Source: a virus. Taken from it: 63,084 nucleotides of DNA. This document shows, one piece after another, positions 1-63,084 of the stretch. The stretch is from positions 1 to 63,084 of IMG/VR virus record IMGVR_UViG_3300002835_000181. One strand, 5' to 3'. The notes below the pieces were generated by a model. The model was not told where the DNA came from, did not search any database, and worked only from the letters and a program-made list of their open reading frames with translations. The stretch's first letter is position 1. The number at the start of each line of letters is the position of its first letter. Made by a program: the position numbers and the translations under genes.

Positions 1-30
1 ATTTGGAATCAACTAGAATTTGATCACTTA

Positions 31-1983
31 ATGGAAATTTTAAAATATCCATACTTTGGTGATGCTAGTTCTAGAATAACAAATAGTGGTAAAGGTAAAT
101 TATCAACACCATACAAAAGCGTATTGAAGTTTGATAAAAAACCTTATGAAGAACGACAAGTTACTGGTGATTGTTTAATCCAAGGTACCAAAGTATTAAT
201 GTCTGATGGTTCTTTTAAAAATATCGAAGATATACAAATTGGAGAAAGCGTTATTACACACAATAACAGACCTAAACCGGTTTATGAACTAATTAATAAA
301 TTGCCAACAGAAAAACAAATTAACCATGTACATATTAAAAAGTATGATAAAATTTTATCTATGACAAATGATCACAAAGTCATGGTATTTAATGATAGTG
401 GTTATGAATGGATAGAAGCTAAATCTTTAAAGGAAGGCGATCTATTAGTTTTGCCAAAACAAAATAATAATTCGGTCGATGATAAAATCTTAGATCTAAG
501 TAACTATATTTCAGATTTAAAATATGAAATTATTAATGATACTATTAGAGTTAAATTTAGTAAGAATAAACTTAAAAGATTTATCAAACTTTCTAATGAT
601 CTTATGTGGCTTATAGGACTTTATGCCGCAGAAGGAGGTGTTGATGGAGCAAATAAAGAAAGAATAACATTTAATCTAAATATCAAAGAAACTCAACTCA
701 GAGACCGTATAGTATATTTGTTATCTGATATATTTGGTGCTAAATCTAGTATTTTTAATCGTGTTGATCAAAATGTCTGTTGTGTGAGATGTTCCAATAT
801 TATTGTAGCCAGACTATTTGCTCACTTTGTTAAAGGTAATCAATGGACCAAAAATCTCGATAATGAAATTCTTAATTCTTCTAAATGGCACAAGCTATCA
901 TTTTTAAGAGGCTGGTCTGATGGAGATGGTAGTGTTACCACAGAAAAAAGACGAAAATTAGTAGGAGTATCGGTATCTAAAACACTGATACATAATATTT
1001 CAGATATATTAATTTCTTTACAAATTCAACATACCATTACAATTAGACCTCCAAGAAACAAAAGCAAAGAAGCGTATCAGGTAGATTTATATGGGGATCA
1101 GGTATATAAGATTTATCCCGAACTATCAACGATGACAAAAGTGCGTTCTAAACAAAATCGGTTAACTTGTAGTTTAGGTCTATTAGCTCCCATAAGTAAA
1201 ATAATAAAAGAAACTTATACCAATAATGTTTATTGTATAAACGTTAAAGATGATCATTCTTTTATAGCAAATGGAATAATTTCACACAACTGTGTCTCAC
1301 ACGGCACAAGAAACGCATGTGATATTAGTAGAGCAGTAGAGATTGATATATTAGGTGAAAAGGAAAGTTGGGTAGCAAGAGGAGCAACCGAAGCCATTTA
1401 TGGTGCTCGTGGTTGGAGTGGTCAAGGTATGACAGGCAGTAAAGCTGCTGAATTTGTTAATAAGATTGGCGGAGTACTTGTTCGTAAAAATTATAAGGGT
1501 GTTGTTGATCTGAGTAAATATGACGGAATGCTAGGTGCCGGATGGGGTGGTCGTGGTGTTCCAGATAAAGTATTAGATTTAGCTAATGACCATCAAATTA
1601 GAACCACATCACTTATTAAAAGTGTCGAAGAAGCACGAGACGCATTAGCGAATGGCTACGGATTAGCAGTCTGTTCTAATTATGGTTTTAGTAATAAAAG
1701 AGATAGTAAGGGTTTTGCTAGAACTAGTGGTAGTTGGGCTCATTGTATGGCTTGGATAGCCTGCGATGATACCAATGGTGAAACAGCATTTTTAGTACAA
1801 AACAGTTGGGGCAAGTGGAATGATGGTGGTCATCCAGAATGGGGTCCAATTCCAGATGGTTCATTCTTAATTCATAGTGACGTAGCAGAAGGCATGATTA
1901 AACAAAATGGAACTTATGCCTTTAGTAATTTTAATGGATTTCCTGTACAAAAATTACCAGATTATGGGTTTGATTACTTATAA
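31..1983 (+). CDS. Papain-like (C1) cysteine protease interrupted by an intein
   Basis: A 650-residue precursor. Residues 48-420 are an intein, and the joined flanks form a protein of about 277 residues of the papain (C1) type. The catalytic residues are visible: Gln43 (oxyanion hole), Cys421 (first residue after the intein), His571 in SWAHCMAW, and Asn591 in QNSWGKW. The protease should be inactive until splicing joins QVTGD to CVSHGTRNA. The frame is open without a stop from base 1 to the ATG at 31, so the true start may lie left of the window. Its role is unknown: particle maturation, lysis or attack on host proteins are all possible. The next gene, a small membrane protein, starts 11 bases after the stop codon. 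Confidence 0.85.
   Translation: MEILKYPYFGDASSRITNSGKGKLSTPYKSVLKFDKKPYEERQVTGDCLIQGTKVLMSDGSFKNIEDIQIGESVITHNNRPKPVYELINKLPTEKQINHVHIKKYDKILSMTNDHKVMVFNDSGYEWIEAKSLKEGDLLVLPKQNNNSVDDKILDLSNYISDLKYEIINDTIRVKFSKNKLKRFIKLSNDLMWLIGLYAAEGGVDGANKERITFNLNIKETQLRDRIVYLLSDIFGAKSSIFNRVDQNVCCVRCSNIIVARLFAHFVKGNQWTKNLDNEILNSSKWHKLSFLRGWSDGDGSVTTEKRRKLVGVSVSKTLIHNISDILISLQIQHTITIRPPRNKSKEAYQVDLYGDQVYKIYPELSTMTKVRSKQNRLTCSLGLLAPISKIIKETYTNNVYCINVKDDHSFIANGIISHNCVSHGTRNACDISRAVEIDILGEKESWVARGATEAIYGARGWSGQGMTGSKAAEFVNKIGGVLVRKNYKGVVDLSKYDGMLGAGWGGRGVPDKVLDLANDHQIRTTSLIKSVEEARDALANGYGLAVCSNYGFSNKRDSKGFARTSGSWAHCMAWIACDDTNGETAFLVQNSWGKWNDGGHPEWGPIPDGSFLIHSDVAEGMIKQNGTYAFSNFNGFPVQKLPDYGFDYL
172..1290 (+). mobile_element. 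Intein with LAGLIDADG homing endonuclease, inserted before the catalytic Cys
   Basis: A 373-residue intein in frame within the protease. It begins with Cys (CLIQGTKVLMSDGS, block A) and has a TNDH block B. It ends with VYCINVKDDHSFIANG...SHN (blocks F and G) followed by Cys+1. Two LAGLIDADG-type motifs, LIGLYAAEGGVDG and FLRGWSDGDGS, mark a two-motif homing endonuclease between the splicing blocks. All residues needed for splicing (Cys1, the block B His, the terminal His-Asn, Cys+1) are present, so it looks active. The endonuclease would cut intein-free alleles at the codons for the protease active site, a conserved and hard-to-lose target. Confidence 0.93.
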
Positions 1984-1994
1984 GGTGTATAATA

Positions 1995-2162
1995 ATGAGA
2001 CTAATAGATAGAATCGCTTTGCAACGACTAATTAGTATGCTATTAACTTTTATCTTGGCGGTACTTAAATTAATAGTACCAGAAAAGACAGAAGCTGATG
2101 ATAGCGTGGATCATCCAAAACCAAAAAGAAAAAGAATCTTTCCAAGAGTAAAAAATGAATAA
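1995..2162 (+). CDS. Small single-pass membrane protein (55 aa)
   Basis: A 55-residue ORF (MRLIDRIALQ...) with one hydrophobic segment at about residues 12-28 (LISMLLTFILAVLKLIV). A basic, Pro-rich tail (PKPKRKR) follows. It lies between the protease and the next gene, starts 11 bases after the protease stop, and overlaps the following ATG by eight bases. That packing supports real translation. The size and layout suit a small inner-membrane protein such as a holin-like or accessory protein, but no family is recognised. Confidence 0.55.
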   Translation: MRLIDRIALQRLISMLLTFILAVLKLIVPEKTEADDSVDHPKPKRKRIFPRVKNE

Positions 2163-2481
2163 ATTATTAGGGTTGGTACTAATAGCAACCGTATTATTTG
2201 GATCATCTCAATACAAAGGATCTACTACAGCATCTGTTGTTCTGGCTGGTGGAATAATCAAATCAACACATATCGAAATGCCAGATACAAAATATAAGAG
2301 AAAAAATTGTCCAGTATGCAAGGGTACTGGTAAGTATCTTAGTGGCGACGGTATCAAGATGGTTGATTGTGGATATTGTGAACCAGAAACAGGAACACAT
2401 ATGCAGAGTCTTCCTCAAGCCGGTGTAATTAAAAGTGGTACTATTTGTACTCCAAATGGATGCAGAGTAATACGAAAATGA
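2155..2481 (+). CDS. Secreted or membrane-anchored small protein with DnaJ-like Zn motif
   Basis: A 108-residue protein with an N-terminal hydrophobic signal or anchor (LLGLVLIATVLFGSSQ, residues 3-18). A CPVCKGTGKYL...DCGYC segment resembles the CxxCxGxG repeats of the DnaJ zinc domain. The C-terminal part has two more Cys (TICTPNGCRV). This suggests export across the inner membrane and a small metal- or disulfide-stabilised fold. It overlaps both neighbours and belongs to the short run of envelope-type genes behind the protease. The function is not known. Confidence 0.6.
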   Translation: MNKLLGLVLIATVLFGSSQYKGSTTASVVLAGGIIKSTHIEMPDTKYKRKNCPVCKGTGKYLSGDGIKMVDCGYCEPETGTHMQSLPQAGVIKSGTICTPNGCRVIRK

Positions 2482-2870
2482 ATAATGAAAAGTTAAAAGC
2501 TATTTCTGCCAAAGTTTTAAATAAAGCTGGAGTACCCGAAGACGAAAAATTTGGTAGTGTTATTGCTATACTTATGATGATTAGTATTATTCTAACAGTT
2601 ATCAGAGTACTACAAGAGTGCAATAAAAATAAACTATCTGGCGAGTATACTGCTCAAGATAAATACAATCTTTATGGATCAGAAATCAAAGAATATAGTT
2701 CTCGTCGTGGTATGTTTACAAAAATGAGAATAAAAAGAATATTAAGACGAGAATTATCAAAAGAACAATATGCTAAATATGGTATGCAATTATTAAATGC
2801 TATGTTAGATACAGGAGCAGATCTCAAGGATGATGAAGTCATAACCTTAGTGGAGGCAGCAAATGTTTAA
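2478..2870 (+). CDS. Hypothetical membrane-anchored protein (130 aa)
   Basis: A 130-residue protein starting at the ATG that overlaps the previous stop (ATGA arrangement). A longer in-frame start at 2445 would lie inside the previous gene and is less likely. A transmembrane stretch at about residues 27-45 (VIAILMMISIILTVIRVLQ) is followed by a basic, helical cytoplasmic-type domain (KMRIKRILRRELSKEQYAKYG). No family is recognised. Its position among other small membrane proteins suggests a shared envelope role. Confidence 0.6.
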   Translation: MNNEKLKAISAKVLNKAGVPEDEKFGSVIAILMMISIILTVIRVLQECNKNKLSGEYTAQDKYNLYGSEIKEYSSRRGMFTKMRIKRILRRELSKEQYAKYGMQLLNAMLDTGADLKDDEVITLVEAANV

Positions 2871-3111
2871 TATTCTAGTGTGGTGCGTATATGGTTTATT
2901 TGTGGGTTCTATCGCCAAAAGTATAGTACCCGGTGAAGAAAATTTTGGTTTTGTAAAAACAGTAGCATTAGGTGTTGCTGGCTCATATATGGGAGGTGCC
3001 ATACTTTATCTACTAGGAAGTTACGAAGCTGTTTCTCCAGCAGGAGTAATTATGGGTGTTGCTGGTGGCGTTTTATCTCTAGTTTTATATAACAAGCTCA
3101 CAACAAAATAA
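2863..3111 (+). CDS. GlsB/YeaQ/YmgE-like (transglycosylase-associated) membrane protein
   Basis: An 82-residue, very hydrophobic, glycine-rich protein with three predicted membrane segments. The WCVYGLFVGSIAKSIVPGEE start and the GxAGSYMGGAILYLLG and GVIMGVAGGVLSLVLYN blocks match the GlsB/YeaQ/YmgE family of small stress-linked membrane proteins. GGAGG lies just upstream, and the gene overlaps the end of the preceding one by eight bases. In cells this family is associated with envelope stress. In a phage it could act in lysis timing or membrane protection, which is inference. Confidence 0.75.
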   Translation: MFNILVWCVYGLFVGSIAKSIVPGEENFGFVKTVALGVAGSYMGGAILYLLGSYEAVSPAGVIMGVAGGVLSLVLYNKLTTK

Positions 3112-3114
3112 AAC

Positions 3115-3142
3115 TTGACCAGACCATCCATTTTGTTATAAT
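3115..3142 (+). promoter_or_regulatory. Sigma70-like promoter for dCMP deaminase
   Basis: TTGACC at 3115-3120 and a perfect TATAAT at 3137-3142, separated by 16 bases. Both are near consensus. The expected transcription start, about seven bases after the -10 box, falls on or next to the ATG at 3149. The mRNA would then be leaderless or nearly so. Confidence 0.7.
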
Positions 3143-3148
3143 AGTTCC

Positions 3149-3616
3149 ATGAGACCATCGTGGACAGATTATTTTTTAGGTTTGGCTAAAGTTGTTTCTC
3201 AACGTAGTCACGATATGCAAACACAGCACGGCTGTGTTATCACAGATTCTAGGGATAGAATTCTAGGCGTAGGATATAATGGCTTTCCTCGCGGACTTGA
3301 TGATGATTTATTACCTAAAACACGGCCAGAAAAATATCCGTGGATGATTCATGCCGAAAGAAATGCTCTATCAAACTGTGTTGTAAGACCAGATAATGGA
3401 ATAGCATATGTTACTGGTCAAAGTTGTAATGATTGTATTATGGCACTATGGCAAGAAGGTATCAAGAAAGTAGTTATGTCAAATAATCATGGCACACATT
3501 TATTCGATGAAGAAGCAAAAAATATTTTTAAAAATTTCGTTTCAATGAGCGGAATAGAAATTATTTATATACAACCTAATCTTTCTTGGCTTAAAGACTT
3601 GGGTGGTGTATTATGA
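3149..3616 (+). CDS. Deoxycytidylate (dCMP) deaminase-like protein
   Basis: A 155-residue member of the cytidine/deoxycytidylate deaminase family, which converts dCMP to dUMP for dTTP synthesis. The zinc site is visible as HAE (His68, Glu70) and SCNDC (Cys93, Cys96). The usual Pro of the PCxxC motif is Ser here. The N-terminal part carries the substrate-binding block GVGYNGFPRG. The start is set by the promoter directly upstream, and no Shine-Dalgarno is present. It stands next to ribonucleotide reductase, in keeping with a role in nucleotide supply. Confidence 0.9.
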   Translation: MRPSWTDYFLGLAKVVSQRSHDMQTQHGCVITDSRDRILGVGYNGFPRGLDDDLLPKTRPEKYPWMIHAERNALSNCVVRPDNGIAYVTGQSCNDCIMALWQEGIKKVVMSNNHGTHLFDEEAKNIFKNFVSMSGIEIIYIQPNLSWLKDLGGVL

Positions 3617-3705
3617 TAATAACTAATAACGGTATCGCTAAAATGAAAAATAATCTACACAATCAATTGGCGATATAGCCATATTCTTTTCTATTAGGAG
3701 AAATA

Positions 3706-5898
3706 ATGTCCTCGCTTCAAGAACTACAGAATTATACATTTGTCAGTAAATATGCTCGTTGGATCGAAGAAAAAAATCGTCGTGAAACTTGGAAGGAAGC
3801 AGTAGACAGGGTTCGCAATATGATGCACACTGTTTATGGTGGGTTTGATATAAAAGACGATATAGATTGGGCTTATGATATGATGTATAAAAAGAAAGTT
3901 CTTGGAAGCCAAAGAGCATTACAATTTGGTGGCGAACCAATTTTAAAAAGACATGCCAAAATATATAATTGTACAAGTTCTTATTGTGACAGATTAAGAT
4001 TTTTTCAAGAGTGTTTCTGGCTATTATTGTGTGGTAGTGGTACGGGGTTTAGTGTACAAAAACACCATGTTTCTAAATTACCAACATTAGAACACAATCC
4101 TCCAGAGGACATAGGCACTAAATATGTAATTGATGATAGTATTGAGGGTTGGTCTGACGCTTTAGGTGTTTTATTGAGTAGTTACTTTAGTAAACCTATC
4201 GAAGAATTCCAACAATATAAAAATTGTCACATATTATTTGACTATTCTAATATTAGACCAAAAGGATCTTCTTTGGCTTCTGGAGTAGGTAAGGCTCCTG
4301 GTTATGAACCATTAGCGAACGGCTTAGAAAAAATACGAACCCTACTAGACCGTTGTATTGCTAATGGACAAAAAAAATTACGTCCAATTGATGCTTATGA
4401 TATTATTATGCATAGTAGCGACGCTGTATTGAGTGGCGGAGTTAGACGATCTGCTAGTCTTGCATTGTTTAGTCATGATGACGAAGAAATGGCAAAAGCT
4501 AAAACTGGCAATTGGTATATAGATAATCCCCAAAGAGCACGAAGCAACAATTCAGCCCTTTTACTCAGAGACAGTGTTACGTTTGAAGAATTCAACACAC
4601 TTATGGAGTCTGTTAAAGAATTTGGAGAACCAGGATTTATTTGGAGTGATTCTACTGAAATGACATTTAATCCATGTGTTGAGGTAGGTATGTGGCCAGT
4701 AGATGAGGAAAGCGGAAAAAGCGGATGGCAAGGATGCAATCTTTCTACTATTAATTGTTCATCAATAGAAGACGAAAATGACTTTTATGAAAGATGCAAA
4801 GCGGCAGCAATTATTGGTACTTTACAAGCTGGCTTTACTAAATTAGACTATCTCGGAGAGACCAGTTGCAAAATCTTTGCAAGAGAGGCCTTATTAGGAG
4901 TTTCTCTAACTGGCACTATGGAAAAGCATGACCTTGTACTATCAGAAAAGATCCTAAGAACAGGAGCTAAAGTGGCCGTTGAAACTAATAAGGTTTTATC
5001 AAAAAAGATCAATATCAATCAGGCCGCTAGAGTGACCTGTTTAAAGCCAGAAGGCACCAGTTCAAGTATGCTGGGAACAAGTTCTGGTATTCATCCTCAT
5101 CACGCCAAACGATATATAAGACATGTACAGGCCAATATTTTAGAAGCACCATATCAGCACTTTAAAAAACTAAACCCGCAAGCCTGTGAGAAGTCTAGTT
5201 GGTCAGCCAATAATACTGATGAGGTAATTAAATTCCCAATAGAAGTACCAGACGGTGCTAAATTAAAGAATCAATTACCAGCAGTAGAAATGTTATCTAT
5301 TGTAAAAGATACTCAAAAAAATTGGGTCTATTCTGGTAAAAATAAATCATTATGTACCCAAGAATATCTTAGCCATAATGTGAGCAACACTGTCACAGTT
5401 AAACCAGAAGAGTGGACTGATGTAACCAAATTTATTTATGATAATCGTAAATATTTTGCTGGTATTAGTTTAATCCCACAAAGTGGAGACAAAGACTATC
5501 CACAAGCACCATTTACAACAGTTTATACAAGTCGTGAAATTGTTAAAGAGTATGGGGATGCTGCATTATGGTGCTCTGGTTTAATTGAATTAGCTCTTAA
5601 TGCATTCAATAATAATCTATGGGCAGCTTGTGATTATGTAACTTTGAATCAAGCAAGCAAAGATCATCACGAATCCAAATTAATATTTGTGACAAAAATG
5701 AAAAACTTTGCCGGTAAATATTTTGATGGGGATACTAGAAGATTAACTTACTGTATGAAAGATGTATATAATTGGAAAATATACTGCGATCTGTTTAATA
5801 GTTTTAAGAAGGTTGATTATACGCAACTATCTGAAACGGAGGATAACACGGTCGGAATAGAGGAAATTAGTTGCGCTGGTGGTGCATGTCTAATTTAA
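3706..5898 (+). CDS. nrdJ: Adenosylcobalamin-dependent (class II) ribonucleoside-triphosphate reductase
   Basis: A 730-residue monomeric class II enzyme of the Lactobacillus leichmannii type, reducing ribonucleoside triphosphates with coenzyme B12. Visible residues: Cys89 in NCTSSYCD and Cys344 in QGCNLSTIN (the redox pair), Cys324 in FNPCVEV (thiyl radical Cys), and a C-terminal CAGGAC pair (Cys723, Cys728) for re-reduction. The length is as expected and there is no intein. A clear AGGAG lies before the ATG. It depends on host or environmental cobalamin and needs no separate radical subunit. Confidence 0.93.
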   Translation: MSSLQELQNYTFVSKYARWIEEKNRRETWKEAVDRVRNMMHTVYGGFDIKDDIDWAYDMMYKKKVLGSQRALQFGGEPILKRHAKIYNCTSSYCDRLRFFQECFWLLLCGSGTGFSVQKHHVSKLPTLEHNPPEDIGTKYVIDDSIEGWSDALGVLLSSYFSKPIEEFQQYKNCHILFDYSNIRPKGSSLASGVGKAPGYEPLANGLEKIRTLLDRCIANGQKKLRPIDAYDIIMHSSDAVLSGGVRRSASLALFSHDDEEMAKAKTGNWYIDNPQRARSNNSALLLRDSVTFEEFNTLMESVKEFGEPGFIWSDSTEMTFNPCVEVGMWPVDEESGKSGWQGCNLSTINCSSIEDENDFYERCKAAAIIGTLQAGFTKLDYLGETSCKIFAREALLGVSLTGTMEKHDLVLSEKILRTGAKVAVETNKVLSKKININQAARVTCLKPEGTSSSMLGTSSGIHPHHAKRYIRHVQANILEAPYQHFKKLNPQACEKSSWSANNTDEVIKFPIEVPDGAKLKNQLPAVEMLSIVKDTQKNWVYSGKNKSLCTQEYLSHNVSNTVTVKPEEWTDVTKFIYDNRKYFAGISLIPQSGDKDYPQAPFTTVYTSREIVKEYGDAALWCSGLIELALNAFNNNLWAACDYVTLNQASKDHHESKLIFVTKMKNFAGKYFDGDTRRLTYCMKDVYNWKIYCDLFNSFKKVDYTQLSETEDNTVGIEEISCAGGACLI

Positions 5899-5920
5899 CT
5901 TTATTCATAAAGGGTAACCA

Positions 5921-6649
5921 TTGAGAAAAAATAACAAAAAGAAAAAAGCTGTTGATTTAACTAATAATATTGATAATCATACCCAAATTGGTAATATATT
6001 TAGAAATAAATTAAAACCAAGAAGCGATAATCAAAAAGAGTATATAAGAACTGTTGCTGAAAATACCATAACTTTTTGTCAAGGTTTGGCCGGATCAGGT
6101 AAAACTCATATAGCAATTGGTATGGCGTTAGAATATTTATTGGACCAGAAAGTTAATAGAATTGTTATTACAAGACCAGTTATAGAAGCTGGGGAAAAAA
6201 TTGGATATTTACCAGGAACAGCAGAAGAAAAATTACATCCTTATTTATTGCCGATTATTGATGAAATTAATCATTTTATCAGTATGGCACAATATGCGTC
6301 TCTAAAACTAAATAATAAAATCGAAGTTGTCCCATTAGGGCTTATGAGAGGTCGTAATTTTCATAATTGTTTTATAGTTGCTGACGAATGCCAAAATGCA
6401 TCATATGAGCAATTAAAAATGTTATTGACAAGAGTAGGTCATGACAGTAAACTTATTCTTACTGGAGATATAGGTCAGTCCGACTTGAGCCGACATCTAC
6501 AAGGAGGTTTTATTAATATGATCAACGCTTTGGACGGAATTGAAGGTATTGGAAATTGTAAACTAGAATCTTCAGATATTGTCAGAAATCCTATTATAGC
6601 CAAGATCTTATCAAGATTAGACACTTTTGAAAATGGAACACAAGCATAA
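5921..6649 (+). CDS. PhoH-like ATPase
   Basis: A 242-residue PhoH-family P-loop ATPase, a helicase-like fold common in phages. Walker A is GLAGSGKT (55-62) and Walker B is FIVADECQN (151-159). The family motif ITRPVIEAGEKIGYLPG and the sensor-like LTGDIGQSDL are present. Translation appears to start at TTG 5921, with AAAGGG a few bases upstream; no in-frame ATG precedes the P-loop region. The N-terminus is very Lys/Asn-rich. A role in RNA metabolism or replication is suspected for phage PhoH proteins but not settled. Confidence 0.9.
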   Translation: MRKNNKKKKAVDLTNNIDNHTQIGNIFRNKLKPRSDNQKEYIRTVAENTITFCQGLAGSGKTHIAIGMALEYLLDQKVNRIVITRPVIEAGEKIGYLPGTAEEKLHPYLLPIIDEINHFISMAQYASLKLNNKIEVVPLGLMRGRNFHNCFIVADECQNASYEQLKMLLTRVGHDSKLILTGDIGQSDLSRHLQGGFINMINALDGIEGIGNCKLESSDIVRNPIIAKILSRLDTFENGTQA

Positions 6650-7214
6650 AGAATGTTTATTATTAAATGCTGATTATAGTCCTCTAAATATTATATCATG
6701 GCAAAGAGCTATGATATGGTCTATGAGATTTGAACATAATCCAAAGTATGGCATAGAAATATTAGACTTTTACAAAAATGATTATATTAATGGGGTCGAT
6801 AAAAAATACCCTATACCGGCAATAGCCAAGACTCAAAGATTTTTTAAGATCAATCACCAACTGGTGACATTTTCTAGAAAAAATATTTATATAAGAGATA
6901 ATTATACATGTCAGTATTGTAATAAAAAATATGATATAAATACTTTAACATATGATCATGTAATACCGAAATCTAAATGGAATGATGATAATAGATCAGC
7001 AACATGTTGGACAAATATAGTAACAGCCTGTATAGAATGTAATAGAAAAAAAAGAAATAGAACACCCAAAGAGGCCAATATGCCATTGTGCAATATCCCA
7101 ATAAAACCCAATAAACATTTGAAATACTTGCCTGTGTGTGAGCTTTTGAATAAAATAAAAGACGATATGCCAGAAGAATGGGTCAACTACTTGCCTCAAT
7201 TATCTAACTATTAA
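6633..7214 (+). CDS. HNH endonuclease
   Basis: About 193 residues from ATG 6633; a TTG at 6627 is an alternative. It overlaps the end of the PhoH gene. The C-terminal half is a complete HNH nuclease with two zinc pairs: CQYC, then YDHVIPKSKW, then WTNIVTACIECNRKK. The block KKRNRTPKEA follows, typical of the standalone phage and bacterial HNH family. It could be a homing-type or DNA-processing nuclease. No host gene interruption is visible here. Confidence 0.85.
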   Translation: MEHKHKECLLLNADYSPLNIISWQRAMIWSMRFEHNPKYGIEILDFYKNDYINGVDKKYPIPAIAKTQRFFKINHQLVTFSRKNIYIRDNYTCQYCNKKYDINTLTYDHVIPKSKWNDDNRSATCWTNIVTACIECNRKKRNRTPKEANMPLCNIPIKPNKHLKYLPVCELLNKIKDDMPEEWVNYLPQLSNY

Positions 7215-7597
7215 TGCCAACATATTCTTATTTTTGTAATAAATGCCATTCTGAATTTGAGCTATTTTTCTATATTAAAGATTATATTTCAAATCCATCA
7301 TGTGTAGTATGTCAATCTGGTTCAACAGAGCGAAACATAACCAAAGATGCTATCACATTAAATACTTCTGTAAAAAAATCTGATACAGAACTAAAAACAA
7401 TTGGTGACCTAGCATTGAGAAACTCAGAAAGAATGAGCGATGATGAAAAACAAGCCTTATACAGTAAACACAATGCCTATAAAGATGATCAATATAAAAA
7501 ACCTTTACCTTCTGGAATGTCTAGGGTAAAAAAACAACCAAAAATAAAATGGCCAGGAACATCTGGAAATAAAAAAAGAAGGAATATTAAAAAATGA
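7214..7597 (+). CDS. FmdB-type zinc-ribbon protein
   Basis: A 127-residue protein starting MPTYSYFCNKCHSEFEL, with a second pair CVVCQSG about 24 residues later. This is the CxxC...CxxC pattern of the FmdB/putative regulatory zinc-ribbon family. The rest is polar and ends in a basic tail (NKKRRNIKK), which suggests nucleic acid contact. The stop of the previous gene and this ATG share a TAATG overlap, so translation is probably coupled. The function is unknown. Confidence 0.65.
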   Translation: MPTYSYFCNKCHSEFELFFYIKDYISNPSCVVCQSGSTERNITKDAITLNTSVKKSDTELKTIGDLALRNSERMSDDEKQALYSKHNAYKDDQYKKPLPSGMSRVKKQPKIKWPGTSGNKKRRNIKK

Positions 7598-7968
7598 ATC
7601 AAGATTTTTTTGTAAGGCCAAAAGATAATACAAATAATACCATAGAATATTTTACTATGATTGGACAACACGAATATATAGACGAAGATAAAAATCCTAG
7701 ACTCAATAGTGAAAAACCAAACGTGTGTGCAAAAAAAATTATAGGTGATCAATCTACCAAATTTTTTATCAAAACCGGATTATACGGTAAGATCTATGAT
7801 CCAATCGGACTATACTCAGAAGGAACAGGTGCTAAATTTTTAGCAAAAACTGGCAAAAAGGCTTGGGACTTTAAACAAGTCAATGCCAAAGTATTTGAGA
7901 TGTATTTGACGTTTTTAAGAACAAAAAATAGGGCTTGGCTAACCAATGCCGAAAGGGAGTTAAATTAA
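7594..7968 (+). CDS. Hypothetical protein (124 aa)
   Basis: A 124-residue protein whose ATG overlaps the previous stop (ATGA). It is soluble and Lys/Asn-rich, with a compact C-terminal block (KTGKKAWDFKQVNAKVFEMYLTFL, split here as two helices). No known motif is recognised. The coupled overlap and uninterrupted frame support it as a real gene of the replication operon. Confidence 0.6.
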   Translation: MNQDFFVRPKDNTNNTIEYFTMIGQHEYIDEDKNPRLNSEKPNVCAKKIIGDQSTKFFIKTGLYGKIYDPIGLYSEGTGAKFLAKTGKKAWDFKQVNAKVFEMYLTFLRTKNRAWLTNAERELN

Positions 7969-8298
7969 ATGAAATTATCTAAATCAACGACATATGCTAT
8001 TAATTGGCTATATAGTAATAATAAATCAATCGACGAAATAGCAGAAGAATTAAATTTACAAATTGATACCGTAAAAGAGCATATAGAAAAACATCATGTG
8101 CAAAATACAAATACACTTGCAACCAAAAGTGAACCTGTAAAATCATCTAAAGAATTAATGATAAGACACACCAGAGACAAACAAACCAATAATGTCTCTA
8201 TTATGACTAGAGAAGCGTCAGCATTCAATGATAATGCAAAAAAGAAATTTAATCATCAAGGAAGATCACAGGATCATATTTTTAAGCCAAATAAATGA
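7969..8298 (+). CDS. Small helix-turn-helix protein
   Basis: 109 residues. The N-terminal 40 residues (TYAINWLYSNNKSIDEIAEELN...) look like a helix-turn-helix of the IAEELN type. The remainder is polar and probably disordered, ending FNHQGRSQDHIFKPNK. It starts one base after the preceding stop. It may be a small DNA-binding regulator or an accessory factor. The HTH assignment rests on sequence pattern only. Confidence 0.55.
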   Translation: MKLSKSTTYAINWLYSNNKSIDEIAEELNLQIDTVKEHIEKHHVQNTNTLATKSEPVKSSKELMIRHTRDKQTNNVSIMTREASAFNDNAKKKFNHQGRSQDHIFKPNK

Positions 8299-8729
8299 AC
8301 AAGTATCCATCTAAGTATTCTAATGGTAAAACTGTCACTGCTGCCCAATTCATTACTGAGATTATATGTGAAAGAATAGCAAAAAAAAATAAAAAGGATT
8401 TACATTATAGATTTTGGGTTTCATCAGAATGGGAAAAAGAATATAAAGGACAAATTGCTACTGCGCATAAGTTATTAAAAAAATATAATCCAAAAACTAT
8501 AATTAGCGCATTATCCACTAGTGATGGCGTAAAAATTTATTCATTGCGAGCGCCTCACCTGATCGATATAGTAGATAGGCAAGCGAAGAAAGAGCTTTCG
8601 CAAAAAGATCATACGCACAAACCACCTGTTGATAGAAACTTTCTTCAAGAAGGTAAGCAAAACTCCGGCCATAAAAAAAATATTCTAGACAAATTAAAGG
8701 ACATAGACAATGGTAGCAATTCAAGATAG
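8295..8729 (+). CDS. Hypothetical protein (144 aa)
   Basis: 144 residues, ATG overlapping the previous stop (ATGA) and its 3' end overlapping the RecA-like gene by 20 bases. It contains YRFWVSSEWEKEYKGQIATAHKLLKKY and a later KIYSLRAPHLIDIVDRQ block, which suggest an alpha-helical domain. The C-terminus is charged. No family is recognised. The position just before the recombinase suggests an accessory role in DNA transactions, by context only. Confidence 0.6.
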   Translation: MNKYPSKYSNGKTVTAAQFITEIICERIAKKNKKDLHYRFWVSSEWEKEYKGQIATAHKLLKKYNPKTIISALSTSDGVKIYSLRAPHLIDIVDRQAKKELSQKDHTHKPPVDRNFLQEGKQNSGHKKNILDKLKDIDNGSNSR

Positions 8730-9720
8730 TATAAAAAAAGATTTTGGTAATGATATAATTTTATCAGCTAATAGCATTATTGATAAAAAAAATATAGTTA
8801 TACCAGTAAGTCCAGCACTAGACTTAATATTAAATGGAGGTATTCCAGAAGGTAGTTTTGTTGTATTAACAGGTCAACCGAAGTGCGGAAAAACAACAAC
8901 GAGTTTAGACTTCGCCGCTACCTCACAAAGAGAAGAATATGCAATTGGTTCAGAGCCTAGAAATGTATATTACTTGAATATTGAAGGAAGATTGAAAAAA
9001 AGAGATATTGAGGGCATACCGAATCTAAATTTAGATAAATTTGATGTTATAGGGTCTCAAACAGGTAAAATTTTACACGCAGAAGAATATCTACAAATTG
9101 GCGAAAGAATTATTAATGAAGATCCTGGATCTGTACTAATAATAGACTCTTATTCAGCTTTGTGTACTGAGGCAGAAATTACCAGTGATATGGATAAGAT
9201 GCAAAGAGCAGATGGGGCAAAACTATTAGCAAAATTTTGTAGAAAAGTTGCCAATGTGATTCCTGTTAATAAAAATATTGTTATTGGCATAACCCATCTT
9301 ATGGGTAATCCAACTGGATATGGTGCAGAATTTAAAGAAAAGAGTGGGCAGGCAATAGCTTATCAAACAGATATTAAGCTTAGGGCCAAAAGTTTTAAAC
9401 CTTGGTTATTAGGTACAGACAATACTCAAATAGGTCAAGAAGTTGAATGGCAAACTATGTGTTCAGCATTAGGTCCTCCCGGTGGTAATATCACATCTTT
9501 TATTAGATATGGTAAAGGTATTGATAAAGAAATGGAGCTTATCAATCTTGCTGTGGATATAGGACTAATTAATAAGGGTGGAGCTTGGTACACACTATCG
9601 TTTATGAATGACGATAAGAACAAATTTCAAGGAACAGAAAAGGTCAGAAACTTTCTAATTGAAAATAAAGATATTTATGAAAATCTTTATCAGGAAGTCA
9701 AAAAGACTATGGGTATATAA
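8710..9720 (+). CDS. RecA-like recombinase
   Basis: A 336-residue RecA/RadA-fold ATPase. Walker A is GQPKCGKTT (55-63), Walker B is SVLIIDSYSAL (141-151), and YLNIEGRLKKRD resembles the conserved RecA region that holds the catalytic Glu. A loop with GNPTGYGAEFKEKSG may be the DNA-binding L2-type segment. It is shorter than cellular RecA and lacks its usual C-terminal extension. It likely drives strand exchange in recombination-dependent replication, with the SSB, helicase and annealing protein encoded nearby. Confidence 0.88.
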   Translation: MVAIQDSIKKDFGNDIILSANSIIDKKNIVIPVSPALDLILNGGIPEGSFVVLTGQPKCGKTTTSLDFAATSQREEYAIGSEPRNVYYLNIEGRLKKRDIEGIPNLNLDKFDVIGSQTGKILHAEEYLQIGERIINEDPGSVLIIDSYSALCTEAEITSDMDKMQRADGAKLLAKFCRKVANVIPVNKNIVIGITHLMGNPTGYGAEFKEKSGQAIAYQTDIKLRAKSFKPWLLGTDNTQIGQEVEWQTMCSALGPPGGNITSFIRYGKGIDKEMELINLAVDIGLINKGGAWYTLSFMNDDKNKFQGTEKVRNFLIENKDIYENLYQEVKKTMGI

Positions 9721-10121
9721 TGAATGTGATTGATTTGGACGGTAATAGTTCTATTTGGCAATTAACTGGTAATATGAGTAAATCTTATCAGCATAAGTCT
9801 AGTTATCATATTAAAGCCAGAGAAGTACTTAAAAAAATATATCCCACAATGCAAATTTTAGAGGAAGTTCCAGTACATGTCAGAAAATCAGAAGTTTTAT
9901 ATTTAGATTTTTATTTACCACTAAATCGTAAATGCATAGAAGTGCATGGTGAACAGCATTACGCATTTTCATCCTTTTATCATAATAATAAATTGTCTTT
10001 CTTAAAAGCACAAAAGAGAGATAAAGATAAATGCGAATGGTGTCGTGTTAATGGTATATCATATATAGAACTAGCTTATAATACTATTAATGAATGGGAG
10101 CATATCGTTGCAAACAACTAA
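9720..10121 (+). CDS. Vsr/PD-(D/E)XK-like endonuclease
   Basis: 133 residues with a restriction-endonuclease-like core: LEEVPV (Glu), then LYLDFYLP (Asp), then CIEVHGEQHY (ExH). This is the pattern of the Vsr/DUF559 branch of PD-(D/E)XK nucleases. The ATG overlaps the recombinase stop by one base (TAATG). It may act on recombination or repair intermediates, or as a junction-cleaving enzyme. The exact substrate cannot be read from the sequence. Confidence 0.65.
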   Translation: MNVIDLDGNSSIWQLTGNMSKSYQHKSSYHIKAREVLKKIYPTMQILEEVPVHVRKSEVLYLDFYLPLNRKCIEVHGEQHYAFSSFYHNNKLSFLKAQKRDKDKCEWCRVNGISYIELAYNTINEWEHIVANN

Positions 10122-10596
10122 AGAACAAGTCGAACAATGGGATAAAGTATTAGATGAATATGAGTCATCAATAGGTCTTGGTCAATATCAAAACACACAC
10201 GGATTTAATGATCAAGAACTCAATATATATTTCACAATGAGTAGGGATCAAATTGAAAAATTAACTCCTGAAGATTGTGCTCAAATATCTTATAGACTAG
10301 CACAATACTCTTTTTACTTACAAAGAACATTAAATAGAGAAATCGCTAGATATAATTGGGCAGAAGAAACGGTGAAGGAGACGATTGCGGACGAGATTAA
10401 TAATTATAAAGGTTATGGGTATTTAGAAAAATCTTACCAAGCAATTAAACATAATGACAAGGCACAGTCATTGCATAAAATACAAAAATACGCAAAACAG
10501 AGAATGGACAGATTATCATATCTGGCTAATGGTATTAAAAACTTATCTGATGTTATACTTTCAGTACAAAAAATAAAGGTGAAACATGCCTCTTGA
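10108..10596 (+). CDS. Hypothetical helical protein (162 aa)
   Basis: The best start is TTG 10108, eight bases after GGGAG. An ATG at 10090 in the same frame has no clear Shine-Dalgarno and lies deeper inside the previous gene. The protein is strongly helical and charged (YRLAQYSFYLQRTLNREIARYNW, KYAKQRMDRLSYLANGIKN) with no Cys or known motif. A structural or recruitment role in the replisome is possible from context. No family is recognised. Confidence 0.6.
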   Translation: MQTTKEQVEQWDKVLDEYESSIGLGQYQNTHGFNDQELNIYFTMSRDQIEKLTPEDCAQISYRLAQYSFYLQRTLNREIARYNWAEETVKETIADEINNYKGYGYLEKSYQAIKHNDKAQSLHKIQKYAKQRMDRLSYLANGIKNLSDVILSVQKIKVKHAS

Positions 10597-10954
10597 TAAT
10601 GATGATATTAAACAATTAATCGCTATATTACAAAAAGGATTGTCTTCTGAAAATAAGACTAGCCCTACGACACCAACACAATCAGATTTAGAACATCAGA
10701 TCAAACCCATTAAACGAAATGAACCAAAGACAGAAAATAAGTTCATTTCTCTGGGTTTTCATAATTTACATAAGGAAGACGTAGCAATAGATAAGATGCT
10801 ACAAAAAAATCCTCCAACACCACGCAATAGACAATTTAAAACAATAGATGTCAAGTGCAGGGTTTGTGGAAGATCTGAGTCTATAAATCCTGCTGTTTTG
10901 TATGAGTCGCCAGACAGATATAAATGTAATAGGTGTTCCTCATCTCCAGGTTGA
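10586..10954 (+). CDS. Small zinc-finger protein (122 aa)
   Basis: 122 residues. A disordered, polar N-terminal two thirds precedes a C-terminal CxxC-x(20-25)-CxxC zinc ribbon: CRVCGRSE...YKCNRCSSS. An AAAGGTG Shine-Dalgarno lies before the ATG, and the gene overlaps its upstream neighbour by 11 bases. Placed directly before the DnaB-like helicase, it may be a helicase-loading or DNA-binding accessory factor. That role is inference. Confidence 0.6.
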   Translation: MPLDNDDIKQLIAILQKGLSSENKTSPTTPTQSDLEHQIKPIKRNEPKTENKFISLGFHNLHKEDVAIDKMLQKNPPTPRNRQFKTIDVKCRVCGRSESINPAVLYESPDRYKCNRCSSSPG

Positions 10955-10961
10955 GACCATA

Positions 10962-12428
10962 ATGATACTATCAGACCCTTCCGCTGAAAGAGCCTTACTA
11001 TCTACCATATGTCAATATGGAGAATCTGTATTTTTAGAAATTTCTGATCTAATTTCTGAAACCACATTTACTATAGATAGTAATAAAATTATATTTCAGT
11101 GCCTAAAGCATATACTAGAACAAAATGCCAATACTATTATAGATATTGGTATTTTATACTCAGCAGCTAAAGATATTGGCGTTGATCATATTCTTCAAAG
11201 AAAAGAAGAAGTTCAACACTTGAAGGCTATATTAGATTTTCCAGCCAATAAAGCCAATGCAACAACTTTCGCCGCAAAAATTAAAAAACTAGAGATAGCC
11301 AGAAAGCTTTATAATGAATTAGAAGAAACCAAAGATAAAATCTTAGAAGTATCCGGACAAGAAAGTATCACTCAAATCTTAAGCATTGCAGAGGATGGTA
11401 TTTTCAATTTTTCTTCTAAATTAACAGACAGCGATAATGGTCCAGCACACGTCGCCACAGATTTAGAAGCCTATATAGACAATCTAATTAATAATCCGAT
11501 TAAACAAGTTGGTATTTCAACTGGATTCCCAGTATATGATTCTGCTATAGGTGGAGGATTAAGAAAAAGCACAATCAATGTCATAGCAGCTAGACCAAAA
11601 ACAGGCAAAACGCTATTAGCTGATAATATGGGATTTTATATTGCTAATAAGTTAAAAATTCCAGTTTTAAATCTTGATACAGAAATGACAAAAGAAGATC
11701 ATCTAAACAGGCTAATAGCCATGATTACAGAAATAGAAATATCAAAAATAGAAACTGGTAAATTTACAGATTCTACTGTAATGATAGATAAAGTAAACAA
11801 AGCTGTTGAAGAATTAAAAGAGACTCCTTTGTTTTATAAACCGATAGCGGGTAAGCCGTTTGATGAACAATTATCTATTATGAAAAGATGGATAGTTAAG
11901 GAGGTCGGCTTAAATACTGATGGATCTGCTAAACCTTGTGTGATTTTTTATGACTATTTGAAACTTATGGATAGTCAGGGCATTGGTCAAGATATGAAAG
12001 AATATCAAGTTTTGGGTTTTATGATGACGAGTTTACATAATTTTGCGTGTAAATATCAATTACCAATTGTCGCATTTGTTCAATTAAATAGGGATGGTAT
12101 TACAAAAGAAACAACCGACACAGCATCAGGATCAGACAGAATTATATGGTTGTGTAGCAATTTTACCATTTTTAAACGTAAATCCGATGAAGAAATAGCG
12201 GATGATGGTTCTGATTCTGGAAACAGAAAACTGATTCCTGTAATTAGTAGACACGGACCAGGAATAGAGGATAATGACTATATTAATTGTCATATGAAGG
12301 GTTGGTGTGCAAAAATTATAGAAGGTAAAACAAGAATAGAAATTATGAATAATAATGGAGGATTTGTTACTAATGATAAGCAATTTGGCTCACAACAAAC
12401 AGAAAATGAAAAAATCGACTTCATTTGA
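10962..12428 (+). CDS. dnaB: DnaB-like replicative helicase
   Basis: 488 residues from ATG 10962 (MILSDPSAERALLS...), the typical DnaB N-terminal start; an upstream in-frame ATG at 10902 lies inside the previous gene. An N-terminal helical domain is followed by a RecA-fold ATPase. Walker A is AARPKTGKT (209-217), Walker B-like residues are in CVIFYDYLKLM, and IVAFVQLNRDG matches motif 3. Hexameric 5'-3' unwinding at the fork is expected. The primase follows and overlaps, as in many phage replication operons. Confidence 0.88.
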   Translation: MILSDPSAERALLSTICQYGESVFLEISDLISETTFTIDSNKIIFQCLKHILEQNANTIIDIGILYSAAKDIGVDHILQRKEEVQHLKAILDFPANKANATTFAAKIKKLEIARKLYNELEETKDKILEVSGQESITQILSIAEDGIFNFSSKLTDSDNGPAHVATDLEAYIDNLINNPIKQVGISTGFPVYDSAIGGGLRKSTINVIAARPKTGKTLLADNMGFYIANKLKIPVLNLDTEMTKEDHLNRLIAMITEIEISKIETGKFTDSTVMIDKVNKAVEELKETPLFYKPIAGKPFDEQLSIMKRWIVKEVGLNTDGSAKPCVIFYDYLKLMDSQGIGQDMKEYQVLGFMMTSLHNFACKYQLPIVAFVQLNRDGITKETTDTASGSDRIIWLCSNFTIFKRKSDEEIADDGSDSGNRKLIPVISRHGPGIEDNDYINCHMKGWCAKIIEGKTRIEIMNNNGGFVTNDKQFGSQQTENEKIDFI

Positions 12429-13530
12429 TCAAAATAAAATTAAAATTATTTGCGATAAATTATGTGATCGTATAGAAGATTTATTAGAACATTTTAATCT
12501 CGAATTTAAGACTAATGGTAAATTTATCTCCATGAGTTGTCCCATACATGGCGGTGACAATAATAGCGCATTAAATTTGTATCATGTAGGAGATTTTTAT
12601 AGGGGCAATTGGAAGTGTCGCACACATCACTGTGAGGAAACGTTTAAGGGATCGATTATTGGTTTTATTCGTGGAATATTATCTAACAGAAATCATAATT
12701 GGTCTAAAGATGGCGACGAGGGCTGTTCGTTTAAAGAGGCTCTGGATTATGCTACAAATTTTCTAAATGTATCTCTTGATGATATTAAAATCAATAAAAA
12801 TACAAAAGACAAGAATACTTTTGTAAACAATGTTAAACTTCTTCAAAAAACTACCATTAATAATAAACAGGGTATTCTACGACAAGATATTAGGAATCAT
12901 TTACGTGTTCCTAGTGAATATTTCTTATCAAGAAATTTTGCTAAAAACATACTAGATAAATATGATGTTGGCGATTGTTTGAATGCCAATAAAGAAATGT
13001 TTAACAGGGCTGTGGTACCTGTATACGATATTGATCATAAATTTATGGTAGGGTGTACAGGACGTAGTATTTTTGAAAAATGCACCCAATGTAAATCTTA
13101 TCATGATGGTGAATGTCCAGATGAAGAAAACAGTTGGAAACACAGTAAATGGAGACATAATTTTGGCTTTAAAACTCAAGACCATTTATACAATTACTGG
13201 TATGCTAAAAAATATATAATGAATTCAAGCACTGTTATACTGGTAGAAAGTCCTGGTAATGTATGGAAACTTGAAGAAAATAATATCCATAACAGTGTGG
13301 CATTATTCGGCTCAAATCTAACAGATAGACAGAAAACTATTTTGGATATGAGTGGCGCAATGACTATAATTACTATTATGGATAATGATGATGCTGGTAT
13401 TAAAGCAGCTAAATTAATTCATGATAAATGCCATAAAACATACAATATTAAAAATATTACCATATCAAAAAATGATATAGCCGAAATGACATCCACAGAA
13501 ATAGAAAAAGAAATAAAGGTATTTTTATGA
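12373..13530 (+). CDS. DnaG-like DNA primase
   Basis: About 385 residues. It has an N-terminal zinc-binding domain (SCPIHGGDNNSALNLY...WKCRTHHCEE) and a TOPRIM domain (VILVESPGNVWKLEE...TIITIMDNDDAG). A second four-Cys patch (EKCTQCKSYHDGEC) sits between them. Three ATGs are possible (12355, 12373, 12406). 12373 has GGAGG eleven bases upstream, while 12406 gives the shortest overlap with the helicase. It makes primers for replication with the adjacent DnaB. Confidence 0.85.
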   Translation: MISNLAHNKQKMKKSTSFDQNKIKIICDKLCDRIEDLLEHFNLEFKTNGKFISMSCPIHGGDNNSALNLYHVGDFYRGNWKCRTHHCEETFKGSIIGFIRGILSNRNHNWSKDGDEGCSFKEALDYATNFLNVSLDDIKINKNTKDKNTFVNNVKLLQKTTINNKQGILRQDIRNHLRVPSEYFLSRNFAKNILDKYDVGDCLNANKEMFNRAVVPVYDIDHKFMVGCTGRSIFEKCTQCKSYHDGECPDEENSWKHSKWRHNFGFKTQDHLYNYWYAKKYIMNSSTVILVESPGNVWKLEENNIHNSVALFGSNLTDRQKTILDMSGAMTIITIMDNDDAGIKAAKLIHDKCHKTYNIKNITISKNDIAEMTSTEIEKEIKVFL

Positions 13531-14123
13531 CACAGATAATTGCTTTTGCCGGAAGAAAACAATCCGGTAAAACATCATCATCAGAAATGATTCTTGACTT
13601 TTATGATAAAGTTGTTGGTAATAGTACAGGAATTAAAATATATAACTTTGCCGATCCGTTAAAAAATGATATTTGTATGAAAATTTTAGGATTATCACAC
13701 GAACAATGTTATGGCGATGATAATTTTAAAAATCAAATCACAGATTTGCAATGGGACGGAAAACAAATGACCGCCAGAGAGGTGATGCAGTTTGTCGGTA
13801 CCGATATTTTTAGAAAAATGAAACCAAATATCTGGGCCGAAGCCACTATTAATAAGATTAAGACAGAAAATCCTAAATTAGCTATTATTGCAGATTGTCG
13901 ATTTCCTAATGAGGTTGAAGCCGTTAAAAAGGCTGGTGGCATTGTTATCAAGCTTATGCTTAATCCACACAACTCTGACCATGATAGTGAAACAGCATTA
14001 GACCAAACAAACTATAACCATAAAAATTTTGACTTGGTTGTCTATAACCACAATTTATCTGTATCAGATAAAAATTATGCTATACTCACTTTTCTAAAAA
14101 AGAAAGGGTTATTACAATTATAA
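13527..14123 (+). CDS. Deoxynucleoside monophosphate kinase
   Basis: 198 residues with a P-loop GRKQSGKTS (9-17) and the layout of the T4 gp1-like dNMP kinase family: FADPLK, then REVMQFVGTD.FR, then ADCRFPNEVEAVKKAGG. It phosphorylates dNMPs towards dNTPs. The ATG overlaps the primase stop (ATGA). Its 3' end also contains the Shine-Dalgarno and likely AUU start of the next gene. Confidence 0.85.
   Translation: MTQIIAFAGRKQSGKTSSSEMILDFYDKVVGNSTGIKIYNFADPLKNDICMKILGLSHEQCYGDDNFKNQITDLQWDGKQMTAREVMQFVGTDIFRKMKPNIWAEATINKIKTENPKLAIIADCRFPNEVEAVKKAGGIVIKLMLNPHNSDHDSETALDQTNYNHKNFDLVVYNHNLSVSDKNYAILTFLKKKGLLQL
14102..14119 (+). promoter_or_regulatory. RBS pointing to a non-canonical AUU start
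   Basis: GAAAGGG at 14102-14108 lies eight bases before ATT 14117. The frame from there encodes ITYFRSSSFNTHSLCEQQYF, the expected N-terminus of the nuclease. The frame is open from 14072 and contains no ATG, GTG or TTG before the GTG at 14192. ATT 14117 is therefore the best-placed start. Confidence 0.5.
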
Positions 14124-15154
14124 TAACATATTTTCGTAGCTCGTCATTCAATACTCATAGCTTATGTGAGCAGCAATACTTTATAGAGTATGTGCTTGGG
14201 TGGAGAGGTCCATCAAATCAAAAAGCAGATAAGGGAACCATAGTACATAAAGTACTAGAAATACTAGCATTTATTAAACAAACAGAACAAAATAAAAATA
14301 CTCTTTTTACTGATGATATTGCTGGAATAATTAATATTAATAATTATAGTATATCAGATATATTTGATATCGTATATAACCATTACACAAAAAATAATAG
14401 TCATCATCAATGGAAAGATAAAGATAAGGAAGATTGCTTAAAGTGGGTTAATAAAACATTAGAATTTAATAATGGTATGTTTGATCCTCGCAATCGGAAT
14501 ATAATTTGTCCAGAACAACATTTTGATTTTATCATAGATAAGCCTTGGGCAAAATATTCATATGATACTGAAGATGGAGTACTAGAAGGAAATTTAGCCT
14601 TAAAAGGCACGATAGATTTAATCACACAAATTGATGATAATTTTTTTGAAATTATAGATTGGAAAACAGGAAGAAGATTAAACTGGGCGACAGGAAAAGA
14701 AAAAACACAAGAATGTCTCGAAAATGATCCACAACTAAGAATATATCATTATGCTGTAAGCCATCTATATCCTAATATAGACAATATTATGATTACAATC
14801 AATTTTATAAATGATGGCGGGCCGTTTTCTATGTGTTTCCAAAAATCAGATCTAATAAAAACTGAACAAATGCTAAGAGATAAGTTTGATAAAATTAAAG
14901 CCGTGAAACGACCATATCTTAATAAAAGCTGGATGTGTAAAAAGTTATGCCATTTTGGCAAAACCACATTTGAAAATACTAATATTTATCCATTAGAAGA
15001 ATATAGGGATGGAGAGTCTACTCCAAAAGGACAAACAATGTGTAAATGTGAACAAATTGCTCATGATGTACAGTTGCAAGGAATCGATTCTGTGATAAAA
15101 TACTATAAACACCCAAATCACACTTTTGGATTTTATAAAGCTCCTGGTGAATAA
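14117..15154 (+). CDS. RecB/Cas4-like PD-(D/E)XK exonuclease, probable AUU start
   Basis: About 345 residues from ATT 14117; 320 if started at GTG 14192. The nuclease core is GTIDLITQ...FFEIIDWKTGRR (Asp, then DxK) and NDPQLRIYHYAV (the QxxxY motif). Four or more Cys at the two ends (SLCEQQYF near the N-terminus, and MCKKLC and MCKCEQ near the C-terminus) resemble the iron-sulfur cluster ligands of Cas4/AddB nucleases. A GTG start would delete the first Cys and the conserved YFRSSSFNT segment, so the upstream start is favoured. It likely processes DNA ends for recombination. Confidence 0.75.
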   Translation: MIITYFRSSSFNTHSLCEQQYFIEYVLGWRGPSNQKADKGTIVHKVLEILAFIKQTEQNKNTLFTDDIAGIININNYSISDIFDIVYNHYTKNNSHHQWKDKDKEDCLKWVNKTLEFNNGMFDPRNRNIICPEQHFDFIIDKPWAKYSYDTEDGVLEGNLALKGTIDLITQIDDNFFEIIDWKTGRRLNWATGKEKTQECLENDPQLRIYHYAVSHLYPNIDNIMITINFINDGGPFSMCFQKSDLIKTEQMLRDKFDKIKAVKRPYLNKSWMCKKLCHFGKTTFENTNIYPLEEYRDGESTPKGQTMCKCEQIAHDVQLQGIDSVIKYYKHPNHTFGFYKAPGE

Positions 15155-17028
15155 TGTCATATATTCCATTACACGTTCATTCTCATTATAGTTTACAATT
15201 AGGCTTATCTAAACCTAAAGATATATCTGATAGATGCTTGTCTCTTGGTATAAAAAGTTGCGCCTTAACAGATAGTGGCAATATCTCAGGAGCCATAGCT
15301 TTTTATAAAGAAATGACAGCAAATAATATTAAACCAATTTTAGGTTGTGAAATTTTTATTACTGATCATGATGCTTCTATAAAAAATACTGAAAACGAAT
15401 CTTTGTCAAAGATTACTATCTTATGTAAAAATCTAAAGGGATGGCAAAGCCTGATTAATATAGTATCACAAACTAACTCGGAACAATTTTTTCACAAAAA
15501 ACCAAGAATAGATTTAGAAAATCTACAAAAATTAGTAGATAATGATTCTTTAATATGTATTACTGGATATTATGGATCTTCTTTGTGGAAGAATACAACC
15601 TCTGATAATCAATTGAAATTAGATTGGGAAAATATAGCAAAACATCATATTGAGCAATTGAATAGTATTTTTGGTGAAGAAAATGTGTTTATAGAGATAC
15701 AATTATTTAATGACTATTATAATCAATTAAATGTTATGGAAGAATTCCGATTACTATGCAAACAAGAAAATTGGAGGCGTATTGCTGGTATAGATAGTTA
15801 CTACTGTAATAATGATGACCATGTTGACCAGAGAATAGTATTGTGCAGTTCTCTCAAAACGACACTACCAGAAATATCTAAAAAGATTTTATCTAATATC
15901 GATACTGGATTTAATCATTTTTTTAATTCTGATAAATACCATATATTAGATAATGATACGGTGTCTCAGCTTTATGATACAGAAGAGATAGAAAATACTT
16001 TTTTGATAGATTCGGCGTGTGAAGCATTTTCCCCTCTTGGTCAACATATTTTGCCCAATTTTATATTTCCCAAAGAATTCAAAAATGAATCAGAATATTT
16101 AAGACAATTATGCCGTGACGGATGGAAGCAAAAAATAGACAAAAAAATTGATAAAAACGATCAACAAATATATATAGACAGAATCAAGTACGAACTAGAG
16201 GTATTAGAAACGGCGGGTTTGTCCAGCTACTTTTTAATAGTACGAGACATATTGGAATTTGTGAGGTCTAAAGGGTGGATTCCTGGGCCGGGTAGAGGTA
16301 GTGCTGCTGGTTGCTTGGTATCATACTTAATAGGTATTACAAATATTGATCCTATAAAGTATAATTTATTATTTGAAAGATTTTATAATGCTGGTCGTAA
16401 TACCAAAACTAGAGTCTCTATGCCAGATATTGACGTTGACGTTCCTATTAATCAAAGAGATACTATTATTCAATACATTAAAGACAAATATGGTCATGAT
16501 AAAGTATCTCAAATGATTACATTTAATACTCTCAAAGGACGAGGGGCTTTAAAAGAAGTCTTAAGGGTACATGATAATATATCTTTTGAAGAGATGAATA
16601 ATATTACTAAACATATTCCTGACGAGGCTAAAATAGCTGACGAATTACAAGAAATTAAAGAAGAAGAAGGATCGGCGTCTATTATAAAGTGGGCTTTAGA
16701 GAACGATCCAGACAAATTTAAAGAATGGTGTCAAATTGACGAAAACGGACAATTAAATGGTCCACTTGCCAAAAGGTTTGAACAAGCTATTAGAATGGAG
16801 GGAACCAAATTTCATCAGTCAAAACACGCTGCTGGAGTGGCAATATCCGCTAAACCTTTAGGTTCAATTTGTCCAATGATCTTTGATACTAAAACCAATC
16901 AAAATATTGCTGGTTTAGAAATGAATGATTTGGACGGTTTAGGAGTAATAAAGTTTGATATTCTAGGCATAGCATTGCTAGACAAAATTATGTTTGTGAA
17001 TCAATTAATAGGGAGTTATAAAAAATGA
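15154..17028 (+). CDS. dnaE: DNA polymerase III alpha subunit, N-terminal half (PHP and palm)
   Basis: 624 residues. It has a PHP domain (HVHSHYS at 7-13, then ALTDSGN, GCEIFI) and the family-C polymerase core with PGPGRGSAAG. Catalytic Asp are in MPDIDVDV (427, 429) and VIKFDILG (602). PHP motif 2 has Ser where TDHGN is usual, so that metal site may be weakened. The protein stops about 20 residues after the last catalytic Asp. The rest of the polymerase is encoded separately from 17901. Together the parts (624 + 510) equal a normal DnaE length. Confidence 0.92.
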   Translation: MSYIPLHVHSHYSLQLGLSKPKDISDRCLSLGIKSCALTDSGNISGAIAFYKEMTANNIKPILGCEIFITDHDASIKNTENESLSKITILCKNLKGWQSLINIVSQTNSEQFFHKKPRIDLENLQKLVDNDSLICITGYYGSSLWKNTTSDNQLKLDWENIAKHHIEQLNSIFGEENVFIEIQLFNDYYNQLNVMEEFRLLCKQENWRRIAGIDSYYCNNDDHVDQRIVLCSSLKTTLPEISKKILSNIDTGFNHFFNSDKYHILDNDTVSQLYDTEEIENTFLIDSACEAFSPLGQHILPNFIFPKEFKNESEYLRQLCRDGWKQKIDKKIDKNDQQIYIDRIKYELEVLETAGLSSYFLIVRDILEFVRSKGWIPGPGRGSAAGCLVSYLIGITNIDPIKYNLLFERFYNAGRNTKTRVSMPDIDVDVPINQRDTIIQYIKDKYGHDKVSQMITFNTLKGRGALKEVLRVHDNISFEEMNNITKHIPDEAKIADELQEIKEEEGSASIIKWALENDPDKFKEWCQIDENGQLNGPLAKRFEQAIRMEGTKFHQSKHAAGVAISAKPLGSICPMIFDTKTNQNIAGLEMNDLDGLGVIKFDILGIALLDKIMFVNQLIGSYKK

Positions 17029-17204
17029 AATTTTCAGAATTATCAGTTGGAGATCAGTTTACATATAAAAATACAACATATACTAAAACCGAACCCAAAA
17101 AAGTATCATGTTGCAAAACTTTAAATGCTGTTAATCTCAGCAATAACCAAAAAGTAATGATCAAGCCAATTGAAGAAGTAGAGAAAATCAATAGTGATAA
17201 CTAA
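17025..17204 (+). CDS. Small conserved-looking protein between the polymerase halves (59 aa)
   Basis: 59 residues (MKFSELSVGDQFTYKNTTYT...). The ATG overlaps the polymerase stop (ATGA), and its end overlaps the exonuclease GTG start. A FSELSVGDQFTYKN.TYTK opening and a CC pair followed by NAVNLSNNQKV suggest a small beta-barrel-like fold of a kind often seen as an unnamed small phage protein. The function is unknown. Confidence 0.6.
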   Translation: MKFSELSVGDQFTYKNTTYTKTEPKKVSCCKTLNAVNLSNNQKVMIKPIEEVEKINSDN

Positions 17205-17904
17205 TAATATTTGTGTGTTCGATTTTGAAACCGATGGTTCTGATCCGTCGGTATGTAGTCCTGTTCAGCTATCTGCTGTAATTGTAGATACTCACAGATT
17301 AGAAATTATAAAAGATTCAGAGTTTAATGTATTTCTAAGGCCAGAAAGAATAGAAAATACAAAGACTCCTGATATCAGTCTCTATAATGATAGTGATATA
17401 TTAGAGTGGCATGCTAAAATTAAAAATACTACCAAAGAGAATATATTTGATTCTTGGGTAAAATATCCAGAACAAAAATATAGTTGGAATCAATTTGTTA
17501 ATTATTTGGACAATTACCACACTAATATTAGAAAATCCAAAAGTCAGTTTTCTGCTCCTATAGCTTGTGGCTATAATATTATTAGATTTGATATGAAAAT
17601 TATCAATCGTTTAAGCCAGAAATACAATAATACAAATAAAGAAAATAATACCGACTTATTTCATCCAAGAGATCAAATAGATTTAATGGCTGTTAGTTGG
17701 TTATGGTTTGAAAACATATCAGATATTAAATCATTAGCACTAGATAATCTAAGAGACTATTTAGGTATAGACAAAACTAATGCTCATGATGCAACAAAAG
17801 ATGTTAAGGACTGTGCAAATATTTTAATTAGATTTTTACGACTACATCGTAATGTAGGTTCCAAAATAAAATTTAAAGACTCATTTCTAAATTCAGCTCA
17901 ATGA
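17194..17904 (+). CDS. DnaQ-like DEDDh 3'-5' exonuclease (proofreading)
   Basis: 236 residues beginning at GTG 17194. The DEDDh motifs are visible: FDFETDG (Asp10, Glu12), CGYNIIRFDMKI (Asp), and NAHDATKDVKDC (His and final Asp). There is no clear beta-clamp motif. The gene lies between the two halves of the polymerase alpha subunit and overlaps its downstream half (ATGA at 17901-17904). It most likely supplies proofreading for that polymerase, as epsilon does in bacteria. Confidence 0.88.
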   Translation: MITNNICVFDFETDGSDPSVCSPVQLSAVIVDTHRLEIIKDSEFNVFLRPERIENTKTPDISLYNDSDILEWHAKIKNTTKENIFDSWVKYPEQKYSWNQFVNYLDNYHTNIRKSKSQFSAPIACGYNIIRFDMKIINRLSQKYNNTNKENNTDLFHPRDQIDLMAVSWLWFENISDIKSLALDNLRDYLGIDKTNAHDATKDVKDCANILIRFLRLHRNVGSKIKFKDSFLNSAQ

Positions 17905-19433
17905 TTGACTTTGAAAATATTGATCTATCGTGTCCAAAAACATGGGATCTTATTGGTAGTGGGGACACTAAGGGTGTCTTTCAATTAGAATCCAGACTTG
18001 GACAAAGTATGTCCAAAAAACTGAAACCACAAAATATTGAGCAGTTAGCTGCTCTTATTAGTATCCTAAGACCAGGATGCTTAGAAGCCGTTAGGGATGG
18101 TAAAACTGTTAGTAACCATTATATAGACAAAAAGAATAATAAAGAATCTATCGACTACTTTCATGAGTCTTTGGAATCCATTTTGTCTGAAACATTCGGG
18201 GAAATGGTTTATCAAGAACAGGCTATGCAAATTTGTCAAAAAATTGCTAGTTTCAATTTATCAGAAGCGGACATGTTGAGAAAAGCTATTGGCAAAAAAA
18301 ATCCGCAAGAAATGGCCAAGATTAAAACTTTGTTTATACAAAAAAGCAAAGAGACTAATATGGTTAATGAGTCAGAAGCAGAGCAGATATTTAGTTGGAT
18401 AGAAAAAAGTCAAAGATACTCTTTTAATAAGAGTCATGCTATTAGTTATGCTCTTAATGCTTATGTATCAGCATATGCAAAAGCTCATTTTCCACTTCAA
18501 TTTTTTACATCTTATTTAAGGTTCGCAAAAGATAAAATCGACCCCATGAGAGAAATCAACGATCTTGGAAATAATGCTATTGAACATAATATTAGAATAT
18601 ACAGACCCGATTTCACCAAAATGAATAAAGAGTTTGAATTAATTGATGATATAATTTATTTTGGTTTTACAAATATAAAGGGTGTTGGAGAGTCTGTATT
18701 TAATAAAATTAAGGATATAATCCAAAACAATAATCTGGAAATATCTAACATGTGCCTAAACGAGATATTATTCTGGATTCTGGATAAAATCAATTCAACA
18801 GCAGCTAAAAATTTAATATCTGTTGGAGCATTTGATTATTTGAAAATTTCTAGAAAAAAAATCCTATTTTACTTAGACACAATATCACATCTGAGCAATA
18901 GAGAAAAAGAAATAATTATTAATAATATAGATCTAAACTCAACACTAATTGATATTTTACATAAGGTCAAAGATAGTACAAATAAAAGAAGAAAAGAAGT
19001 TATATTATCACTGATCAATGCTTTAGAAGCGCCCGCATATAGCTTGGATGATAATTATGAATGGATAGCAAATACTGAAAAACAACTATTAGGAATAGCG
19101 ATTACCTGTTCTATTATAGACGCCAGAAATACAGAAGCGGCTAATTGTGACTGTCAAAGGCTCAACAGAGACAGAGTGTTACCTAAAAATATTCTAATAG
19201 CATCAGAAATAGCTAATATTAATATTGTAAAAACAAAAAAGGGAAAAAACCCTGGTCAAGAAATGGCATTTATAAAAATAAGCGATGGAACAGGTTCTGC
19301 TGATATTATTGTATTTCCAAAAGAATTTGATAACATAAGAAATATCTTATATGAAGGGAATACTGTAATGTTTAGTTTGGAACAATCAAAAAATAAAGAC
19401 TCAATTTTTGTAAAGAAGTGTTGGCAAATCTAG
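17901..19433 (+). CDS. dnaE: DNA polymerase III alpha subunit, C-terminal half (fingers, HhH, OB)
   Basis: 510 residues starting at the normal DnaE position just after the palm: PKTWDLIGSGDTKGVFQLES. It continues with GEMVYQEQAMQI, ADMLRKAIGKK and SFNKSHAISYALNAYVSAY (fingers and nucleotide-binding residues). A helix-hairpin-helix segment (YFGFTNIKGVGESVFNKI) and an OB domain (MAFIKISDGTGSADIIVFP) follow. It has no catalytic Asp of its own and must pair with the 15154-17028 product. No intein sequence is present at either edge. Confidence 0.9.
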   Translation: MIDFENIDLSCPKTWDLIGSGDTKGVFQLESRLGQSMSKKLKPQNIEQLAALISILRPGCLEAVRDGKTVSNHYIDKKNNKESIDYFHESLESILSETFGEMVYQEQAMQICQKIASFNLSEADMLRKAIGKKNPQEMAKIKTLFIQKSKETNMVNESEAEQIFSWIEKSQRYSFNKSHAISYALNAYVSAYAKAHFPLQFFTSYLRFAKDKIDPMREINDLGNNAIEHNIRIYRPDFTKMNKEFELIDDIIYFGFTNIKGVGESVFNKIKDIIQNNNLEISNMCLNEILFWILDKINSTAAKNLISVGAFDYLKISRKKILFYLDTISHLSNREKEIIINNIDLNSTLIDILHKVKDSTNKRRKEVILSLINALEAPAYSLDDNYEWIANTEKQLLGIAITCSIIDARNTEAANCDCQRLNRDRVLPKNILIASEIANINIVKTKKGKNPGQEMAFIKISDGTGSADIIVFPKEFDNIRNILYEGNTVMFSLEQSKNKDSIFVKKCWQI

Positions 19434-19462
19434 TTGACACCTCATGGTCTGTGGCTACTATA
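19434..19462 (+). promoter_or_regulatory. Promoter for the SSB gene
   Basis: A perfect TTGACA (19434-19439), a 17-base spacer, then TACTAT (19457-19462) as -10. A long run AAAAAGGAG stands before the ATG at 19500. It directly follows the polymerase stop, so SSB can be made at higher level than the rest of the operon. Confidence 0.6.
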
Positions 19463-19499
19463 TCTATAGAGTTGGTTTTACTTCAAAAAGGAGATATTT

Positions 19500-19877
19500 A
19501 TGAATCTTGTTATTTTGCGTGGAAATTTGGCTCGTGATCCGGAACTCAGAACTGTTAATGCTAGCAACAAGTCAACATCTGTTGTTAATTTTACAGTAGC
19601 AACTTCTAGAGAGTTTACTAAACAAAACGGTGACACTGATAAAATTACTACTTTTGTTCAGTGTGAGGCTTGGGACAGTGGTGCCGAAGCAATTGCCGAT
19701 ACTCTGAAGAAGGGTGATCTTGTAATGGTTGAAGGATCTTTACGAAATGACTCGTGGGAAAAGGATGGAGTAAAGCACTCTACTTTAAAGGTTAGAGTAA
19801 ATAATTTTGCTAAGTTAAATCGTGGTAATGGTAAGAAGAAAGATAAGGAACCAGCAGAAGTCGTTACTGCATTCTGA
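19500..19877 (+). CDS. ssb: Single-stranded DNA-binding protein
   Basis: 125 residues of the bacterial SSB family with one OB fold: MNLVILRGNLARDPELR, TSVVNFTVATSREF, FVQCEAWDSGAEAIADTLKKGDLVMVEGSL. The C-terminus is short and ends PAEVVTAF. It keeps an acidic and Phe-ending tip but not the usual DDDIPF. It coats ssDNA at the fork. Own promoter upstream and terminator downstream. Confidence 0.95.
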   Translation: MNLVILRGNLARDPELRTVNASNKSTSVVNFTVATSREFTKQNGDTDKITTFVQCEAWDSGAEAIADTLKKGDLVMVEGSLRNDSWEKDGVKHSTLKVRVNNFAKLNRGNGKKKDKEPAEVVTAF

Positions 19878-19890
19878 AATTATCTAAGTA

Positions 19891-19925
19891 CAAAAGATCC
19901 TCGCTAGGACGGCGGGGATTTTTTG
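19891..19925 (+). terminator. Rho-independent terminator after SSB
   Basis: Left arm CAAAAGATCCTCGC (19891-19904), loop of seven bases, right arm GCGGGGATTTTTTG (19912-19925). The pair forms a 14-bp stem with two G-U pairs and includes six U residues on its 3' side. Confidence 0.8.
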
Positions 19926-19946
19926 TATTATTTTCTGAAAGATTTT

Positions 19947-21578
19947 ATGAAAAAAAGAATACTTATGTGTGGAGAATCCAGCCATATTACTTCTGGATTT
20001 GGTAACTACACTAAAAATATTCTACAAAGATTACATGATACTGGCAAATACGAAATAGCAGAATTATCTTGTTATAGAGATAGTTCAGTATCAAAAACAG
20101 AACCTTGGACAGTATATCCGGCGGCCGTACCAACCAATCATCCATTATATAAAGACTATATTGGTAATGATGCTAACCAGTTTGGACAATTAGTATTTGA
20201 TTGGGTATTATTAGATTTTAAGCCTCATATTGTTTTTGATATCAGAGACTTTTGGAATTTTACATATCAAGAAACATCAGTATTAAGACCTTTTTATAAT
20301 TGGATTATAGGACCAACCTACGATTCATCTCCACAAAAACTGGAAACCTTGAATCTATTTGGTAATGCTGATCTTGTATGTTTTCATACCGAATGGGCCA
20401 AGCAGGATCTGCTTAATAAATTTCATTATCCTCATCAAAATCTTGGTCCAATAGTTAATGACGCCGTAGATCATAATGTTTATAAGCCAATAGGATATAG
20501 TAAAAGATTTCATAAAATTAAATACGATATACCTCCAGATTCATTTGTTATTGGATCTGTAATGAGGAATCAAAAACGCAAACTGATTCCTGATATTTTA
20601 GAAGTATTTAGTAAATTAAGACACAACAATTTAGATAAGAATATATTATTATACTTGCACACATCTTATCCCGATGCATTAATGTGGGATCTTCCGTCTC
20701 TGCTATTAGAGTATAAAATAGCAGATAAAGTTTTACTAACACACATATGCAAAAATTGTCATAAAATTTTTCCTAGTGTTTTTCAGGGTGTTCGTTCTGT
20801 TTGTAGACATTGTAATCAAAATAGTGCATTTATAGCAAGTTTAAGAAATAGTGTATCAGAGGATCAGTTGTGCGATATATATAATTTATTTGATGTATAT
20901 GTTCAATATGCTATTTGTGAAGGTTTTGGAATTCCTCCTGTAGAAGCTGCCGCATGCAAAAATCCTATTATTAGTATAAATAGCGAGGCTATGGGAGAAG
21001 TTGGAAAAAATATCAACGCTGAATTAGTTGATGTGTGTAGAGTATTTAGAGAGCAAGAAACTAATGCTAAAAGATCATATCCAAATAATGATCATCTGTA
21101 CTCTATATTAGAACGGTATATGAATATGCCAATAAACGAATTAAATAAAATAGGCGATGGTTGTAGAAAAAAATGTCTACAAAATTATCATTGGGACAAG
21201 ACAGCAAAAACATTTGAAACCATATTTGACAGCGTAGATGTTTCATCAAAGATTCCTTGGGATGCTCCTCAGAGACAAATTAATATGTCATATAGCATTA
21301 GTGGAGTATCAGATCATAGAACTTGTATATATGATATTATAGATAATATTATTCAAGAGCCGTATCTAAAAAATACTTATTTTATTGAAGAACTAATTAG
21401 GAGTGCTAATGATGGATTTGTTCAAAATGGCACAAAACAATTTGTCTTTAATATTGAAAATTATATTAAAATATTGGAAACATATGCTAAAAATAAAGTA
21501 TCTATAGAAACTGTTAGAGTAACGGGTTCGAGTTCTTTACCAGATGCATTTAAAGATATTATTGGATATAGTAAATAA
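19947..21578 (+). CDS. Glycosyltransferase, GT-B fold, with zinc-finger-like insert
   Basis: 543 residues from ATG 19947; an in-frame TTG at 19923 lies inside the terminator and is rejected. The start KKRILMCGESSHITSGFGNY is a sugar-nucleotide GT-B N-terminus, and YAICEGFGIPPVEAAACKNPII is the family-4 donor-binding motif. An unusual insert with two Cys pairs (HICKNCHKIF...SVCRHCNQN) lies between them. A C-terminal helical extension of about 120 residues follows. It likely transfers a sugar to a phage or host target. It begins the sugar cluster. Confidence 0.8.
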   Translation: MKKRILMCGESSHITSGFGNYTKNILQRLHDTGKYEIAELSCYRDSSVSKTEPWTVYPAAVPTNHPLYKDYIGNDANQFGQLVFDWVLLDFKPHIVFDIRDFWNFTYQETSVLRPFYNWIIGPTYDSSPQKLETLNLFGNADLVCFHTEWAKQDLLNKFHYPHQNLGPIVNDAVDHNVYKPIGYSKRFHKIKYDIPPDSFVIGSVMRNQKRKLIPDILEVFSKLRHNNLDKNILLYLHTSYPDALMWDLPSLLLEYKIADKVLLTHICKNCHKIFPSVFQGVRSVCRHCNQNSAFIASLRNSVSEDQLCDIYNLFDVYVQYAICEGFGIPPVEAAACKNPIISINSEAMGEVGKNINAELVDVCRVFREQETNAKRSYPNNDHLYSILERYMNMPINELNKIGDGCRKKCLQNYHWDKTAKTFETIFDSVDVSSKIPWDAPQRQINMSYSISGVSDHRTCIYDIIDNIIQEPYLKNTYFIEELIRSANDGFVQNGTKQFVFNIENYIKILETYAKNKVSIETVRVTGSSSLPDAFKDIIGYSK

Positions 21579-22681
21579 TGAAAAATATTTTATATATCGG
21601 TCAATATTATGATAACAATGGACTAGGGGCATCCTGTAAAAGATATATACAGTATTTATCTAATAATCCAAAATATAATTTAGCTATCAGACCAATATAT
21701 GTTACACAAAATTTAATTGCTAAACAAACAAGTACTGATACATACAAAGAATATGAAGTCAATACATTTAAAACATATGACACTTTAATACAACACATAC
21801 TACCAGAGTATATTGAATATAATAGTAATTTTGGTAAAAATATAGCCATTACTGATATTGAAACTTTGAATATCAAACACTCTGGATGGATAGATAAATT
21901 AAATTTGATGGACGAAGTATGGACAGGTTCACAATTTTCTGCTAACAGTTTAATTTCTAGCGGATTAACAGCCCCAATAAAAATTATACCAGAACCATAT
22001 AATCTACAAACATATAGCAATAAAAGGGATGGTTTTTTCGGTTATCATGAGAATCCATTTATATTCTATACCATAGGTCAATATACTGAGAAAAAAAATA
22101 TTAAAAGTATAATTATGGCTTATTTATTAGAATTTAATAAACAAGACAATGTAAAGCTATTTATTAAGACATATGATCACAGAAAAACCAACGAAGATCT
22201 AGAGCATATTGTTAAATATGATATGTCTAATATTAAAAATATTATTAGAAAACCTAATGATCATTATCCAGATGTTGACGTGTTGTGTGGATATTTGTCT
22301 GATAATGATATAATAAGACTCCATCAATCCTGCGATTGTTATATTAATTTTGCTAGAGCAGATAGCTTTGGCGATAACTCTATAGAGGCTGCTCTATGCA
22401 ACAGTGTGGTTATTAATACTAAAAATATAGGATCTAATACATATTTTAATTCTACTAACGCTTTAATGATTAATAGTACAGAAGTTCCCGTATTATGTTC
22501 AAATACTATGATTAAGAATATTTTTACAATGTACGAGAAATGGCTTGAGCCATCTATTAATGAGCTAAGAACTAATATGCGTAAAGCATATAATCTATCA
22601 TTAACACAAAAACAAGAATTACAACAAGCATTTGATAAAGAAATTTTTTCATATAAATTTATAGAAAAGCTAATACCATGA
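21578..22681 (+). CDS. Glycosyltransferase, GT-B fold
   Basis: 367 residues; the ATG overlaps the preceding stop by one base. The N-terminus KNILYIGQYYDNNGLGASCKRYIQ is a GT-B opening. FIFYTIGQYTEKKNIKSIIMAYLLEF and the donor-site region CDCYINFARADSFGDNSIEAALCNS place it in the family-4 group. The EX7E-type motif is altered: D.FG...IEA replaces E.FG...lEA. It probably works with its upstream neighbour on the same glycan. Confidence 0.75.
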   Translation: MKNILYIGQYYDNNGLGASCKRYIQYLSNNPKYNLAIRPIYVTQNLIAKQTSTDTYKEYEVNTFKTYDTLIQHILPEYIEYNSNFGKNIAITDIETLNIKHSGWIDKLNLMDEVWTGSQFSANSLISSGLTAPIKIIPEPYNLQTYSNKRDGFFGYHENPFIFYTIGQYTEKKNIKSIIMAYLLEFNKQDNVKLFIKTYDHRKTNEDLEHIVKYDMSNIKNIIRKPNDHYPDVDVLCGYLSDNDIIRLHQSCDCYINFARADSFGDNSIEAALCNSVVINTKNIGSNTYFNSTNALMINSTEVPVLCSNTMIKNIFTMYEKWLEPSINELRTNMRKAYNLSLTQKQELQQAFDKEIFSYKFIEKLIP

Positions 22682-23139
22682 TAGTATCATCTATTCTATA
22701 TAGAGAACAACTCAAAATTACAGATAAAATTAAGGTTTTATGGACACCAATTAATACTGAATTCGAAGATTTTATTAAATCTGCCGGATGCGAATTAGTG
22801 AATTTTTCCCAGCTATATTATGGCGATAATATTCCAAACTTAATTATTTGTAATAATAAAATAGAATTCCATAATGACTGTGCTAGCTTATCTAGAAAAT
22901 TACACTTACCAGTATTATTAATTGATCATACGATTAAAAATCCATTGTATGATAATGAAAAAATAAAACAAATGAATCACTTCCCATGTATGCATCATAT
23001 ATGTATTAGTAAAAAGGTGAGCGACTCGTGGGATCTAAAAGACGTTCAGATATTATCTTATAATTCTAAAGATGAGGATAACATAAAAATATGGCAGAAT
23101 CTACTGTTCCAAATAACGAAAAAGATGTTCAAGATTTAA
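22678..23139 (+). CDS. Probable glycosyltransferase N-terminal-type domain
   Basis: 153 residues; ATGA overlap with the preceding gene. A Rossmann-like alternation is visible, and LPVLLIDHTIKNPLYD followed by HHICISKKVSDSWDLKD resembles the N-terminal domain of capsule-type GT-B enzymes, which often carry a 'LEHT' acceptor segment and a 'FISE.S...W' segment. The donor-binding half is missing, so it is either a lone domain or works with a partner. Assignment is tentative. Confidence 0.45.
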   Translation: MIVSSILYREQLKITDKIKVLWTPINTEFEDFIKSAGCELVNFSQLYYGDNIPNLIICNNKIEFHNDCASLSRKLHLPVLLIDHTIKNPLYDNEKIKQMNHFPCMHHICISKKVSDSWDLKDVQILSYNSKDEDNIKIWQNLLFQITKKMFKI

Positions 23140-23555
23140 ATAATAAAAAACTATTCCTGCATCTTATTAAGCCAGATTTTATCTCTGTGGGCAGCGAATA
23201 TGAATCAGTAACTAATATAGATACGATTCCTGATAATAGTTGTAATGAAATTATTATTAATGATTTATTAGATTACTTATCATATAATGAAAGTACTAAT
23301 ATATTAGATCTTTTAATTAATAAACTATGTACAAATGGTAGTATTATTATACAGTCTGTTGATTTATACCAATTAGCAACAGCGGTAACATTTAACGATA
23401 TAGATTTGGACACAACCAAAATAGTATTATACCAAAATAAAAAAGCCATATATACCTTGTATGATATAGAATCTGAACTAAAAAATAGAAAGCTAAATAT
23501 TGTAGAAAAAAAATATATAAACATATTTGAATACTATATCAAAGCCACAAAATGA
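23091..23555 (+). CDS. Degenerate SAM-methyltransferase-like protein
   Basis: 154 residues, overlapping the previous gene by 49 bases in another frame. The middle, NEIIINDLLDYLSYNESTN and LINKLCTNGSIIIQSVD, matches strands 4-5 of a class I methyltransferase (the 'v...dvLeHl....l..l.r.LkpgG.l.i' pattern). The N-terminal SAM-binding GxGxG loop is not evident. It may be a degenerate methyltransferase used as a scaffold, or have a divergent cofactor site. Confidence 0.45.
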   Translation: MAESTVPNNEKDVQDLNNKKLFLHLIKPDFISVGSEYESVTNIDTIPDNSCNEIIINDLLDYLSYNESTNILDLLINKLCTNGSIIIQSVDLYQLATAVTFNDIDLDTTKIVLYQNKKAIYTLYDIESELKNRKLNIVEKKYINIFEYYIKATK

Positions 23556-24247
23556 TTAAAGAATGCTCAGTAATATTACTTGACACGTTACCAGATAAAA
23601 AAATTAAATCTTTAGGTAATAGATGTTTAATTCAGCTTAAAAAGAATACTAATATTCTAGATTATCATATATCTATTTTAAATAAAATATTTTATAATCC
23701 AGAAATTATACTTTCTTGTGGATTTGAAAATAAAAAAATAAAGAAATATTTATCTAATAAAAAATATACTAATATTAAGTATTTAGAATATGATATGAAT
23801 GATACGTCCAATATTGGTGCTTGCCTTAAGGAGGCATTAAGAATGGTTAAGGGTTCTAGAAATTATTTGATTATGAACACAAATCATATATTACATAGTT
23901 TTGCTATTAATAAAATTAAAGAAGCCTTATCATATAATAATTCTTTTATTATGCATAATAGTAGTAAGGGTGATATTGGGGTTATAATAAATAATGATCG
24001 TTTAATTAATTGCTATTATGATTTACCTAATAGTCTATATGATATTCTGTATATTAATAAAAAAGACTTTGATATATTTAATGAACAAACTTATGATATT
24101 AGTAAATTATATCTATTTGAGATTATCAATTATTATATAGAAAGAGGTATGGAGTTAAGACCCATCCGAATAAATAATAAAGCGATTACCGTTATCAATA
24201 ATATGCAAAATATAGAAAGAGTAAAAAATCAATTATGTTTGAGATAG
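23552..24247 (+). CDS. Sugar nucleotidyltransferase-like (GT-A) protein
   Basis: 231 residues; ATGA overlap with the previous gene. The opening KECSVILLDTLPDKKIKSLGNRCLIQLKKNTNILDYHIS follows the pattern of NTP-transferase enzymes (a signature loop, then 'P K .L .l .gk .iLd y .i'). YLIMNTNHILHS takes the place of the usual 'DGD' metal motif. It probably activates a sugar, or is a divergent member used for recognition. Confidence 0.5.
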   Translation: MIKECSVILLDTLPDKKIKSLGNRCLIQLKKNTNILDYHISILNKIFYNPEIILSCGFENKKIKKYLSNKKYTNIKYLEYDMNDTSNIGACLKEALRMVKGSRNYLIMNTNHILHSFAINKIKEALSYNNSFIMHNSSKGDIGVIINNDRLINCYYDLPNSLYDILYINKKDFDIFNEQTYDISKLYLFEIINYYIERGMELRPIRINNKAITVINNMQNIERVKNQLCLR

Positions 24248-24606
24248 CATTATTTAGTCATAAATTAAACAATACTGACTCTTTAGCATTAAAGATTTAT
24301 GAACAACTATATGCTAATGAATTGCTGCTTCATCCTGTAATATATACTGATCATAATAGCGCTCCTATTACAAAAAATATACCTATATTTTCAACACTAT
24401 ATTTAAGACATTGTTTTTATAATTATTATATTCTGGTATATCATACTGATCTAAAATATGTTCCTAAGGATAAACTTGATAGATGTATGGTAATATATGA
24501 TTCAGATGAGGCGATTGGCTCTAATGAATCATATTTGAATATTAGATGGACAAATCTAATTGATGCTATTAATAGTATAAAGGATAAATTAAATGAAAAA
24601 GTATAA
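24235..24606 (+). CDS. Hypothetical protein of the sugar cluster (123 aa)
   Basis: 123 residues, overlapping both neighbours by about 13 bases. It has Rossmann-like alternation (FEIALFSHKLNNTDSLALKIYEQLYANELLLHPVIYTD...YYILVYHTDL) and a compact acidic end (MVIYDSDEAIGSN). It may be a glycan-enzyme accessory domain. No specific family is recognised. Confidence 0.45.
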   Translation: MFEIALFSHKLNNTDSLALKIYEQLYANELLLHPVIYTDHNSAPITKNIPIFSTLYLRHCFYNYYILVYHTDLKYVPKDKLDRCMVIYDSDEAIGSNESYLNIRWTNLIDAINSIKDKLNEKV

Positions 24607-25384
24607 TGAATATACAGATAATGAAAAAAAACAACTGATTAAAAAATTCTATACAAATGAGAATAAAAGTTTTCAAGATATCGCTTTATTGCTAAATACA
24701 TATCCTAATAAAATTCGTAGAGATGCTATTAAATTTGAAATTAAAATTAGAGACAAAAGTGCAGCACAAAAAAACGCATTGAATACAGGAAAGCATTGTC
24801 ATCCGACCAAAGGTAAATCTAGACCAGAAAGCGTAAAAAACAAGATTGGTCAAGGTGTGATGGTGTCGTGGGAGAGTTTATCTGATCAAGAACTTAAAAA
24901 AAGAAAAAATAAAGCTAAAGATAATTGGGATCAGTTAAGTGACGATGAAAAAGCAAATATGTTACAAAAAGCTAATGAAGCAGTTAGATCTGCTAGTAAA
25001 ACAGGATCCAAATTAGAAAAATTTTTAGCACAAAAACTTATTGGTGACGGATATAAGATACAATTTCATCAAGAACAAACTTTGGTAAATACCAAATTGC
25101 AAATTGATATTGTGATACCTAGTATTAATGTGGCTATAGAAGTTGATGGGCCATCACATTTCTCTCCTGTGTGGGGTGACGATTCGTTGAAAAGAAATAT
25201 AAAATATGATGAAAAAAAGACAGGATTAATTCTTGGTAAAGGATTCTATCTAATCAGAATTAAACAAACAAAGGACTATTCTGTGTCTAGATCAAACTTA
25301 ATATATGATAAATTAATTCATATATTAGATGATATAAAAACTAATAATGTAAAAAATAAGATTATCTCTATTACGGACTATTAA
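24593..25384 (+). CDS. HTH + Vsr-like nuclease, homing-endonuclease-like
   Basis: 263 residues. It has an N-terminal HTH (YTNENKSFQDIALLLNTYPNKI), then a NUMOD-like stretch (HPTKGKSRPESVKNKIGQG) as in free-standing homing endonucleases. A Vsr/PD-(D/E)XK domain (LEKFLAQKL, HQEQTLVN, LQIDIVIPSINVAIEVDGPSHF) follows. The ATG overlaps the previous gene. It is likely a selfish nuclease of the Vsr-related type. No intron-like break is visible nearby. Confidence 0.65.
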   Translation: MKKYNEYTDNEKKQLIKKFYTNENKSFQDIALLLNTYPNKIRRDAIKFEIKIRDKSAAQKNALNTGKHCHPTKGKSRPESVKNKIGQGVMVSWESLSDQELKKRKNKAKDNWDQLSDDEKANMLQKANEAVRSASKTGSKLEKFLAQKLIGDGYKIQFHQEQTLVNTKLQIDIVIPSINVAIEVDGPSHFSPVWGDDSLKRNIKYDEKKTGLILGKGFYLIRIKQTKDYSVSRSNLIYDKLIHILDDIKTNNVKNKIISITDY

Positions 25385-25401
25385 TAAAAAGGAAAAAGTA
25401 T

Positions 25402-26112
25402 ATGGCTAAAGAAAAGAAGACTGATTGTGATACCAAAACCAACAAGGTTGATACTAATAGTTTAGAATGGAATGATTATGTATTAGGACTATTATCTGAT
25501 GATGAAAAAATAGATGGTAATCCTACTACTGATGGATTAAGACGAATTTTTGAAATTGCTCTAAATTGTACGGTGGTTGAATCTTTGAGTCAGGTTGTGC
25601 AGAGTCCTGATCCTAATAATGAGAAAAGAGCCACCGTGGTTCATACTATAGCGTATTATTTAAATATCGAGGGGTCAGACAAGGTCAATCTAAATATAAA
25701 GAAAATTGTGAGTGGAGCGGCAGATGTTTATTGGGGAAATTGTGACAAAATCTATCGCAATCATCCTGTAGCAGTGGCCGAAACACGAGCAGAAGGACGA
25801 GCACTAAGAAGAGGCTTAAAATTAAGAAAAGTGGTTGCTGCTGAAGAATTGGCCCAAAATATTGAGGATGATCCTGATGGTCATAGTGTTAATAAGATTA
25901 GTGAACAACAAATTAATTTTATTGATGTTATGGCTAAAAGAAGCAATATTAATATTAAACAATTATTGCTTGATTTATCATTAAATACAGCTAATATAAA
26001 AAGTATTAGTCACGATGCCGCTGTTGGCATCATACGAGAACTGTCAAAGTATCAACAAAGTTTAAATGATATTCCATCTAAATTAGTTGGTTATGATAAT
26101 GAATGGAGATAA
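25402..26112 (+). CDS. Rad52/Sak-like single-strand annealing protein
   Basis: 236 residues. The core PTTDGLRRIFEIALNCTVVES, ADVYWGNCD and HPVAVAETRAEGRALRRGLKL resembles Rad52-type phage annealing proteins, where a 'VAETRA.GRALR' helix is conserved. A separate C-terminal helical domain (ISEQQINFIDVMAKRS...AAVGIIRELSKYQQ) may contact SSB. An AAGGA Shine-Dalgarno precedes the ATG. It would anneal single strands during recombination-dependent replication with SSB and the RecA-like protein. Family assignment is moderate. Confidence 0.5.
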   Translation: MAKEKKTDCDTKTNKVDTNSLEWNDYVLGLLSDDEKIDGNPTTDGLRRIFEIALNCTVVESLSQVVQSPDPNNEKRATVVHTIAYYLNIEGSDKVNLNIKKIVSGAADVYWGNCDKIYRNHPVAVAETRAEGRALRRGLKLRKVVAAEELAQNIEDDPDGHSVNKISEQQINFIDVMAKRSNINIKQLLLDLSLNTANIKSISHDAAVGIIRELSKYQQSLNDIPSKLVGYDNEWR

Positions 26113-26114
26113 TT

Positions 26115-26435
26115 ATGAAAGTAAAGTATAAGGTTGGAGATAAATTAGAGTTTGAATTAGAGGGATCTGGACAAAAAGAAATTTTTAAAGAATTGGCACT
26201 AATTCAAGAAATCTTTGCCGAAGAAAAATGCGGATTGTGTGGTAGTACCAATCTTAGATTTGTTGTTCGTAATGTGGAAGGTAATGATTATTACGAATTA
26301 AGATGTTCTGATTGTGGAGCGATTTTAGCATTTGGTCAACATAAAAAGGGTGGAACGCTATTTCCAAAGCGTAAAGATGATGATGGTAATTATTTACCGA
26401 ATAAGGGCTGGCACAAGTGGACTAAAGAAAAATAA
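26115..26435 (+). CDS. Zinc-ribbon protein (106 aa)
   Basis: 106 residues from ATG 26115, which has GGAG six bases upstream; the alternative ATG at 26103 lacks one. Two CxxC pairs (CGLCGSTNLRF...RCSDCGAIL) form a zinc ribbon. The end, GHHKKGGTLFPKR-like and GWHKW, is basic and aromatic. Its position behind the annealing protein hints at a recombination partner. No named family is recognised. Confidence 0.55.
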   Translation: MKVKYKVGDKLEFELEGSGQKEIFKELALIQEIFAEEKCGLCGSTNLRFVVRNVEGNDYYELRCSDCGAILAFGQHKKGGTLFPKRKDDDGNYLPNKGWHKWTKEK

Positions 26436-26950
26436 TGGTTAATGTTACTATTCAAAATGGTAAAGTTTTGATGAGAGATGACTTGGTTGGTACCGATACC
26501 AACTGTTGTTGTCATGTATGTTATGAAAAAGTTTTTTCGTTTTATAATGCCGCTTGGACAAATAGTGGGTGGTGGGAGCCATATCAGGCAGATGTTGTTC
26601 CTGGAGATCAGCCAGATGGAACATACGAGGTTATTGGAGACGAAGGAGTGATTTTTGGGTGTGTTGGAGAAAATGTAATACAAGATAGTATAAAAGTCGC
26701 AGGATCTGTGTGTTTCAACTCGTCAGAACCAGATAGAATATCGGGAGCAGCAATAGCTCAACAACAATGGTATTGGCGTTTTCGTATTGTAAATGACTGT
26801 TCTGAATGTGTAAGCACCGACGTTGTAACGGGTCCTGGAACATGCCAAACAGGAACTCAAGCACTAGCGTGTTATCTATTTACTGGTGTCATATGTAATG
26901 ATCCTAAAGCTAATGAATGCTTAAATGCAGCAGGAATTAATTTGTGCTAG
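26435..26950 (+). CDS. Cys-rich hypothetical protein, possible structural (171 aa)
   Basis: 171 residues with about 16 Cys, including CCCHVC near the N-terminus and several spaced Cys at the C-terminus (ECVST..., TCQTG, ACYLF, CND, ECLN, LC). The start overlaps the stop of the zinc-ribbon gene by one base (TAATG). The Cys content resembles the - strand tail proteins more than the replication genes. It ends two bases before the convergent tail gene. Its role is unknown; a particle component is possible. Confidence 0.5.
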   Translation: MVNVTIQNGKVLMRDDLVGTDTNCCCHVCYEKVFSFYNAAWTNSGWWEPYQADVVPGDQPDGTYEVIGDEGVIFGCVGENVIQDSIKVAGSVCFNSSEPDRISGAAIAQQQWYWRFRIVNDCSECVSTDVVTGPGTCQTGTQALACYLFTGVICNDPKANECLNAAGINLC

Positions 26951-26952
26951 TA

Positions 26953-29900
26953 TTAAGTTGCTCCGCATTCTGTAGTTTCAAACCATTGTAAGCAACCATC
27001 TTTTGCTCCAAGTATTAATGTTCCATCAGTTTTATAGCCTGGTAAAGATTGTAAACATTCAAGACCACACCAATCGCACGGCGGTGGTGGCGGTGTAGTT
27101 TCTGTTGGTGTTTCTGTGGTCTCTGTTGGTACTGTTGTTGTTGTTGTTGGCGTGGTGGTTGTGGTTGTTGTAGTTGTACATACGATTTCAGTACAAATAT
27201 CATTAGGATCTTTGTATGCTCTATCGCTCTCTAATACAATATATCTATTATCATCATAATAAGCATATACAATATCACATTGACATAAATCTATACCTAA
27301 GAAATCATATACAGTAATTTCTGTATTTTCCATATGTAATTTTACATTTTCACCATTTGGTCCACTAATACTATAGTTTTCATAAAATCTAATAGGTTGT
27401 CCGGTATTAGCGCCAGCTTCTGGATTAATCAATTCGGCCTTAGCACTACCATTAGGAATTAGTTTTTCTTTTAATCTTGCTACAACAATTTTATTAGGAG
27501 AAGGACATGTCCAGACTCCTCGTTCTCTATCGAATCTTAAATCTATTGGTCCCACCGGCCATGTTTTAGGATTCTGTAACCAGTTTTGCATAAATTTATC
27601 AGTTAAATTTTCTTTTCTAAATTCTCCCTGTTGAGCATGGCCCCAACCATCAGCTTTATTAGGAATAGGCTTGCCAGATGTATCGTATCCCCATCCTTGT
27701 AAAACTAACGGACCTCTTAAGGCCGGAAATCTGAAGTTCTTAAACTGTTGACGTATAAATTCATCAGTATCTTTACTTTCTATATCATCAGACGCATCCT
27801 CAGGATTGGTATGAGTAATTTGATAATCAATATGATCTTGACCAAATATGATACTTGATATTACAAATCCTTTATCACTATTATTTATTCTATCATCCCA
27901 ACCTTGTATTTTATCATCAGCATCACCAATAAGATTCTTAACAGATAACATAGGATTAAGATATCTTTGATTAATTTGTAATGAATAACAATATTTATCC
28001 TCTAACCCATTTTCTCCATCTATATGATTTAATTTAAAAGGTGGTATTTCGTCACGAGTTTTAGACGATATAGGTTGTCCATTACCATTTGATATATCAC
28101 GATTTAGACCATCAGGATAATCATCAGATAAAGCATCCCATTCTACAAATTCTCCATTATGTTCACATCGTTTAGCAAACCGTGGTAGTCTGGCGGAATT
28201 TGTCCAATCGGCATTAGGTATTAATTTATCTCCACTAATTTCAAATTGATTGGGTGTGCTTTCATGATTGTCTGGATATTTATTATACTCTTTAACACGA
28301 GCATCCTTATTTACTCCTCTTAAAGATACTGGTAAATAAAATCCATCAAGACTCATGCCGCTCAACTGATGATATGTATTCTGCATATACTCTGTTGTAT
28401 ATGCTTTATCGGTTTCTGCGAATGAATATAGTCTAGACGGCGTAGTAAATTCGGCAGGATCCCAGGTTATTGGAGTGGGGGTTGTACAAATATATTTTCC
28501 GCATTCCGACATTTCCGGATAAGAAGTTGGTATAGTATTATATTCTTCTTGTTCTTTATAGTCATCCATGTCCAAACTAGGAGTTGGAGACGGATCAAAA
28601 TAATAACCACTAAACATAACACTATTTGGAGTAGACTTGCGTAATATGTTTGGTCCAAAATATAAATTTTGGCCAGGAAATAATGTATTACCACCACGCT
28701 CACCATTAATCAGTCGTAATTTATAACTTTGATTAGTTTGATCAACTTGTTTTTCTAATGATTTTAGGTACTTGTTTAAGTACTGAGTATCTTTAATTGA
28801 TGTTTTCCAAGCTTCTGTCAGATACTTTTCTGGTTTACCGAATCTTGGAGTATATGTGGCAAAATTATATGTTGTATTATATCCGCCAGAACCAAATTCA
28901 ACATTGATATCTGTTAATAATGTTGGGCCTAGCTCATTAGCTTCATCATAGCACTCTTTATTATCCACCCAATGACCTAAACAATAACATGGTAATCCCG
29001 CTACAGTAATACGTCCCTTTTCTAATTTTTGTAAATCTCTTGGAGATGATGATGCTGTTGCTTTACCTATGTTCTCCATTTCGGTATAAGCATATCCTGC
29101 TGGTAAAGAATCTTGACCAGCTTGAATAAAATTCCACGGAGCTATATCTTCATCAAAAACAACATCAACACCACCAGCGTTAGCATCACCATAATAAAAT
29201 GGTCCATATTTATACAAATTACTTTTAAATGGTATAGCAGCAGCTTCTGGTATTAAACAAAAACTATTAGTACCAGCAATATTTAATATGTTAGAGTCAG
29301 GTCTAGCCCCATGATAATTAGTATTATAACCAGTTAACTTGAAAAAGTATTGTAAAATTCCAACTCCGGCAACATTGAATGGCTGATTTAATAGTGATAA
29401 ATAAATCTGACTAATATCTGTTTTAAAATTAGCAACAGCATTCAATAAGAGATCCATCATAACAAAACCTTGAGCACTAGAGTACCCCTTTAAAATCATT
29501 GGTACTTTATCTGCTAGTGTAATATGCGCCCAAGTTCCATTTTCATCCACATATAAAAGCTCAGATACTGAGCACGACATATATAAATATTGTATAGAAG
29601 GAAAGGCTTCGCTCTCGGCGGTAGCACCAATAGAAAAACTATCAGGATTTAATTTAGAAATATCAATTATGTAATTTTCACAATCGTCTTCCGTTTCTCC
29701 TCTGCTTCTTGAAAATTTTGGATATTTAATTTGTTCAAATAATCCTGAACATGGAGCGGTGGCTTCTACAGGCTTAGAATACGGTCCTATTCTAACAAAT
29801 GATCCAACTTTACCATTTTCTGTTTGTATCCAATCTAAATTTTCTAATCCTATAATATTATCATCATATTTATCTGGAAAGCCTCCACTATTATCAATAA

Positions 29901-30798
29901 TATCACTTAAAAAATATCCTTGTGCAGATCCGTCGCTATCTACAAAATATGGATATTCAAAATTTGGATAATCACCATCTTCATCTTTGATACAAATAGT
30001 ATCTAATGGATAATTTGCTGTTCCTTCTGATTTTGGTACAGAATCACCTATTCTAACCAAAAACTGTCTTCCATAGTATGTATCATGAATATTTTTTAAC
30101 CATTCATAACATAATACTAATTTTTCAACATCTTCTGCTCGTCTTAGAAATTTACAATCAAAACGATCTATAATACTAGTAATATAATACTCAATTCTCT
30201 TTTGCCAACCGGCGGTATTTGGGGCATTGCTGGTATTTTTTTGAGAAGCAGAATAAAACCCATGAGTATCACCATCCTTAAGACTCTGAAACATCTTAAA
30301 GCCATCGATTCTCATTTGTATTAAATCAATATTAGCACTCTTTAAACAATAAAATCCAAAACTTCTACCATTATTACTGCTATTATCATCTAGCTTATCT
30401 AATGGAATAGCTAATAATTCTCCTGTAAGCCATGTTATCCAAGACTCCCAAGATGCTGCCGCTAGTAACTCTACTTCTGTTAAATCAAATGTATTTGTTG
30501 GATTGTCTTCAGAATCAAATTTACCAAAATTATTTTTTAATACTCCAGCATCAACAAGAGTTTGTGCTGAATAGTCTGGTATTCTAAATCCAAGCTTAAT
30601 ATGATCTTCATTAATTTCTGAAGTATAGTATAATTTATTTAATTGTCCGGGTTTAGTTTTGCTTCCAAGTTGAGAATCAGGAGGAGGAGCAGATTCTCCA
30701 AAAAACATGCGTATACGAGCACACCCAGTAGGAGGAGTAAAAGGCACACATGGTGTTGTTTCTGTAGAACTCGTACTATCGCATTTACAATCGCTCAT
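26953..30798 (-). CDS. Large tail/particle protein with Thr-rich C-terminal linker
   Basis: 1,281 residues. It begins with a Cys/Pro/Thr-rich segment (MSDCKCDSTSSTETTPC). A long beta-rich body follows with no recognised domain. Near the C-terminus a low-complexity run of Thr with Pro/Val/Glu (about 35 residues) separates a final Cys-rich domain (CDWCGLECLQ...CLQWFETTECGAT). It is the last gene of the long late operon behind the tape measure. A tail-tip, baseplate or surface-exposed protein is most likely. Confidence 0.6.
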   Translation of the reverse strand: MSDCKCDSTSSTETTPCVPFTPPTGCARIRMFFGESAPPPDSQLGSKTKPGQLNKLYYTSEINEDHIKLGFRIPDYSAQTLVDAGVLKNNFGKFDSEDNPTNTFDLTEVELLAAASWESWITWLTGELLAIPLDKLDDNSSNNGRSFGFYCLKSANIDLIQMRIDGFKMFQSLKDGDTHGFYSASQKNTSNAPNTAGWQKRIEYYITSIIDRFDCKFLRRAEDVEKLVLCYEWLKNIHDTYYGRQFLVRIGDSVPKSEGTANYPLDTICIKDEDGDYPNFEYPYFVDSDGSAQGYFLSDIIDNSGGFPDKYDDNIIGLENLDWIQTENGKVGSFVRIGPYSKPVEATAPCSGLFEQIKYPKFSRSRGETEDDCENYIIDISKLNPDSFSIGATAESEAFPSIQYLYMSCSVSELLYVDENGTWAHITLADKVPMILKGYSSAQGFVMMDLLLNAVANFKTDISQIYLSLLNQPFNVAGVGILQYFFKLTGYNTNYHGARPDSNILNIAGTNSFCLIPEAAAIPFKSNLYKYGPFYYGDANAGGVDVVFDEDIAPWNFIQAGQDSLPAGYAYTEMENIGKATASSSPRDLQKLEKGRITVAGLPCYCLGHWVDNKECYDEANELGPTLLTDINVEFGSGGYNTTYNFATYTPRFGKPEKYLTEAWKTSIKDTQYLNKYLKSLEKQVDQTNQSYKLRLINGERGGNTLFPGQNLYFGPNILRKSTPNSVMFSGYYFDPSPTPSLDMDDYKEQEEYNTIPTSYPEMSECGKYICTTPTPITWDPAEFTTPSRLYSFAETDKAYTTEYMQNTYHQLSGMSLDGFYLPVSLRGVNKDARVKEYNKYPDNHESTPNQFEISGDKLIPNADWTNSARLPRFAKRCEHNGEFVEWDALSDDYPDGLNRDISNGNGQPISSKTRDEIPPFKLNHIDGENGLEDKYCYSLQINQRYLNPMLSVKNLIGDADDKIQGWDDRINNSDKGFVISSIIFGQDHIDYQITHTNPEDASDDIESKDTDEFIRQQFKNFRFPALRGPLVLQGWGYDTSGKPIPNKADGWGHAQQGEFRKENLTDKFMQNWLQNPKTWPVGPIDLRFDRERGVWTCPSPNKIVVARLKEKLIPNGSAKAELINPEAGANTGQPIRFYENYSISGPNGENVKLHMENTEITVYDFLGIDLCQCDIVYAYYDDNRYIVLESDRAYKDPNDICTEIVCTTTTTTTTTPTTTTTVPTETTETPTETTPPPPPCDWCGLECLQSLPGYKTDGTLILGAKDGCLQWFETTECGAT

Positions 30799-30804
30799 AA
30801 TTTC

Positions 30805-32292
30805 CTAACATTCTGGATTTGTAATTGGGGTTGGTGTTATATAAAATGTTTCATATGCGCCAATACTAGCAGGATTATTCTTAATGGTACACATTGGTTG
30901 TAGTGAACATAACGCATCATAATCAATCAAAGATTCATCATATACATAATGAGGATACCATATGCCTAAAACATCTTCACACTGTTCTGCATTTGTGGCT
31001 TCGTCCTCTACGCTACCAAAAGCACAGCATACTCCAGATTCGATAAATTCTGTAGATTCTAACTCACACTTTAATTGATATTGATAATCTCTAACCGTAG
31101 TTAAATATGATAAATTATCACCAAATACTATTCTTTTGCTTTTACTTGATGATCCGGCCATTTCCTCACCATAATCTTTGCTAATAACAATATCTTTAGC
31201 TGTTAAATCTTCTATAAAATTAAATAATGATTTTTCTGTAGCTGGTCGTTTTTGATTAACAGGCAAAACTTCAAATTCATTATTATTATTAATATTTATG
31301 ATAAAATCATAGCCAGATTCTTCTGTAGCCAGTGTTATAAGTTCTAAAACTGTTGATTCTGCTGTGGTGGTACGTAAATCGTCTGAAATTATATTAATTA
31401 ATTTAGTAACATTAATTTTTAATCCAGCATTTGATATTGGTATAGAAATACAGTGATTATTAATAGCTTCTAGCGCTGCTTTTAATTTAACTCCTCTGGT
31501 ACTATTAGATCCTGTCATCATGAAATCTTTGCATTGTCCACCATCTCCACACGTATTTTCTGCCACACTATCTTCTGAAGCTCCTACACTAATGGCATTA
31601 TTTTTAAATTGTTTTGGAAGTTTAGCGTATGTACCATTCAATAAAACTGCTGTATTAGATAAAATTGTTCTACCATCAGTTAGTGTAACACGATATTTAT
31701 ATCCACTATTATCTTCAGTATATGTATGATTACTTAATATTCCTTTAAAACAAAAAGCACCCATATTAAATGTATATATATATCCTAATTTTCCTTCATA
31801 TTTAGAGTTCTCATTACATTCTGGACAACTACAAGGATTATCGTCGCATGTTTGATCGCCATACCATACACCTCCAGCATTTTCGCAATCTTCTTCTCCT
31901 TCATATCCGGCACTACAACTTTGATCAGGCAAACAACATACTCCAACCGGCCCTTGGATAGTAGCTGGTGGACATTTATATTTTGGTAATACTATATCAA
32001 CATTTAAAGATGATTCAGAAGGGCCGAAACCTATTTTACTACTAAATCCTGATACAAATCCACCTAAAAATTTAATATCTAAATTCTCAAATACTGTTTC
32101 GCAATCCAAACATTCTACAGAACCGCTCAAACACGGGGTCGGAGTTGATGAACAGCTATCAAAAGCCCCACTAGGATATCCGCATATAAAACAATCATCA
32201 ATAGATGGTGTTGGGTTGCAATCCGGACACGGAGTAGGATCGCACAGCGGAGGATCGGCAGTTACTTGAAATGGATCTTGAAATTCTGACAT
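30805..32292 (-). CDS. Tail-tip/hub-like protein with Cys-rich modules
   Basis: 495 residues. Two Cys modules of the type CC...C....E.C...GG.W...C...PC are present: GVCCLPDQSC...GGVWYGDQTC near residue 118, and GVCCAFGSVEDEATN...LGIWY near the C-terminus. The C-terminal half (LELITLATEESGYDFIININNNNEFEVLP) resembles phage tail hub proteins. The start has a Pro/Cys repeat (PLCDPTPCPDCNPTPS). Order in the tail cluster favours a hub or receptor-proximal role. Confidence 0.6.
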   Translation of the reverse strand: MSEFQDPFQVTADPPLCDPTPCPDCNPTPSIDDCFICGYPSGAFDSCSSTPTPCLSGSVECLDCETVFENLDIKFLGGFVSGFSSKIGFGPSESSLNVDIVLPKYKCPPATIQGPVGVCCLPDQSCSAGYEGEEDCENAGGVWYGDQTCDDNPCSCPECNENSKYEGKLGYIYTFNMGAFCFKGILSNHTYTEDNSGYKYRVTLTDGRTILSNTAVLLNGTYAKLPKQFKNNAISVGASEDSVAENTCGDGGQCKDFMMTGSNSTRGVKLKAALEAINNHCISIPISNAGLKINVTKLINIISDDLRTTTAESTVLELITLATEESGYDFIININNNNEFEVLPVNQKRPATEKSLFNFIEDLTAKDIVISKDYGEEMAGSSSKSKRIVFGDNLSYLTTVRDYQYQLKCELESTEFIESGVCCAFGSVEDEATNAEQCEDVLGIWYPHYVYDESLIDYDALCSLQPMCTIKNNPASIGAYETFYITPTPITNPEC

Positions 32293-32295
32293 AGT

Positions 32296-33378
32296 TTATA
32301 AATTTGAAAAATAGTTGTTATCGTTTTTAATTACTAATATAGTTTTAGTGATATTTTTATATTTAATATTATATTCACCAGGTATAATATTATGCAGTTG
32401 CTGAAAACCTTTCTTAAATGATCTATAAAAATTATTTGGTCCAAATAACTCAAAAGACGTATTGTGAGGGGTTAAATTAATAGTTAAATTACTATACTCG
32501 GGCGATGGCTTATCCAAAATATCTTTGCTTAATAAAGATGTTTGTGTTTGATTAGATAATAGTCTCCTATCTATCTTAATATGAAATGAGTCCTGATCTA
32601 TAATATTACCATTAACACTAGTTATAGTAATTGGATTATCTTTATCATCCAAGAATGCTACTTTATATTGTCCTGCTGGTAAATAGCCAATATTAATTGT
32701 ATCTTTAAATATAGATATATTATTTCCAAATAGTATACGACAATTATCTACACCTTCAATAGAAATATTACACGATCCTAAGGAATAGTTTCTATTAAAA
32801 AGTGGCCTAATATACAAATCTTGTAAACCATTACCAATAGTTGATAAAAGATTAATATTCTTAGTATCTAAAACATGTAAGATGGTATTATTAGTATTAG
32901 GCATATAATAACTATATTTATTTTCTTGTTTTAAAATATGTGTAAATATATTACGGTTATTATACATAGTTATAGCTAATGATGTATGATTAAAAGCATA
33001 ATTAAAATTATTAGGTAAAATAAATAAACCATTTATAATTTTAGCAGTATATACTGGATCTAAATAATTTTTTAATTTAATTAGTTTATCGTCTATGAAT
33101 ATTTCATATGAAGCATTATACTCAATAGGAAATCCTGGTATCAAATAAAAATAATAGTATGGCTTATTATATAAATCAATAAGACCGCTATCTAGTCCCA
33201 CCTTTTGTTTAATAGTCTTATTCTTATATAAAAATGATACTGTATCTGATGGTTTGATAAGATATTGTATTTGATATTTAGGAATCAATACAGTATTATA
33301 TGTCTGATTAACTTTTACAAATTTAGGTGGATTTAAATTTGAATAATCTAGAGTAGTAGTATATTTTACATTAATCAT
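32296..33378 (-). CDS. Tail-associated hypothetical protein (360 aa)
   Basis: 360 residues from the ATG that shares a base with the upstream stop (TAATG); an in-frame TTG at 33387 is a weaker alternative. It is beta-rich, Asn/Tyr/Ile-rich and Cys-poor, with repeated immunoglobulin-like phrases such as YNASYEIFIDD, LPAGQYKVAFLDD and IPGEYNIKYKN. These phrases suggest several small beta-sandwich domains. It is probably a tail accessory or adhesin protein. Confidence 0.6.
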   Translation of the reverse strand: MINVKYTTTLDYSNLNPPKFVKVNQTYNTVLIPKYQIQYLIKPSDTVSFLYKNKTIKQKVGLDSGLIDLYNKPYYYFYLIPGFPIEYNASYEIFIDDKLIKLKNYLDPVYTAKIINGLFILPNNFNYAFNHTSLAITMYNNRNIFTHILKQENKYSYYMPNTNNTILHVLDTKNINLLSTIGNGLQDLYIRPLFNRNYSLGSCNISIEGVDNCRILFGNNISIFKDTINIGYLPAGQYKVAFLDDKDNPITITSVNGNIIDQDSFHIKIDRRLLSNQTQTSLLSKDILDKPSPEYSNLTINLTPHNTSFELFGPNNFYRSFKKGFQQLHNIIPGEYNIKYKNITKTILVIKNDNNYFSNL

Positions 33379-35135
33379 TATGGACAAGAAGGTTTTACAT
33401 AGGTCCTAGATAATTTATATGAAGTATTTCCTATTGTCTCAATATCATTAGTTTTAAACCAACAAGATATATCAATGTCTTGATCAGTAACAAGGTCTTG
33501 TAATTTTTTATCCGCACATTTTCTAAGTTGGTCGATAACTCCTTTTTTAATATCAAAACTGCAACTTTTACGATTCAATGTTGCGTCTATGCTAAGGTCA
33601 TATTTTTCAGCAGAGTTGCAGCATAAATTTTGAATGAGTGGGCCTTTGCTGCCTCTACCTGGAATTATAATTTCAACAATATTATCATGTGGTTTATCAT
33701 GTGTGATATTAACATCTAATCGTGTTGTTCCTAGTACTTCACAACTGGGAGAATTAGATAGAGTAAAAGAAAAATTAATTTCTCCATTAGAAATATTACG
33801 ACCAATTTGAGAATTAATAATTCTCATATCACATAATTCCACCGGTGGTTCAGTTGGGCTGGTAGGAGTAACCTCACAAACGCCACTACCGCTACTAAAA
33901 GGACACTCATCTTCTATATATCCTTTTGGATATGGTTCTTTTTTAGCATAACAATTTGCTATATTGATTAATTCTTCTGGAACATTGATTTTGTTTAAAA
34001 AACTTTCTGCATTATTTATACGAGTACTAAACTCACAATCTGTAAAATCATTAGGATTTAATTGAATAATTTCATCAAAATTATTATCTACTAATCCTAT
34101 TATATTACCACTAATGGTAATAGTTTCTTCATCTACTGTTATATTATGTTCAACATTAAGAGTAGTAAATACTTCAGGATTTAAACATCCGCTAGGTCTA
34201 TATATAATTTCTCCACTAATATTAATACTATTATCAATAGGATTAATTTCTATATTTCTAAAATCTAAAAAAGAATCTCCACCAATATATTCATTAAAAG
34301 CACCAAGAATTTCATCGTCTGGTGGATCGTTAAAATTTTCAATATCGAATAACGATTTTGCGCCTGGAGGATTACTTGTTAGATCTGTTAATCTGGTTTG
34401 CAAATATTTTTCGGCAGCTGCCAAGCCGTATAGTTTATCGGATGTTTCCGTCGGCGATTCGCCGCTACATGGACAATCAACAATTCCCTCGACTCCTGCT
34501 GCACTAATGTTAAAATTAACTTTTATATGTCTATTACCAAAACCATCAATTTCGGGAGGATTAACTCCAGAGCATGGACTACCCCAATTAAATGTTTCAT
34601 CATTAATACTCCAGGATAATGATTCTGATATATTTTTTAAAACATAATTATAATCTGTATCGCCATCTTCTGTATCAGGAATAACAATTCTATTATCACC
34701 ACCATCAAATATATCATTATCTATTAATTCAATTTCTATAGTATATGGGGCAATATTAACCCATGTTGGCTGATTACCTTCGTTGACAGAAACAGAGACT
34801 ATGCGACCATGACCATTAATTAATGTTGAAGAGCATTTGATTTCTACGCAAACACAACCCTTAGACTGTGCCAATTCTAATATTTGTTTTATGCCAGTGC
34901 CTGATCCAACACCATCTACAACACCATTAAAACTATTACCAACAATTGTACCATTAAGAGTTAATTTTAAAATGCCACCAATAACCTTTTCACCCACCCT
35001 ATATTTTTCCACTGTTAAATTAACAAATGGAGATGGTATTAGTTGTATTCCTGCCACTGTAACAGATGCTCCCACATCTGGTGGTCCATTTTCAAAAATT
35101 GTGAATGTATCACATGTTGAATTAATAGTTGGCAT
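33378..35135 (-). CDS. Tail protein following the tape measure (585 aa)
   Basis: 585 residues directly after the tape measure gene, the usual place of the distal tail protein. The N-terminal part (TFTIFENGPPDVGASVTVAGIQLIP...VNLTVEKYRVGEKVIGG) is beta-rich. Two PSCP/EVTPTSP.EP-type linkers separate later domains that repeat a 'CDMRI.....I...I' beta pattern. No exact family is recognised; it may form the tail tip. Confidence 0.6.
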   Translation of the reverse strand: MPTINSTCDTFTIFENGPPDVGASVTVAGIQLIPSPFVNLTVEKYRVGEKVIGGILKLTLNGTIVGNSFNGVVDGVGSGTGIKQILELAQSKGCVCVEIKCSSTLINGHGRIVSVSVNEGNQPTWVNIAPYTIEIELIDNDIFDGGDNRIVIPDTEDGDTDYNYVLKNISESLSWSINDETFNWGSPCSGVNPPEIDGFGNRHIKVNFNISAAGVEGIVDCPCSGESPTETSDKLYGLAAAEKYLQTRLTDLTSNPPGAKSLFDIENFNDPPDDEILGAFNEYIGGDSFLDFRNIEINPIDNSINISGEIIYRPSGCLNPEVFTTLNVEHNITVDEETITISGNIIGLVDNNFDEIIQLNPNDFTDCEFSTRINNAESFLNKINVPEELINIANCYAKKEPYPKGYIEDECPFSSGSGVCEVTPTSPTEPPVELCDMRIINSQIGRNISNGEINFSFTLSNSPSCEVLGTTRLDVNITHDKPHDNIVEIIIPGRGSKGPLIQNLCCNSAEKYDLSIDATLNRKSCSFDIKKGVIDQLRKCADKKLQDLVTDQDIDISCWFKTNDIETIGNTSYKLSRTYVKPSCP

Positions 35136-35148
35136 AATATAATCCTTA

Positions 35149-38100
35149 TTATGAATATTGTCTTATAAATGATCTTAATTGTTCACTAATAGTATCTTGA
35201 GCGATACGGCCAACCTGTTCTAAAAATCTATTATCAGAATTAGCGTCTCGTTCGATTGGTAAGCTATTATTAAAGTTTACATCAACTTGTCCCTTGGTTT
35301 CTTGAGAAATTTGAATCTTTCCGTCTTTAAATAGTGCTGATAATTGATTAACAGCATTCTTAAGATCATTAGTAGCTGGTGTTAAACTATTAACAGCAGT
35401 GGATAGTTGAGTAATGTTAGTATTATCTCCTGTAAGAGCAGATGCTAGTTGTGTGGCTGATGTGGAAAATCTTTCTGTAGCACGAGGATCTAGTGCTGCT
35501 GCTGGTATTGGTTGAGTGCGAGGATTAAATGCTGGAGCTGGTTGTGTTTGTTGAGCTTTATTAGATTCTTGAATAAGTCTTGAAATACGAGTAACAAGTT
35601 CAGTTAATTGTGGATTTAAAACTTGAAATTCTGGAGATAATTGTTTTTGTACTAAAAATCTTTGAAGCTCAACACCAATACCGTCTTTTCCTCCAAAGCC
35701 TCTACCTTCATTTTGTAGTCTGGTAAGCCTTTCATTTAAATTATTTATTTCCGTAGTATCAAATAAATTTTCTCTAACTATATTAAAATCATCAGCAGCT
35801 TGCAAAACAGATAAGTTTGCAATATCATTTACTATACTAGACATCGTCTTAATATCTTGAGCGCTAGTAACTTTAGGGGTGGGACGACCCTGTACTGTAG
35901 ACTGTGTTAATTGTGTAAGCTCACCGACTAATTGTGCTGATGTTTTTAATGCTTTGATCCAATCATCTATAGTTTTAATACTTTCTTGTATTCTATTATC
36001 TCTGGCTTTTTCTAATTCATTAGTTTGTATATTAGTAGCAGCTCTTTGTTGAGATCTAGCCCCGAATAGTGATGCTAATAAGTCAGGAGACAATCCTTGA
36101 AGAGCAAATTGCGACAATACTCTATTAACAGATGTCTTTTCGTCAGGCGTAGCAAACTGCTTGGCCTGTATACCCAAACCACTTATGATTCTATCAACCA
36201 TAGTATTTTGTTGTTCGGTTGAAAACATTCTCATTAAAGAACTATCTAATGCTCTAAAAGCTTGAGCCTCACTAAATCTTCCACCTCCAGCTACTGCCAT
36301 AACAGCTTCAAATTCTGCTCTTAATTGCAATTGTTGTGCTGGATCTCGTGATTTTTTTAATATATCAATTAGTACTTCGCGTTGTGTTTTAAATTGATCT
36401 CTTTGTTTAGCAATAGCTTCAAATACCAGATTAACTTGTTCTCCGCCATCTGCTATTTTTTCTATTACATTAGTTAATGTTTGTAATTCACTAATATTTT
36501 TTCTAAGCTCTTCACTTTGTTTACCAGTTAATTTATTGGTTTGATCTTGTTGTTGTAAATCTTGTATTCTGGCGCCTATTCTTTGTCTTTCGGCATTAAT
36601 ATCTAATAGATTAGTTGTTCCTCCGGCTGGCAACTGACCAATACCGGCAGTCTGTTGTCTAATTCCAGCATTAAAAACATCAAGTCTATCAGCTAATGGG
36701 ACCTCTATATCAAATATTTCTCTAAATTGTATACTAGCTTTTTTATCGCTTTCAATACGCTGTAATGTTTTTTGTCTAATTTGATTTTCTAGTTCAATAG
36801 TTTGTTTTTGTTGTTCAGATAAAGACTTAAGGCCTTTAGCATAAATATCTAAAGCATCAATCACAAATTTTATACTTCGTTGGCCACTTTGAAATGTAGC
36901 GTCTAATACTTTATTAGTACTTGCTAATTCTTTTAGTGTTTTTGGAGCATTTGATTGAGCTAATGAGTTATTTAGATTCGCCCCAACTTCTGTTAAGATA
37001 GTATCAATAGTTTTTCTAGCCTCCGGTCCTGTCCCAATAGATGCTTCTAGTGCTTTGCCTAAAGTATCTTTTAATAGAACATCTAAATTACCAGCAACAC
37101 CAGACTCTGCTAATTTATTTAGTACTATTCCCATCTGCTTTTCTAGTGTTTGAGCCGCCTCTACTTGTTTTGTTAATTGTCCACCAAGATCTCCTGGTAA
37201 ATTAGCATTTTGAGTAAACTTACGCATCACATCAACTACTTCTTGATTACTAGAACCCATTAAATTTTGTAGTGTTTGAATATCTCTGGATGGTCCTCTG
37301 CTCATATCTATATTCGGTTGTCCAAGTAACAAATTTGTTCTACTATCAAGATCTTCAAAACTATTGGTAAGAGTAGTTAATGATTTTTCATATAATGCTG
37401 ATGTTCTTGTAAAAATATTATCTAAATTAACTAAACTAACTTGAACTCTATTAGCTGCGTCGGCAACTAATCTGGACATTAAAATTTCTTTATTTTTACT
37501 AGCATTATATGTAGAAGCTAGTCTTCTTAATTCATTTTGATCATTTTTAACTAATTCATTTACCTTCTTTTCTGCTTGTTCTCTTTCCATCCCCCCTTTT
37601 TCAATTAAATATGATACGGCATCAGATTTGGTTGCTACATCTTGAAGCTCTTTAACAATCTTCTGGAATGCAGTCTCTAATCCTGTACCCATTAATTTAT
37701 TTTCTATATCAGCAACAGTTTCGTTTGGAGATATACCGATACCAATTTCTTGTGCTCTTGGTATTAATCTTTGTCTAAATCTTAAGTCTAGTGCGCTAGT
37801 ACTTGGTAATCTAGATAATTCATTTTGAATAGTCTCTTGTGGATTAGCGCTACTTCTGGCCCTATCCACAATACCTTGAAACTGTGGTAAAATATTTTCA
37901 ACAAAATTTTTATTGCCAAGATTATAAGCATTACTATTTTTTACAGTTTCATCTAGAGCTTTATTAAGACGTTCGAATTGTTCATTGCTGCTCTTAAGTT
38001 TAGTATTAAAAAATCCCCATAGTTCTATACCAGTACTAATAATTCCTATAAGACCTCCGATAACTGGAATAGCTTTACCAAATGTTCCTAATAATTTAGT

Positions 38101-41100
38101 ACCTACACTCAATGGGGCCATTACACCAACCGTTTTTTGACTTAATGAGACGGCTAAAGCAGCTTTGGAAGATGCGGCATTTAAAGCTGTCATTGCTGTA
38201 ACAGTAGTTAGAGCTATCATATTGACACTTTGCATAGTGTCACCAAAATTTTTCAAATTTTCTAATTTATCAATATTATCTTTGCTATTTCTAACACTAA
38301 TATCTAATTCAGTAAATGCCTTTTCTAGTCTTTTTGATGCTTCTAGTCTTAATTCTTCAGTTGGAGCATTAGCAATATCTTGTAAATTAGTTTCAAATTT
38401 ATTAATCGCTGATGTATTTGCTAATAATGCTTTTTCTAGTGCTTTAGCTGATGAATCTGTTATACCTCCAGCTATAGCTGATGTTAAACCTCCTCCTATT
38501 TGAGCAGCTCGCACTGTGCCTTGTGATGCACCAACGGCTTGTAGAGCAATTGTAGAACTTAAAATTGTGCTACTGGCTTCTCTAATAGCTCCACCTAATG
38601 CTGTACCAAATTGGCCAGCTGTTCCTTCTAATTTACTAAAAGTATCTGCTAGTCTTTGTACTTGTGGTAATAATACACTAGCGAGCGCCGCTCCTATAAC
38701 AGCAGGATCTGTAGCTACGGCACCGCCAGCAGCATATCCAACAATGCCACCTTTATTAAAACCTTGAACTTTATCGGCTTTATTTAGTCTATTAAGATTT
38801 CCATATCCTATTCTTTGTGCTGATTTTTTATTAAATACGAATTCACCAGGAGTTAATAATGCTGGGATCGTATCTTCAACAGATCCTCCTTTCGCAAACC
38901 CCTCACGTTCTAATACTGATATGGCAGATGGTGCCTTTTTTAAGTTTTCTGTTAATTTATCAGCTTTTGTTCTTTTATTAATATTAAATCCAAAAGGAAC
39001 TAAAATATCATTAATTGTACTTTGATCACCAATATTATTTTTAATTCTTTTTATTAATCTCTGAGCAAGAGAGGATGCACTCATAGCTTGTGGTGTTGGT
39101 AGAGGTTCTAATGCTTCTGTAAATTTATTACCAGCAATTGCTTGTACAAATCTATTAATTTGTCCAACAAAGTCTGAAATACCCTTACCGCTACCAGCAA
39201 TAGTACGAGTAGCATCTGTTGGTATATTATCTGGAAATGATCCAAATAATTTAGAAGCACTTCCGAGACCAAAAGGAAAATCCATAGATTTAATAGATTC
39301 TATCTTATCAATATATGGAGCACCAACCATTTGTAATGCGGATTCGAACACGCTACCAACAGCACTACTTAGTACGGCCCCTCCTAATATTTGTTGCTGT
39401 AATGTCTTATTGGTTGTGCTACCGCCAATTTGTGATGAAAACGCACCAGCTGTTTTTACAATGGTTTTTTTAAGATTATTTTCTATATCAGATCCTATCT
39501 GTTGTTCAAAACCTGCTTTTCCTTGTAAGAACCCGACATGAATCCTAGCTGTTGATCCATTACTAAGTTTACGCAATTCTGTTCTATTAGCAGAAGATTT
39601 TGTACCAGACCTCAGACCAACCATACCAAAATTATAAATTTTACTCTTTGGATTCATACCAAAAGGATCTAACATATTTTGTGTCAAAAAGTTTTCATAA
39701 CTATTAGAATCTATAATTTTTTTCTGTAATTTTTTGCTTATTCCTCCCTGGGCAAATCTTTGAACGGCTCCACCGCGATTCATTTGAGCAAGATTTTCTG
39801 CACCAATAGATTCTACAGCTTTTTTACGAATCACAAATTCGCCAGGAGTAAGATTGGCTCTGAAAGTATCACTATTACCACGACCAGGAACAAGACCACC
39901 ACTAGCAAATCCACGAGCTGGTCTATTTAATAGTAAACTATTAGTATTTACAATATTTTGATTTAAAGATAGAACGCTAGTATTAAGAGTTGCTAATGTC
40001 TGATTTATAGCATTAGTTGCTGCTGTATTTAATGATAGCGCTGATGTTAGTGGTTGATTGCCTCCGGGGCCACCTCCTGAACCGCCACCTCCGCCTCCGA
40101 TTGGTCCACCACCAGCACCTCCGCCACCTCTATTAAACGCAAGACCAAAACCTCCTAGAAATTGATTTATACCACCTCCAACTTTAATGGCACCAAATGT
40201 TAATAGAAGTGGTAATAATGGTTTGAGCGCTCTTCCAAGATCAATTAATGCGTTAGTTAAAAATAGCGTAGAGTTTACAATTGCTTTAAATGACTGACTA
40301 TCGCCTATTTCTCTAACTAAGGCTAGAAAATTTTCTCTAGTTTTTGCAAACTGTACAGCCAAACTTTGTTGAGCGGTTTGTACGTCTCTACTTAGTGATC
40401 CTGAACCTTTTTGTGCGACATTGAGTGCATCTTGTGCAACGGCGAATTGTTGAATAAGTGGAATTACTTTACCAATTTGTCTAAAACCACCCAACTCTTC
40501 TGAGATTCTGGCAAAGTCGGCACTTCGTGGATCAATTCTGCTTAGTCCATCGCTAAGTCTTCTTACAGCTTCATAAGGACCAACGAACTTGCCCTCAAGA
40601 TCTCTAAGTTCCACACCATACTGTTTTAATAGCTCTATTGTTGAGCTTCTTTGAATTCTAGTAAAAATAGTTCTTAAACCAGTAGCAATAGTTTCTGCAC
40701 TTTCACGAGTTGTTTGACGAATACTAGTAAAAATAGCAACGAACTCATTAAGGGCGTCGGTGCCTTCGCTAACTCCTCTACTAGCACTTGCAAACACGCC
40801 ACCAGTACGCTGAATAGCAGAAATAATATCTCCAGCTTCTACGGCGAATGATGCTGCCACAGCATTAATACTACCTAGAGCAGACTCTAATTCAGAAGCT
40901 TGCAATCCAAACTGTCGAATAGCAGCAATGGCCCCTTCTGTAGTATCAGAGATATTTTCAAAAGATGGGGCTAATGATGATTTGGCTAGGGCTTCAAGAG
41001 CAACTCTAGTATCTTCAGCACTCAAACCAGCCTGAGCTAAAGTTGATGCAACAGTGATCAAATCGCTAGATGCCACACCTATTGTTGTAGACAGTCTAGT

Positions 41101-41655
41101 TATTTCGTTGCTAATGCCTTTTAAATCAGACACTGACTTATCAGTAACTTGTGATAATCTAACAATTTCTTTATTGAAAACCAAAAATTCTTTATACGCA
41201 TTAGTAATAGCATTAGTAATGCCGAAAATAACACCAGTAACACTACTAAAAGCAGCAAATCTTTTTATAGCTAATCCTGACTGCTTACCAAATTCTTCAA
41301 TAGCAGTTCGGGCTTGATTGGCAGACTTTGCCGCATTTGATGTTGCTTTGCTTACATTAGCAGCGGCGTTAGAAGCATTTTTACTGGCGGTAGCAGCATT
41401 ATTAAAAGATGATGCTAAACTTAATAATTGAGTATTTAAACTACCAACACTTTTTTGAGCGCTTTTAGTAGCAGAATCTAATTTTTTGATTTCTGCTGTA
41501 ATTTTTTTAACGTTACTGGCTGCTGCTGGATCCAACTTGAATTTAAGTTCTGGCTTAATAGCTCCAATATCTTTTTTAATTTTAGATACAATGGGTCTTA
41601 AGTTATAAGGCCCCTGCATATTAATTCTTGCTGTTAGATTAAAAGCTTGAGCCAT
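35149..41655 (-). CDS. Tail tape measure protein
   Basis: 2,168 residues, the largest gene of the window. An N-terminal coiled-coil region leads to a PhageMin_Tail-type domain (DLKGISNEITRLSTTIGVASSDLITVASTLAQAG; ATGLRTIFTRIQ; SADFARISEELGGFRQIGKVIP). Hydrophobic segments and long coiled coils follow. Two copies of a Gly-rich LTPGEFV motif (RANLTPGEFVIRKKAVESIG; PALLTPGEFVFNKKSAQRIG) flank the middle. If one residue spans about 1.5 angstrom, the tail would be roughly 320 nm. A GGAG stands before the start. Confidence 0.93.
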   Translation of the reverse strand: MAQAFNLTARINMQGPYNLRPIVSKIKKDIGAIKPELKFKLDPAAASNVKKITAEIKKLDSATKSAQKSVGSLNTQLLSLASSFNNAATASKNASNAAANVSKATSNAAKSANQARTAIEEFGKQSGLAIKRFAAFSSVTGVIFGITNAITNAYKEFLVFNKEIVRLSQVTDKSVSDLKGISNEITRLSTTIGVASSDLITVASTLAQAGLSAEDTRVALEALAKSSLAPSFENISDTTEGAIAAIRQFGLQASELESALGSINAVAASFAVEAGDIISAIQRTGGVFASASRGVSEGTDALNEFVAIFTSIRQTTRESAETIATGLRTIFTRIQRSSTIELLKQYGVELRDLEGKFVGPYEAVRRLSDGLSRIDPRSADFARISEELGGFRQIGKVIPLIQQFAVAQDALNVAQKGSGSLSRDVQTAQQSLAVQFAKTRENFLALVREIGDSQSFKAIVNSTLFLTNALIDLGRALKPLLPLLLTFGAIKVGGGINQFLGGFGLAFNRGGGGAGGGPIGGGGGGSGGGPGGNQPLTSALSLNTAATNAINQTLATLNTSVLSLNQNIVNTNSLLLNRPARGFASGGLVPGRGNSDTFRANLTPGEFVIRKKAVESIGAENLAQMNRGGAVQRFAQGGISKKLQKKIIDSNSYENFLTQNMLDPFGMNPKSKIYNFGMVGLRSGTKSSANRTELRKLSNGSTARIHVGFLQGKAGFEQQIGSDIENNLKKTIVKTAGAFSSQIGGSTTNKTLQQQILGGAVLSSAVGSVFESALQMVGAPYIDKIESIKSMDFPFGLGSASKLFGSFPDNIPTDATRTIAGSGKGISDFVGQINRFVQAIAGNKFTEALEPLPTPQAMSASSLAQRLIKRIKNNIGDQSTINDILVPFGFNINKRTKADKLTENLKKAPSAISVLEREGFAKGGSVEDTIPALLTPGEFVFNKKSAQRIGYGNLNRLNKADKVQGFNKGGIVGYAAGGAVATDPAVIGAALASVLLPQVQRLADTFSKLEGTAGQFGTALGGAIREASSTILSSTIALQAVGASQGTVRAAQIGGGLTSAIAGGITDSSAKALEKALLANTSAINKFETNLQDIANAPTEELRLEASKRLEKAFTELDISVRNSKDNIDKLENLKNFGDTMQSVNMIALTTVTAMTALNAASSKAALAVSLSQKTVGVMAPLSVGTKLLGTFGKAIPVIGGLIGIISTGIELWGFFNTKLKSSNEQFERLNKALDETVKNSNAYNLGNKNFVENILPQFQGIVDRARSSANPQETIQNELSRLPSTSALDLRFRQRLIPRAQEIGIGISPNETVADIENKLMGTGLETAFQKIVKELQDVATKSDAVSYLIEKGGMEREQAEKKVNELVKNDQNELRRLASTYNASKNKEILMSRLVADAANRVQVSLVNLDNIFTRTSALYEKSLTTLTNSFEDLDSRTNLLLGQPNIDMSRGPSRDIQTLQNLMGSSNQEVVDVMRKFTQNANLPGDLGGQLTKQVEAAQTLEKQMGIVLNKLAESGVAGNLDVLLKDTLGKALEASIGTGPEARKTIDTILTEVGANLNNSLAQSNAPKTLKELASTNKVLDATFQSGQRSIKFVIDALDIYAKGLKSLSEQQKQTIELENQIRQKTLQRIESDKKASIQFREIFDIEVPLADRLDVFNAGIRQQTAGIGQLPAGGTTNLLDINAERQRIGARIQDLQQQDQTNKLTGKQSEELRKNISELQTLTNVIEKIADGGEQVNLVFEAIAKQRDQFKTQREVLIDILKKSRDPAQQLQLRAEFEAVMAVAGGGRFSEAQAFRALDSSLMRMFSTEQQNTMVDRIISGLGIQAKQFATPDEKTSVNRVLSQFALQGLSPDLLASLFGARSQQRAATNIQTNELEKARDNRIQESIKTIDDWIKALKTSAQLVGELTQLTQSTVQGRPTPKVTSAQDIKTMSSIVNDIANLSVLQAADDFNIVRENLFDTTEINNLNERLTRLQNEGRGFGGKDGIGVELQRFLVQKQLSPEFQVLNPQLTELVTRISRLIQESNKAQQTQPAPAFNPRTQPIPAAALDPRATERFSTSATQLASALTGDNTNITQLSTAVNSLTPATNDLKNAVNQLSALFKDGKIQISQETKGQVDVNFNNSLPIERDANSDNRFLEQVGRIAQDTISEQLRSFIRQYS

Positions 41656-41679
41656 TATTTAGTCTCCATATACACAAAA

Positions 41680-41706
41680 ATCCCCAATGAGTTTATCATA
41701 GGGGAT
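41680..41706 (-). terminator. Terminator-like hairpin before the tape measure gene
   Basis: Read on the - strand: arm ATCCCCTATGA, loop TAAAC, arm TCATTGGGGAT (11 bp, one mismatch), then five T. It sits 25 bases before the tape measure ATG and could cut transcription of the very long downstream gene. The near-match TGTGTA follows at once. Confidence 0.6.
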
Positions 41707-41733
41707 AATTGTATATTATTATTAAGCAAGAAA

Positions 41734-42549
41734 TTATGCGGGTTTGTCTTCGGTAGAGTTATCATTAATTGGATTTCCATTGTCATCTAAAAATGGTTGA
41801 AATTCTACTAGAAAATCTCCACTTTCGTCTACTAAATTACCATCTTTGTCAATAAACTTTCCTTCTTCATTAATAAATCTACCATTTTGATCAATAAGTC
41901 TTCCGCTTGCATCTATTAATCTACCCTTATTATCTACTAATTCTAAATTATCATTAACAAATTTATATTTGAGCAAAAATTTATTTTCTGGTAATTTCTT
42001 TTCAAAATCACTATCCAATCCATACATTATAGATGCTAGTTTTTGTGCAGCTATAAATGATACCGGATCAGAAGCCCTATTTAAATAGTCTTCATAATTT
42101 TTAAAATACTTATTACCATTATTTTTATACACCACACAAGCTGATACTAGATAATTAAAGCGAGCATTATCAGCCTGTCCTTCTGCCGTATGAGAATCCA
42201 AATTAGTTTTGACCGCAATTAAATCTCTCAATTCATTTCTAAGCTGTTGAATAGAGATGGCCAAATTTTTTGCATCCTTTAATGAAATACCACCCTTGGC
42301 TAGCTTTTTCTCATTGTCAAAGATTTCTTTTTGCAAGGTCTTGAATTGGTTTTCTTTCTTGTCATCCCACAACCCTTGATCTTTTAATAAATCATCTAAT
42401 TTAGCTCTAACTATCGAACCAGATTTTACAGCATCTGAGAATGATTGGTTATAGATTTTTTGTGATTCTCTTTGATCTGCTAAAGTAGCGGCCTTGATAT
42501 CTAATTCAACTTCCTTATTGTCAACTGTAATTTTGAATGATGTTTCCAT
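41734..42549 (-). CDS. Tail assembly chaperone-like protein with 7-residue repeats
   Basis: 271 residues. A helical, charged N-terminal part (residues 1-200) is followed by tandem seven-residue repeats at about 203-248: VDNKGRL, IDASGRL, IDQNGRF, INEEGKF, IDKDGNL, VDESGDF. The tail is acidic. It sits directly before the tape measure, where tail chaperones (the G/GT position) usually are. No slippery site joining it to its neighbour was identified. Confidence 0.5.
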   Translation of the reverse strand: METSFKITVDNKEVELDIKAATLADQRESQKIYNQSFSDAVKSGSIVRAKLDDLLKDQGLWDDKKENQFKTLQKEIFDNEKKLAKGGISLKDAKNLAISIQQLRNELRDLIAVKTNLDSHTAEGQADNARFNYLVSACVVYKNNGNKYFKNYEDYLNRASDPVSFIAAQKLASIMYGLDSDFEKKLPENKFLLKYKFVNDNLELVDNKGRLIDASGRLIDQNGRFINEEGKFIDKDGNLVDESGDFLVEFQPFLDDNGNPINDNSTEDKPA

Positions 42550-42551
42550 TA

Positions 42552-42851
42552 TTAGCTCCTGTCTTTATTTTTAATAGTAAAATGATAGTTATATGTATAT
42601 TTATCTTGTTGATGAAAAAAATATCTTAAATCGTCCGCAGCTAATCTAATTTGATTATTTCCATGATTTAATAATTCTAATCGTAAATTTTCCCATTTGT
42701 CTGCAAATAATTTTTGTGTTTCATTATCTGGATCGTCTCCATGATTCCATAGATAGCCTAACGAATCTTCGATACGAGATAATGCGCCTATCATTATAGT
42801 ACGCATTCTGGTCTCAATATCCTTAATAGCTTTGTCTTGATATTTATTCAT
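42552..42851 (-). CDS. Small tail-cluster protein (99 aa)
   Basis: 99 residues, helical and polar (KDIETRMRTIMIGALSRIEDSLGYLW). Its stop lies two bases before the chaperone-like gene. No motif is recognised. By position it is probably a tail assembly chaperone or completion factor. Confidence 0.5.
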   Translation of the reverse strand: MNKYQDKAIKDIETRMRTIMIGALSRIEDSLGYLWNHGDDPDNETQKLFADKWENLRLELLNHGNNQIRLAADDLRYFFHQQDKYTYNYHFTIKNKDRS

Positions 42852-42854
42852 AAT

Positions 42855-43892
42855 TTATTTTGTCCTTGCGGCCATTAGTTGTTGTTTAATTTCTCTTTTA
42901 ACATGTGGCAAATCTGTCCAATTAACTTTTCCTTCTTTTTGAGTAATTTCTATCATTTCTTTAATATCTTTATTTGTTTGGGTATCATTTAATCCATAAA
43001 TTTCTTGTCGCTCATCAGAATTATTAGTTAATAAGAATACTTCTCCTGCTCTTTTTTTATCTAAACTGAACTTATCACTGATTTGTTGTTTCTTTTTTTC
43101 TGTTTCATTTTTATGATTTTGATATAAGATCCAGCCATCTAAAGCATCATCATCCATCATAATCTCATCCGATGGAGCTTCCATATGTTCTCTTATAGAA
43201 TCCAATACTTTACTAAAATTTACTAATGATCGTTGCTCGTCTGTCCAATCTTTAACAGTTCCTGGAAAAATACTTTCTTTGCTAACATTCCAATAAGATT
43301 TCCATAATTCGCTTCTAACTATTTGTTTAATAGTTGATGTATCCAAGACATGTTTATGAATTTCATATAGTATTTTTTCTAAAAATATATAATTAATATT
43401 TTCAAAACTATCGTCTTTAAATACTCTATGACCATCAATATCATATACCATATTAGTAATTAGATATTGATTCTTTATATTCTGAGCATAATACTCTAAT
43501 GTCAAGTAATCAAAATAATATTTTTTATTATGTAAGTCGCTGATATGATTATTAATATTAGAAATTAATTGTTTAATAGATGCTCTAACTTCGCTATTAT
43601 AAAAATTTTTATATAACTCTATCTTAGTTTTTTCTAAATCTTTAACTATACTATTTAACTTATTCTCTAGATCCTTATTCCAAATACCATATATGTGTAA
43701 TAGGTGCTGTATTTGGTTATCAGATATCCATGAATTAATATCGTACTTATGCTCATCAATAGTATTCAAATACATATTGTGAGCTTGCTGTTTAATATTA
43801 ATATCTGGAGATATAATTTTATATTTAATATTATCAATAGATATATAATAATATCCATTAATAATTCTATATAATAAATTTTCTAAATCCAC
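42855..43892 (-). CDS. Tail-cluster hypothetical protein (345 aa)
   Basis: 345 residues, mainly helical. It has a conserved-looking centre (SELWKSYWNVSKESIFPGTVKDWTDEQRSLVNFSKVL) and an acidic patch (APSDEIMMDDDALDGWILYQ), then a charged C-terminus. It lies between the tail tube gene and the chaperone-like genes. It is probably an assembly factor rather than a structural subunit. No family is recognised. Confidence 0.5.
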   Translation of the reverse strand: MDLENLLYRIINGYYYISIDNIKYKIISPDINIKQQAHNMYLNTIDEHKYDINSWISDNQIQHLLHIYGIWNKDLENKLNSIVKDLEKTKIELYKNFYNSEVRASIKQLISNINNHISDLHNKKYYFDYLTLEYYAQNIKNQYLITNMVYDIDGHRVFKDDSFENINYIFLEKILYEIHKHVLDTSTIKQIVRSELWKSYWNVSKESIFPGTVKDWTDEQRSLVNFSKVLDSIREHMEAPSDEIMMDDDALDGWILYQNHKNETEKKKQQISDKFSLDKKRAGEVFLLTNNSDERQEIYGLNDTQTNKDIKEMIEITQKEGKVNWTDLPHVKREIKQQLMAARTK

Positions 43893-43918
43893 TATCCATT
43901 GTCCTAATAATTATTTAC

Positions 43919-44911
43919 TTACGGAATATAAGTAATACCGAATGTATTGAATGCCAGATATGTATAAGTTTCTGTTACAAGGCCACCACCGGTGTCACCA
44001 CCGCCGTAACTAACGCTCTGTAAACTGCAACCGCTCCCAAGATCAAATTGATAAACTTCTTCACTACTCTCTTGATCATCAGGATCATTTAGTCTGCAAA
44101 TTTGTAAGAAAATTGGTTCTTTATCAATAACAGGATGTCCACATTCTGGAACAATTGACTCATTGAAATCTGGACCAACTAATGAATCTGCGGCATCTCC
44201 GTCTGGAGTGGTATCAAATGCCACAGTAATTTCTAATGGGAAATTAACATAGCGATGATATGGCTGATATTGTCCAAGACAAAACATTTTTTCTCTACCA
44301 AGATCAGCACTGATAGTAATATTAGTAATGCATTTACCTTGTACTCCACTAGGAATTGTTGATCCAGCAATATTGAAATTTTGACGGCGTAATATTTTAG
44401 TGTCAGGGTCTGCATTTGGAGGAGCGTCTAGACCATCAGCATCTGTAGTTTTATTACTTGATAAAAATGTTAGTTCTTCGGTAAAATTACCATCTACTGG
44501 AAAAGTATAATTTAGCGAACTTAAATAACAGCCAGTCATTTTAATTGCTGCTGTTGGAACAGCATCAATAGCAGCCTGTGTTTCCTCATCAACATGAAGA
44601 ACAATGTCTGGTCTATGGTTGGCTTTTTCTACTAATGTACCAGCATTGGCACCTATTGTTCTATTCCAAATTAATGGGCGACCATCAAGAGCTTTATTGA
44701 TTGTAATTTCTACTTCGGGATCTGTTGAATAGTTATCATAAATGTCCAAGCGGCCTAACTGGAAAATCTGTTCTAGATTATAATTAGTATTAAGAGATAC
44801 GCTTTGAGCGCCATCAATAGTATAAGTATTGGCATCTACAACAGCATTATCGCCATCTACAACGTTAGTTACGCCCACAGCTTGACTAGCATAAAAAATT
44901 CTCTTGGACAT
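43919..44911 (-). CDS. Major tail (tube) protein
   Basis: 330 residues, beta-rich with few charged clusters. The N-terminus (MSKRIFYASQAVGVTN...DGAQSVSLNTNYNLEQIFQLGRLDIYDNY) and ITINKALDGRPLIWNR are typical of tube-forming tail proteins. ITISADLGREKMFCLGQYQPYHRYV fits a later strand block. A strong GGAGAATTAAT Shine-Dalgarno and a GGTGTA motif stand upstream, suiting a high-copy protein. No sheath gene accompanies it. Confidence 0.7.
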   Translation of the reverse strand: MSKRIFYASQAVGVTNVVDGDNAVVDANTYTIDGAQSVSLNTNYNLEQIFQLGRLDIYDNYSTDPEVEITINKALDGRPLIWNRTIGANAGTLVEKANHRPDIVLHVDEETQAAIDAVPTAAIKMTGCYLSSLNYTFPVDGNFTEELTFLSSNKTTDADGLDAPPNADPDTKILRRQNFNIAGSTIPSGVQGKCITNITISADLGREKMFCLGQYQPYHRYVNFPLEITVAFDTTPDGDAADSLVGPDFNESIVPECGHPVIDKEPIFLQICRLNDPDDQESSEEVYQFDLGSGCSLQSVSYGGGDTGGGLVTETYTYLAFNTFGITYIP

Positions 44912-44949
44912 ATTAATTCTCCAGTAAAATATGGTTGGTTATAAACTAA

Positions 44950-44955
44950 TACACC
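44950..44955 (-). promoter_or_regulatory. Putative late promoter motif GGTGTA before the tail tube gene
   Basis: GGTGTATTAGTTTATAAC on the - strand, 38 bases before the tube ATG, just outside the preceding gene. One of eight matching sites in the late region. Confidence 0.45.
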
Positions 44956-44957
44956 AT

Positions 44958-46025
44958 TTAATTCTGAATATCAAAAATTATCTCTACTGTTAGCTTTACG
45001 CTAGATTCTGCAAAAAATGGACTAAATGACTGAACATCACTAGCAAAAATATCTATTAATCTAGCACTATTCCAATAATAAACCTTACACTCTAATAATT
45101 TATCATATTTTAATGCGTTTGGATTTAGTGTTCCGTCTATTAAAAACGGCTGAACTCCGTATTTAATAACCAGATTAGTATCATACATCCTTATTACTTT
45201 ATCTTGTTGTAATCTTAAAATATCTATAATTTTATTACGATCAGCCATAGTTTCTGATACTATATGAAGCAGCAATTCTTGTTTCATAACAAGAGATTTA
45301 TCTCCCAACTGCCAAGGCTTGGATAGTCCTCTTGAAACTGTTTCAATAATAATTGCTGGTAATTGTACTCTATTATTACTTAATATACTAAAATCGCCCT
45401 TATTTAATTGCTTGAAGTGTTCACTGTTCGCATCGGTTTGATATTGTAATTGTCTCCACCATTGAGCATTATCATAATTATAAATTTGTAACCACCGATA
45501 GCTATATTCCATTTCCACTTTGCTATTTAGTGGTATAGCAGTATTGAATACTATTCTGCTATTAATATAGTCAACTTTATATGCGTAGGTTCCAACAGTA
45601 TTTAAAGGATAAAAAGTATTATTAATGTAAATACCAGTAATAAGATTTGGAGATATTGATTGAATATACTCTTCTGGACAAGGAGTTGCTTCTAAAATTG
45701 AAACAGGGCAGGGTGTCGATGGAGTTATAACAATATCTGGTTCTATACATTTACTATAAGAAATATCATCTTCCCATATCCAATCTTTTCTCATAGTTTG
45801 CCAAACTTGACCATTATTAAAATTAGGATCATTCGTTGGTTTTAGTAATGAAAGAGGATTTCCGTATATATTTTGATCGGGTTTTGCAACATTAATAAAT
45901 CCTCCAATATTTAAGAATCCCCAATCTAGAAAACTTTTAATATTATTTTCAATCTGTGACATTAATAAATGTTGTCCAATATTATCAACGCCACTAAATT
46001 TTTCATTTCCTAAATTATAACTCAT
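44958..46025 (-). CDS. Head-tail connector/neck or tail terminator-like protein (355 aa)
   Basis: 355 residues; the ATG overlaps the previous gene (ATGA). A Pro/Cys insert (PDIVITPSTPCPVS...ATPCPEEY) and an aromatic beta segment (ITGIYINNTFYPLNTVGTYAYKVDYINSRIVFN) are visible. The latter resembles an exposed beta domain, as found on neck or tail decoration proteins. The C-terminal half is mixed alpha/beta. Role assigned by order only. Confidence 0.5.
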   Translation of the reverse strand: MSYNLGNEKFSGVDNIGQHLLMSQIENNIKSFLDWGFLNIGGFINVAKPDQNIYGNPLSLLKPTNDPNFNNGQVWQTMRKDWIWEDDISYSKCIEPDIVITPSTPCPVSILEATPCPEEYIQSISPNLITGIYINNTFYPLNTVGTYAYKVDYINSRIVFNTAIPLNSKVEMEYSYRWLQIYNYDNAQWWRQLQYQTDANSEHFKQLNKGDFSILSNNRVQLPAIIIETVSRGLSKPWQLGDKSLVMKQELLLHIVSETMADRNKIIDILRLQQDKVIRMYDTNLVIKYGVQPFLIDGTLNPNALKYDKLLECKVYYWNSARLIDIFASDVQSFSPFFAESSVKLTVEIIFDIQN

Positions 46026-46663
46026 TTCATCGCCTCTTTTAAAATATTATTAATTTCACTATCAACAGAGTCTATGGCTCGTGTTATCCAATTGTTATTT
46101 TGTGTGCCAGCAAATTCTGGAGGAACACTCCACTTGCCTTTTTGTACTCCTCTCATGATAGCTCGTCCGGTACGAGATCTTGGATTAACCCCAAATTCTA
46201 CAACATAGTCTTTAATAATAGTTTGATTGCCAAATAATAATAACCATTCCAACCAATTTAAATCTACTCCTTTTTCTGTTGTTAATACGGCAGCAGACGA
46301 ATTAATAACATCGGAATAATCCCCACTAATCATATTAATACTAAAACCACCAGATATTTTATTATTATTAATTGATACGCTTTTATAGTCTGTATTAATT
46401 TTTTTCCAAAAGTTTATAATAGATGATAGTCTACTATCGCTATCTGGTAAACCAAATTCATATTTTAAATCACCAGATAATAACGAATTATACTCAGGAC
46501 TATTTTTAATAGCATCAATTATAGTATTAATAATTTTAGGTTTAACTCGATTAAAAATATTTTGTAAATACTTATTTAGTTCTGGTTTTAATGCTCTTAG
46601 TATTTTACCTTCAATTTCATTAGTATTTTCAACAATAAATACTCTGCTATTAAGATTACTCAT
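46022..46663 (-). CDS. Head-tail connector protein (213 aa)
   Basis: 213 residues from the ATG that overlaps the upstream stop (TAATG); a TTG 18 bases further upstream is less likely. It contains a long N-terminal helix and an HK97 gp10/neck-like end (GVNPRSRTGRAIMRGVQKGKWSVPPEFAGTQNNNWITRAI). That end fits the 'minor tail/head completion' family with a basic C-terminal half. Confidence 0.6.
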   Translation of the reverse strand: MSNLNSRVFIVENTNEIEGKILRALKPELNKYLQNIFNRVKPKIINTIIDAIKNSPEYNSLLSGDLKYEFGLPDSDSRLSSIINFWKKINTDYKSVSINNNKISGGFSINMISGDYSDVINSSAAVLTTEKGVDLNWLEWLLLFGNQTIIKDYVVEFGVNPRSRTGRAIMRGVQKGKWSVPPEFAGTQNNNWITRAIDSVDSEINNILKEAMK

Positions 46664-47193
46664 TACTGTACACTTTGCCAAGTAGTAACTATAAAACTAT
46701 TATCTCCAAAACCCATTGGTATAGGATCTCTGTATCTAATATATTTATTTAAACTTAAATCTGTAATATTAGTATCTATAATAATATATGATGCATTTTT
46801 AATATTGGCATAATGTGATATATTGCATAGAGATTGTATTTTACCATCTACGAAATTTACGCTTTCTAATTCTAGAGGAGCCATACCAAAAAATGCGGGT
46901 TTGATAATACCAAGATATAGCTCTTTTTCATTAGAAAAGCTAAGACTTCCAACACCGGCGCAATAGGGACAAATTTGTCCATCTATAAAAGGTATAGGTC
47001 CACCGGGTTCGTATCTGTTGGTGGATCTTCTGCTAATTGAATCATAAATACAATTTGGACAATCTTGTAGTTTGGTATTTTCAAATACTAATTTACAAGG
47101 TACTGTTAATGCAGTATCTTCTAATAAGGCATTTATCATGTCCTTAAATGTTTGTTTATGGGCCGATGTAATAATACCAGTAAATATACTCAT
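46663..47193 (-). CDS. Head-tail joining-type protein with zinc-like Cys pairs (176 aa)
   Basis: 176 residues. Two CxxC pairs (DCPNCIYD...GQICPYCAGVG) are separated by about 32 residues containing NRYEPGGPIPF. This insertion pattern is seen in phage head-closure proteins. The remainder is a small beta domain. It is in the connector slot between the 47206 gene and the neck genes. Confidence 0.6.
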   Translation of the reverse strand: MSIFTGIITSAHKQTFKDMINALLEDTALTVPCKLVFENTKLQDCPNCIYDSISRRSTNRYEPGGPIPFIDGQICPYCAGVGSLSFSNEKELYLGIIKPAFFGMAPLELESVNFVDGKIQSLCNISHYANIKNASYIIIDTNITDLSLNKYIRYRDPIPMGFGDNSFIVTTWQSVQ

Positions 47194-47205
47194 ATTTTTA
47201 TTTGA

Positions 47206-47739
47206 TTAATAAAATTGATTATTTTTAAATCTACTATGATTAGAATCTGAATTATTAAGATTCTGAGGATCAAAATTATTTCCAACAAAAGGACTAAATA
47301 TTGCTCTAATAGCTGTAGCATTACCAATATTATGATCTAGTACTAATTGTTCGTATAGCTTGCACGGACCCATATTTAAAATATCTCTATACCCAGCAAG
47401 TGTACCATTAACACTTAAACTAGCAGGCCCTAAAGCTGCTCTAAGGCCTTCTCCGGCCGCCTTGGTTCTAAATGTACTTTGATCTAATAGACAGGCCGCT
47501 TTAAGAGATACCAGACCAATAAAGTCTATATCTCTAACTTCTGGATCGCTAGGATCTGGACTTATGGTGGTTGCTACAACATTAGTTGTATAAGTATTAT
47601 CAAAATTAACTTCCATAATAACATACTGAGCAGCAATTACAGTTAATTGTATTAATCTATCATCGCTATAGGTTGGAGATGTAGATAAGTCATTAATTAA
47701 ATTTCTAATAATTAATGGTATTTCGGTTTCCCAGTACAT
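47206..47739 (-). CDS. Head-tail adaptor-like protein (177 aa)
   Basis: 177 residues from ATG 47739 (MYWETEIPLIIRNLINDL), preceded by AGAAAGG at a good distance. A longer in-frame TTG start at 47799 would run through the terminator and is rejected. The helical N-terminal part, followed by ACLLDQSTFRTKAAGEGLRAALGP, suits a gp6-like head-tail adaptor. The first gene after the capsid transcription block. Confidence 0.6.
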   Translation of the reverse strand: MYWETEIPLIIRNLINDLSTSPTYSDDRLIQLTVIAAQYVIMEVNFDNTYTTNVVATTISPDPSDPEVRDIDFIGLVSLKAACLLDQSTFRTKAAGEGLRAALGPASLSVNGTLAGYRDILNMGPCKLYEQLVLDHNIGNATAIRAIFSPFVGNNFDPQNLNNSDSNHSRFKNNQFY

Positions 47740-47772
47740 AATGAACCTTTCTAAAAAGAGCCATAAGTATAT

Positions 47773-47778
47773 TACACC
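47773..47778 (-). promoter_or_regulatory. Putative late promoter motif GGTGTA right after the capsid terminator
   Basis: GGTGTAATATAC on the - strand, directly behind the U-tract of the capsid terminator and 33 bases before the next ATG (47739). A new start of transcription is needed exactly here. Confidence 0.5.
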
Positions 47779-47784
47779 TAAAAA

Positions 47785-47812
47785 AAAAGGCCAGCCCAAA
47801 GGCCAGCCTTTT
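47785..47812 (-). terminator. Rho-independent terminator after the major capsid gene
   Basis: On the - strand: AAAAGGCTGGCC, loop TTTG, GGCTGGCCTTTT (12-bp stem with two G-U pairs), followed by a run of T. On the + strand it also ends in a T-rich run, so it can work in both directions. It lies 27 bases after the capsid stop. Confidence 0.85.
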
Positions 47813-47838
47813 CTTTTTCAGTTAATCAAAACTTGATA

Positions 47839-48849
47839 TTAGAGAGAGCCAAGTAGTACTCTGCGGTTGTCGAGAACAGCAAAGCCTTGTTCAGCCCAGC
47901 CGTAGAAGCCTGCTCTCTTCTGACGATGTAGTGTATCGTCTTCGAAGATTTGAACTTGCTCACGAACTGGCATTATGAAACTATCTCTCTTGCGTAGATC
48001 AAGACCAACTACTAGTTCAACGTCGCCTTCTGGAAGAGTGGCTGATAGAACGTTGTCATAGAATAGTTGATATTCTTGACCTTCACCAAGTTCGTCACGA
48101 TCATGGAGGTTGACGCCGAATACTCTGTTTAGAGTACCATCAGCAGCAACATAGATCTCACGACGAGTGATTTCGTCTACTTGATCAACGCCCCAGTTGC
48201 GAATGTCTTCCATAGCTTCTGGTGAAACGTAAAGATCTGTAAGTAGACCACGATTATTACTAGCACTATTACCGCCACCATTGCGACGCATAACAGTCTT
48301 CATTAGACTAACTAGACGCTTGGTGAATTGACCGCTATCGGCATCGCTGTCGAATACTACGATATTGCGATCAACGCCAGCAGCTAGTAGTGTGTGCCAG
48401 CCGTCATCATTCATCTTCTTAACAAATTGAGCTTCCATAACTTCCATAGCACGACCAACAACGTCCCAGCGGGCGTCACGGGCATACTTTAGGAGGTAGT
48501 CAATTGAGGCGCCAATGTCATAGGTTGGAACCATGACGTAATCGCCTTCAACATGACGCTCTGGAATGTAACCATGATTAGGAATTGTGTAGGCCACAAA
48601 GTCCTTCTCGGTACCAGGAGCAAGGAAATCTAATGGAAATTCAGGAGTAGCACTTTGAGCCAATACGATTGGTTCGAAAATGTTATCAAGAATATCGCCA
48701 TTTAGAATACCTTGACGAAGTGGTAATTCTAGGGCTTTTGCAAATTCTGCATTTGCGGCTAAAGCCTCTTCTTTATTCAGTGAACCTGAACGAACAAGAA
48801 GATCTGTAAGTTCTGGTGTTGGTTTAAAGGTCTGATTATTAGATGACAT
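47839..48849 (-). CDS. Major capsid protein
   Basis: 336 residues, HK97-fold-like, with an N-terminal arm rich in Ala/Leu/Glu. The body has IVLAQSATPEFPLDFLAPGTEKDFVAYTIPNHGYIPERHVEGDYVMVP. The C-terminal half has YVSPEAMEDIRNWGVDQ and NLHDRDELGEG. Its codons are less AT-rich than those of the neighbours, as expected for the most abundant protein. It is followed by a strong terminator and preceded by the decoration and scaffold genes. Confidence 0.85.
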   Translation of the reverse strand: MSSNNQTFKPTPELTDLLVRSGSLNKEEALAANAEFAKALELPLRQGILNGDILDNIFEPIVLAQSATPEFPLDFLAPGTEKDFVAYTIPNHGYIPERHVEGDYVMVPTYDIGASIDYLLKYARDARWDVVGRAMEVMEAQFVKKMNDDGWHTLLAAGVDRNIVVFDSDADSGQFTKRLVSLMKTVMRRNGGGNSASNNRGLLTDLYVSPEAMEDIRNWGVDQVDEITRREIYVAADGTLNRVFGVNLHDRDELGEGQEYQLFYDNVLSATLPEGDVELVVGLDLRKRDSFIMPVREQVQIFEDDTLHRQKRAGFYGWAEQGFAVLDNRRVLLGSL

Positions 48850-48871
48850 TTTTTTTCTCCATTAAATTTGA

Positions 48872-49321
48872 TTACTGAATGTTAACTGAGACTTTAGCGA
48901 AACCATCAGCATCCTTACCACTAAGGAATGTGCCGATTTTGACAGCGTTTGTTGATGTTGTTGATACTGTGCCACTTGGGCCAACATAAGCAGAATCACC
49001 AGCAGATGGACTACCATCAACTAGGTCAGTTGTAACTTGGCCAACTCTTAGAAGAGTAACCTTGCCACCAACTTGAACTTCGTCTTTGTGCCAGTTGATA
49101 TGCTGTCTTGTTAGATCAAGATTTACAACATCATTTAGTAGTACGCCTGCTGGAACGTTGCCAGAAGCAGCTGCTGCATAAGCAACTACAGCATCAGCAT
49201 CGTCCATTGATACGCCTACACCACCTGTTACGAAAGAAACTACGCCGCCTCTTTCAGCTGTTGTATTCATGAAAAAAGAGATATCTGTTAAATGTTCAAT
49301 ACGATCTGGTTTAAGAGCCAT
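48872..49321 (-). CDS. Capsid decoration/stabilisation protein
   Basis: 149 residues, small and beta-rich, with GGVVSFVTGGVGVSMDDADAVVAYAAAASGNVPAGVLLNDVV and VTLLRVGQVTTDL. This is the pattern of the DUF2190-type head decoration proteins found between scaffold and capsid. Clear AGGGAG before the ATG, balanced codon use like the capsid gene. It probably binds the outer capsid surface. Confidence 0.7.
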   Translation of the reverse strand: MALKPDRIEHLTDISFFMNTTAERGGVVSFVTGGVGVSMDDADAVVAYAAAASGNVPAGVLLNDVVNLDLTRQHINWHKDEVQVGGKVTLLRVGQVTTDLVDGSPSAGDSAYVGPSGTVSTTSTNAVKIGTFLSGKDADGFAKVSVNIQ

Positions 49322-49323
49322 TG

Positions 49324-49950
49324 TTATTCTCCCTTATTAAGTTTTTTACCGAGTCTGTTGCAAACAAAGTCTACGAGAGCTGCACGAGTTGAATCAACTT
49401 CTGGAACTTCTTCGCCGCCAACAACGGGAACAATTTCTTCAGTTGTTTCTACATTTTCAAGAGCCTCGGTAATGTCATTGGTTTCTTCAACTTCATCAGC
49501 CTTGGCCATCTTATCTTCTTTTTTCTTTTTGGTCTTGAGCATGTCTGTCATTGCAGCAAATGTTTCATCGTCAACATTTTCAAACTTCTCAAGTACGTTA
49601 TCAAGATTATCATCTTCATAACCGTTCTCAATGAGAGCAGCTTTGCGCATCATTTTCTTTTCTTTCTTCATATAGCCTGCAACTGCTTCATTAGCTTGAT
49701 TAAGCTTTGTTTCTAGTTCGACTATTGAAGCTTCCATCTTTTTCATTTTTTCTTCATAGTCTTTCATCTTTTTAGCAGCTTCTTCCTTTTCGGTTACAAG
49801 CTGATCTTTTTCGCTAGTTAGACTATTCAATGTTTCTGCATGAGCATTCTTCATAGTTTCGATTTCGGTCTTGAGTTCTGTTACTGCTAATTCAGCAGCC
49901 TTTGTGGCTTCTGAGCAGTCAGCAACAGTATTTTCAGCTTGTTCACTCAT
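49324..49950 (-). CDS. Nested in-frame scaffold protein (208 aa)
   Basis: The ATG at 49950 (MSEQAENTVADCSE...) lies within the protease/scaffold gene and has GGAG nine bases upstream. A GGTGTA motif stands at 49990-49995, 39 bases before this ATG. The product would be the bare coiled-coil scaffold, the arrangement of lambda C/Nu3. It should be made in excess over the protease form. Confidence 0.7.
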   Translation of the reverse strand: MSEQAENTVADCSEATKAAELAVTELKTEIETMKNAHAETLNSLTSEKDQLVTEKEEAAKKMKDYEEKMKKMEASIVELETKLNQANEAVAGYMKKEKKMMRKAALIENGYEDDNLDNVLEKFENVDDETFAAMTDMLKTKKKKEDKMAKADEVEETNDITEALENVETTEEIVPVVGGEEVPEVDSTRAALVDFVCNRLGKKLNKGE

Positions 49951-50760
49951 TGTATTATTCTCCGTTTGTTCGGTTGACTGAAAAATAGTTACACCTGATT
50001 TTGTAAAATCGTCATTTTTTTCTAAAAATTTAAATTCGTCTTTACTAAATATTATACTATCTGGATTTGCTGGTCTGTCTACATAGCCCTTACCACTAAA
50101 TGTAATATTTCGTAAAACTCTACCAATTTTATAGTTTTCGTGCTCTCCCATACCACCATATGCTCTAAGATATTTAGTTAAATATGCTGTATTATTATCA
50201 CGAGATAAAACTTTATATTCTCCAGTATCTTTATTAATTAATCCATAATCAAAACCCTTGAAAAAGCATTCCATGCTCACGTATTTCAAGCCATTCTCAA
50301 TCTCTGCTATGAGCTTGTTGGTTCTTTCTTGGAGTTCAGGTTTGGTATAAGATTTATAGATTACGGCTCCGGTCAAAATATGATACTTTTCTGGTAAATT
50401 CTCTATTGGTGTATTTTCGTCAATTAAAATGCCATCTTGTGTAACAGGATAGTTTGATACTATATGGCCAATAATTAAACCTTCATCATGTTCTAGATTT
50501 GTAGGTTTGTGTTCTGGACTATGGCGAGCGGCCCATACTTCATTTTTATCGAAAATATCGTCATTTTTATTCCAATTGCTACTTACTAAAATAGACTGAG
50601 TGTAATATAAATCACTGTCGTTGACAGAAGCTAAAGCCTTAAAAGTTTTAGATTTTAGCTCTTTACTGCATGGTTCTATTGCAGATGCGTATGATATGCT
50701 GGCGGATGTCTGAATTTTTTCAGCTATACCATCATCGTATTCTTGTTGAAATATTTGCAT
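49324..50760 (-). CDS. Prohead protease fused to scaffold domain
   Basis: 478 residues. Residues 1-230 are a prohead serine protease: His91 in LEHDEGLIIGHIV and Ser162 in GLKYVSMECFF form the likely His-Ser pair, and RPANPDSI ends the domain. Residues about 270-450 are an acidic coiled-coil scaffold (EIETMKNAHAETLNSLTSEKD and onward). The C-terminus (EVDSTRAALVDFVCNRLGKKLNKGE) is basic and may bind capsid protein. An internal in-frame start produces the scaffold alone. Confidence 0.85.
   Translation of the reverse strand: MQIFQQEYDDGIAEKIQTSASISYASAIEPCSKELKSKTFKALASVNDSDLYYTQSILVSSNWNKNDDIFDKNEVWAARHSPEHKPTNLEHDEGLIIGHIVSNYPVTQDGILIDENTPIENLPEKYHILTGAVIYKSYTKPELQERTNKLIAEIENGLKYVSMECFFKGFDYGLINKDTGEYKVLSRDNNTAYLTKYLRAYGGMGEHENYKIGRVLRNITFSGKGYVDRPANPDSIIFSKDEFKFLEKNDDFTKSGVTIFQSTEQTENNTMSEQAENTVADCSEATKAAELAVTELKTEIETMKNAHAETLNSLTSEKDQLVTEKEEAAKKMKDYEEKMKKMEASIVELETKLNQANEAVAGYMKKEKKMMRKAALIENGYEDDNLDNVLEKFENVDDETFAAMTDMLKTKKKKEDKMAKADEVEETNDITEALENVETTEEIVPVVGGEEVPEVDSTRAALVDFVCNRLGKKLNKGE
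49990..49995 (-). promoter_or_regulatory. Putative late promoter motif GGTGTA before the nested scaffold start
   Basis: GGTGTAACTATTTTTC on the - strand, inside the protease coding sequence and 39 bases before the internal ATG at 49950. The spacing equals that of the intergenic sites. Confidence 0.4.
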
Positions 50761-50780
50761 TTTATAACTCCAGTATAATA

Positions 50781-52961
50781 CTAACTATACACCGCTGAAT
50801 AAAATGATGACTTAATTAATTTATTTTCTTCACTAGTAATTGTGCGATTTAATTCGTTACTAATTTGTTTGATCCAGTAATTTAAACTATTAAATTTGGA
50901 GATAATATCTGTATGATTAATTTGACTTATAGCCTTATTTATATTAATCTCATTAATAGAACTATTAATTTCTAGTCCTAATAAAATTTTAGTTTTAAAA
51001 TCATCTAGTTCTTTACTTTCTTTAGCAGATAGTTTTCTAAGGTTATCTTTATTATAAAATTCTAATAACATAGGATTGACAATTTCGCTGATCTTGTCTT
51101 GAGCTTCATTTGCCCATATGGCTAAAGACGCTCCTGTTCTTGGGGCGAAATCTCTTTCTTTTCTTTGTTGTGAATCTTTACTATTTTTTGGGCGACCTTC
51201 TCCGGATATTCCAATGGGAGAACTAGATCCAGGATTTCCACCAATTTTTGGAGCCGTCGGAAACTTAGCTTTCATTTCTAGTCCAGTAATTTCTCCTCGT
51301 TTTTTAGGATCTAATTCTAATCCTACTTGACTTGGTGTTACGATTCCAAGCTGTAAAGCAATCTTCTTAAGATTATTTTCAAAATTAGCATCATAATAAG
51401 GACCAGCTTTAGGTACCATACGTTCAGCATCTCTATCTCTATTTTCTCTATTAAGGCGATATTTTTCCATATTCGGATCAATGCCGAATTTCATTTGGAT
51501 CAGTTCATCGCTAATTAAGTTTCTATCTGCAAGTTGTACTAGGAGTGCTTTTTCAGCATCTTCATTGCTAAGATCCATTCTGTCGAATTCAATTTTTGCT
51601 GGATATTTAAATCCCATAGCCTTTTGTACCAACTCTAATTCTTTTTCCCAAAAATTAACTAGTACATCACGCCCATATTGCAGTCGTTGAGTGAGTGTTT
51701 TTAGACTTATAAAGTTATTGGTTGTTCCGGATGCTCCGAACGTTCCTGTTAATGTTGGTGGAATTCCAAGTCCAGCATATACGCTATTAAGATGAGGAGT
51801 ATATTTTCCTTCACCTAAAAAGTTATGAACATTAGTATTGCTTTCAATAAGTTCGATATCTGGACCCCAAACGAGATCCATAGTTCCGCCTCCAACGTTA
51901 TTGCCCAAAATTGCTGACAGTTTGGCTGCTGCTGCTTTGGTTGGGGCGATCTTGTGCTCAAGACTACCCAATTTGAAAATTCTGATATTAGAAACAGCTC
52001 CATCAAGAGCACACATATCAGCTAATTTTAGTTTTTCTAAGATTGTTATATCATCCATGATAGCGTATATCATCGGGTATGCCCATACTTGCCAATCATC
52101 TTTTTTATAATGAAAAACTAAAACCTTGTCGGGATTTAATACGTATGGCTTTTTTGTTTTCGCTGCTTCCAAAATATCTTGAGGTAACTGATTTACAATA
52201 TTTTTTTCCGCATCATTCTTAGGAGCGTTAATAGTACGTCTAAGCGAAGACGGTAATGTAACTCCATATATTTTTTTCTGAGCAAATGATGATAAAGATC
52301 CACCAAGAACATCGACATATACAGGATCTATAAATGTATACTTCCAAGGAATTTCTTTTTTATCAATATCAACATCATCATATTCTGGATTGATAATATC
52401 TGCCGTAGCCGTAGCTCTATACATTCTATCAATAGTTTTTGTACTAATTTTAGCTGTTTGTTTACTAACTACTATATTTGCTGTACGATATAAATTATTT
52501 AGAAATCTTTCACTGCGATCTCTACCATTAACTTTCTTAAACCATGCCTTATAAAAACGTTCTATTCTTTTATTTGGGTGAACAACTCTGATGCCCTGAG
52601 AAGCAAAATCACCCATCAAGTCAATAACATTCTTTACTAGTCCTACTCTTTGATAAATTTCATCTGCTCTACGAATAATATTTTTAACTTTGTTAGGAAC
52701 AGCTTCTTCTGGACGGAATGAATAGTAGTCAGACTTTGTGAGTCCTGGTCTACCATCAACATTAGAATCAAGACCAGAAAAGTCTAATCTGGTTCGACGA
52801 GCTGTAGATTTACCAATACCATTATATTCGGCTAATGATTGTGATGATACTTGTAGGGCGTCTTTTTTGCTTTGTAAATCTTCACCCCAAGTAACATAGG
52901 CTTCTTCGTTTGATAGTAACTCGTTTTCGATAGCTTCACTTTTTGGATAATTTTTAGCCAT
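50781..52961 (-). CDS. Portal protein
   Basis: 726 residues. Portal features include an N-terminal region with VGLVKNVIDLMGDFASQGIRVV. IPWKYTFIDPVYVDVLGGS marks the wing, and GLGIPPTLTGTFGASGTTNNFISLKTLTQRLQYGRD is typical of portal proteins. The C-terminal extension carries a disordered, charged stretch. It follows the terminase large subunit, and GGTGTA lies before its start. Twelve copies should form the DNA channel. Confidence 0.85.
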   Translation of the reverse strand: MAKNYPKSEAIENELLSNEEAYVTWGEDLQSKKDALQVSSQSLAEYNGIGKSTARRTRLDFSGLDSNVDGRPGLTKSDYYSFRPEEAVPNKVKNIIRRADEIYQRVGLVKNVIDLMGDFASQGIRVVHPNKRIERFYKAWFKKVNGRDRSERFLNNLYRTANIVVSKQTAKISTKTIDRMYRATATADIINPEYDDVDIDKKEIPWKYTFIDPVYVDVLGGSLSSFAQKKIYGVTLPSSLRRTINAPKNDAEKNIVNQLPQDILEAAKTKKPYVLNPDKVLVFHYKKDDWQVWAYPMIYAIMDDITILEKLKLADMCALDGAVSNIRIFKLGSLEHKIAPTKAAAAKLSAILGNNVGGGTMDLVWGPDIELIESNTNVHNFLGEGKYTPHLNSVYAGLGIPPTLTGTFGASGTTNNFISLKTLTQRLQYGRDVLVNFWEKELELVQKAMGFKYPAKIEFDRMDLSNEDAEKALLVQLADRNLISDELIQMKFGIDPNMEKYRLNRENRDRDAERMVPKAGPYYDANFENNLKKIALQLGIVTPSQVGLELDPKKRGEITGLEMKAKFPTAPKIGGNPGSSSPIGISGEGRPKNSKDSQQRKERDFAPRTGASLAIWANEAQDKISEIVNPMLLEFYNKDNLRKLSAKESKELDDFKTKILLGLEINSSINEININKAISQINHTDIISKFNSLNYWIKQISNELNRTITSEENKLIKSSFYSAVYS
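50788..50793 (-). promoter_or_regulatory. Putative late promoter motif GGTGTA before the protease/scaffold gene
   Basis: GGTGTATAGTTAG on the - strand, overlapping the last portal codons and 27 bases before ATG 50760. Confidence 0.45.
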
Positions 52962-53000
52962 AATAACTCTATTTATATTGTAATTGTATTGTAATTATAT

Positions 53001-53006
53001 TACACC
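53001..53006 (-). promoter_or_regulatory. Putative late promoter motif GGTGTA before the portal gene
   Basis: GGTGTAATATAATTAC on the - strand, in the spacer between terminase and portal, 39 bases before the portal ATG. A T4-late-like TATAAATA also occurs in this spacer close to the ATG. Confidence 0.45.
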
Positions 53007-53007
53007 A

Positions 53008-55053
53008 TTAATTCCTATAAATGCCACCATATATGTCAGCATTGGCTGAAGATGTAAACCATTCTGGACCTTTGTACATCTCGTTATCTTTTTTATTGGA
53101 TGTTGGCATCTGTTTGAGATTGCCACCAATAATATTGTAGTCTGGAGAGGCTAATGTGCGATTGATTTGTCTTGCTAACATATTTGCAATTATTAAAGCA
53201 CTATAACGGTCTTTTCTTAATCGGCCCTTTTTACCACTAGCACTTTTAACTTCTGGAGTATCCCATCTGTCTCGTCCTCCAAATCCGCTACTAGTATGAC
53301 GCATTACTATAGTTGTAAGTTCATTTTTAAGTTCTTCTATTTCTAATATGCATTCGCTCAAAGTATCATATATTGGATTTAGATCAGCATCTATAATTTT
53401 TCTACCTTCTTCTTCTATGGCCAAGCCTAAAGTTAAATTATCGAATCTTGGAAATAATATAGCCTTGTCTTCTAGATCTTTTCTTAATCCATGATTGGCT
53501 TGTGCTGTCCAATCTGCTTTGGCAAATTGCACCAACTCTAGTATGTGCAATCCTGGTTGAGCGTCTGTATCTTTAGCTTTATCATAATTTATGATAGGCC
53601 AAATTAATTTCTCTCCAGATTTTAATTTATCTGGATCATGTAATGCTTCTTCAATAGCCACACCTCCACCCTGAGCATCCATACCTATTTTTAGAGGAGT
53701 AAATGTTTCCATTAAACTACGAATTTTTCTAGCACAAAAACCATAAAAATCATGATCTTCTACTAGTCCTGTCTTTTGTCTTTCTTTAAAATTACTTCTA
53801 TTAGTAGTCCAACAATATACAATTCTATTATGATCTGGATGTAATTCTAAAATAACTATACTAAAATTATCTTGTTCGCTAGCAGGATCGATACCGTAAA
53901 TATATTGTTTGGATGGATCACCCTTGATTCGAGTATCAAAAACTACCTTATTACTGTTTGGTAGTATAATTTCTTTATTGTCTCCTGTAACACAACTTTC
54001 TATCAAGCTTCTTTTAAAGAACCCATCACTATCTGCTGTAAAACATGCGGCATATTCCATGTTATATATACCGCTATGGATAGTAGCTTTAGCACGAGCC
54101 ACCTGTTTATCATCCATAAAACCAACAGGAATTAATTCGTATGGAATTCTAATAATACTATAGTCTTTCCAATTAAAATTATCAGGAACTTCCCCATTAA
54201 ATATTTCTTCTAATTTCCTCTGATCTCCTTGGCTTTCAATAATAGATTTATATCTTCTCCAATAACTAGCAAAATGTTTGAAAGCATAATCAGCTGTTCC
54301 GCTAATAATTGCTTGATTACCCATTTTAGTTTCTAGGCTTTCAAGTTCTTCATTCCATATGCCAGCTTCTTTCATGGCTTTTTTCTTAGCTTGTTCTTTA
54401 ACGTTTTGAATTGGACTAGCGCTAACTGCTGCGAACCCTGATACTACTGTTTCGTAAATATCAGGACTAATAGATGCAAATTCGTCAGCAATAATAATAT
54501 GGGCGCGCAAACCTCTGATTTTGCTACCATCACCCATAGGAATAGCCACCGCCCAACTTTCACCTAATCTAATGGTACATCTGTCTACATCTCGTCTTGG
54601 ACCATCATCATTACCATTAAAAATACTTCTTAAAATTGAACTATTACGCCAAATAGTTTCCATATATTCAAAGATAATTTTACTTTGTCTAAAAGCCGCA
54701 CCTACGATAACAATTTTAGTTCCTGGATTAAATATGCATCTTAATACAGCATATAACGCTAGAAGAAACGACTTACCCCAGCCACGACTAGCAATATACA
54801 TTGGAAACGGACGTATCCAAAACTCTTGCAATATAGCAATTTGAATAGGATGAAGTTCTATATCAAATAATAATTTACAAGTCATACCGAAATATTTAGG
54901 ATCGCGCATCAACTTAATTAAATGTAAATCAGGATTTTCTATATCAATTTTTTGTCTACGAATCATGTGATTATCTGAGATCTCTATTTTTGATAGATCT
55001 CCAAGATTCAACCACGCATCTTCGAACATATGTTTATTCTTGATTTGGGACAT
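53008..55053 (-). CDS. terL: Terminase large subunit
   Basis: 681 residues. ATPase domain: Walker A-like ASRGWGKSF (88-96), Walker B IIIADE (186-191), with LRAHII before it. Nuclease domain: YGIDPASEQDNF (Asp389) and KIGMDAQGGG (Asp459), the RNase H-like acidic residues. It cuts and pumps DNA into the prohead through the portal encoded next. It overlaps the ERCC4 gene upstream by 20 bases. Confidence 0.93.
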   Translation of the reverse strand: MSQIKNKHMFEDAWLNLGDLSKIEISDNHMIRRQKIDIENPDLHLIKLMRDPKYFGMTCKLLFDIELHPIQIAILQEFWIRPFPMYIASRGWGKSFLLALYAVLRCIFNPGTKIVIVGAAFRQSKIIFEYMETIWRNSSILRSIFNGNDDGPRRDVDRCTIRLGESWAVAIPMGDGSKIRGLRAHIIIADEFASISPDIYETVVSGFAAVSASPIQNVKEQAKKKAMKEAGIWNEELESLETKMGNQAIISGTADYAFKHFASYWRRYKSIIESQGDQRKLEEIFNGEVPDNFNWKDYSIIRIPYELIPVGFMDDKQVARAKATIHSGIYNMEYAACFTADSDGFFKRSLIESCVTGDNKEIILPNSNKVVFDTRIKGDPSKQYIYGIDPASEQDNFSIVILELHPDHNRIVYCWTTNRSNFKERQKTGLVEDHDFYGFCARKIRSLMETFTPLKIGMDAQGGGVAIEEALHDPDKLKSGEKLIWPIINYDKAKDTDAQPGLHILELVQFAKADWTAQANHGLRKDLEDKAILFPRFDNLTLGLAIEEEGRKIIDADLNPIYDTLSECILEIEELKNELTTIVMRHTSSGFGGRDRWDTPEVKSASGKKGRLRKDRYSALIIANMLARQINRTLASPDYNIIGGNLKQMPTSNKKDNEMYKGPEWFTSSANADIYGGIYRN

Positions 55054-55501
55054 ACTTATCGTAAACTCTTTTCATAATGGATAGTGCTGTTTTTTCTGCC
55101 CAATGAGGAGATCCGCAAAATATGACATGTATATTATGATATATCGATAATTCTGTAACAAATTTCATAATAAATGCTGGAGAGATTTTGATATGTTTCC
55201 ATAGTTTCTGTGGAATATCCGAACCAACAGGATAGTTCATCATCTGATCATAATTGCATTCGATAAGAATATATGCGTGTTTATATTTGCTCATACGTTC
55301 TATAACGTCCTTAAATCTTTTTTCTGTCATATTATTAGCAAGTTCTGCTATTCCATTTTTTCTCTCTATGCAAAGTAGATCCTCTAGTCCTTCTATACTA
55401 TAATCTCCAGTATCTAATTTTTTATTAGCTTTAGCATGATAGGGAAATTCCCACGGATGCTGTTCTCTGGTGTCAACTATAATAGTAAAATTATCACTCA
55501 T
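55034..55501 (-). CDS. ERCC4-type nuclease
   Basis: 155 residues with the XPF/ERCC4 nuclease motifs: VDTRE (9-13), LDTGDYS (GD at 32-33) and CIERKN (ERK at 46-48). It is a single catalytic domain without helicase or HhH part. It overlaps terminase on one side and the HNH gene on the other. It may trim branched DNA before or during packaging. Confidence 0.85.
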   Translation of the reverse strand: MSDNFTIIVDTREQHPWEFPYHAKANKKLDTGDYSIEGLEDLLCIERKNGIAELANNMTEKRFKDVIERMSKYKHAYILIECNYDQMMNYPVGSDIPQKLWKHIKISPAFIMKFVTELSIYHNIHVIFCGSPHWAEKTALSIMKRVYDKYVPNQE

Positions 55502-55761
55502 TTTTTACTCGCTACAATTCTCATAAAAGTGGGAGCAAATACTTCTTCTTGACCCTTAATCGCATCATGATGATATCTACACAATGTTACGCCATTATCT
55601 ACTACAAATCGTAGTCCTGGAAAATCAGCCCAATTTTTTATATGGTGAGCATTTAGTTTATATTTTAGATTACAGTTTGGCCATTGGCACTTAAAATGAT
55701 CTCTTTCATAAACACTAGTTCTCCATTGTATATATTTTGGATCTTTAAAATTACGTTTCAT
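55498..55761 (-). CDS. Small HNH endonuclease next to terminase
   Basis: 87 residues from the ATG at 55761 (MKRNFKDPKYIQWRTSVYERD); nine bases upstream another ATG is possible. Motifs: CQWPNCN zinc pair, NAHHIKNWAD, DNGVTLCRYHHD. This matches the HNH proteins that accompany HK97-type terminases and are needed there for cohesive-end cutting. It starts inside the terminase small subunit-like gene and ends inside the ERCC4 gene. Confidence 0.85.
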   Translation of the reverse strand: MKRNFKDPKYIQWRTSVYERDHFKCQWPNCNLKYKLNAHHIKNWADFPGLRFVVDNGVTLCRYHHDAIKGQEEVFAPTFMRIVASKK

Positions 55762-56563
55762 CAGATACACTTTCAGGAGTTAAAAATGGTTTATCTAGTG
55801 TCTTATCAGCATACGAATGATATTGTTGAAGATCTTTAATGGCTTTTTGAGTAGCCATACTGATAATTTCCATCTCTCGTCCTTCTCTCTCTCTTATTTC
55901 TTCATCTTCAAGCATACGTATAAGGCCTAACCAACTGCTTTTGCCATCTTCGATTCTTTTAATACGTTGCTCTCTGGTAGCTTTGAGATCTTTACTAATT
56001 TTTTGTTGTTCACCTAATAATTTGGTATATTCATTTGTATAATTAGCAATACTATTACGAGCAAAACTAAGCTGTGTTTCTAAATTAGCCAATTTGGGAA
56101 TATCTCTTTGATCTTCTGGTTTTTCATATTCGGCATCTACTAGACGCTGTAATTTTTCTGTTTCTGCAATATGACGCTTGCGTTCTTTCATAGAACGATT
56201 AATTAAAATATCTATTGTAATAAATTGTTTAATTTGTAGTTCTTCTGCTGGTAAAACATCTTCTCTAAACTGTCTTAGTAGATTAATCCAAATGTTTTCA
56301 AAGTATTCTAATTCGCCACTATCATTATCAAACTGTTTAACTATTTCACTCCAGAAAGTTTTACTATGTAATTTATTCTTTAAATATTCTTCATCGTTAA
56401 CAATGGTATCGTCTTCTAATAATCTATTCTCGATGATATATCTTTTAATGGGGGCGGTATTACGATTTAGTTGATCGGCAATAGTATCTATAGTTAATGA
56501 TTTAACATTATCTCGTATAAATTTTTCTTCATCTAAACTTAATTGTCCACGTTTTTTACTCAT
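55751..56563 (-). CDS. Terminase small subunit-like DNA-binding protein
   Basis: 270 residues. The N-terminal HTH (LDEEKFIRDNVKSLTIDTIADQLNRNTAPIKRYI) is followed by a long charged coiled coil (KERKRHIAETEKLQRLVDAEYEK and onward). Position and build agree with a small terminase that recognises phage DNA. The ATG overlaps the sigma factor stop. Confidence 0.65.
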   Translation of the reverse strand: MSKKRGQLSLDEEKFIRDNVKSLTIDTIADQLNRNTAPIKRYIIENRLLEDDTIVNDEEYLKNKLHSKTFWSEIVKQFDNDSGELEYFENIWINLLRQFREDVLPAEELQIKQFITIDILINRSMKERKRHIAETEKLQRLVDAEYEKPEDQRDIPKLANLETQLSFARNSIANYTNEYTKLLGEQQKISKDLKATREQRIKRIEDGKSSWLGLIRMLEDEEIREREGREMEIISMATQKAIKDLQQYHSYADKTLDKPFLTPESVSDET

Positions 56564-57182
56564 AATTATGATCTTTTAAAATTGATTGGATATGTTTTTG
56601 CAGTTGAACCAACTCGTTTTTAGTTACTTTTATGCCGCCCTTAACCTTTAAATAAGTTTCTCTATATTTTGTATGAATATTATCCTCAATAATTTTTAAT
56701 ATTTCGTTATTAGATATATTGTCTAATAAATTATTTTCTGATTGATGTTCTGAGGTTTCTATATCAACAGGCTTCATTAGATTTTTTTTGGTGTTGTTTC
56801 GTTCTATCCATTGGGAATAAATGGAGCAATTGTCCTTATTGGTATATTTAGCACACTGATTGGAACTTTTTTTATAATCAGGATCAAAAAATGGACAACC
56901 TACACAAACATTATCAGGGCGATAGTAGTTGTCTCTTTTAAAATTAAATAAACGATTTCTTACGTGGGTCCACAAAAAGTTTTCTAGTGGGCGTTTGTGA
57001 TCATAATTTTCTAATCCTTCAAGAGCAAACATGGCGGCTTGCTGTTTCATATCATCAATTTCATGATATCCAAATTTAAATTTATAGATTAGTTTTTTAC
57101 TTATATTATCAACGGCCTCTAAAAAATCTTTTTCTGTAATTTTTTTTCTGGTAAAAATATCATTCTTTTTTGGTTTTGTCAT
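56556..57182 (-). CDS. Phage sigma factor with a four-Cys insert (late transcription)
   Basis: 208 residues. Residues 15-85 match sigma region 2: YKFKFGYHEIDDMKQQAAMFALEGLENYDHKRPLENFLWTHVRNRL is split over helices 2.1-2.4. Cys93, Cys96, Cys110 and Cys119 follow, a possible zinc knuckle where most sigmas have none. The C-terminus has a weak region-4-like helix pair only. It resembles T4 gp55 in lacking a clear -35 reader. It is encoded just before the packaging genes and probably drives late transcription. Confidence 0.7.
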   Translation of the reverse strand: MTKPKKNDIFTRKKITEKDFLEAVDNISKKLIYKFKFGYHEIDDMKQQAAMFALEGLENYDHKRPLENFLWTHVRNRLFNFKRDNYYRPDNVCVGCPFFDPDYKKSSNQCAKYTNKDNCSIYSQWIERNNTKKNLMKPVDIETSEHQSENNLLDNISNNEILKIIEDNIHTKYRETYLKVKGGIKVTKNELVQLQKHIQSILKDHNYE

Positions 57183-57312
57183 TATCGTCTTCTAATAATT
57201 CCTCTATGGTTTTATTATCAACATTCTGAGCAGCTAGATCCTTTTCTATATTTAGATCTTCTGAAGCTGTGACTTTTAGTGTGGAATCTACAAAATGATC
57301 AATTTTATTCAT
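57160..57312 (-). CDS. Small acidic protein before the sigma factor (50 aa)
   Basis: 50 residues (MNKIDHFVDSTLKV...), acidic at the C-terminus (IEELLEDDNDKTKKE), overlapping the sigma ATG by 23 bases. AAGGTG precedes its ATG, and a good promoter lies upstream. Nothing like it is recognised. It may regulate the sigma factor. Confidence 0.5.
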   Translation of the reverse strand: MNKIDHFVDSTLKVTASEDLNIEKDLAAQNVDNKTIEELLEDDNDKTKKE

Positions 57313-57320
57313 ATTTCACC

Positions 57321-57348
57321 TTGCATTGATATTAATCTGGTCTAATAT
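57321..57348 (+). promoter_or_regulatory. Possible divergent promoter for the AT-hook/thioredoxin pair
   Basis: TTGCAT (57321-57326), 16 bases, TAATAT (57343-57348) on the + strand, overlapping the opposing promoter. Weaker than that one. Confidence 0.35.
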
Positions 57349-57350
57349 AC

Positions 57351-57378
57351 ATTATAGTTCTTTTTTACACTAAGTAAA
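57351..57378 (-). promoter_or_regulatory. Sigma70-like promoter for the sigma factor operon
   Basis: On the - strand: TTTACT (57378-57373), 16-base spacer, TATAAT (57356-57351). It would start about 30 bases before ATG 57312. Host-type promoter, as needed to make the late sigma factor first. Confidence 0.6.
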
Positions 57379-57394
57379 GGAAAAGGGTGATTAT

Positions 57395-57595
57395 ATGAGT
57401 CGTAATTATAAAAAGTGGACCCAAACAGACATTCAGTTTATATTAGACAATCAAAATATGCTGGATAAGGATGTTGCTGTGAAACTCAGTGAAATAACTG
57501 GTCAAAGTATATCAGCAAGCATGGTTAGACGTCAAAGACGCAAGAGTGGTATTGCCAAAAGAAGAGGGCGTCCAAAGAAGGTTGCATCAGTATGA
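57395..57595 (+). CDS. Small AT-hook DNA-binding protein (66 aa)
   Basis: 66 residues. An HTH-like N-terminal part (KWTQTDIQFILDNQNMLDKDVAVKLSEITGQSISASMVRRQRRKSG) ends in KRRGRPKKV, a classic AT-hook. The start follows AAAGGAAAAGGGTG. In an AT-rich genome it could bind widely, as a nucleoid-type or regulatory protein. It is divergent from the sigma factor operon. Confidence 0.65.
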   Translation: MSRNYKKWTQTDIQFILDNQNMLDKDVAVKLSEITGQSISASMVRRQRRKSGIAKRRGRPKKVASV

Positions 57596-58011
57596 TTACG
57601 GAACAGGAATATTTAAAGTCATTAACTAAACTACAGGAAAGGGAAAAATTATCATTATTAGCTAGTGAGAATGGTAAAAAATTTTTAGAAGAATATAAGA
57701 AGGCACTAGAAACTGCCAAAAAAGATAATAAACAAATTTTCTTATTATTTTATATGGTTGGTTGTGATGGATGTAATGTTATTAAATATTTACTAGATAA
57801 CAATGATAGTATTAAAAATATATTATCTAATTATATAGTGCTATATTATAATGCTACTCAAACCAGAAGCTCTTTGGTACAAAAATATAATATATATTCT
57901 TATCCGGCCTGTTTGATTATTAATGATTCTGAAAAAGTAATTAAGCAGAAGTTGGGGATTAAAGTGTTTGATGATCCGTCTGTGGATTTTTTAGCTTGGT
58001 TAAATAGTTAA
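57592..58011 (+). CDS. Thioredoxin-like protein
   Basis: 139 residues with a thioredoxin fold: FLLFYMVGCDGCNVIKYLL (active Cys58 and Cys61) and the cis-Pro loop SYPACLI (Pro104). There is no signal peptide, so it acts in the cytoplasm. The ATG overlaps the AT-hook gene stop. It may reduce the phage ribonucleotide reductase, or help the Cys-rich adhesins encoded next to it on the opposite strand. Confidence 0.8.
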   Translation: MITEQEYLKSLTKLQEREKLSLLASENGKKFLEEYKKALETAKKDNKQIFLLFYMVGCDGCNVIKYLLDNNDSIKNILSNYIVLYYNATQTRSSLVQKYNIYSYPACLIINDSEKVIKQKLGIKVFDDPSVDFLAWLNS

Positions 58012-58021
58012 TTTTTAATTA

Positions 58022-59542
58022 TTATGGTATTGGATTCAATATCATATTAAATTCACAATCTGGCTCAACCAATTCTTCATTTTCATCATAGTATGGATTA
58101 AAAGCATTAGCAAACCATCCTGCAAATACTGTAGCCACATCAGTAACAATATCGTACGGATTAAGTGGAGGGTTAGGAATATTTACTCCAGCACTAAAAA
58201 TTGTAGTTGTTCCATTGATAACATTAGCACTACTAAATGTTAGAGTCATACTTGTGGATGAAATACTTCTATTAACCTGTAATTCATAAAAAACTTCCCC
58301 ATATCCTGCTATAATTTGACTTCCTGTTGCTTGATTATTAAAATTACCATTAATATCAAAAGCTGCTGTAATAATTAGTGTTGAATTTAAAATACTATTA
58401 ATATAGTTAGCTAGTGCTAAAGCGTCCGGATTATTAACAGCTGGTCCAGATGTTGGAAATTGACATCCCTCTATTTTAAATTTTAGTTCGTCACAGTTTA
58501 ATACTGGTTCAGGGGTGCTGGTTGGAACACAGTCTGCTGGATCAACTTCTGAATCTACTATGGATCCTAAAGGAACAGGATCTGTGCATCCTACAGCAAC
58601 ACAGCTGGCAAATATTAAATATGACTCATCAGTATCTGCATCTTCTGCTACTAAAAATATCATGGTAACACCATTATGACATCCTTCTTCGCTATTGCAG
58701 TTTAATAAAAATAGAGCATCATTAATTTCGTCATTAATATTAGGAATATTTATAGTAAAAGATGCTGATCTTTCTCCTGCTGTGTATGGTACGAAGCCGT
58801 CAACAGGAGTACTCTGACTAGTACAATTATTATAATTGTTCATATCAAATTCTTCACCAACATACATTCCTTCTGGAGTAATAATTTTAGGAATAAAATT
58901 TGTGCGACAGCATCTGTGTCCACCGGCGCATGATACTTGTCTCAAACCTATATCTGGAACATTAACTTCTCTAATAGTATCAAGATAAAATGCATATCCT
59001 TTAATGGTTGTTTTAAGATTTGGTGGAATAGTAATAATTACTGGTTCTACAGGAATGCATTTTGGAGGAGATACACATAAGCCAGTGATATGGTCAACTA
59101 CTGCACAAGATCCACATTCATTACTAGATAATTTTAAATCTTTAACTAGGCCGAATGTATTATTTTTAGGATAAGATAATAATTCATTAAAAAATGATGT
59201 ATATGAACTATTACCATAATTTATAATGGAAGATAGTCTTTGATTACATAATGGATAATTCGCGCTTTCTGGATATCCACTATCAAACTGCCCATTAGAA
59301 AAATCATATTTATTACTACGTAAAGCTTGCGGAGTTAATGTTAATCGTACATTTCTAGATGTATTATATGTTATTCCAAATGGAATATTAATATTATCAT
59401 AAAGATCAGATAGTATTTTTTTAGAATAAGTATAACGAGACGATGCTAAAATAGTTTCTTTATCATAATTTGTATTAAAAAGCGGCTTAATAGTATGATC
59501 TATATGATTAGCTTGTTTATTAGAATCAGGAGTAAATAACAT
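58022..59542 (-). CDS. Adhesin/tail fibre-like protein, paralogue A (506 aa)
   Basis: 506 residues. The first 130 residues (MLFTPDSNKQANHIDHTIKP; SSRYTYSKKILSD; RLTLTPQALRSNKYDF) are closely related to the start of the 59596-62367 protein. A shared middle domain carries GYAFYLD...GGHRCCRTNFIPKI and CHNGVTMIFLVAEDA. The C-terminal 150 residues differ. Cys are frequent. Likely a virion surface protein whose variable end meets the host. It converges on the thioredoxin-like gene with a ten-base gap. Confidence 0.65.
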   Translation of the reverse strand: MLFTPDSNKQANHIDHTIKPLFNTNYDKETILASSRYTYSKKILSDLYDNINIPFGITYNTSRNVRLTLTPQALRSNKYDFSNGQFDSGYPESANYPLCNQRLSSIINYGNSSYTSFFNELLSYPKNNTFGLVKDLKLSSNECGSCAVVDHITGLCVSPPKCIPVEPVIITIPPNLKTTIKGYAFYLDTIREVNVPDIGLRQVSCAGGHRCCRTNFIPKIITPEGMYVGEEFDMNNYNNCTSQSTPVDGFVPYTAGERSASFTINIPNINDEINDALFLLNCNSEEGCHNGVTMIFLVAEDADTDESYLIFASCVAVGCTDPVPLGSIVDSEVDPADCVPTSTPEPVLNCDELKFKIEGCQFPTSGPAVNNPDALALANYINSILNSTLIITAAFDINGNFNNQATGSQIIAGYGEVFYELQVNRSISSTSMTLTFSSANVINGTTTIFSAGVNIPNPPLNPYDIVTDVATVFAGWFANAFNPYYDENEELVEPDCEFNMILNPIP

Positions 59543-59572
59543 AATTTGACCTTAAAAAATTTAATAAATAGA

Positions 59573-59578
59573 TACACC
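59573..59578 (-). promoter_or_regulatory. Putative late promoter motif GGTGTA before adhesin A
   Basis: GGTGTATCTATTTATT on the - strand, in the spacer between the two large adhesins, 30 bases before ATG 59542. Confidence 0.45.
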
Positions 59579-59595
59579 ACTAAAATACAATTAGA

Positions 59596-62367
59596 TTAGC
59601 ACGACGGTGGTGGGTTGGGAACGAATGTTCCAGCAGTACCTCCGTCATTACAGGCGCTATCGGTAAAGGTTGCTGTACCACCAACATTGCCTCTATTTTT
59701 AGAAGTATCTGAGAATGTTGCGTCAGTAGCAACCGATCCTGTTGTTTCATTAATACTTGAATCAGTAAATAGGGCATGTTCCATATATCCATAATTTTTA
59801 CTACTATCATGGAATGTTACTGTACTATGAGAGAAATACATTGTACTAGATTGTCTTGTTGATGTATTATAAAAATCTCCACTTCCATTAAATATAAAAT
59901 TAGAACCCATGCTTGAAGTATCATAAAATATTACATTTCCGGTAACAGTACCTTCTGTTGCTGATGAATTATCATAAAATTCTGCATTTCCAGTTATAGT
60001 GGATCTATCAACATTTGAGCCTGTTCTGAACTTAACTGGAGAAGCTGATATTGTGATATCCGCATCTTGTAAAAAGCCTCCATTAATAAATTCACAAGTT
60101 TCTGATGCTTGTATCTGAATGGGGCTAGAGCAACTGTCGCCAGCAAATACATGTCCACCGTCACATAATAAATTAGCGCATGATAATGATACTCCTAAAG
60201 TACCACTAGTATTGATTGTTACATTATTCAATACGATACTATTAGAAGAAAAATAATCGTTTGGTATTTTACTGACATTGCCAGCAATTAGCACATTGTC
60301 ACCATTCGCCGGTAAGGCGGATGCGGGACTTAATCCTGATGAATCTTCCCAATTATTTAAATTTGTCCATTCGGTATCAGTAGTACCAACAAATTTATAA
60401 GCTCCACTGGGTTGAGGATCTCGCCAAGCTTGACCATCACCATTAGAACCTGTCATTAGATTTAAACATGGTTGAGGCTCACAAACAGCATCTCCATTTT
60501 CATTAACTCGTACGGCACACTCTCCTTGAGGAACCCAACCATAACCTGAATTAAAGGGGTGAGCTGGATATCTATCGTTAACTCCAGAACATAATACTAT
60601 AGTACCGTCCCATTCGTCAATAGTATCCCATGTTTCTCCATCACATAATACTTGAAGATCAAAATTTTTGGATCCCACAGTACCATAGAATAGTGGAGTG
60701 AATGGGTTGGGTAAATCATTTAAATATCCAAAAGTATTATCATAACTTATAATTCCACTACCATAAATATAATTATCTTGATCAGTAATTCTCCAAACAT
60801 TATAATTTGGACAATTACCAATATTATCACATTCTTCACAAGTTCCACATTCATATGGTCCACCAACTTGCTCCCAACCTTCTCCTGGGTCTGTTTCGGA
60901 GCATGTTCTGGTTACGCAATCACCTCCTTGTTCAAAACAATATACTGGCGCCGGAGGATCGCATGGATCATCAGAGCAAGAACTTTCACATTCTCCAATG
61001 GTAGCATATGGCCCACTATCTTGAGTCCATCCATCGCCAGATGGAGTAGATGTAGCACATTGTCTAACCACACAATCTTGATCTGGACAGTTGGGTTGAT
61101 CAATTTTTGAAAAGCAATAATACGGAGGATCGCAAGGATCGTCGGCACAATCTGGACATGATCCTATGTATGGACCTCCAACCTGAGTCCAACCAGTTTC
61201 TCCAATAGGAGATTGTGCTGCACAGGTACGTATTATACAATCTTTAAAACCATCATACATTGATATTGTCTTTTCAAAACAATATACTGACGATGGTGGA
61301 GGAGGCGGTTCACAAGGTACTGCGGAAGATTCTGTATCACAGTCTATAGTTCCTATTGGCTTTTTACCAAAAGATCCTGGAACTACACAACTAGAAAATA
61401 ATAATACTTTTTCATTGGTTGTTGTTTCGCCAACCAAGAAAACCATTGTTACTCCATTATGACATCTGCTAAGTGTACAATCTAAATAAAATGATAATGA
61501 TGTTAATACTGATGGATCATTCAATACAAATTGAAAAGTATCTGATCTATCATAAGGACTAACTCTTGTAAATCCTGGAGCTGGTATTTGTCCACTACTG
61601 CCTCCATAAAAATAAATATTATTCATACTAATATTTCTATTAGCAACTATAATATTGTTATTATCATCAACTAATATTGGTTTAAATATTGTTGAATTGC
61701 ATGTATGACCACCCCAACAGGTAGGATTTCGGTCTCCTATTCCTGGTATATTTATAGGTCTACTATTATGTAAATAAAATGCATAACCTTCAATTACTGG
61801 TTTAAAATCTTGATATAATGGTTCTGGAGTACAATCTATTTGAGGAATACATTCTTCAGGAGGAGAGCAGAGACAAGACGATGGATCTAGTACTGATCCT
61901 GATGGACAAACTATAGAACATACTGGCGGATTTGTAGTGTCACACAAATCGCTACTATTATTTCCATCCACTATATATAGTGATGTGTCTTGAGGATATA
62001 ATAAGTTGTCTTCTGTTTTGCGACTCCAATGCAAACTGCCATATTTATATATTGATGTTAAATTTTGATCACAAAAATAATAAACATCATTAAATGGATA
62101 TCCACGATCAAATTGCCCACGATTAAAATCGTATTTATTACTTCTAATAGCCTGTGGGGTCAGAGTTAGTCTTATATTTTTAGCTATATTATATGTTATA
62201 TTAACTGGTATACTAAAATATTCATACGAATCAGATAATATTTTTTTAGAATAGGTATAGCGTGATGAGGATAATACTGTTTGAGTACTATTATTCTTAT
62301 TTGATACTGGTTTTACTGTATGATCTATGTGATTAATATTTTTAGATGGATCGGGAGTAAATAGCAT
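59596..62367 (-). CDS. Adhesin/tail fibre-like protein, paralogue B (923 aa)
   Basis: 923 residues. N-terminal domain shared with paralogue A (MLFTPDPSKNINHIDHTVKP), then the same GYAFYLH and CHNGVTMVFLVGE blocks. Three tandem Cys-rich repeats of about 50 residues follow, with the pattern YCF...DC..R.C...P.G.GW.Q.GGPY...C. A G8-like stretch then leads to a C-terminal solenoid of short repeats (AEFYDNSS, VIFYDTSS, ATFSDTSKNRG, ATFTDSACN). It is probably a long receptor-binding protein. Confidence 0.65.
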   Translation of the reverse strand: MLFTPDPSKNINHIDHTVKPVSNKNNSTQTVLSSSRYTYSKKILSDSYEYFSIPVNITYNIAKNIRLTLTPQAIRSNKYDFNRGQFDRGYPFNDVYYFCDQNLTSIYKYGSLHWSRKTEDNLLYPQDTSLYIVDGNNSSDLCDTTNPPVCSIVCPSGSVLDPSSCLCSPPEECIPQIDCTPEPLYQDFKPVIEGYAFYLHNSRPINIPGIGDRNPTCWGGHTCNSTIFKPILVDDNNNIIVANRNISMNNIYFYGGSSGQIPAPGFTRVSPYDRSDTFQFVLNDPSVLTSLSFYLDCTLSRCHNGVTMVFLVGETTTNEKVLLFSSCVVPGSFGKKPIGTIDCDTESSAVPCEPPPPPSSVYCFEKTISMYDGFKDCIIRTCAAQSPIGETGWTQVGGPYIGSCPDCADDPCDPPYYCFSKIDQPNCPDQDCVVRQCATSTPSGDGWTQDSGPYATIGECESSCSDDPCDPPAPVYCFEQGGDCVTRTCSETDPGEGWEQVGGPYECGTCEECDNIGNCPNYNVWRITDQDNYIYGSGIISYDNTFGYLNDLPNPFTPLFYGTVGSKNFDLQVLCDGETWDTIDEWDGTIVLCSGVNDRYPAHPFNSGYGWVPQGECAVRVNENGDAVCEPQPCLNLMTGSNGDGQAWRDPQPSGAYKFVGTTDTEWTNLNNWEDSSGLSPASALPANGDNVLIAGNVSKIPNDYFSSNSIVLNNVTINTSGTLGVSLSCANLLCDGGHVFAGDSCSSPIQIQASETCEFINGGFLQDADITISASPVKFRTGSNVDRSTITGNAEFYDNSSATEGTVTGNVIFYDTSSMGSNFIFNGSGDFYNTSTRQSSTMYFSHSTVTFHDSSKNYGYMEHALFTDSSINETTGSVATDATFSDTSKNRGNVGGTATFTDSACNDGGTAGTFVPNPPPSC
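60825..61285 (-). repeat. Three tandem Cys-rich protein repeats in adhesin B
   Basis: Three copies of about 50 codons with the framework YCF - DC - R.C - GW.Q.(G/S)GPY - C..C, joined by DDPCDPP linkers. Spacing of Cys is kept while other residues drift, so the repeats are old rather than freshly duplicated. Confidence 0.7.
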
Positions 62368-62400
62368 AATAAGTTCTCGTATAGATTTTATATAACTAAA

Positions 62401-62694
62401 TTACACCACAAGGATCAATATTAGTATCTGATAGGCATTCTGAGTATCCGGAACATAAATTTTCAGTAAATCGTATAGTCCGAAAAAGGAATAATTATTT
62501 TGCAGAGTTGGTGTGTTGTTGTAATTATTAATGTGGGCCATATAGGAGATGAAGCTTTTAATAACGTTGGGGGGCAACAGATTGTTGCTGATCCAACTAT
62601 TAGATAGTGGATATGATTGATTAAATGAGGGTGAAAAGAGTTGAGGGCTGTTACTATTAACTTCTTTAGATTCGTTAATAACAAAATTACTCAT
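62401..62694 (-). CDS. Short adhesin-family protein C, possibly truncated or frameshifted (97 aa)
   Basis: 97 residues. SQSYPLSNSWISNN-type and NNYSFFGLYD segments resemble the YPLCNQ...NNTFGLVKD part of paralogue A. The last residues (ILILILVV) look unnatural. In the -1 frame the end instead reads TENLCSGYSECLSDTNIDPC, a typical Cys-rich ending of this family, with its stop at 62396. A shift at the T-run near 62487 would join them. It may be a decaying copy, a sequencing error or a programmed shift. Confidence 0.45.
   Translation of the reverse strand: MSNFVINESKEVNSNSPQLFSPSFNQSYPLSNSWISNNLLPPNVIKSFISYMAHINNYNNTPTLQNNYSFFGLYDLLKIYVPDTQNAYQILILILVV
62402..62407 (-). promoter_or_regulatory. 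Putative late promoter motif GGTGTA before adhesin B
   Basis: GGTGTAATTTAGTTATAT on the - strand, 34 bases before ATG 62367. Confidence 0.45.
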
Positions 62695-62731
62695 AAAATA
62701 TTTCTAGTTATAATGTGTTTCGTATATTCTT

Positions 62732-62737
62732 TACACC
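62732..62737 (-). promoter_or_regulatory. Putative late promoter motif GGTGTA before gene C
   Basis: GGTGTAAAGAATATAC on the - strand, 37 bases before ATG 62694. Confidence 0.4.
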
Positions 62738-62816
62738 GTGTTTCAATATATAATTTTTTTTAAAAAGAGATATAAGAAAACGGCCAATTGTTGTGGGGTG
62801 TGCTTATTTTTTTTAT

Positions 62817-62950
62817 ACCCCCGCCGGTTTTTGGGGGTTCTATCCCCCATTGGTGGGAAACGAAAAAACCCCCCTATTCGTGGGGGAACGCGTAGCAAAT
62901 ATCATGCCAAACGGAAAATAATCCGAAAGACTCTACCCCTTTTGGGGGGG
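62817..62950. repeat. Alternating G/C-tract dyads
   Basis: C-tracts at 62818-62822, 62844-62848, 62869-62874 and 62936-62939 alternate with G-tracts at 62833-62837, 62855-62857, 62882-62886 and 62944-62950. Adjacent tracts can pair in mutually exclusive hairpins with loops of 4-10 bases. CGGA/TCCG at 62912-62925 adds another dyad. Base composition differs sharply from the AT-rich genome around it. Confidence 0.7.
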
Positions 62951-62954
62951 TGTT

Positions 62955-63023
62955 GCAAAATGCCGAGCAAAATGCAAAAAGTGTAGCAAAATGCAACAGC
63001 CAAAATGGCAACGCCAGAATGGC
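62955..63023. repeat. Five iteron-like palindromes
   Basis: GCAAAATGC at 62955-62963, 62967-62975 and 62986-62994, then GCCAAAATGGC at 62999-63009 and GCCAGAATGGC at 63013-63023. Each is a short dyad (GCA/TGC or GCCA/TGGC arms). Starts are 12-19 bases apart, close to one helical turn or slightly more. Suits repeated binding of one protein. Confidence 0.7.
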
Positions 63024-63084
63024 ATATGTTGTAAACCTAGTATTTTCAAGGGTTTGCGACTACCAAAATATTTTTCTGGTTTGG

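Follow-up and report, generated by a model that had tools for sequence, protein, structure and literature searches.

Background

SPO1 gp33/gp34 and SigO/RsoA of B. subtilis are split or two-protein sigma systems. The T4 late promoter consists of a single 8-bp TATA element at -10; it lacks a -35 element and is followed by AT-rich DNA, and gp55 of the same phage is a very small sigma factor in which only domain 2 is recognisable (PMC2988020, PMC7892883).

Here we analyse a stretch of 63,084 nucleotides of viral DNA (IMG/VR record IMGVR_UViG_3300002835_000181), referred to as the window, in which an earlier note had proposed that GGTGTA(A/T) is the single element of late promoters recognised by a phage sigma factor. 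Our results indicate that an element of the NGTGTAT type very probably marks the start of late messages in hundreds of uncultivated phages. With fairly high confidence we regard GGTGTA(T/A) as the form taken in one clade by a one-element, -10-type late promoter with the core GTGTAT, to which a small phage sigma factor would bring the host core polymerase. From sequence comparison we infer three things, namely initiation at the element, its reading by the sigma factor encoded at 56556-57182 and the use of host core polymerase.

Like the T4 late system (gp55, with gp33 and gp45, acting at TATAAATA), this arrangement combines one element near -10 of a predicted start, the lack of a -35 element, AT-rich DNA downstream and a sigma factor with domain 2 only. 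Unlike T4 it has GGTGTAT or TTTGTGTATA (together NGTGTAT) in place of TATAAATA, and unlike gp55 the sigma factor of clade A carries a four-cysteine insert and has no clear C-terminal clamp epitope. A search of 11 records, the contigs of which may be incomplete, gave no match over the cut-off to PF02916 or PF02767 for a sliding clamp of the T4 (gp45) or DnaN type. The arrangement appears to work like the T4 late system, but we do not class it as a member because of the other sequence, the insert and the apparent lack of a clamp. The element of clades B and C, TTGTGTATAAT, resembles a sigma70 extended -10 promoter in including TATAAT preceded by TG; unlike in that promoter, the TG directly adjoins TATAAT, clade A retains only the TAT of the hexamer, and a phage sigma factor is the expected reader. 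As in SPO1 gp33/gp34 and SigO/RsoA there is a sigma protein with region 2 only, whereas the region-4 protein here has the appearance of a complete sigma factor in its own right and the late promoters lack a -35 element. A literature search for GGTGTA as a whole word together with phage and promoter gave no match, although motifs are usually printed within longer strings, and the matches to GTGTAT were noise.

Results

Eight late sites in the window

The earlier note placed GGTGTA(A/T) on the - strand 27-39 nt (end of motif to start codon) before eight late starts, one site lying directly behind the capsid terminator and another inside a gene, ahead of a nested start. All eight positions and gaps proved correct (Table 1), the former site indeed following a hairpin and T-run and the latter lying within an open reading frame 45 nt before an in-frame ATG. 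A possible ninth element is uncertain, being just 21 nt from the ATG of the tape-measure gene.

Table 1. Coordinates of proposed late promoter elements, associated genes and sigma factors. Positions refer to the window unless a relative (L number) is given; the first base of each element is the higher coordinate.
Feature	Position	Strand	Remarks
Late promoter element GGTGTAA	62731-62737	-	before gene 62401-62694 (start 62694)
Late promoter element GGTGTAA	62401-62407	-	before gene 59596-62367
Late promoter element GGTGTAT	59572-59578	-	before gene 58022-59542
Late promoter element GGTGTAA	53000-53006	-	before portal-position gene 50781-52961
Late promoter element GGTGTAT	50787-50793	-	overlaps 3' end of portal-position gene; before protease/scaffold gene 49324-50760
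Late promoter element GGTGTAA	49989-49995	-	within protease/scaffold gene, upstream of nested start 49950
Late promoter element GGTGTAA	47772-47778	-	directly 3' of capsid-gene terminator (start 47739)
Late promoter element GGTGTAT	44949-44955	-	before tail gene 43919-44911
Possible ninth element TGTGTAT	41670-41676	-	3' of second hairpin-T terminator, before tape-measure gene 35149-41655; uncertain
Nested in-frame reading frame, likely scaffold	49324-49950	-	GGAG Shine-Dalgarno; GGAG..ATG conserved in relatives
Major capsid protein gene	47839-48849	-	query for finding relatives
Hairpin + T-run terminator after major capsid gene	47779-47815	-	-20.8 kcal/mol, z -3.98
Small sigma factor	56556-57182	-	region 2; insert with four cysteines; three-helix C-terminal part; proposed reader
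Second sigma	L130:7370-7948
Second sigma	L134:8183-8749
Second sigma	L142:8689-9246
Second sigma	L163:13643-14227
Second sigma	L153:8094-8747
Second sigma	L168:628-1287

The heptamer GGTGTAW occurs 15 times in the window as a whole versus 11.8 expected and is not over-represented, so that the signal lies in its position. GGTGTA is found 20-50 nt before 7 of 25 late genes versus 0.12 expected (binomial p=2e-11). It is the most enriched of all hexamers in this range before the 25 late starts, and correcting for 4096 hexamers leaves p at ~1e-7; the seven do not include the nested start. On the + strand, one of the 34 called early genes has GTGTAW in range, and its start is doubtful. The neighbouring genes 58022-59542 and 59596-62367 (window 58022-62367), with one GGTGTA element each, have near-alike N-termini (MLFTPD.NK..NHIDHT).

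Word scans among relatives

Searching IMG/VR with the major capsid protein yielded at least 598 relatives; among cultured phages the protein has no close relatives. Bacillus phage G, a relative with 20% identity in this protein, was rejected as a user of the motif, there being no enrichment of GGTGTA or GTGTAT before its late genes. We also assigned no host from genome contigs, since the five MAG contigs come from unrelated taxa and are probably binning artefacts.

GGTGTA was the top word (63 versus 4.7) in 761 non-redundant upstream regions from 117 loci, and an unbiased 7-mer scan of 187 related loci ranked GGTGTAT first (68 versus 4.4). Among single-base variants at the 187 loci, positions 2-6 are nearly fixed while A and T are tolerated at the first base. 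The sequence logo is GGTGTAT and otherwise has only weak conservation at positions 14-15, with no conserved second box around GGTGTAT and no TTGACA-like box 16-18 nt upstream. GTGTAT and GGTGTA are the top words in six long relatives of 122-238 kb; next comes TTGACA, the -35 element of host-type early promoters. GGTGTAW precedes 19 of 119 late orthologues versus 1 of 145 early ones (Fisher 1.4e-6), but because orthologous promoters share descent, this and other pooled p-values, which treat them as independent, exaggerate the significance; neither the window-only test nor the evidence from reading frames given below is affected by such kinship.

Conservation at orthologous places

Directly behind the capsid terminator, GGTGTA is found in 57 of 62 genomes. 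Upstream of the portal-position gene, 59 of 63 clade-A orthologues have NGTGTAT or GGTGTAW, often as AGTGTAT or TGTGTAT. The element before the protease gene is absent in 24-30 of ~70 clade-A genomes.

In most of ~70 distinct genomes the element is present where the portal-position gene ends, mostly as the codons xxG GTG TAT, where the residue before Val varies (A, S, T, M, L). It is also found in other frames, i.e., as GAT GGT GTA, as xTG GTG TAA across the stop codon (six genomes), or fully intergenic (two). Only 5% of the A/S/T codons of portal-position genes end in G, and GTG makes up 7% of their Val codons. The element is therefore kept across reading frames against codon usage, which argues for selection on the DNA. 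The nested scaffold start, with its own late element inside the protease gene, is conserved in about 60 relatives; this site is spelled GGT GTA in 61 cases, versus 4% of other Gly-Val pairs.

Geometry of the element

Across relatives the element lies between about 28 and 70 nt from the start codon, and many conserved sites lie 28-36 nt from the ATG, i.e., too close for a -35 element. Median distances to the start in the same genomes are 48 nt for GGTGTAW, 43 for early TATAAT and 65 for TTGACA. At 121 of 240 sites from three clades a T-purine step occurs at positions 14/15 counted from the first base of the element, compared with 23-64 at other offsets, and T at index 14 has p=1.7e-21 (240 sites). 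Within the window the step falls exactly at 14/15 at one of the eight sites and at 13/14 or 15/16 at most others. The step is also partly present in the control set of sites elsewhere (0.29 versus 0.49 at upstream sites), probably due to uncalled genes. We predict that it is the transcript start, which would put GGTGTAT at -15 to -9. Just downstream of the element the DNA is AT-rich, with a GC content of 0.25 at upstream sites versus 0.35 elsewhere.

The promoter proposed in the earlier note and its single-element nature are supported by orthologous conservation, selection at the DNA level across reading frames, the T-purine step, the -10-like distances to starts and restriction to late genes.

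Sister clades and the core of the element

In clades B (L241, L245-L324) and C (L242, L325-L404), with capsid proteins 65-68% identical, the counterparts of three clade-A promoters carry TTTGTGTATA(A)T, from which the shared core is read as GTGTAT. This core would align with the TAT of the TATAAT -10 box. Of the element originally written GGTGTA(A/T), the core GTGTA(T/A) stands, and NGTGTAT is the better notation, as GG is typical of this clade only.

The small sigma factor

The phage sigma factor had been described as having region 2 and no clear region 4, and its family bears this out: Sigma70_r2 is matched by all 41 members (best 8.8e-6), none of which has a region-4 match. The window protein alone scores 19.2 bits against Sigma70_r2, under the 24-bit cut-off. 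Its predicted structure contains a good region 2, and Foldseek ranks sigma factors highest (weak E-values; 68-76 residues overlapping region 2, rmsd 2.3-2.9). A PDB sequence search with the family gave weak sigma matches only (E 0.2-0.5), and five of the 41 members weakly match PHROG 234 (late sigma). The gene is near-universal in relatives and adjoins the terminase gene. In clade A, RPLENFLW, most of the next helix and the four cysteines, which probably bind zinc, are invariant; the sigma factors of clades B and C have no cysteine insert. A clade-B sigma factor is encoded at L243:1516-2010.

At loci with the four-cysteine sigma factor the element after the capsid gene starts with G in 64 of 67 cases, versus 0 of 13 at loci with the cysteine-less form, all 13 of which have T, C or A, mostly T. 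This switch at the first base is a clade difference and may reflect a single event. In other sigma factors region 3.0, which follows region 2.4, reads the upstream edge of the extended -10 element. We tentatively raise the possibility, which we regard as less likely than not, that sigma factor and promoter changed together, the four-cysteine insert right after region 2.4 having come with a TT to G/GG switch at the element's 5' edge. Re-pointing a single-element promoter would in this way have let one phage lineage rewire its whole late programme.

The second sigma factor and early promoters

A second sigma factor of about 190-220 aa, with regions 2 and 4, is present in 8 of 10 near-complete relatives and absent from the window fragment. 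It combines a diverged region 2 with strong region-4 matches and a sigma-like predicted fold, and has no profile-profile match with the small sigma factor. It was not detected in three of nine clade-B/C contigs, two of them of 120-126 kb, which nevertheless have the late promoters; the clade-B contigs G015 and G016 keep the motif with no second sigma detected.

Early promoters of the relatives G001, G004, G005 and G006 (loci L123, L135, L136, L140, L141 and L166) are composite, with the order TNAAG, ~8 nt, TTGACA, 2-4 nt, GCCGATA, ~7 nt, TATAAT/TATACT. CCGATA occurs within the -35/-10 spacer of 45 of 212 TTGACA promoters versus 0.6 expected, and may represent an operator or an overlapping promoter of the sigma28 type. 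The second sigma factor could be the reader of GCCGATA.

Discussion

Under the preferred reading, region 2 of the small sigma factor would bind the element and so recruit host core RNA polymerase, DNA melting would set in within the AT-rich segment that follows, and transcripts beginning ~15 nt after the first G would have leaders of roughly 13-40 nt. The promoter would work without a -35 element because the small sigma factor lacks a recognisable region 4. What the earlier note proposed of a promoter with a single element is supported; its attribution to this protein goes further, since relatives encode a second sigma factor with region 4, and we rate the region-2-only sigma as the likely reader.

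An improbable alternative accepts the late promoter and assigns it to the second phage sigma factor, or to the host sigma factor with a phage activator. The second sigma factor has strong region-4 matches and a sigma-like predicted fold, and host-type TTGACA/TATAAT at early genes means that sigma switching exists; yet GGTGTAT has no accompanying -35 element, late promoters persist where the second sigma factor was not detected, and it is the region-2-only protein that is near-universal, tied to the terminase block and equipped with an insert that covaries with the element. We consider it very unlikely that GGTGTA works in RNA, as a binding or cleavage site in 5' leaders for translation or processing of transcripts arriving from upstream. 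The motif does lie in would-be leader sequence, and phages are known to cut leaders at short G-rich motifs, as by T4 RegB, but the element directly follows terminators in most genomes, its distance to the start codon is variable, and the constant spacing of the downstream T-purine step is typical of an initiation site.

Even less credible is a two-element promoter with GGTGTA as its -35 part: sites at a distance of 28-36 nt would then have their transcription start at or after the ATG, no conserved second box appears at 15-20 nt, and the distances fit -10 instead, despite the G-rich start and A+T-rich downstream DNA that such a promoter might show. Chance or codon usage, with which the ordinary genome-wide frequency would agree, is refuted by conservation at orthologous places and across reading frames and by the rank of the word in the scans.

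A one-element late promoter read by the small sigma factor would provide a readable late-gene signal for a large group of uncultivated phages, from which late genes, nested genes and operon starts could be called by sequence. It would be a second case of the T4 plan of one element and a region-2-only sigma factor, here without a recognisable clamp, and the three clades, with two element forms and with or without the cysteine insert, would offer a natural series for specificity change in a minimal sigma factor.

Other genes were observed in passing. DNA polymerase III alpha (window 15154-19433) is split into two ORFs (15154-17028 and 17901-19433); an RNase_T-type exonuclease ORF lies in between at 17194-17904. 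A 650-aa ORF at window 31-1983 has an intein carrying a LAGLIDADG endonuclease. Several relatives contain small Cys-rich genes that begin with CxxC and are preceded by GGTGTAW (L160:2723-3199, L147:11832-12398, L151:15759-16397, L167:17560-18129 and L162:907-1527); they look like homing endonucleases, an assignment that we rejected as they have no Pfam match. The relative L130 encodes at 17012-17752 a trypsin-like protease (PF00089, E 5e-19) with a signal-like N-terminus and a GGTGTA element upstream.
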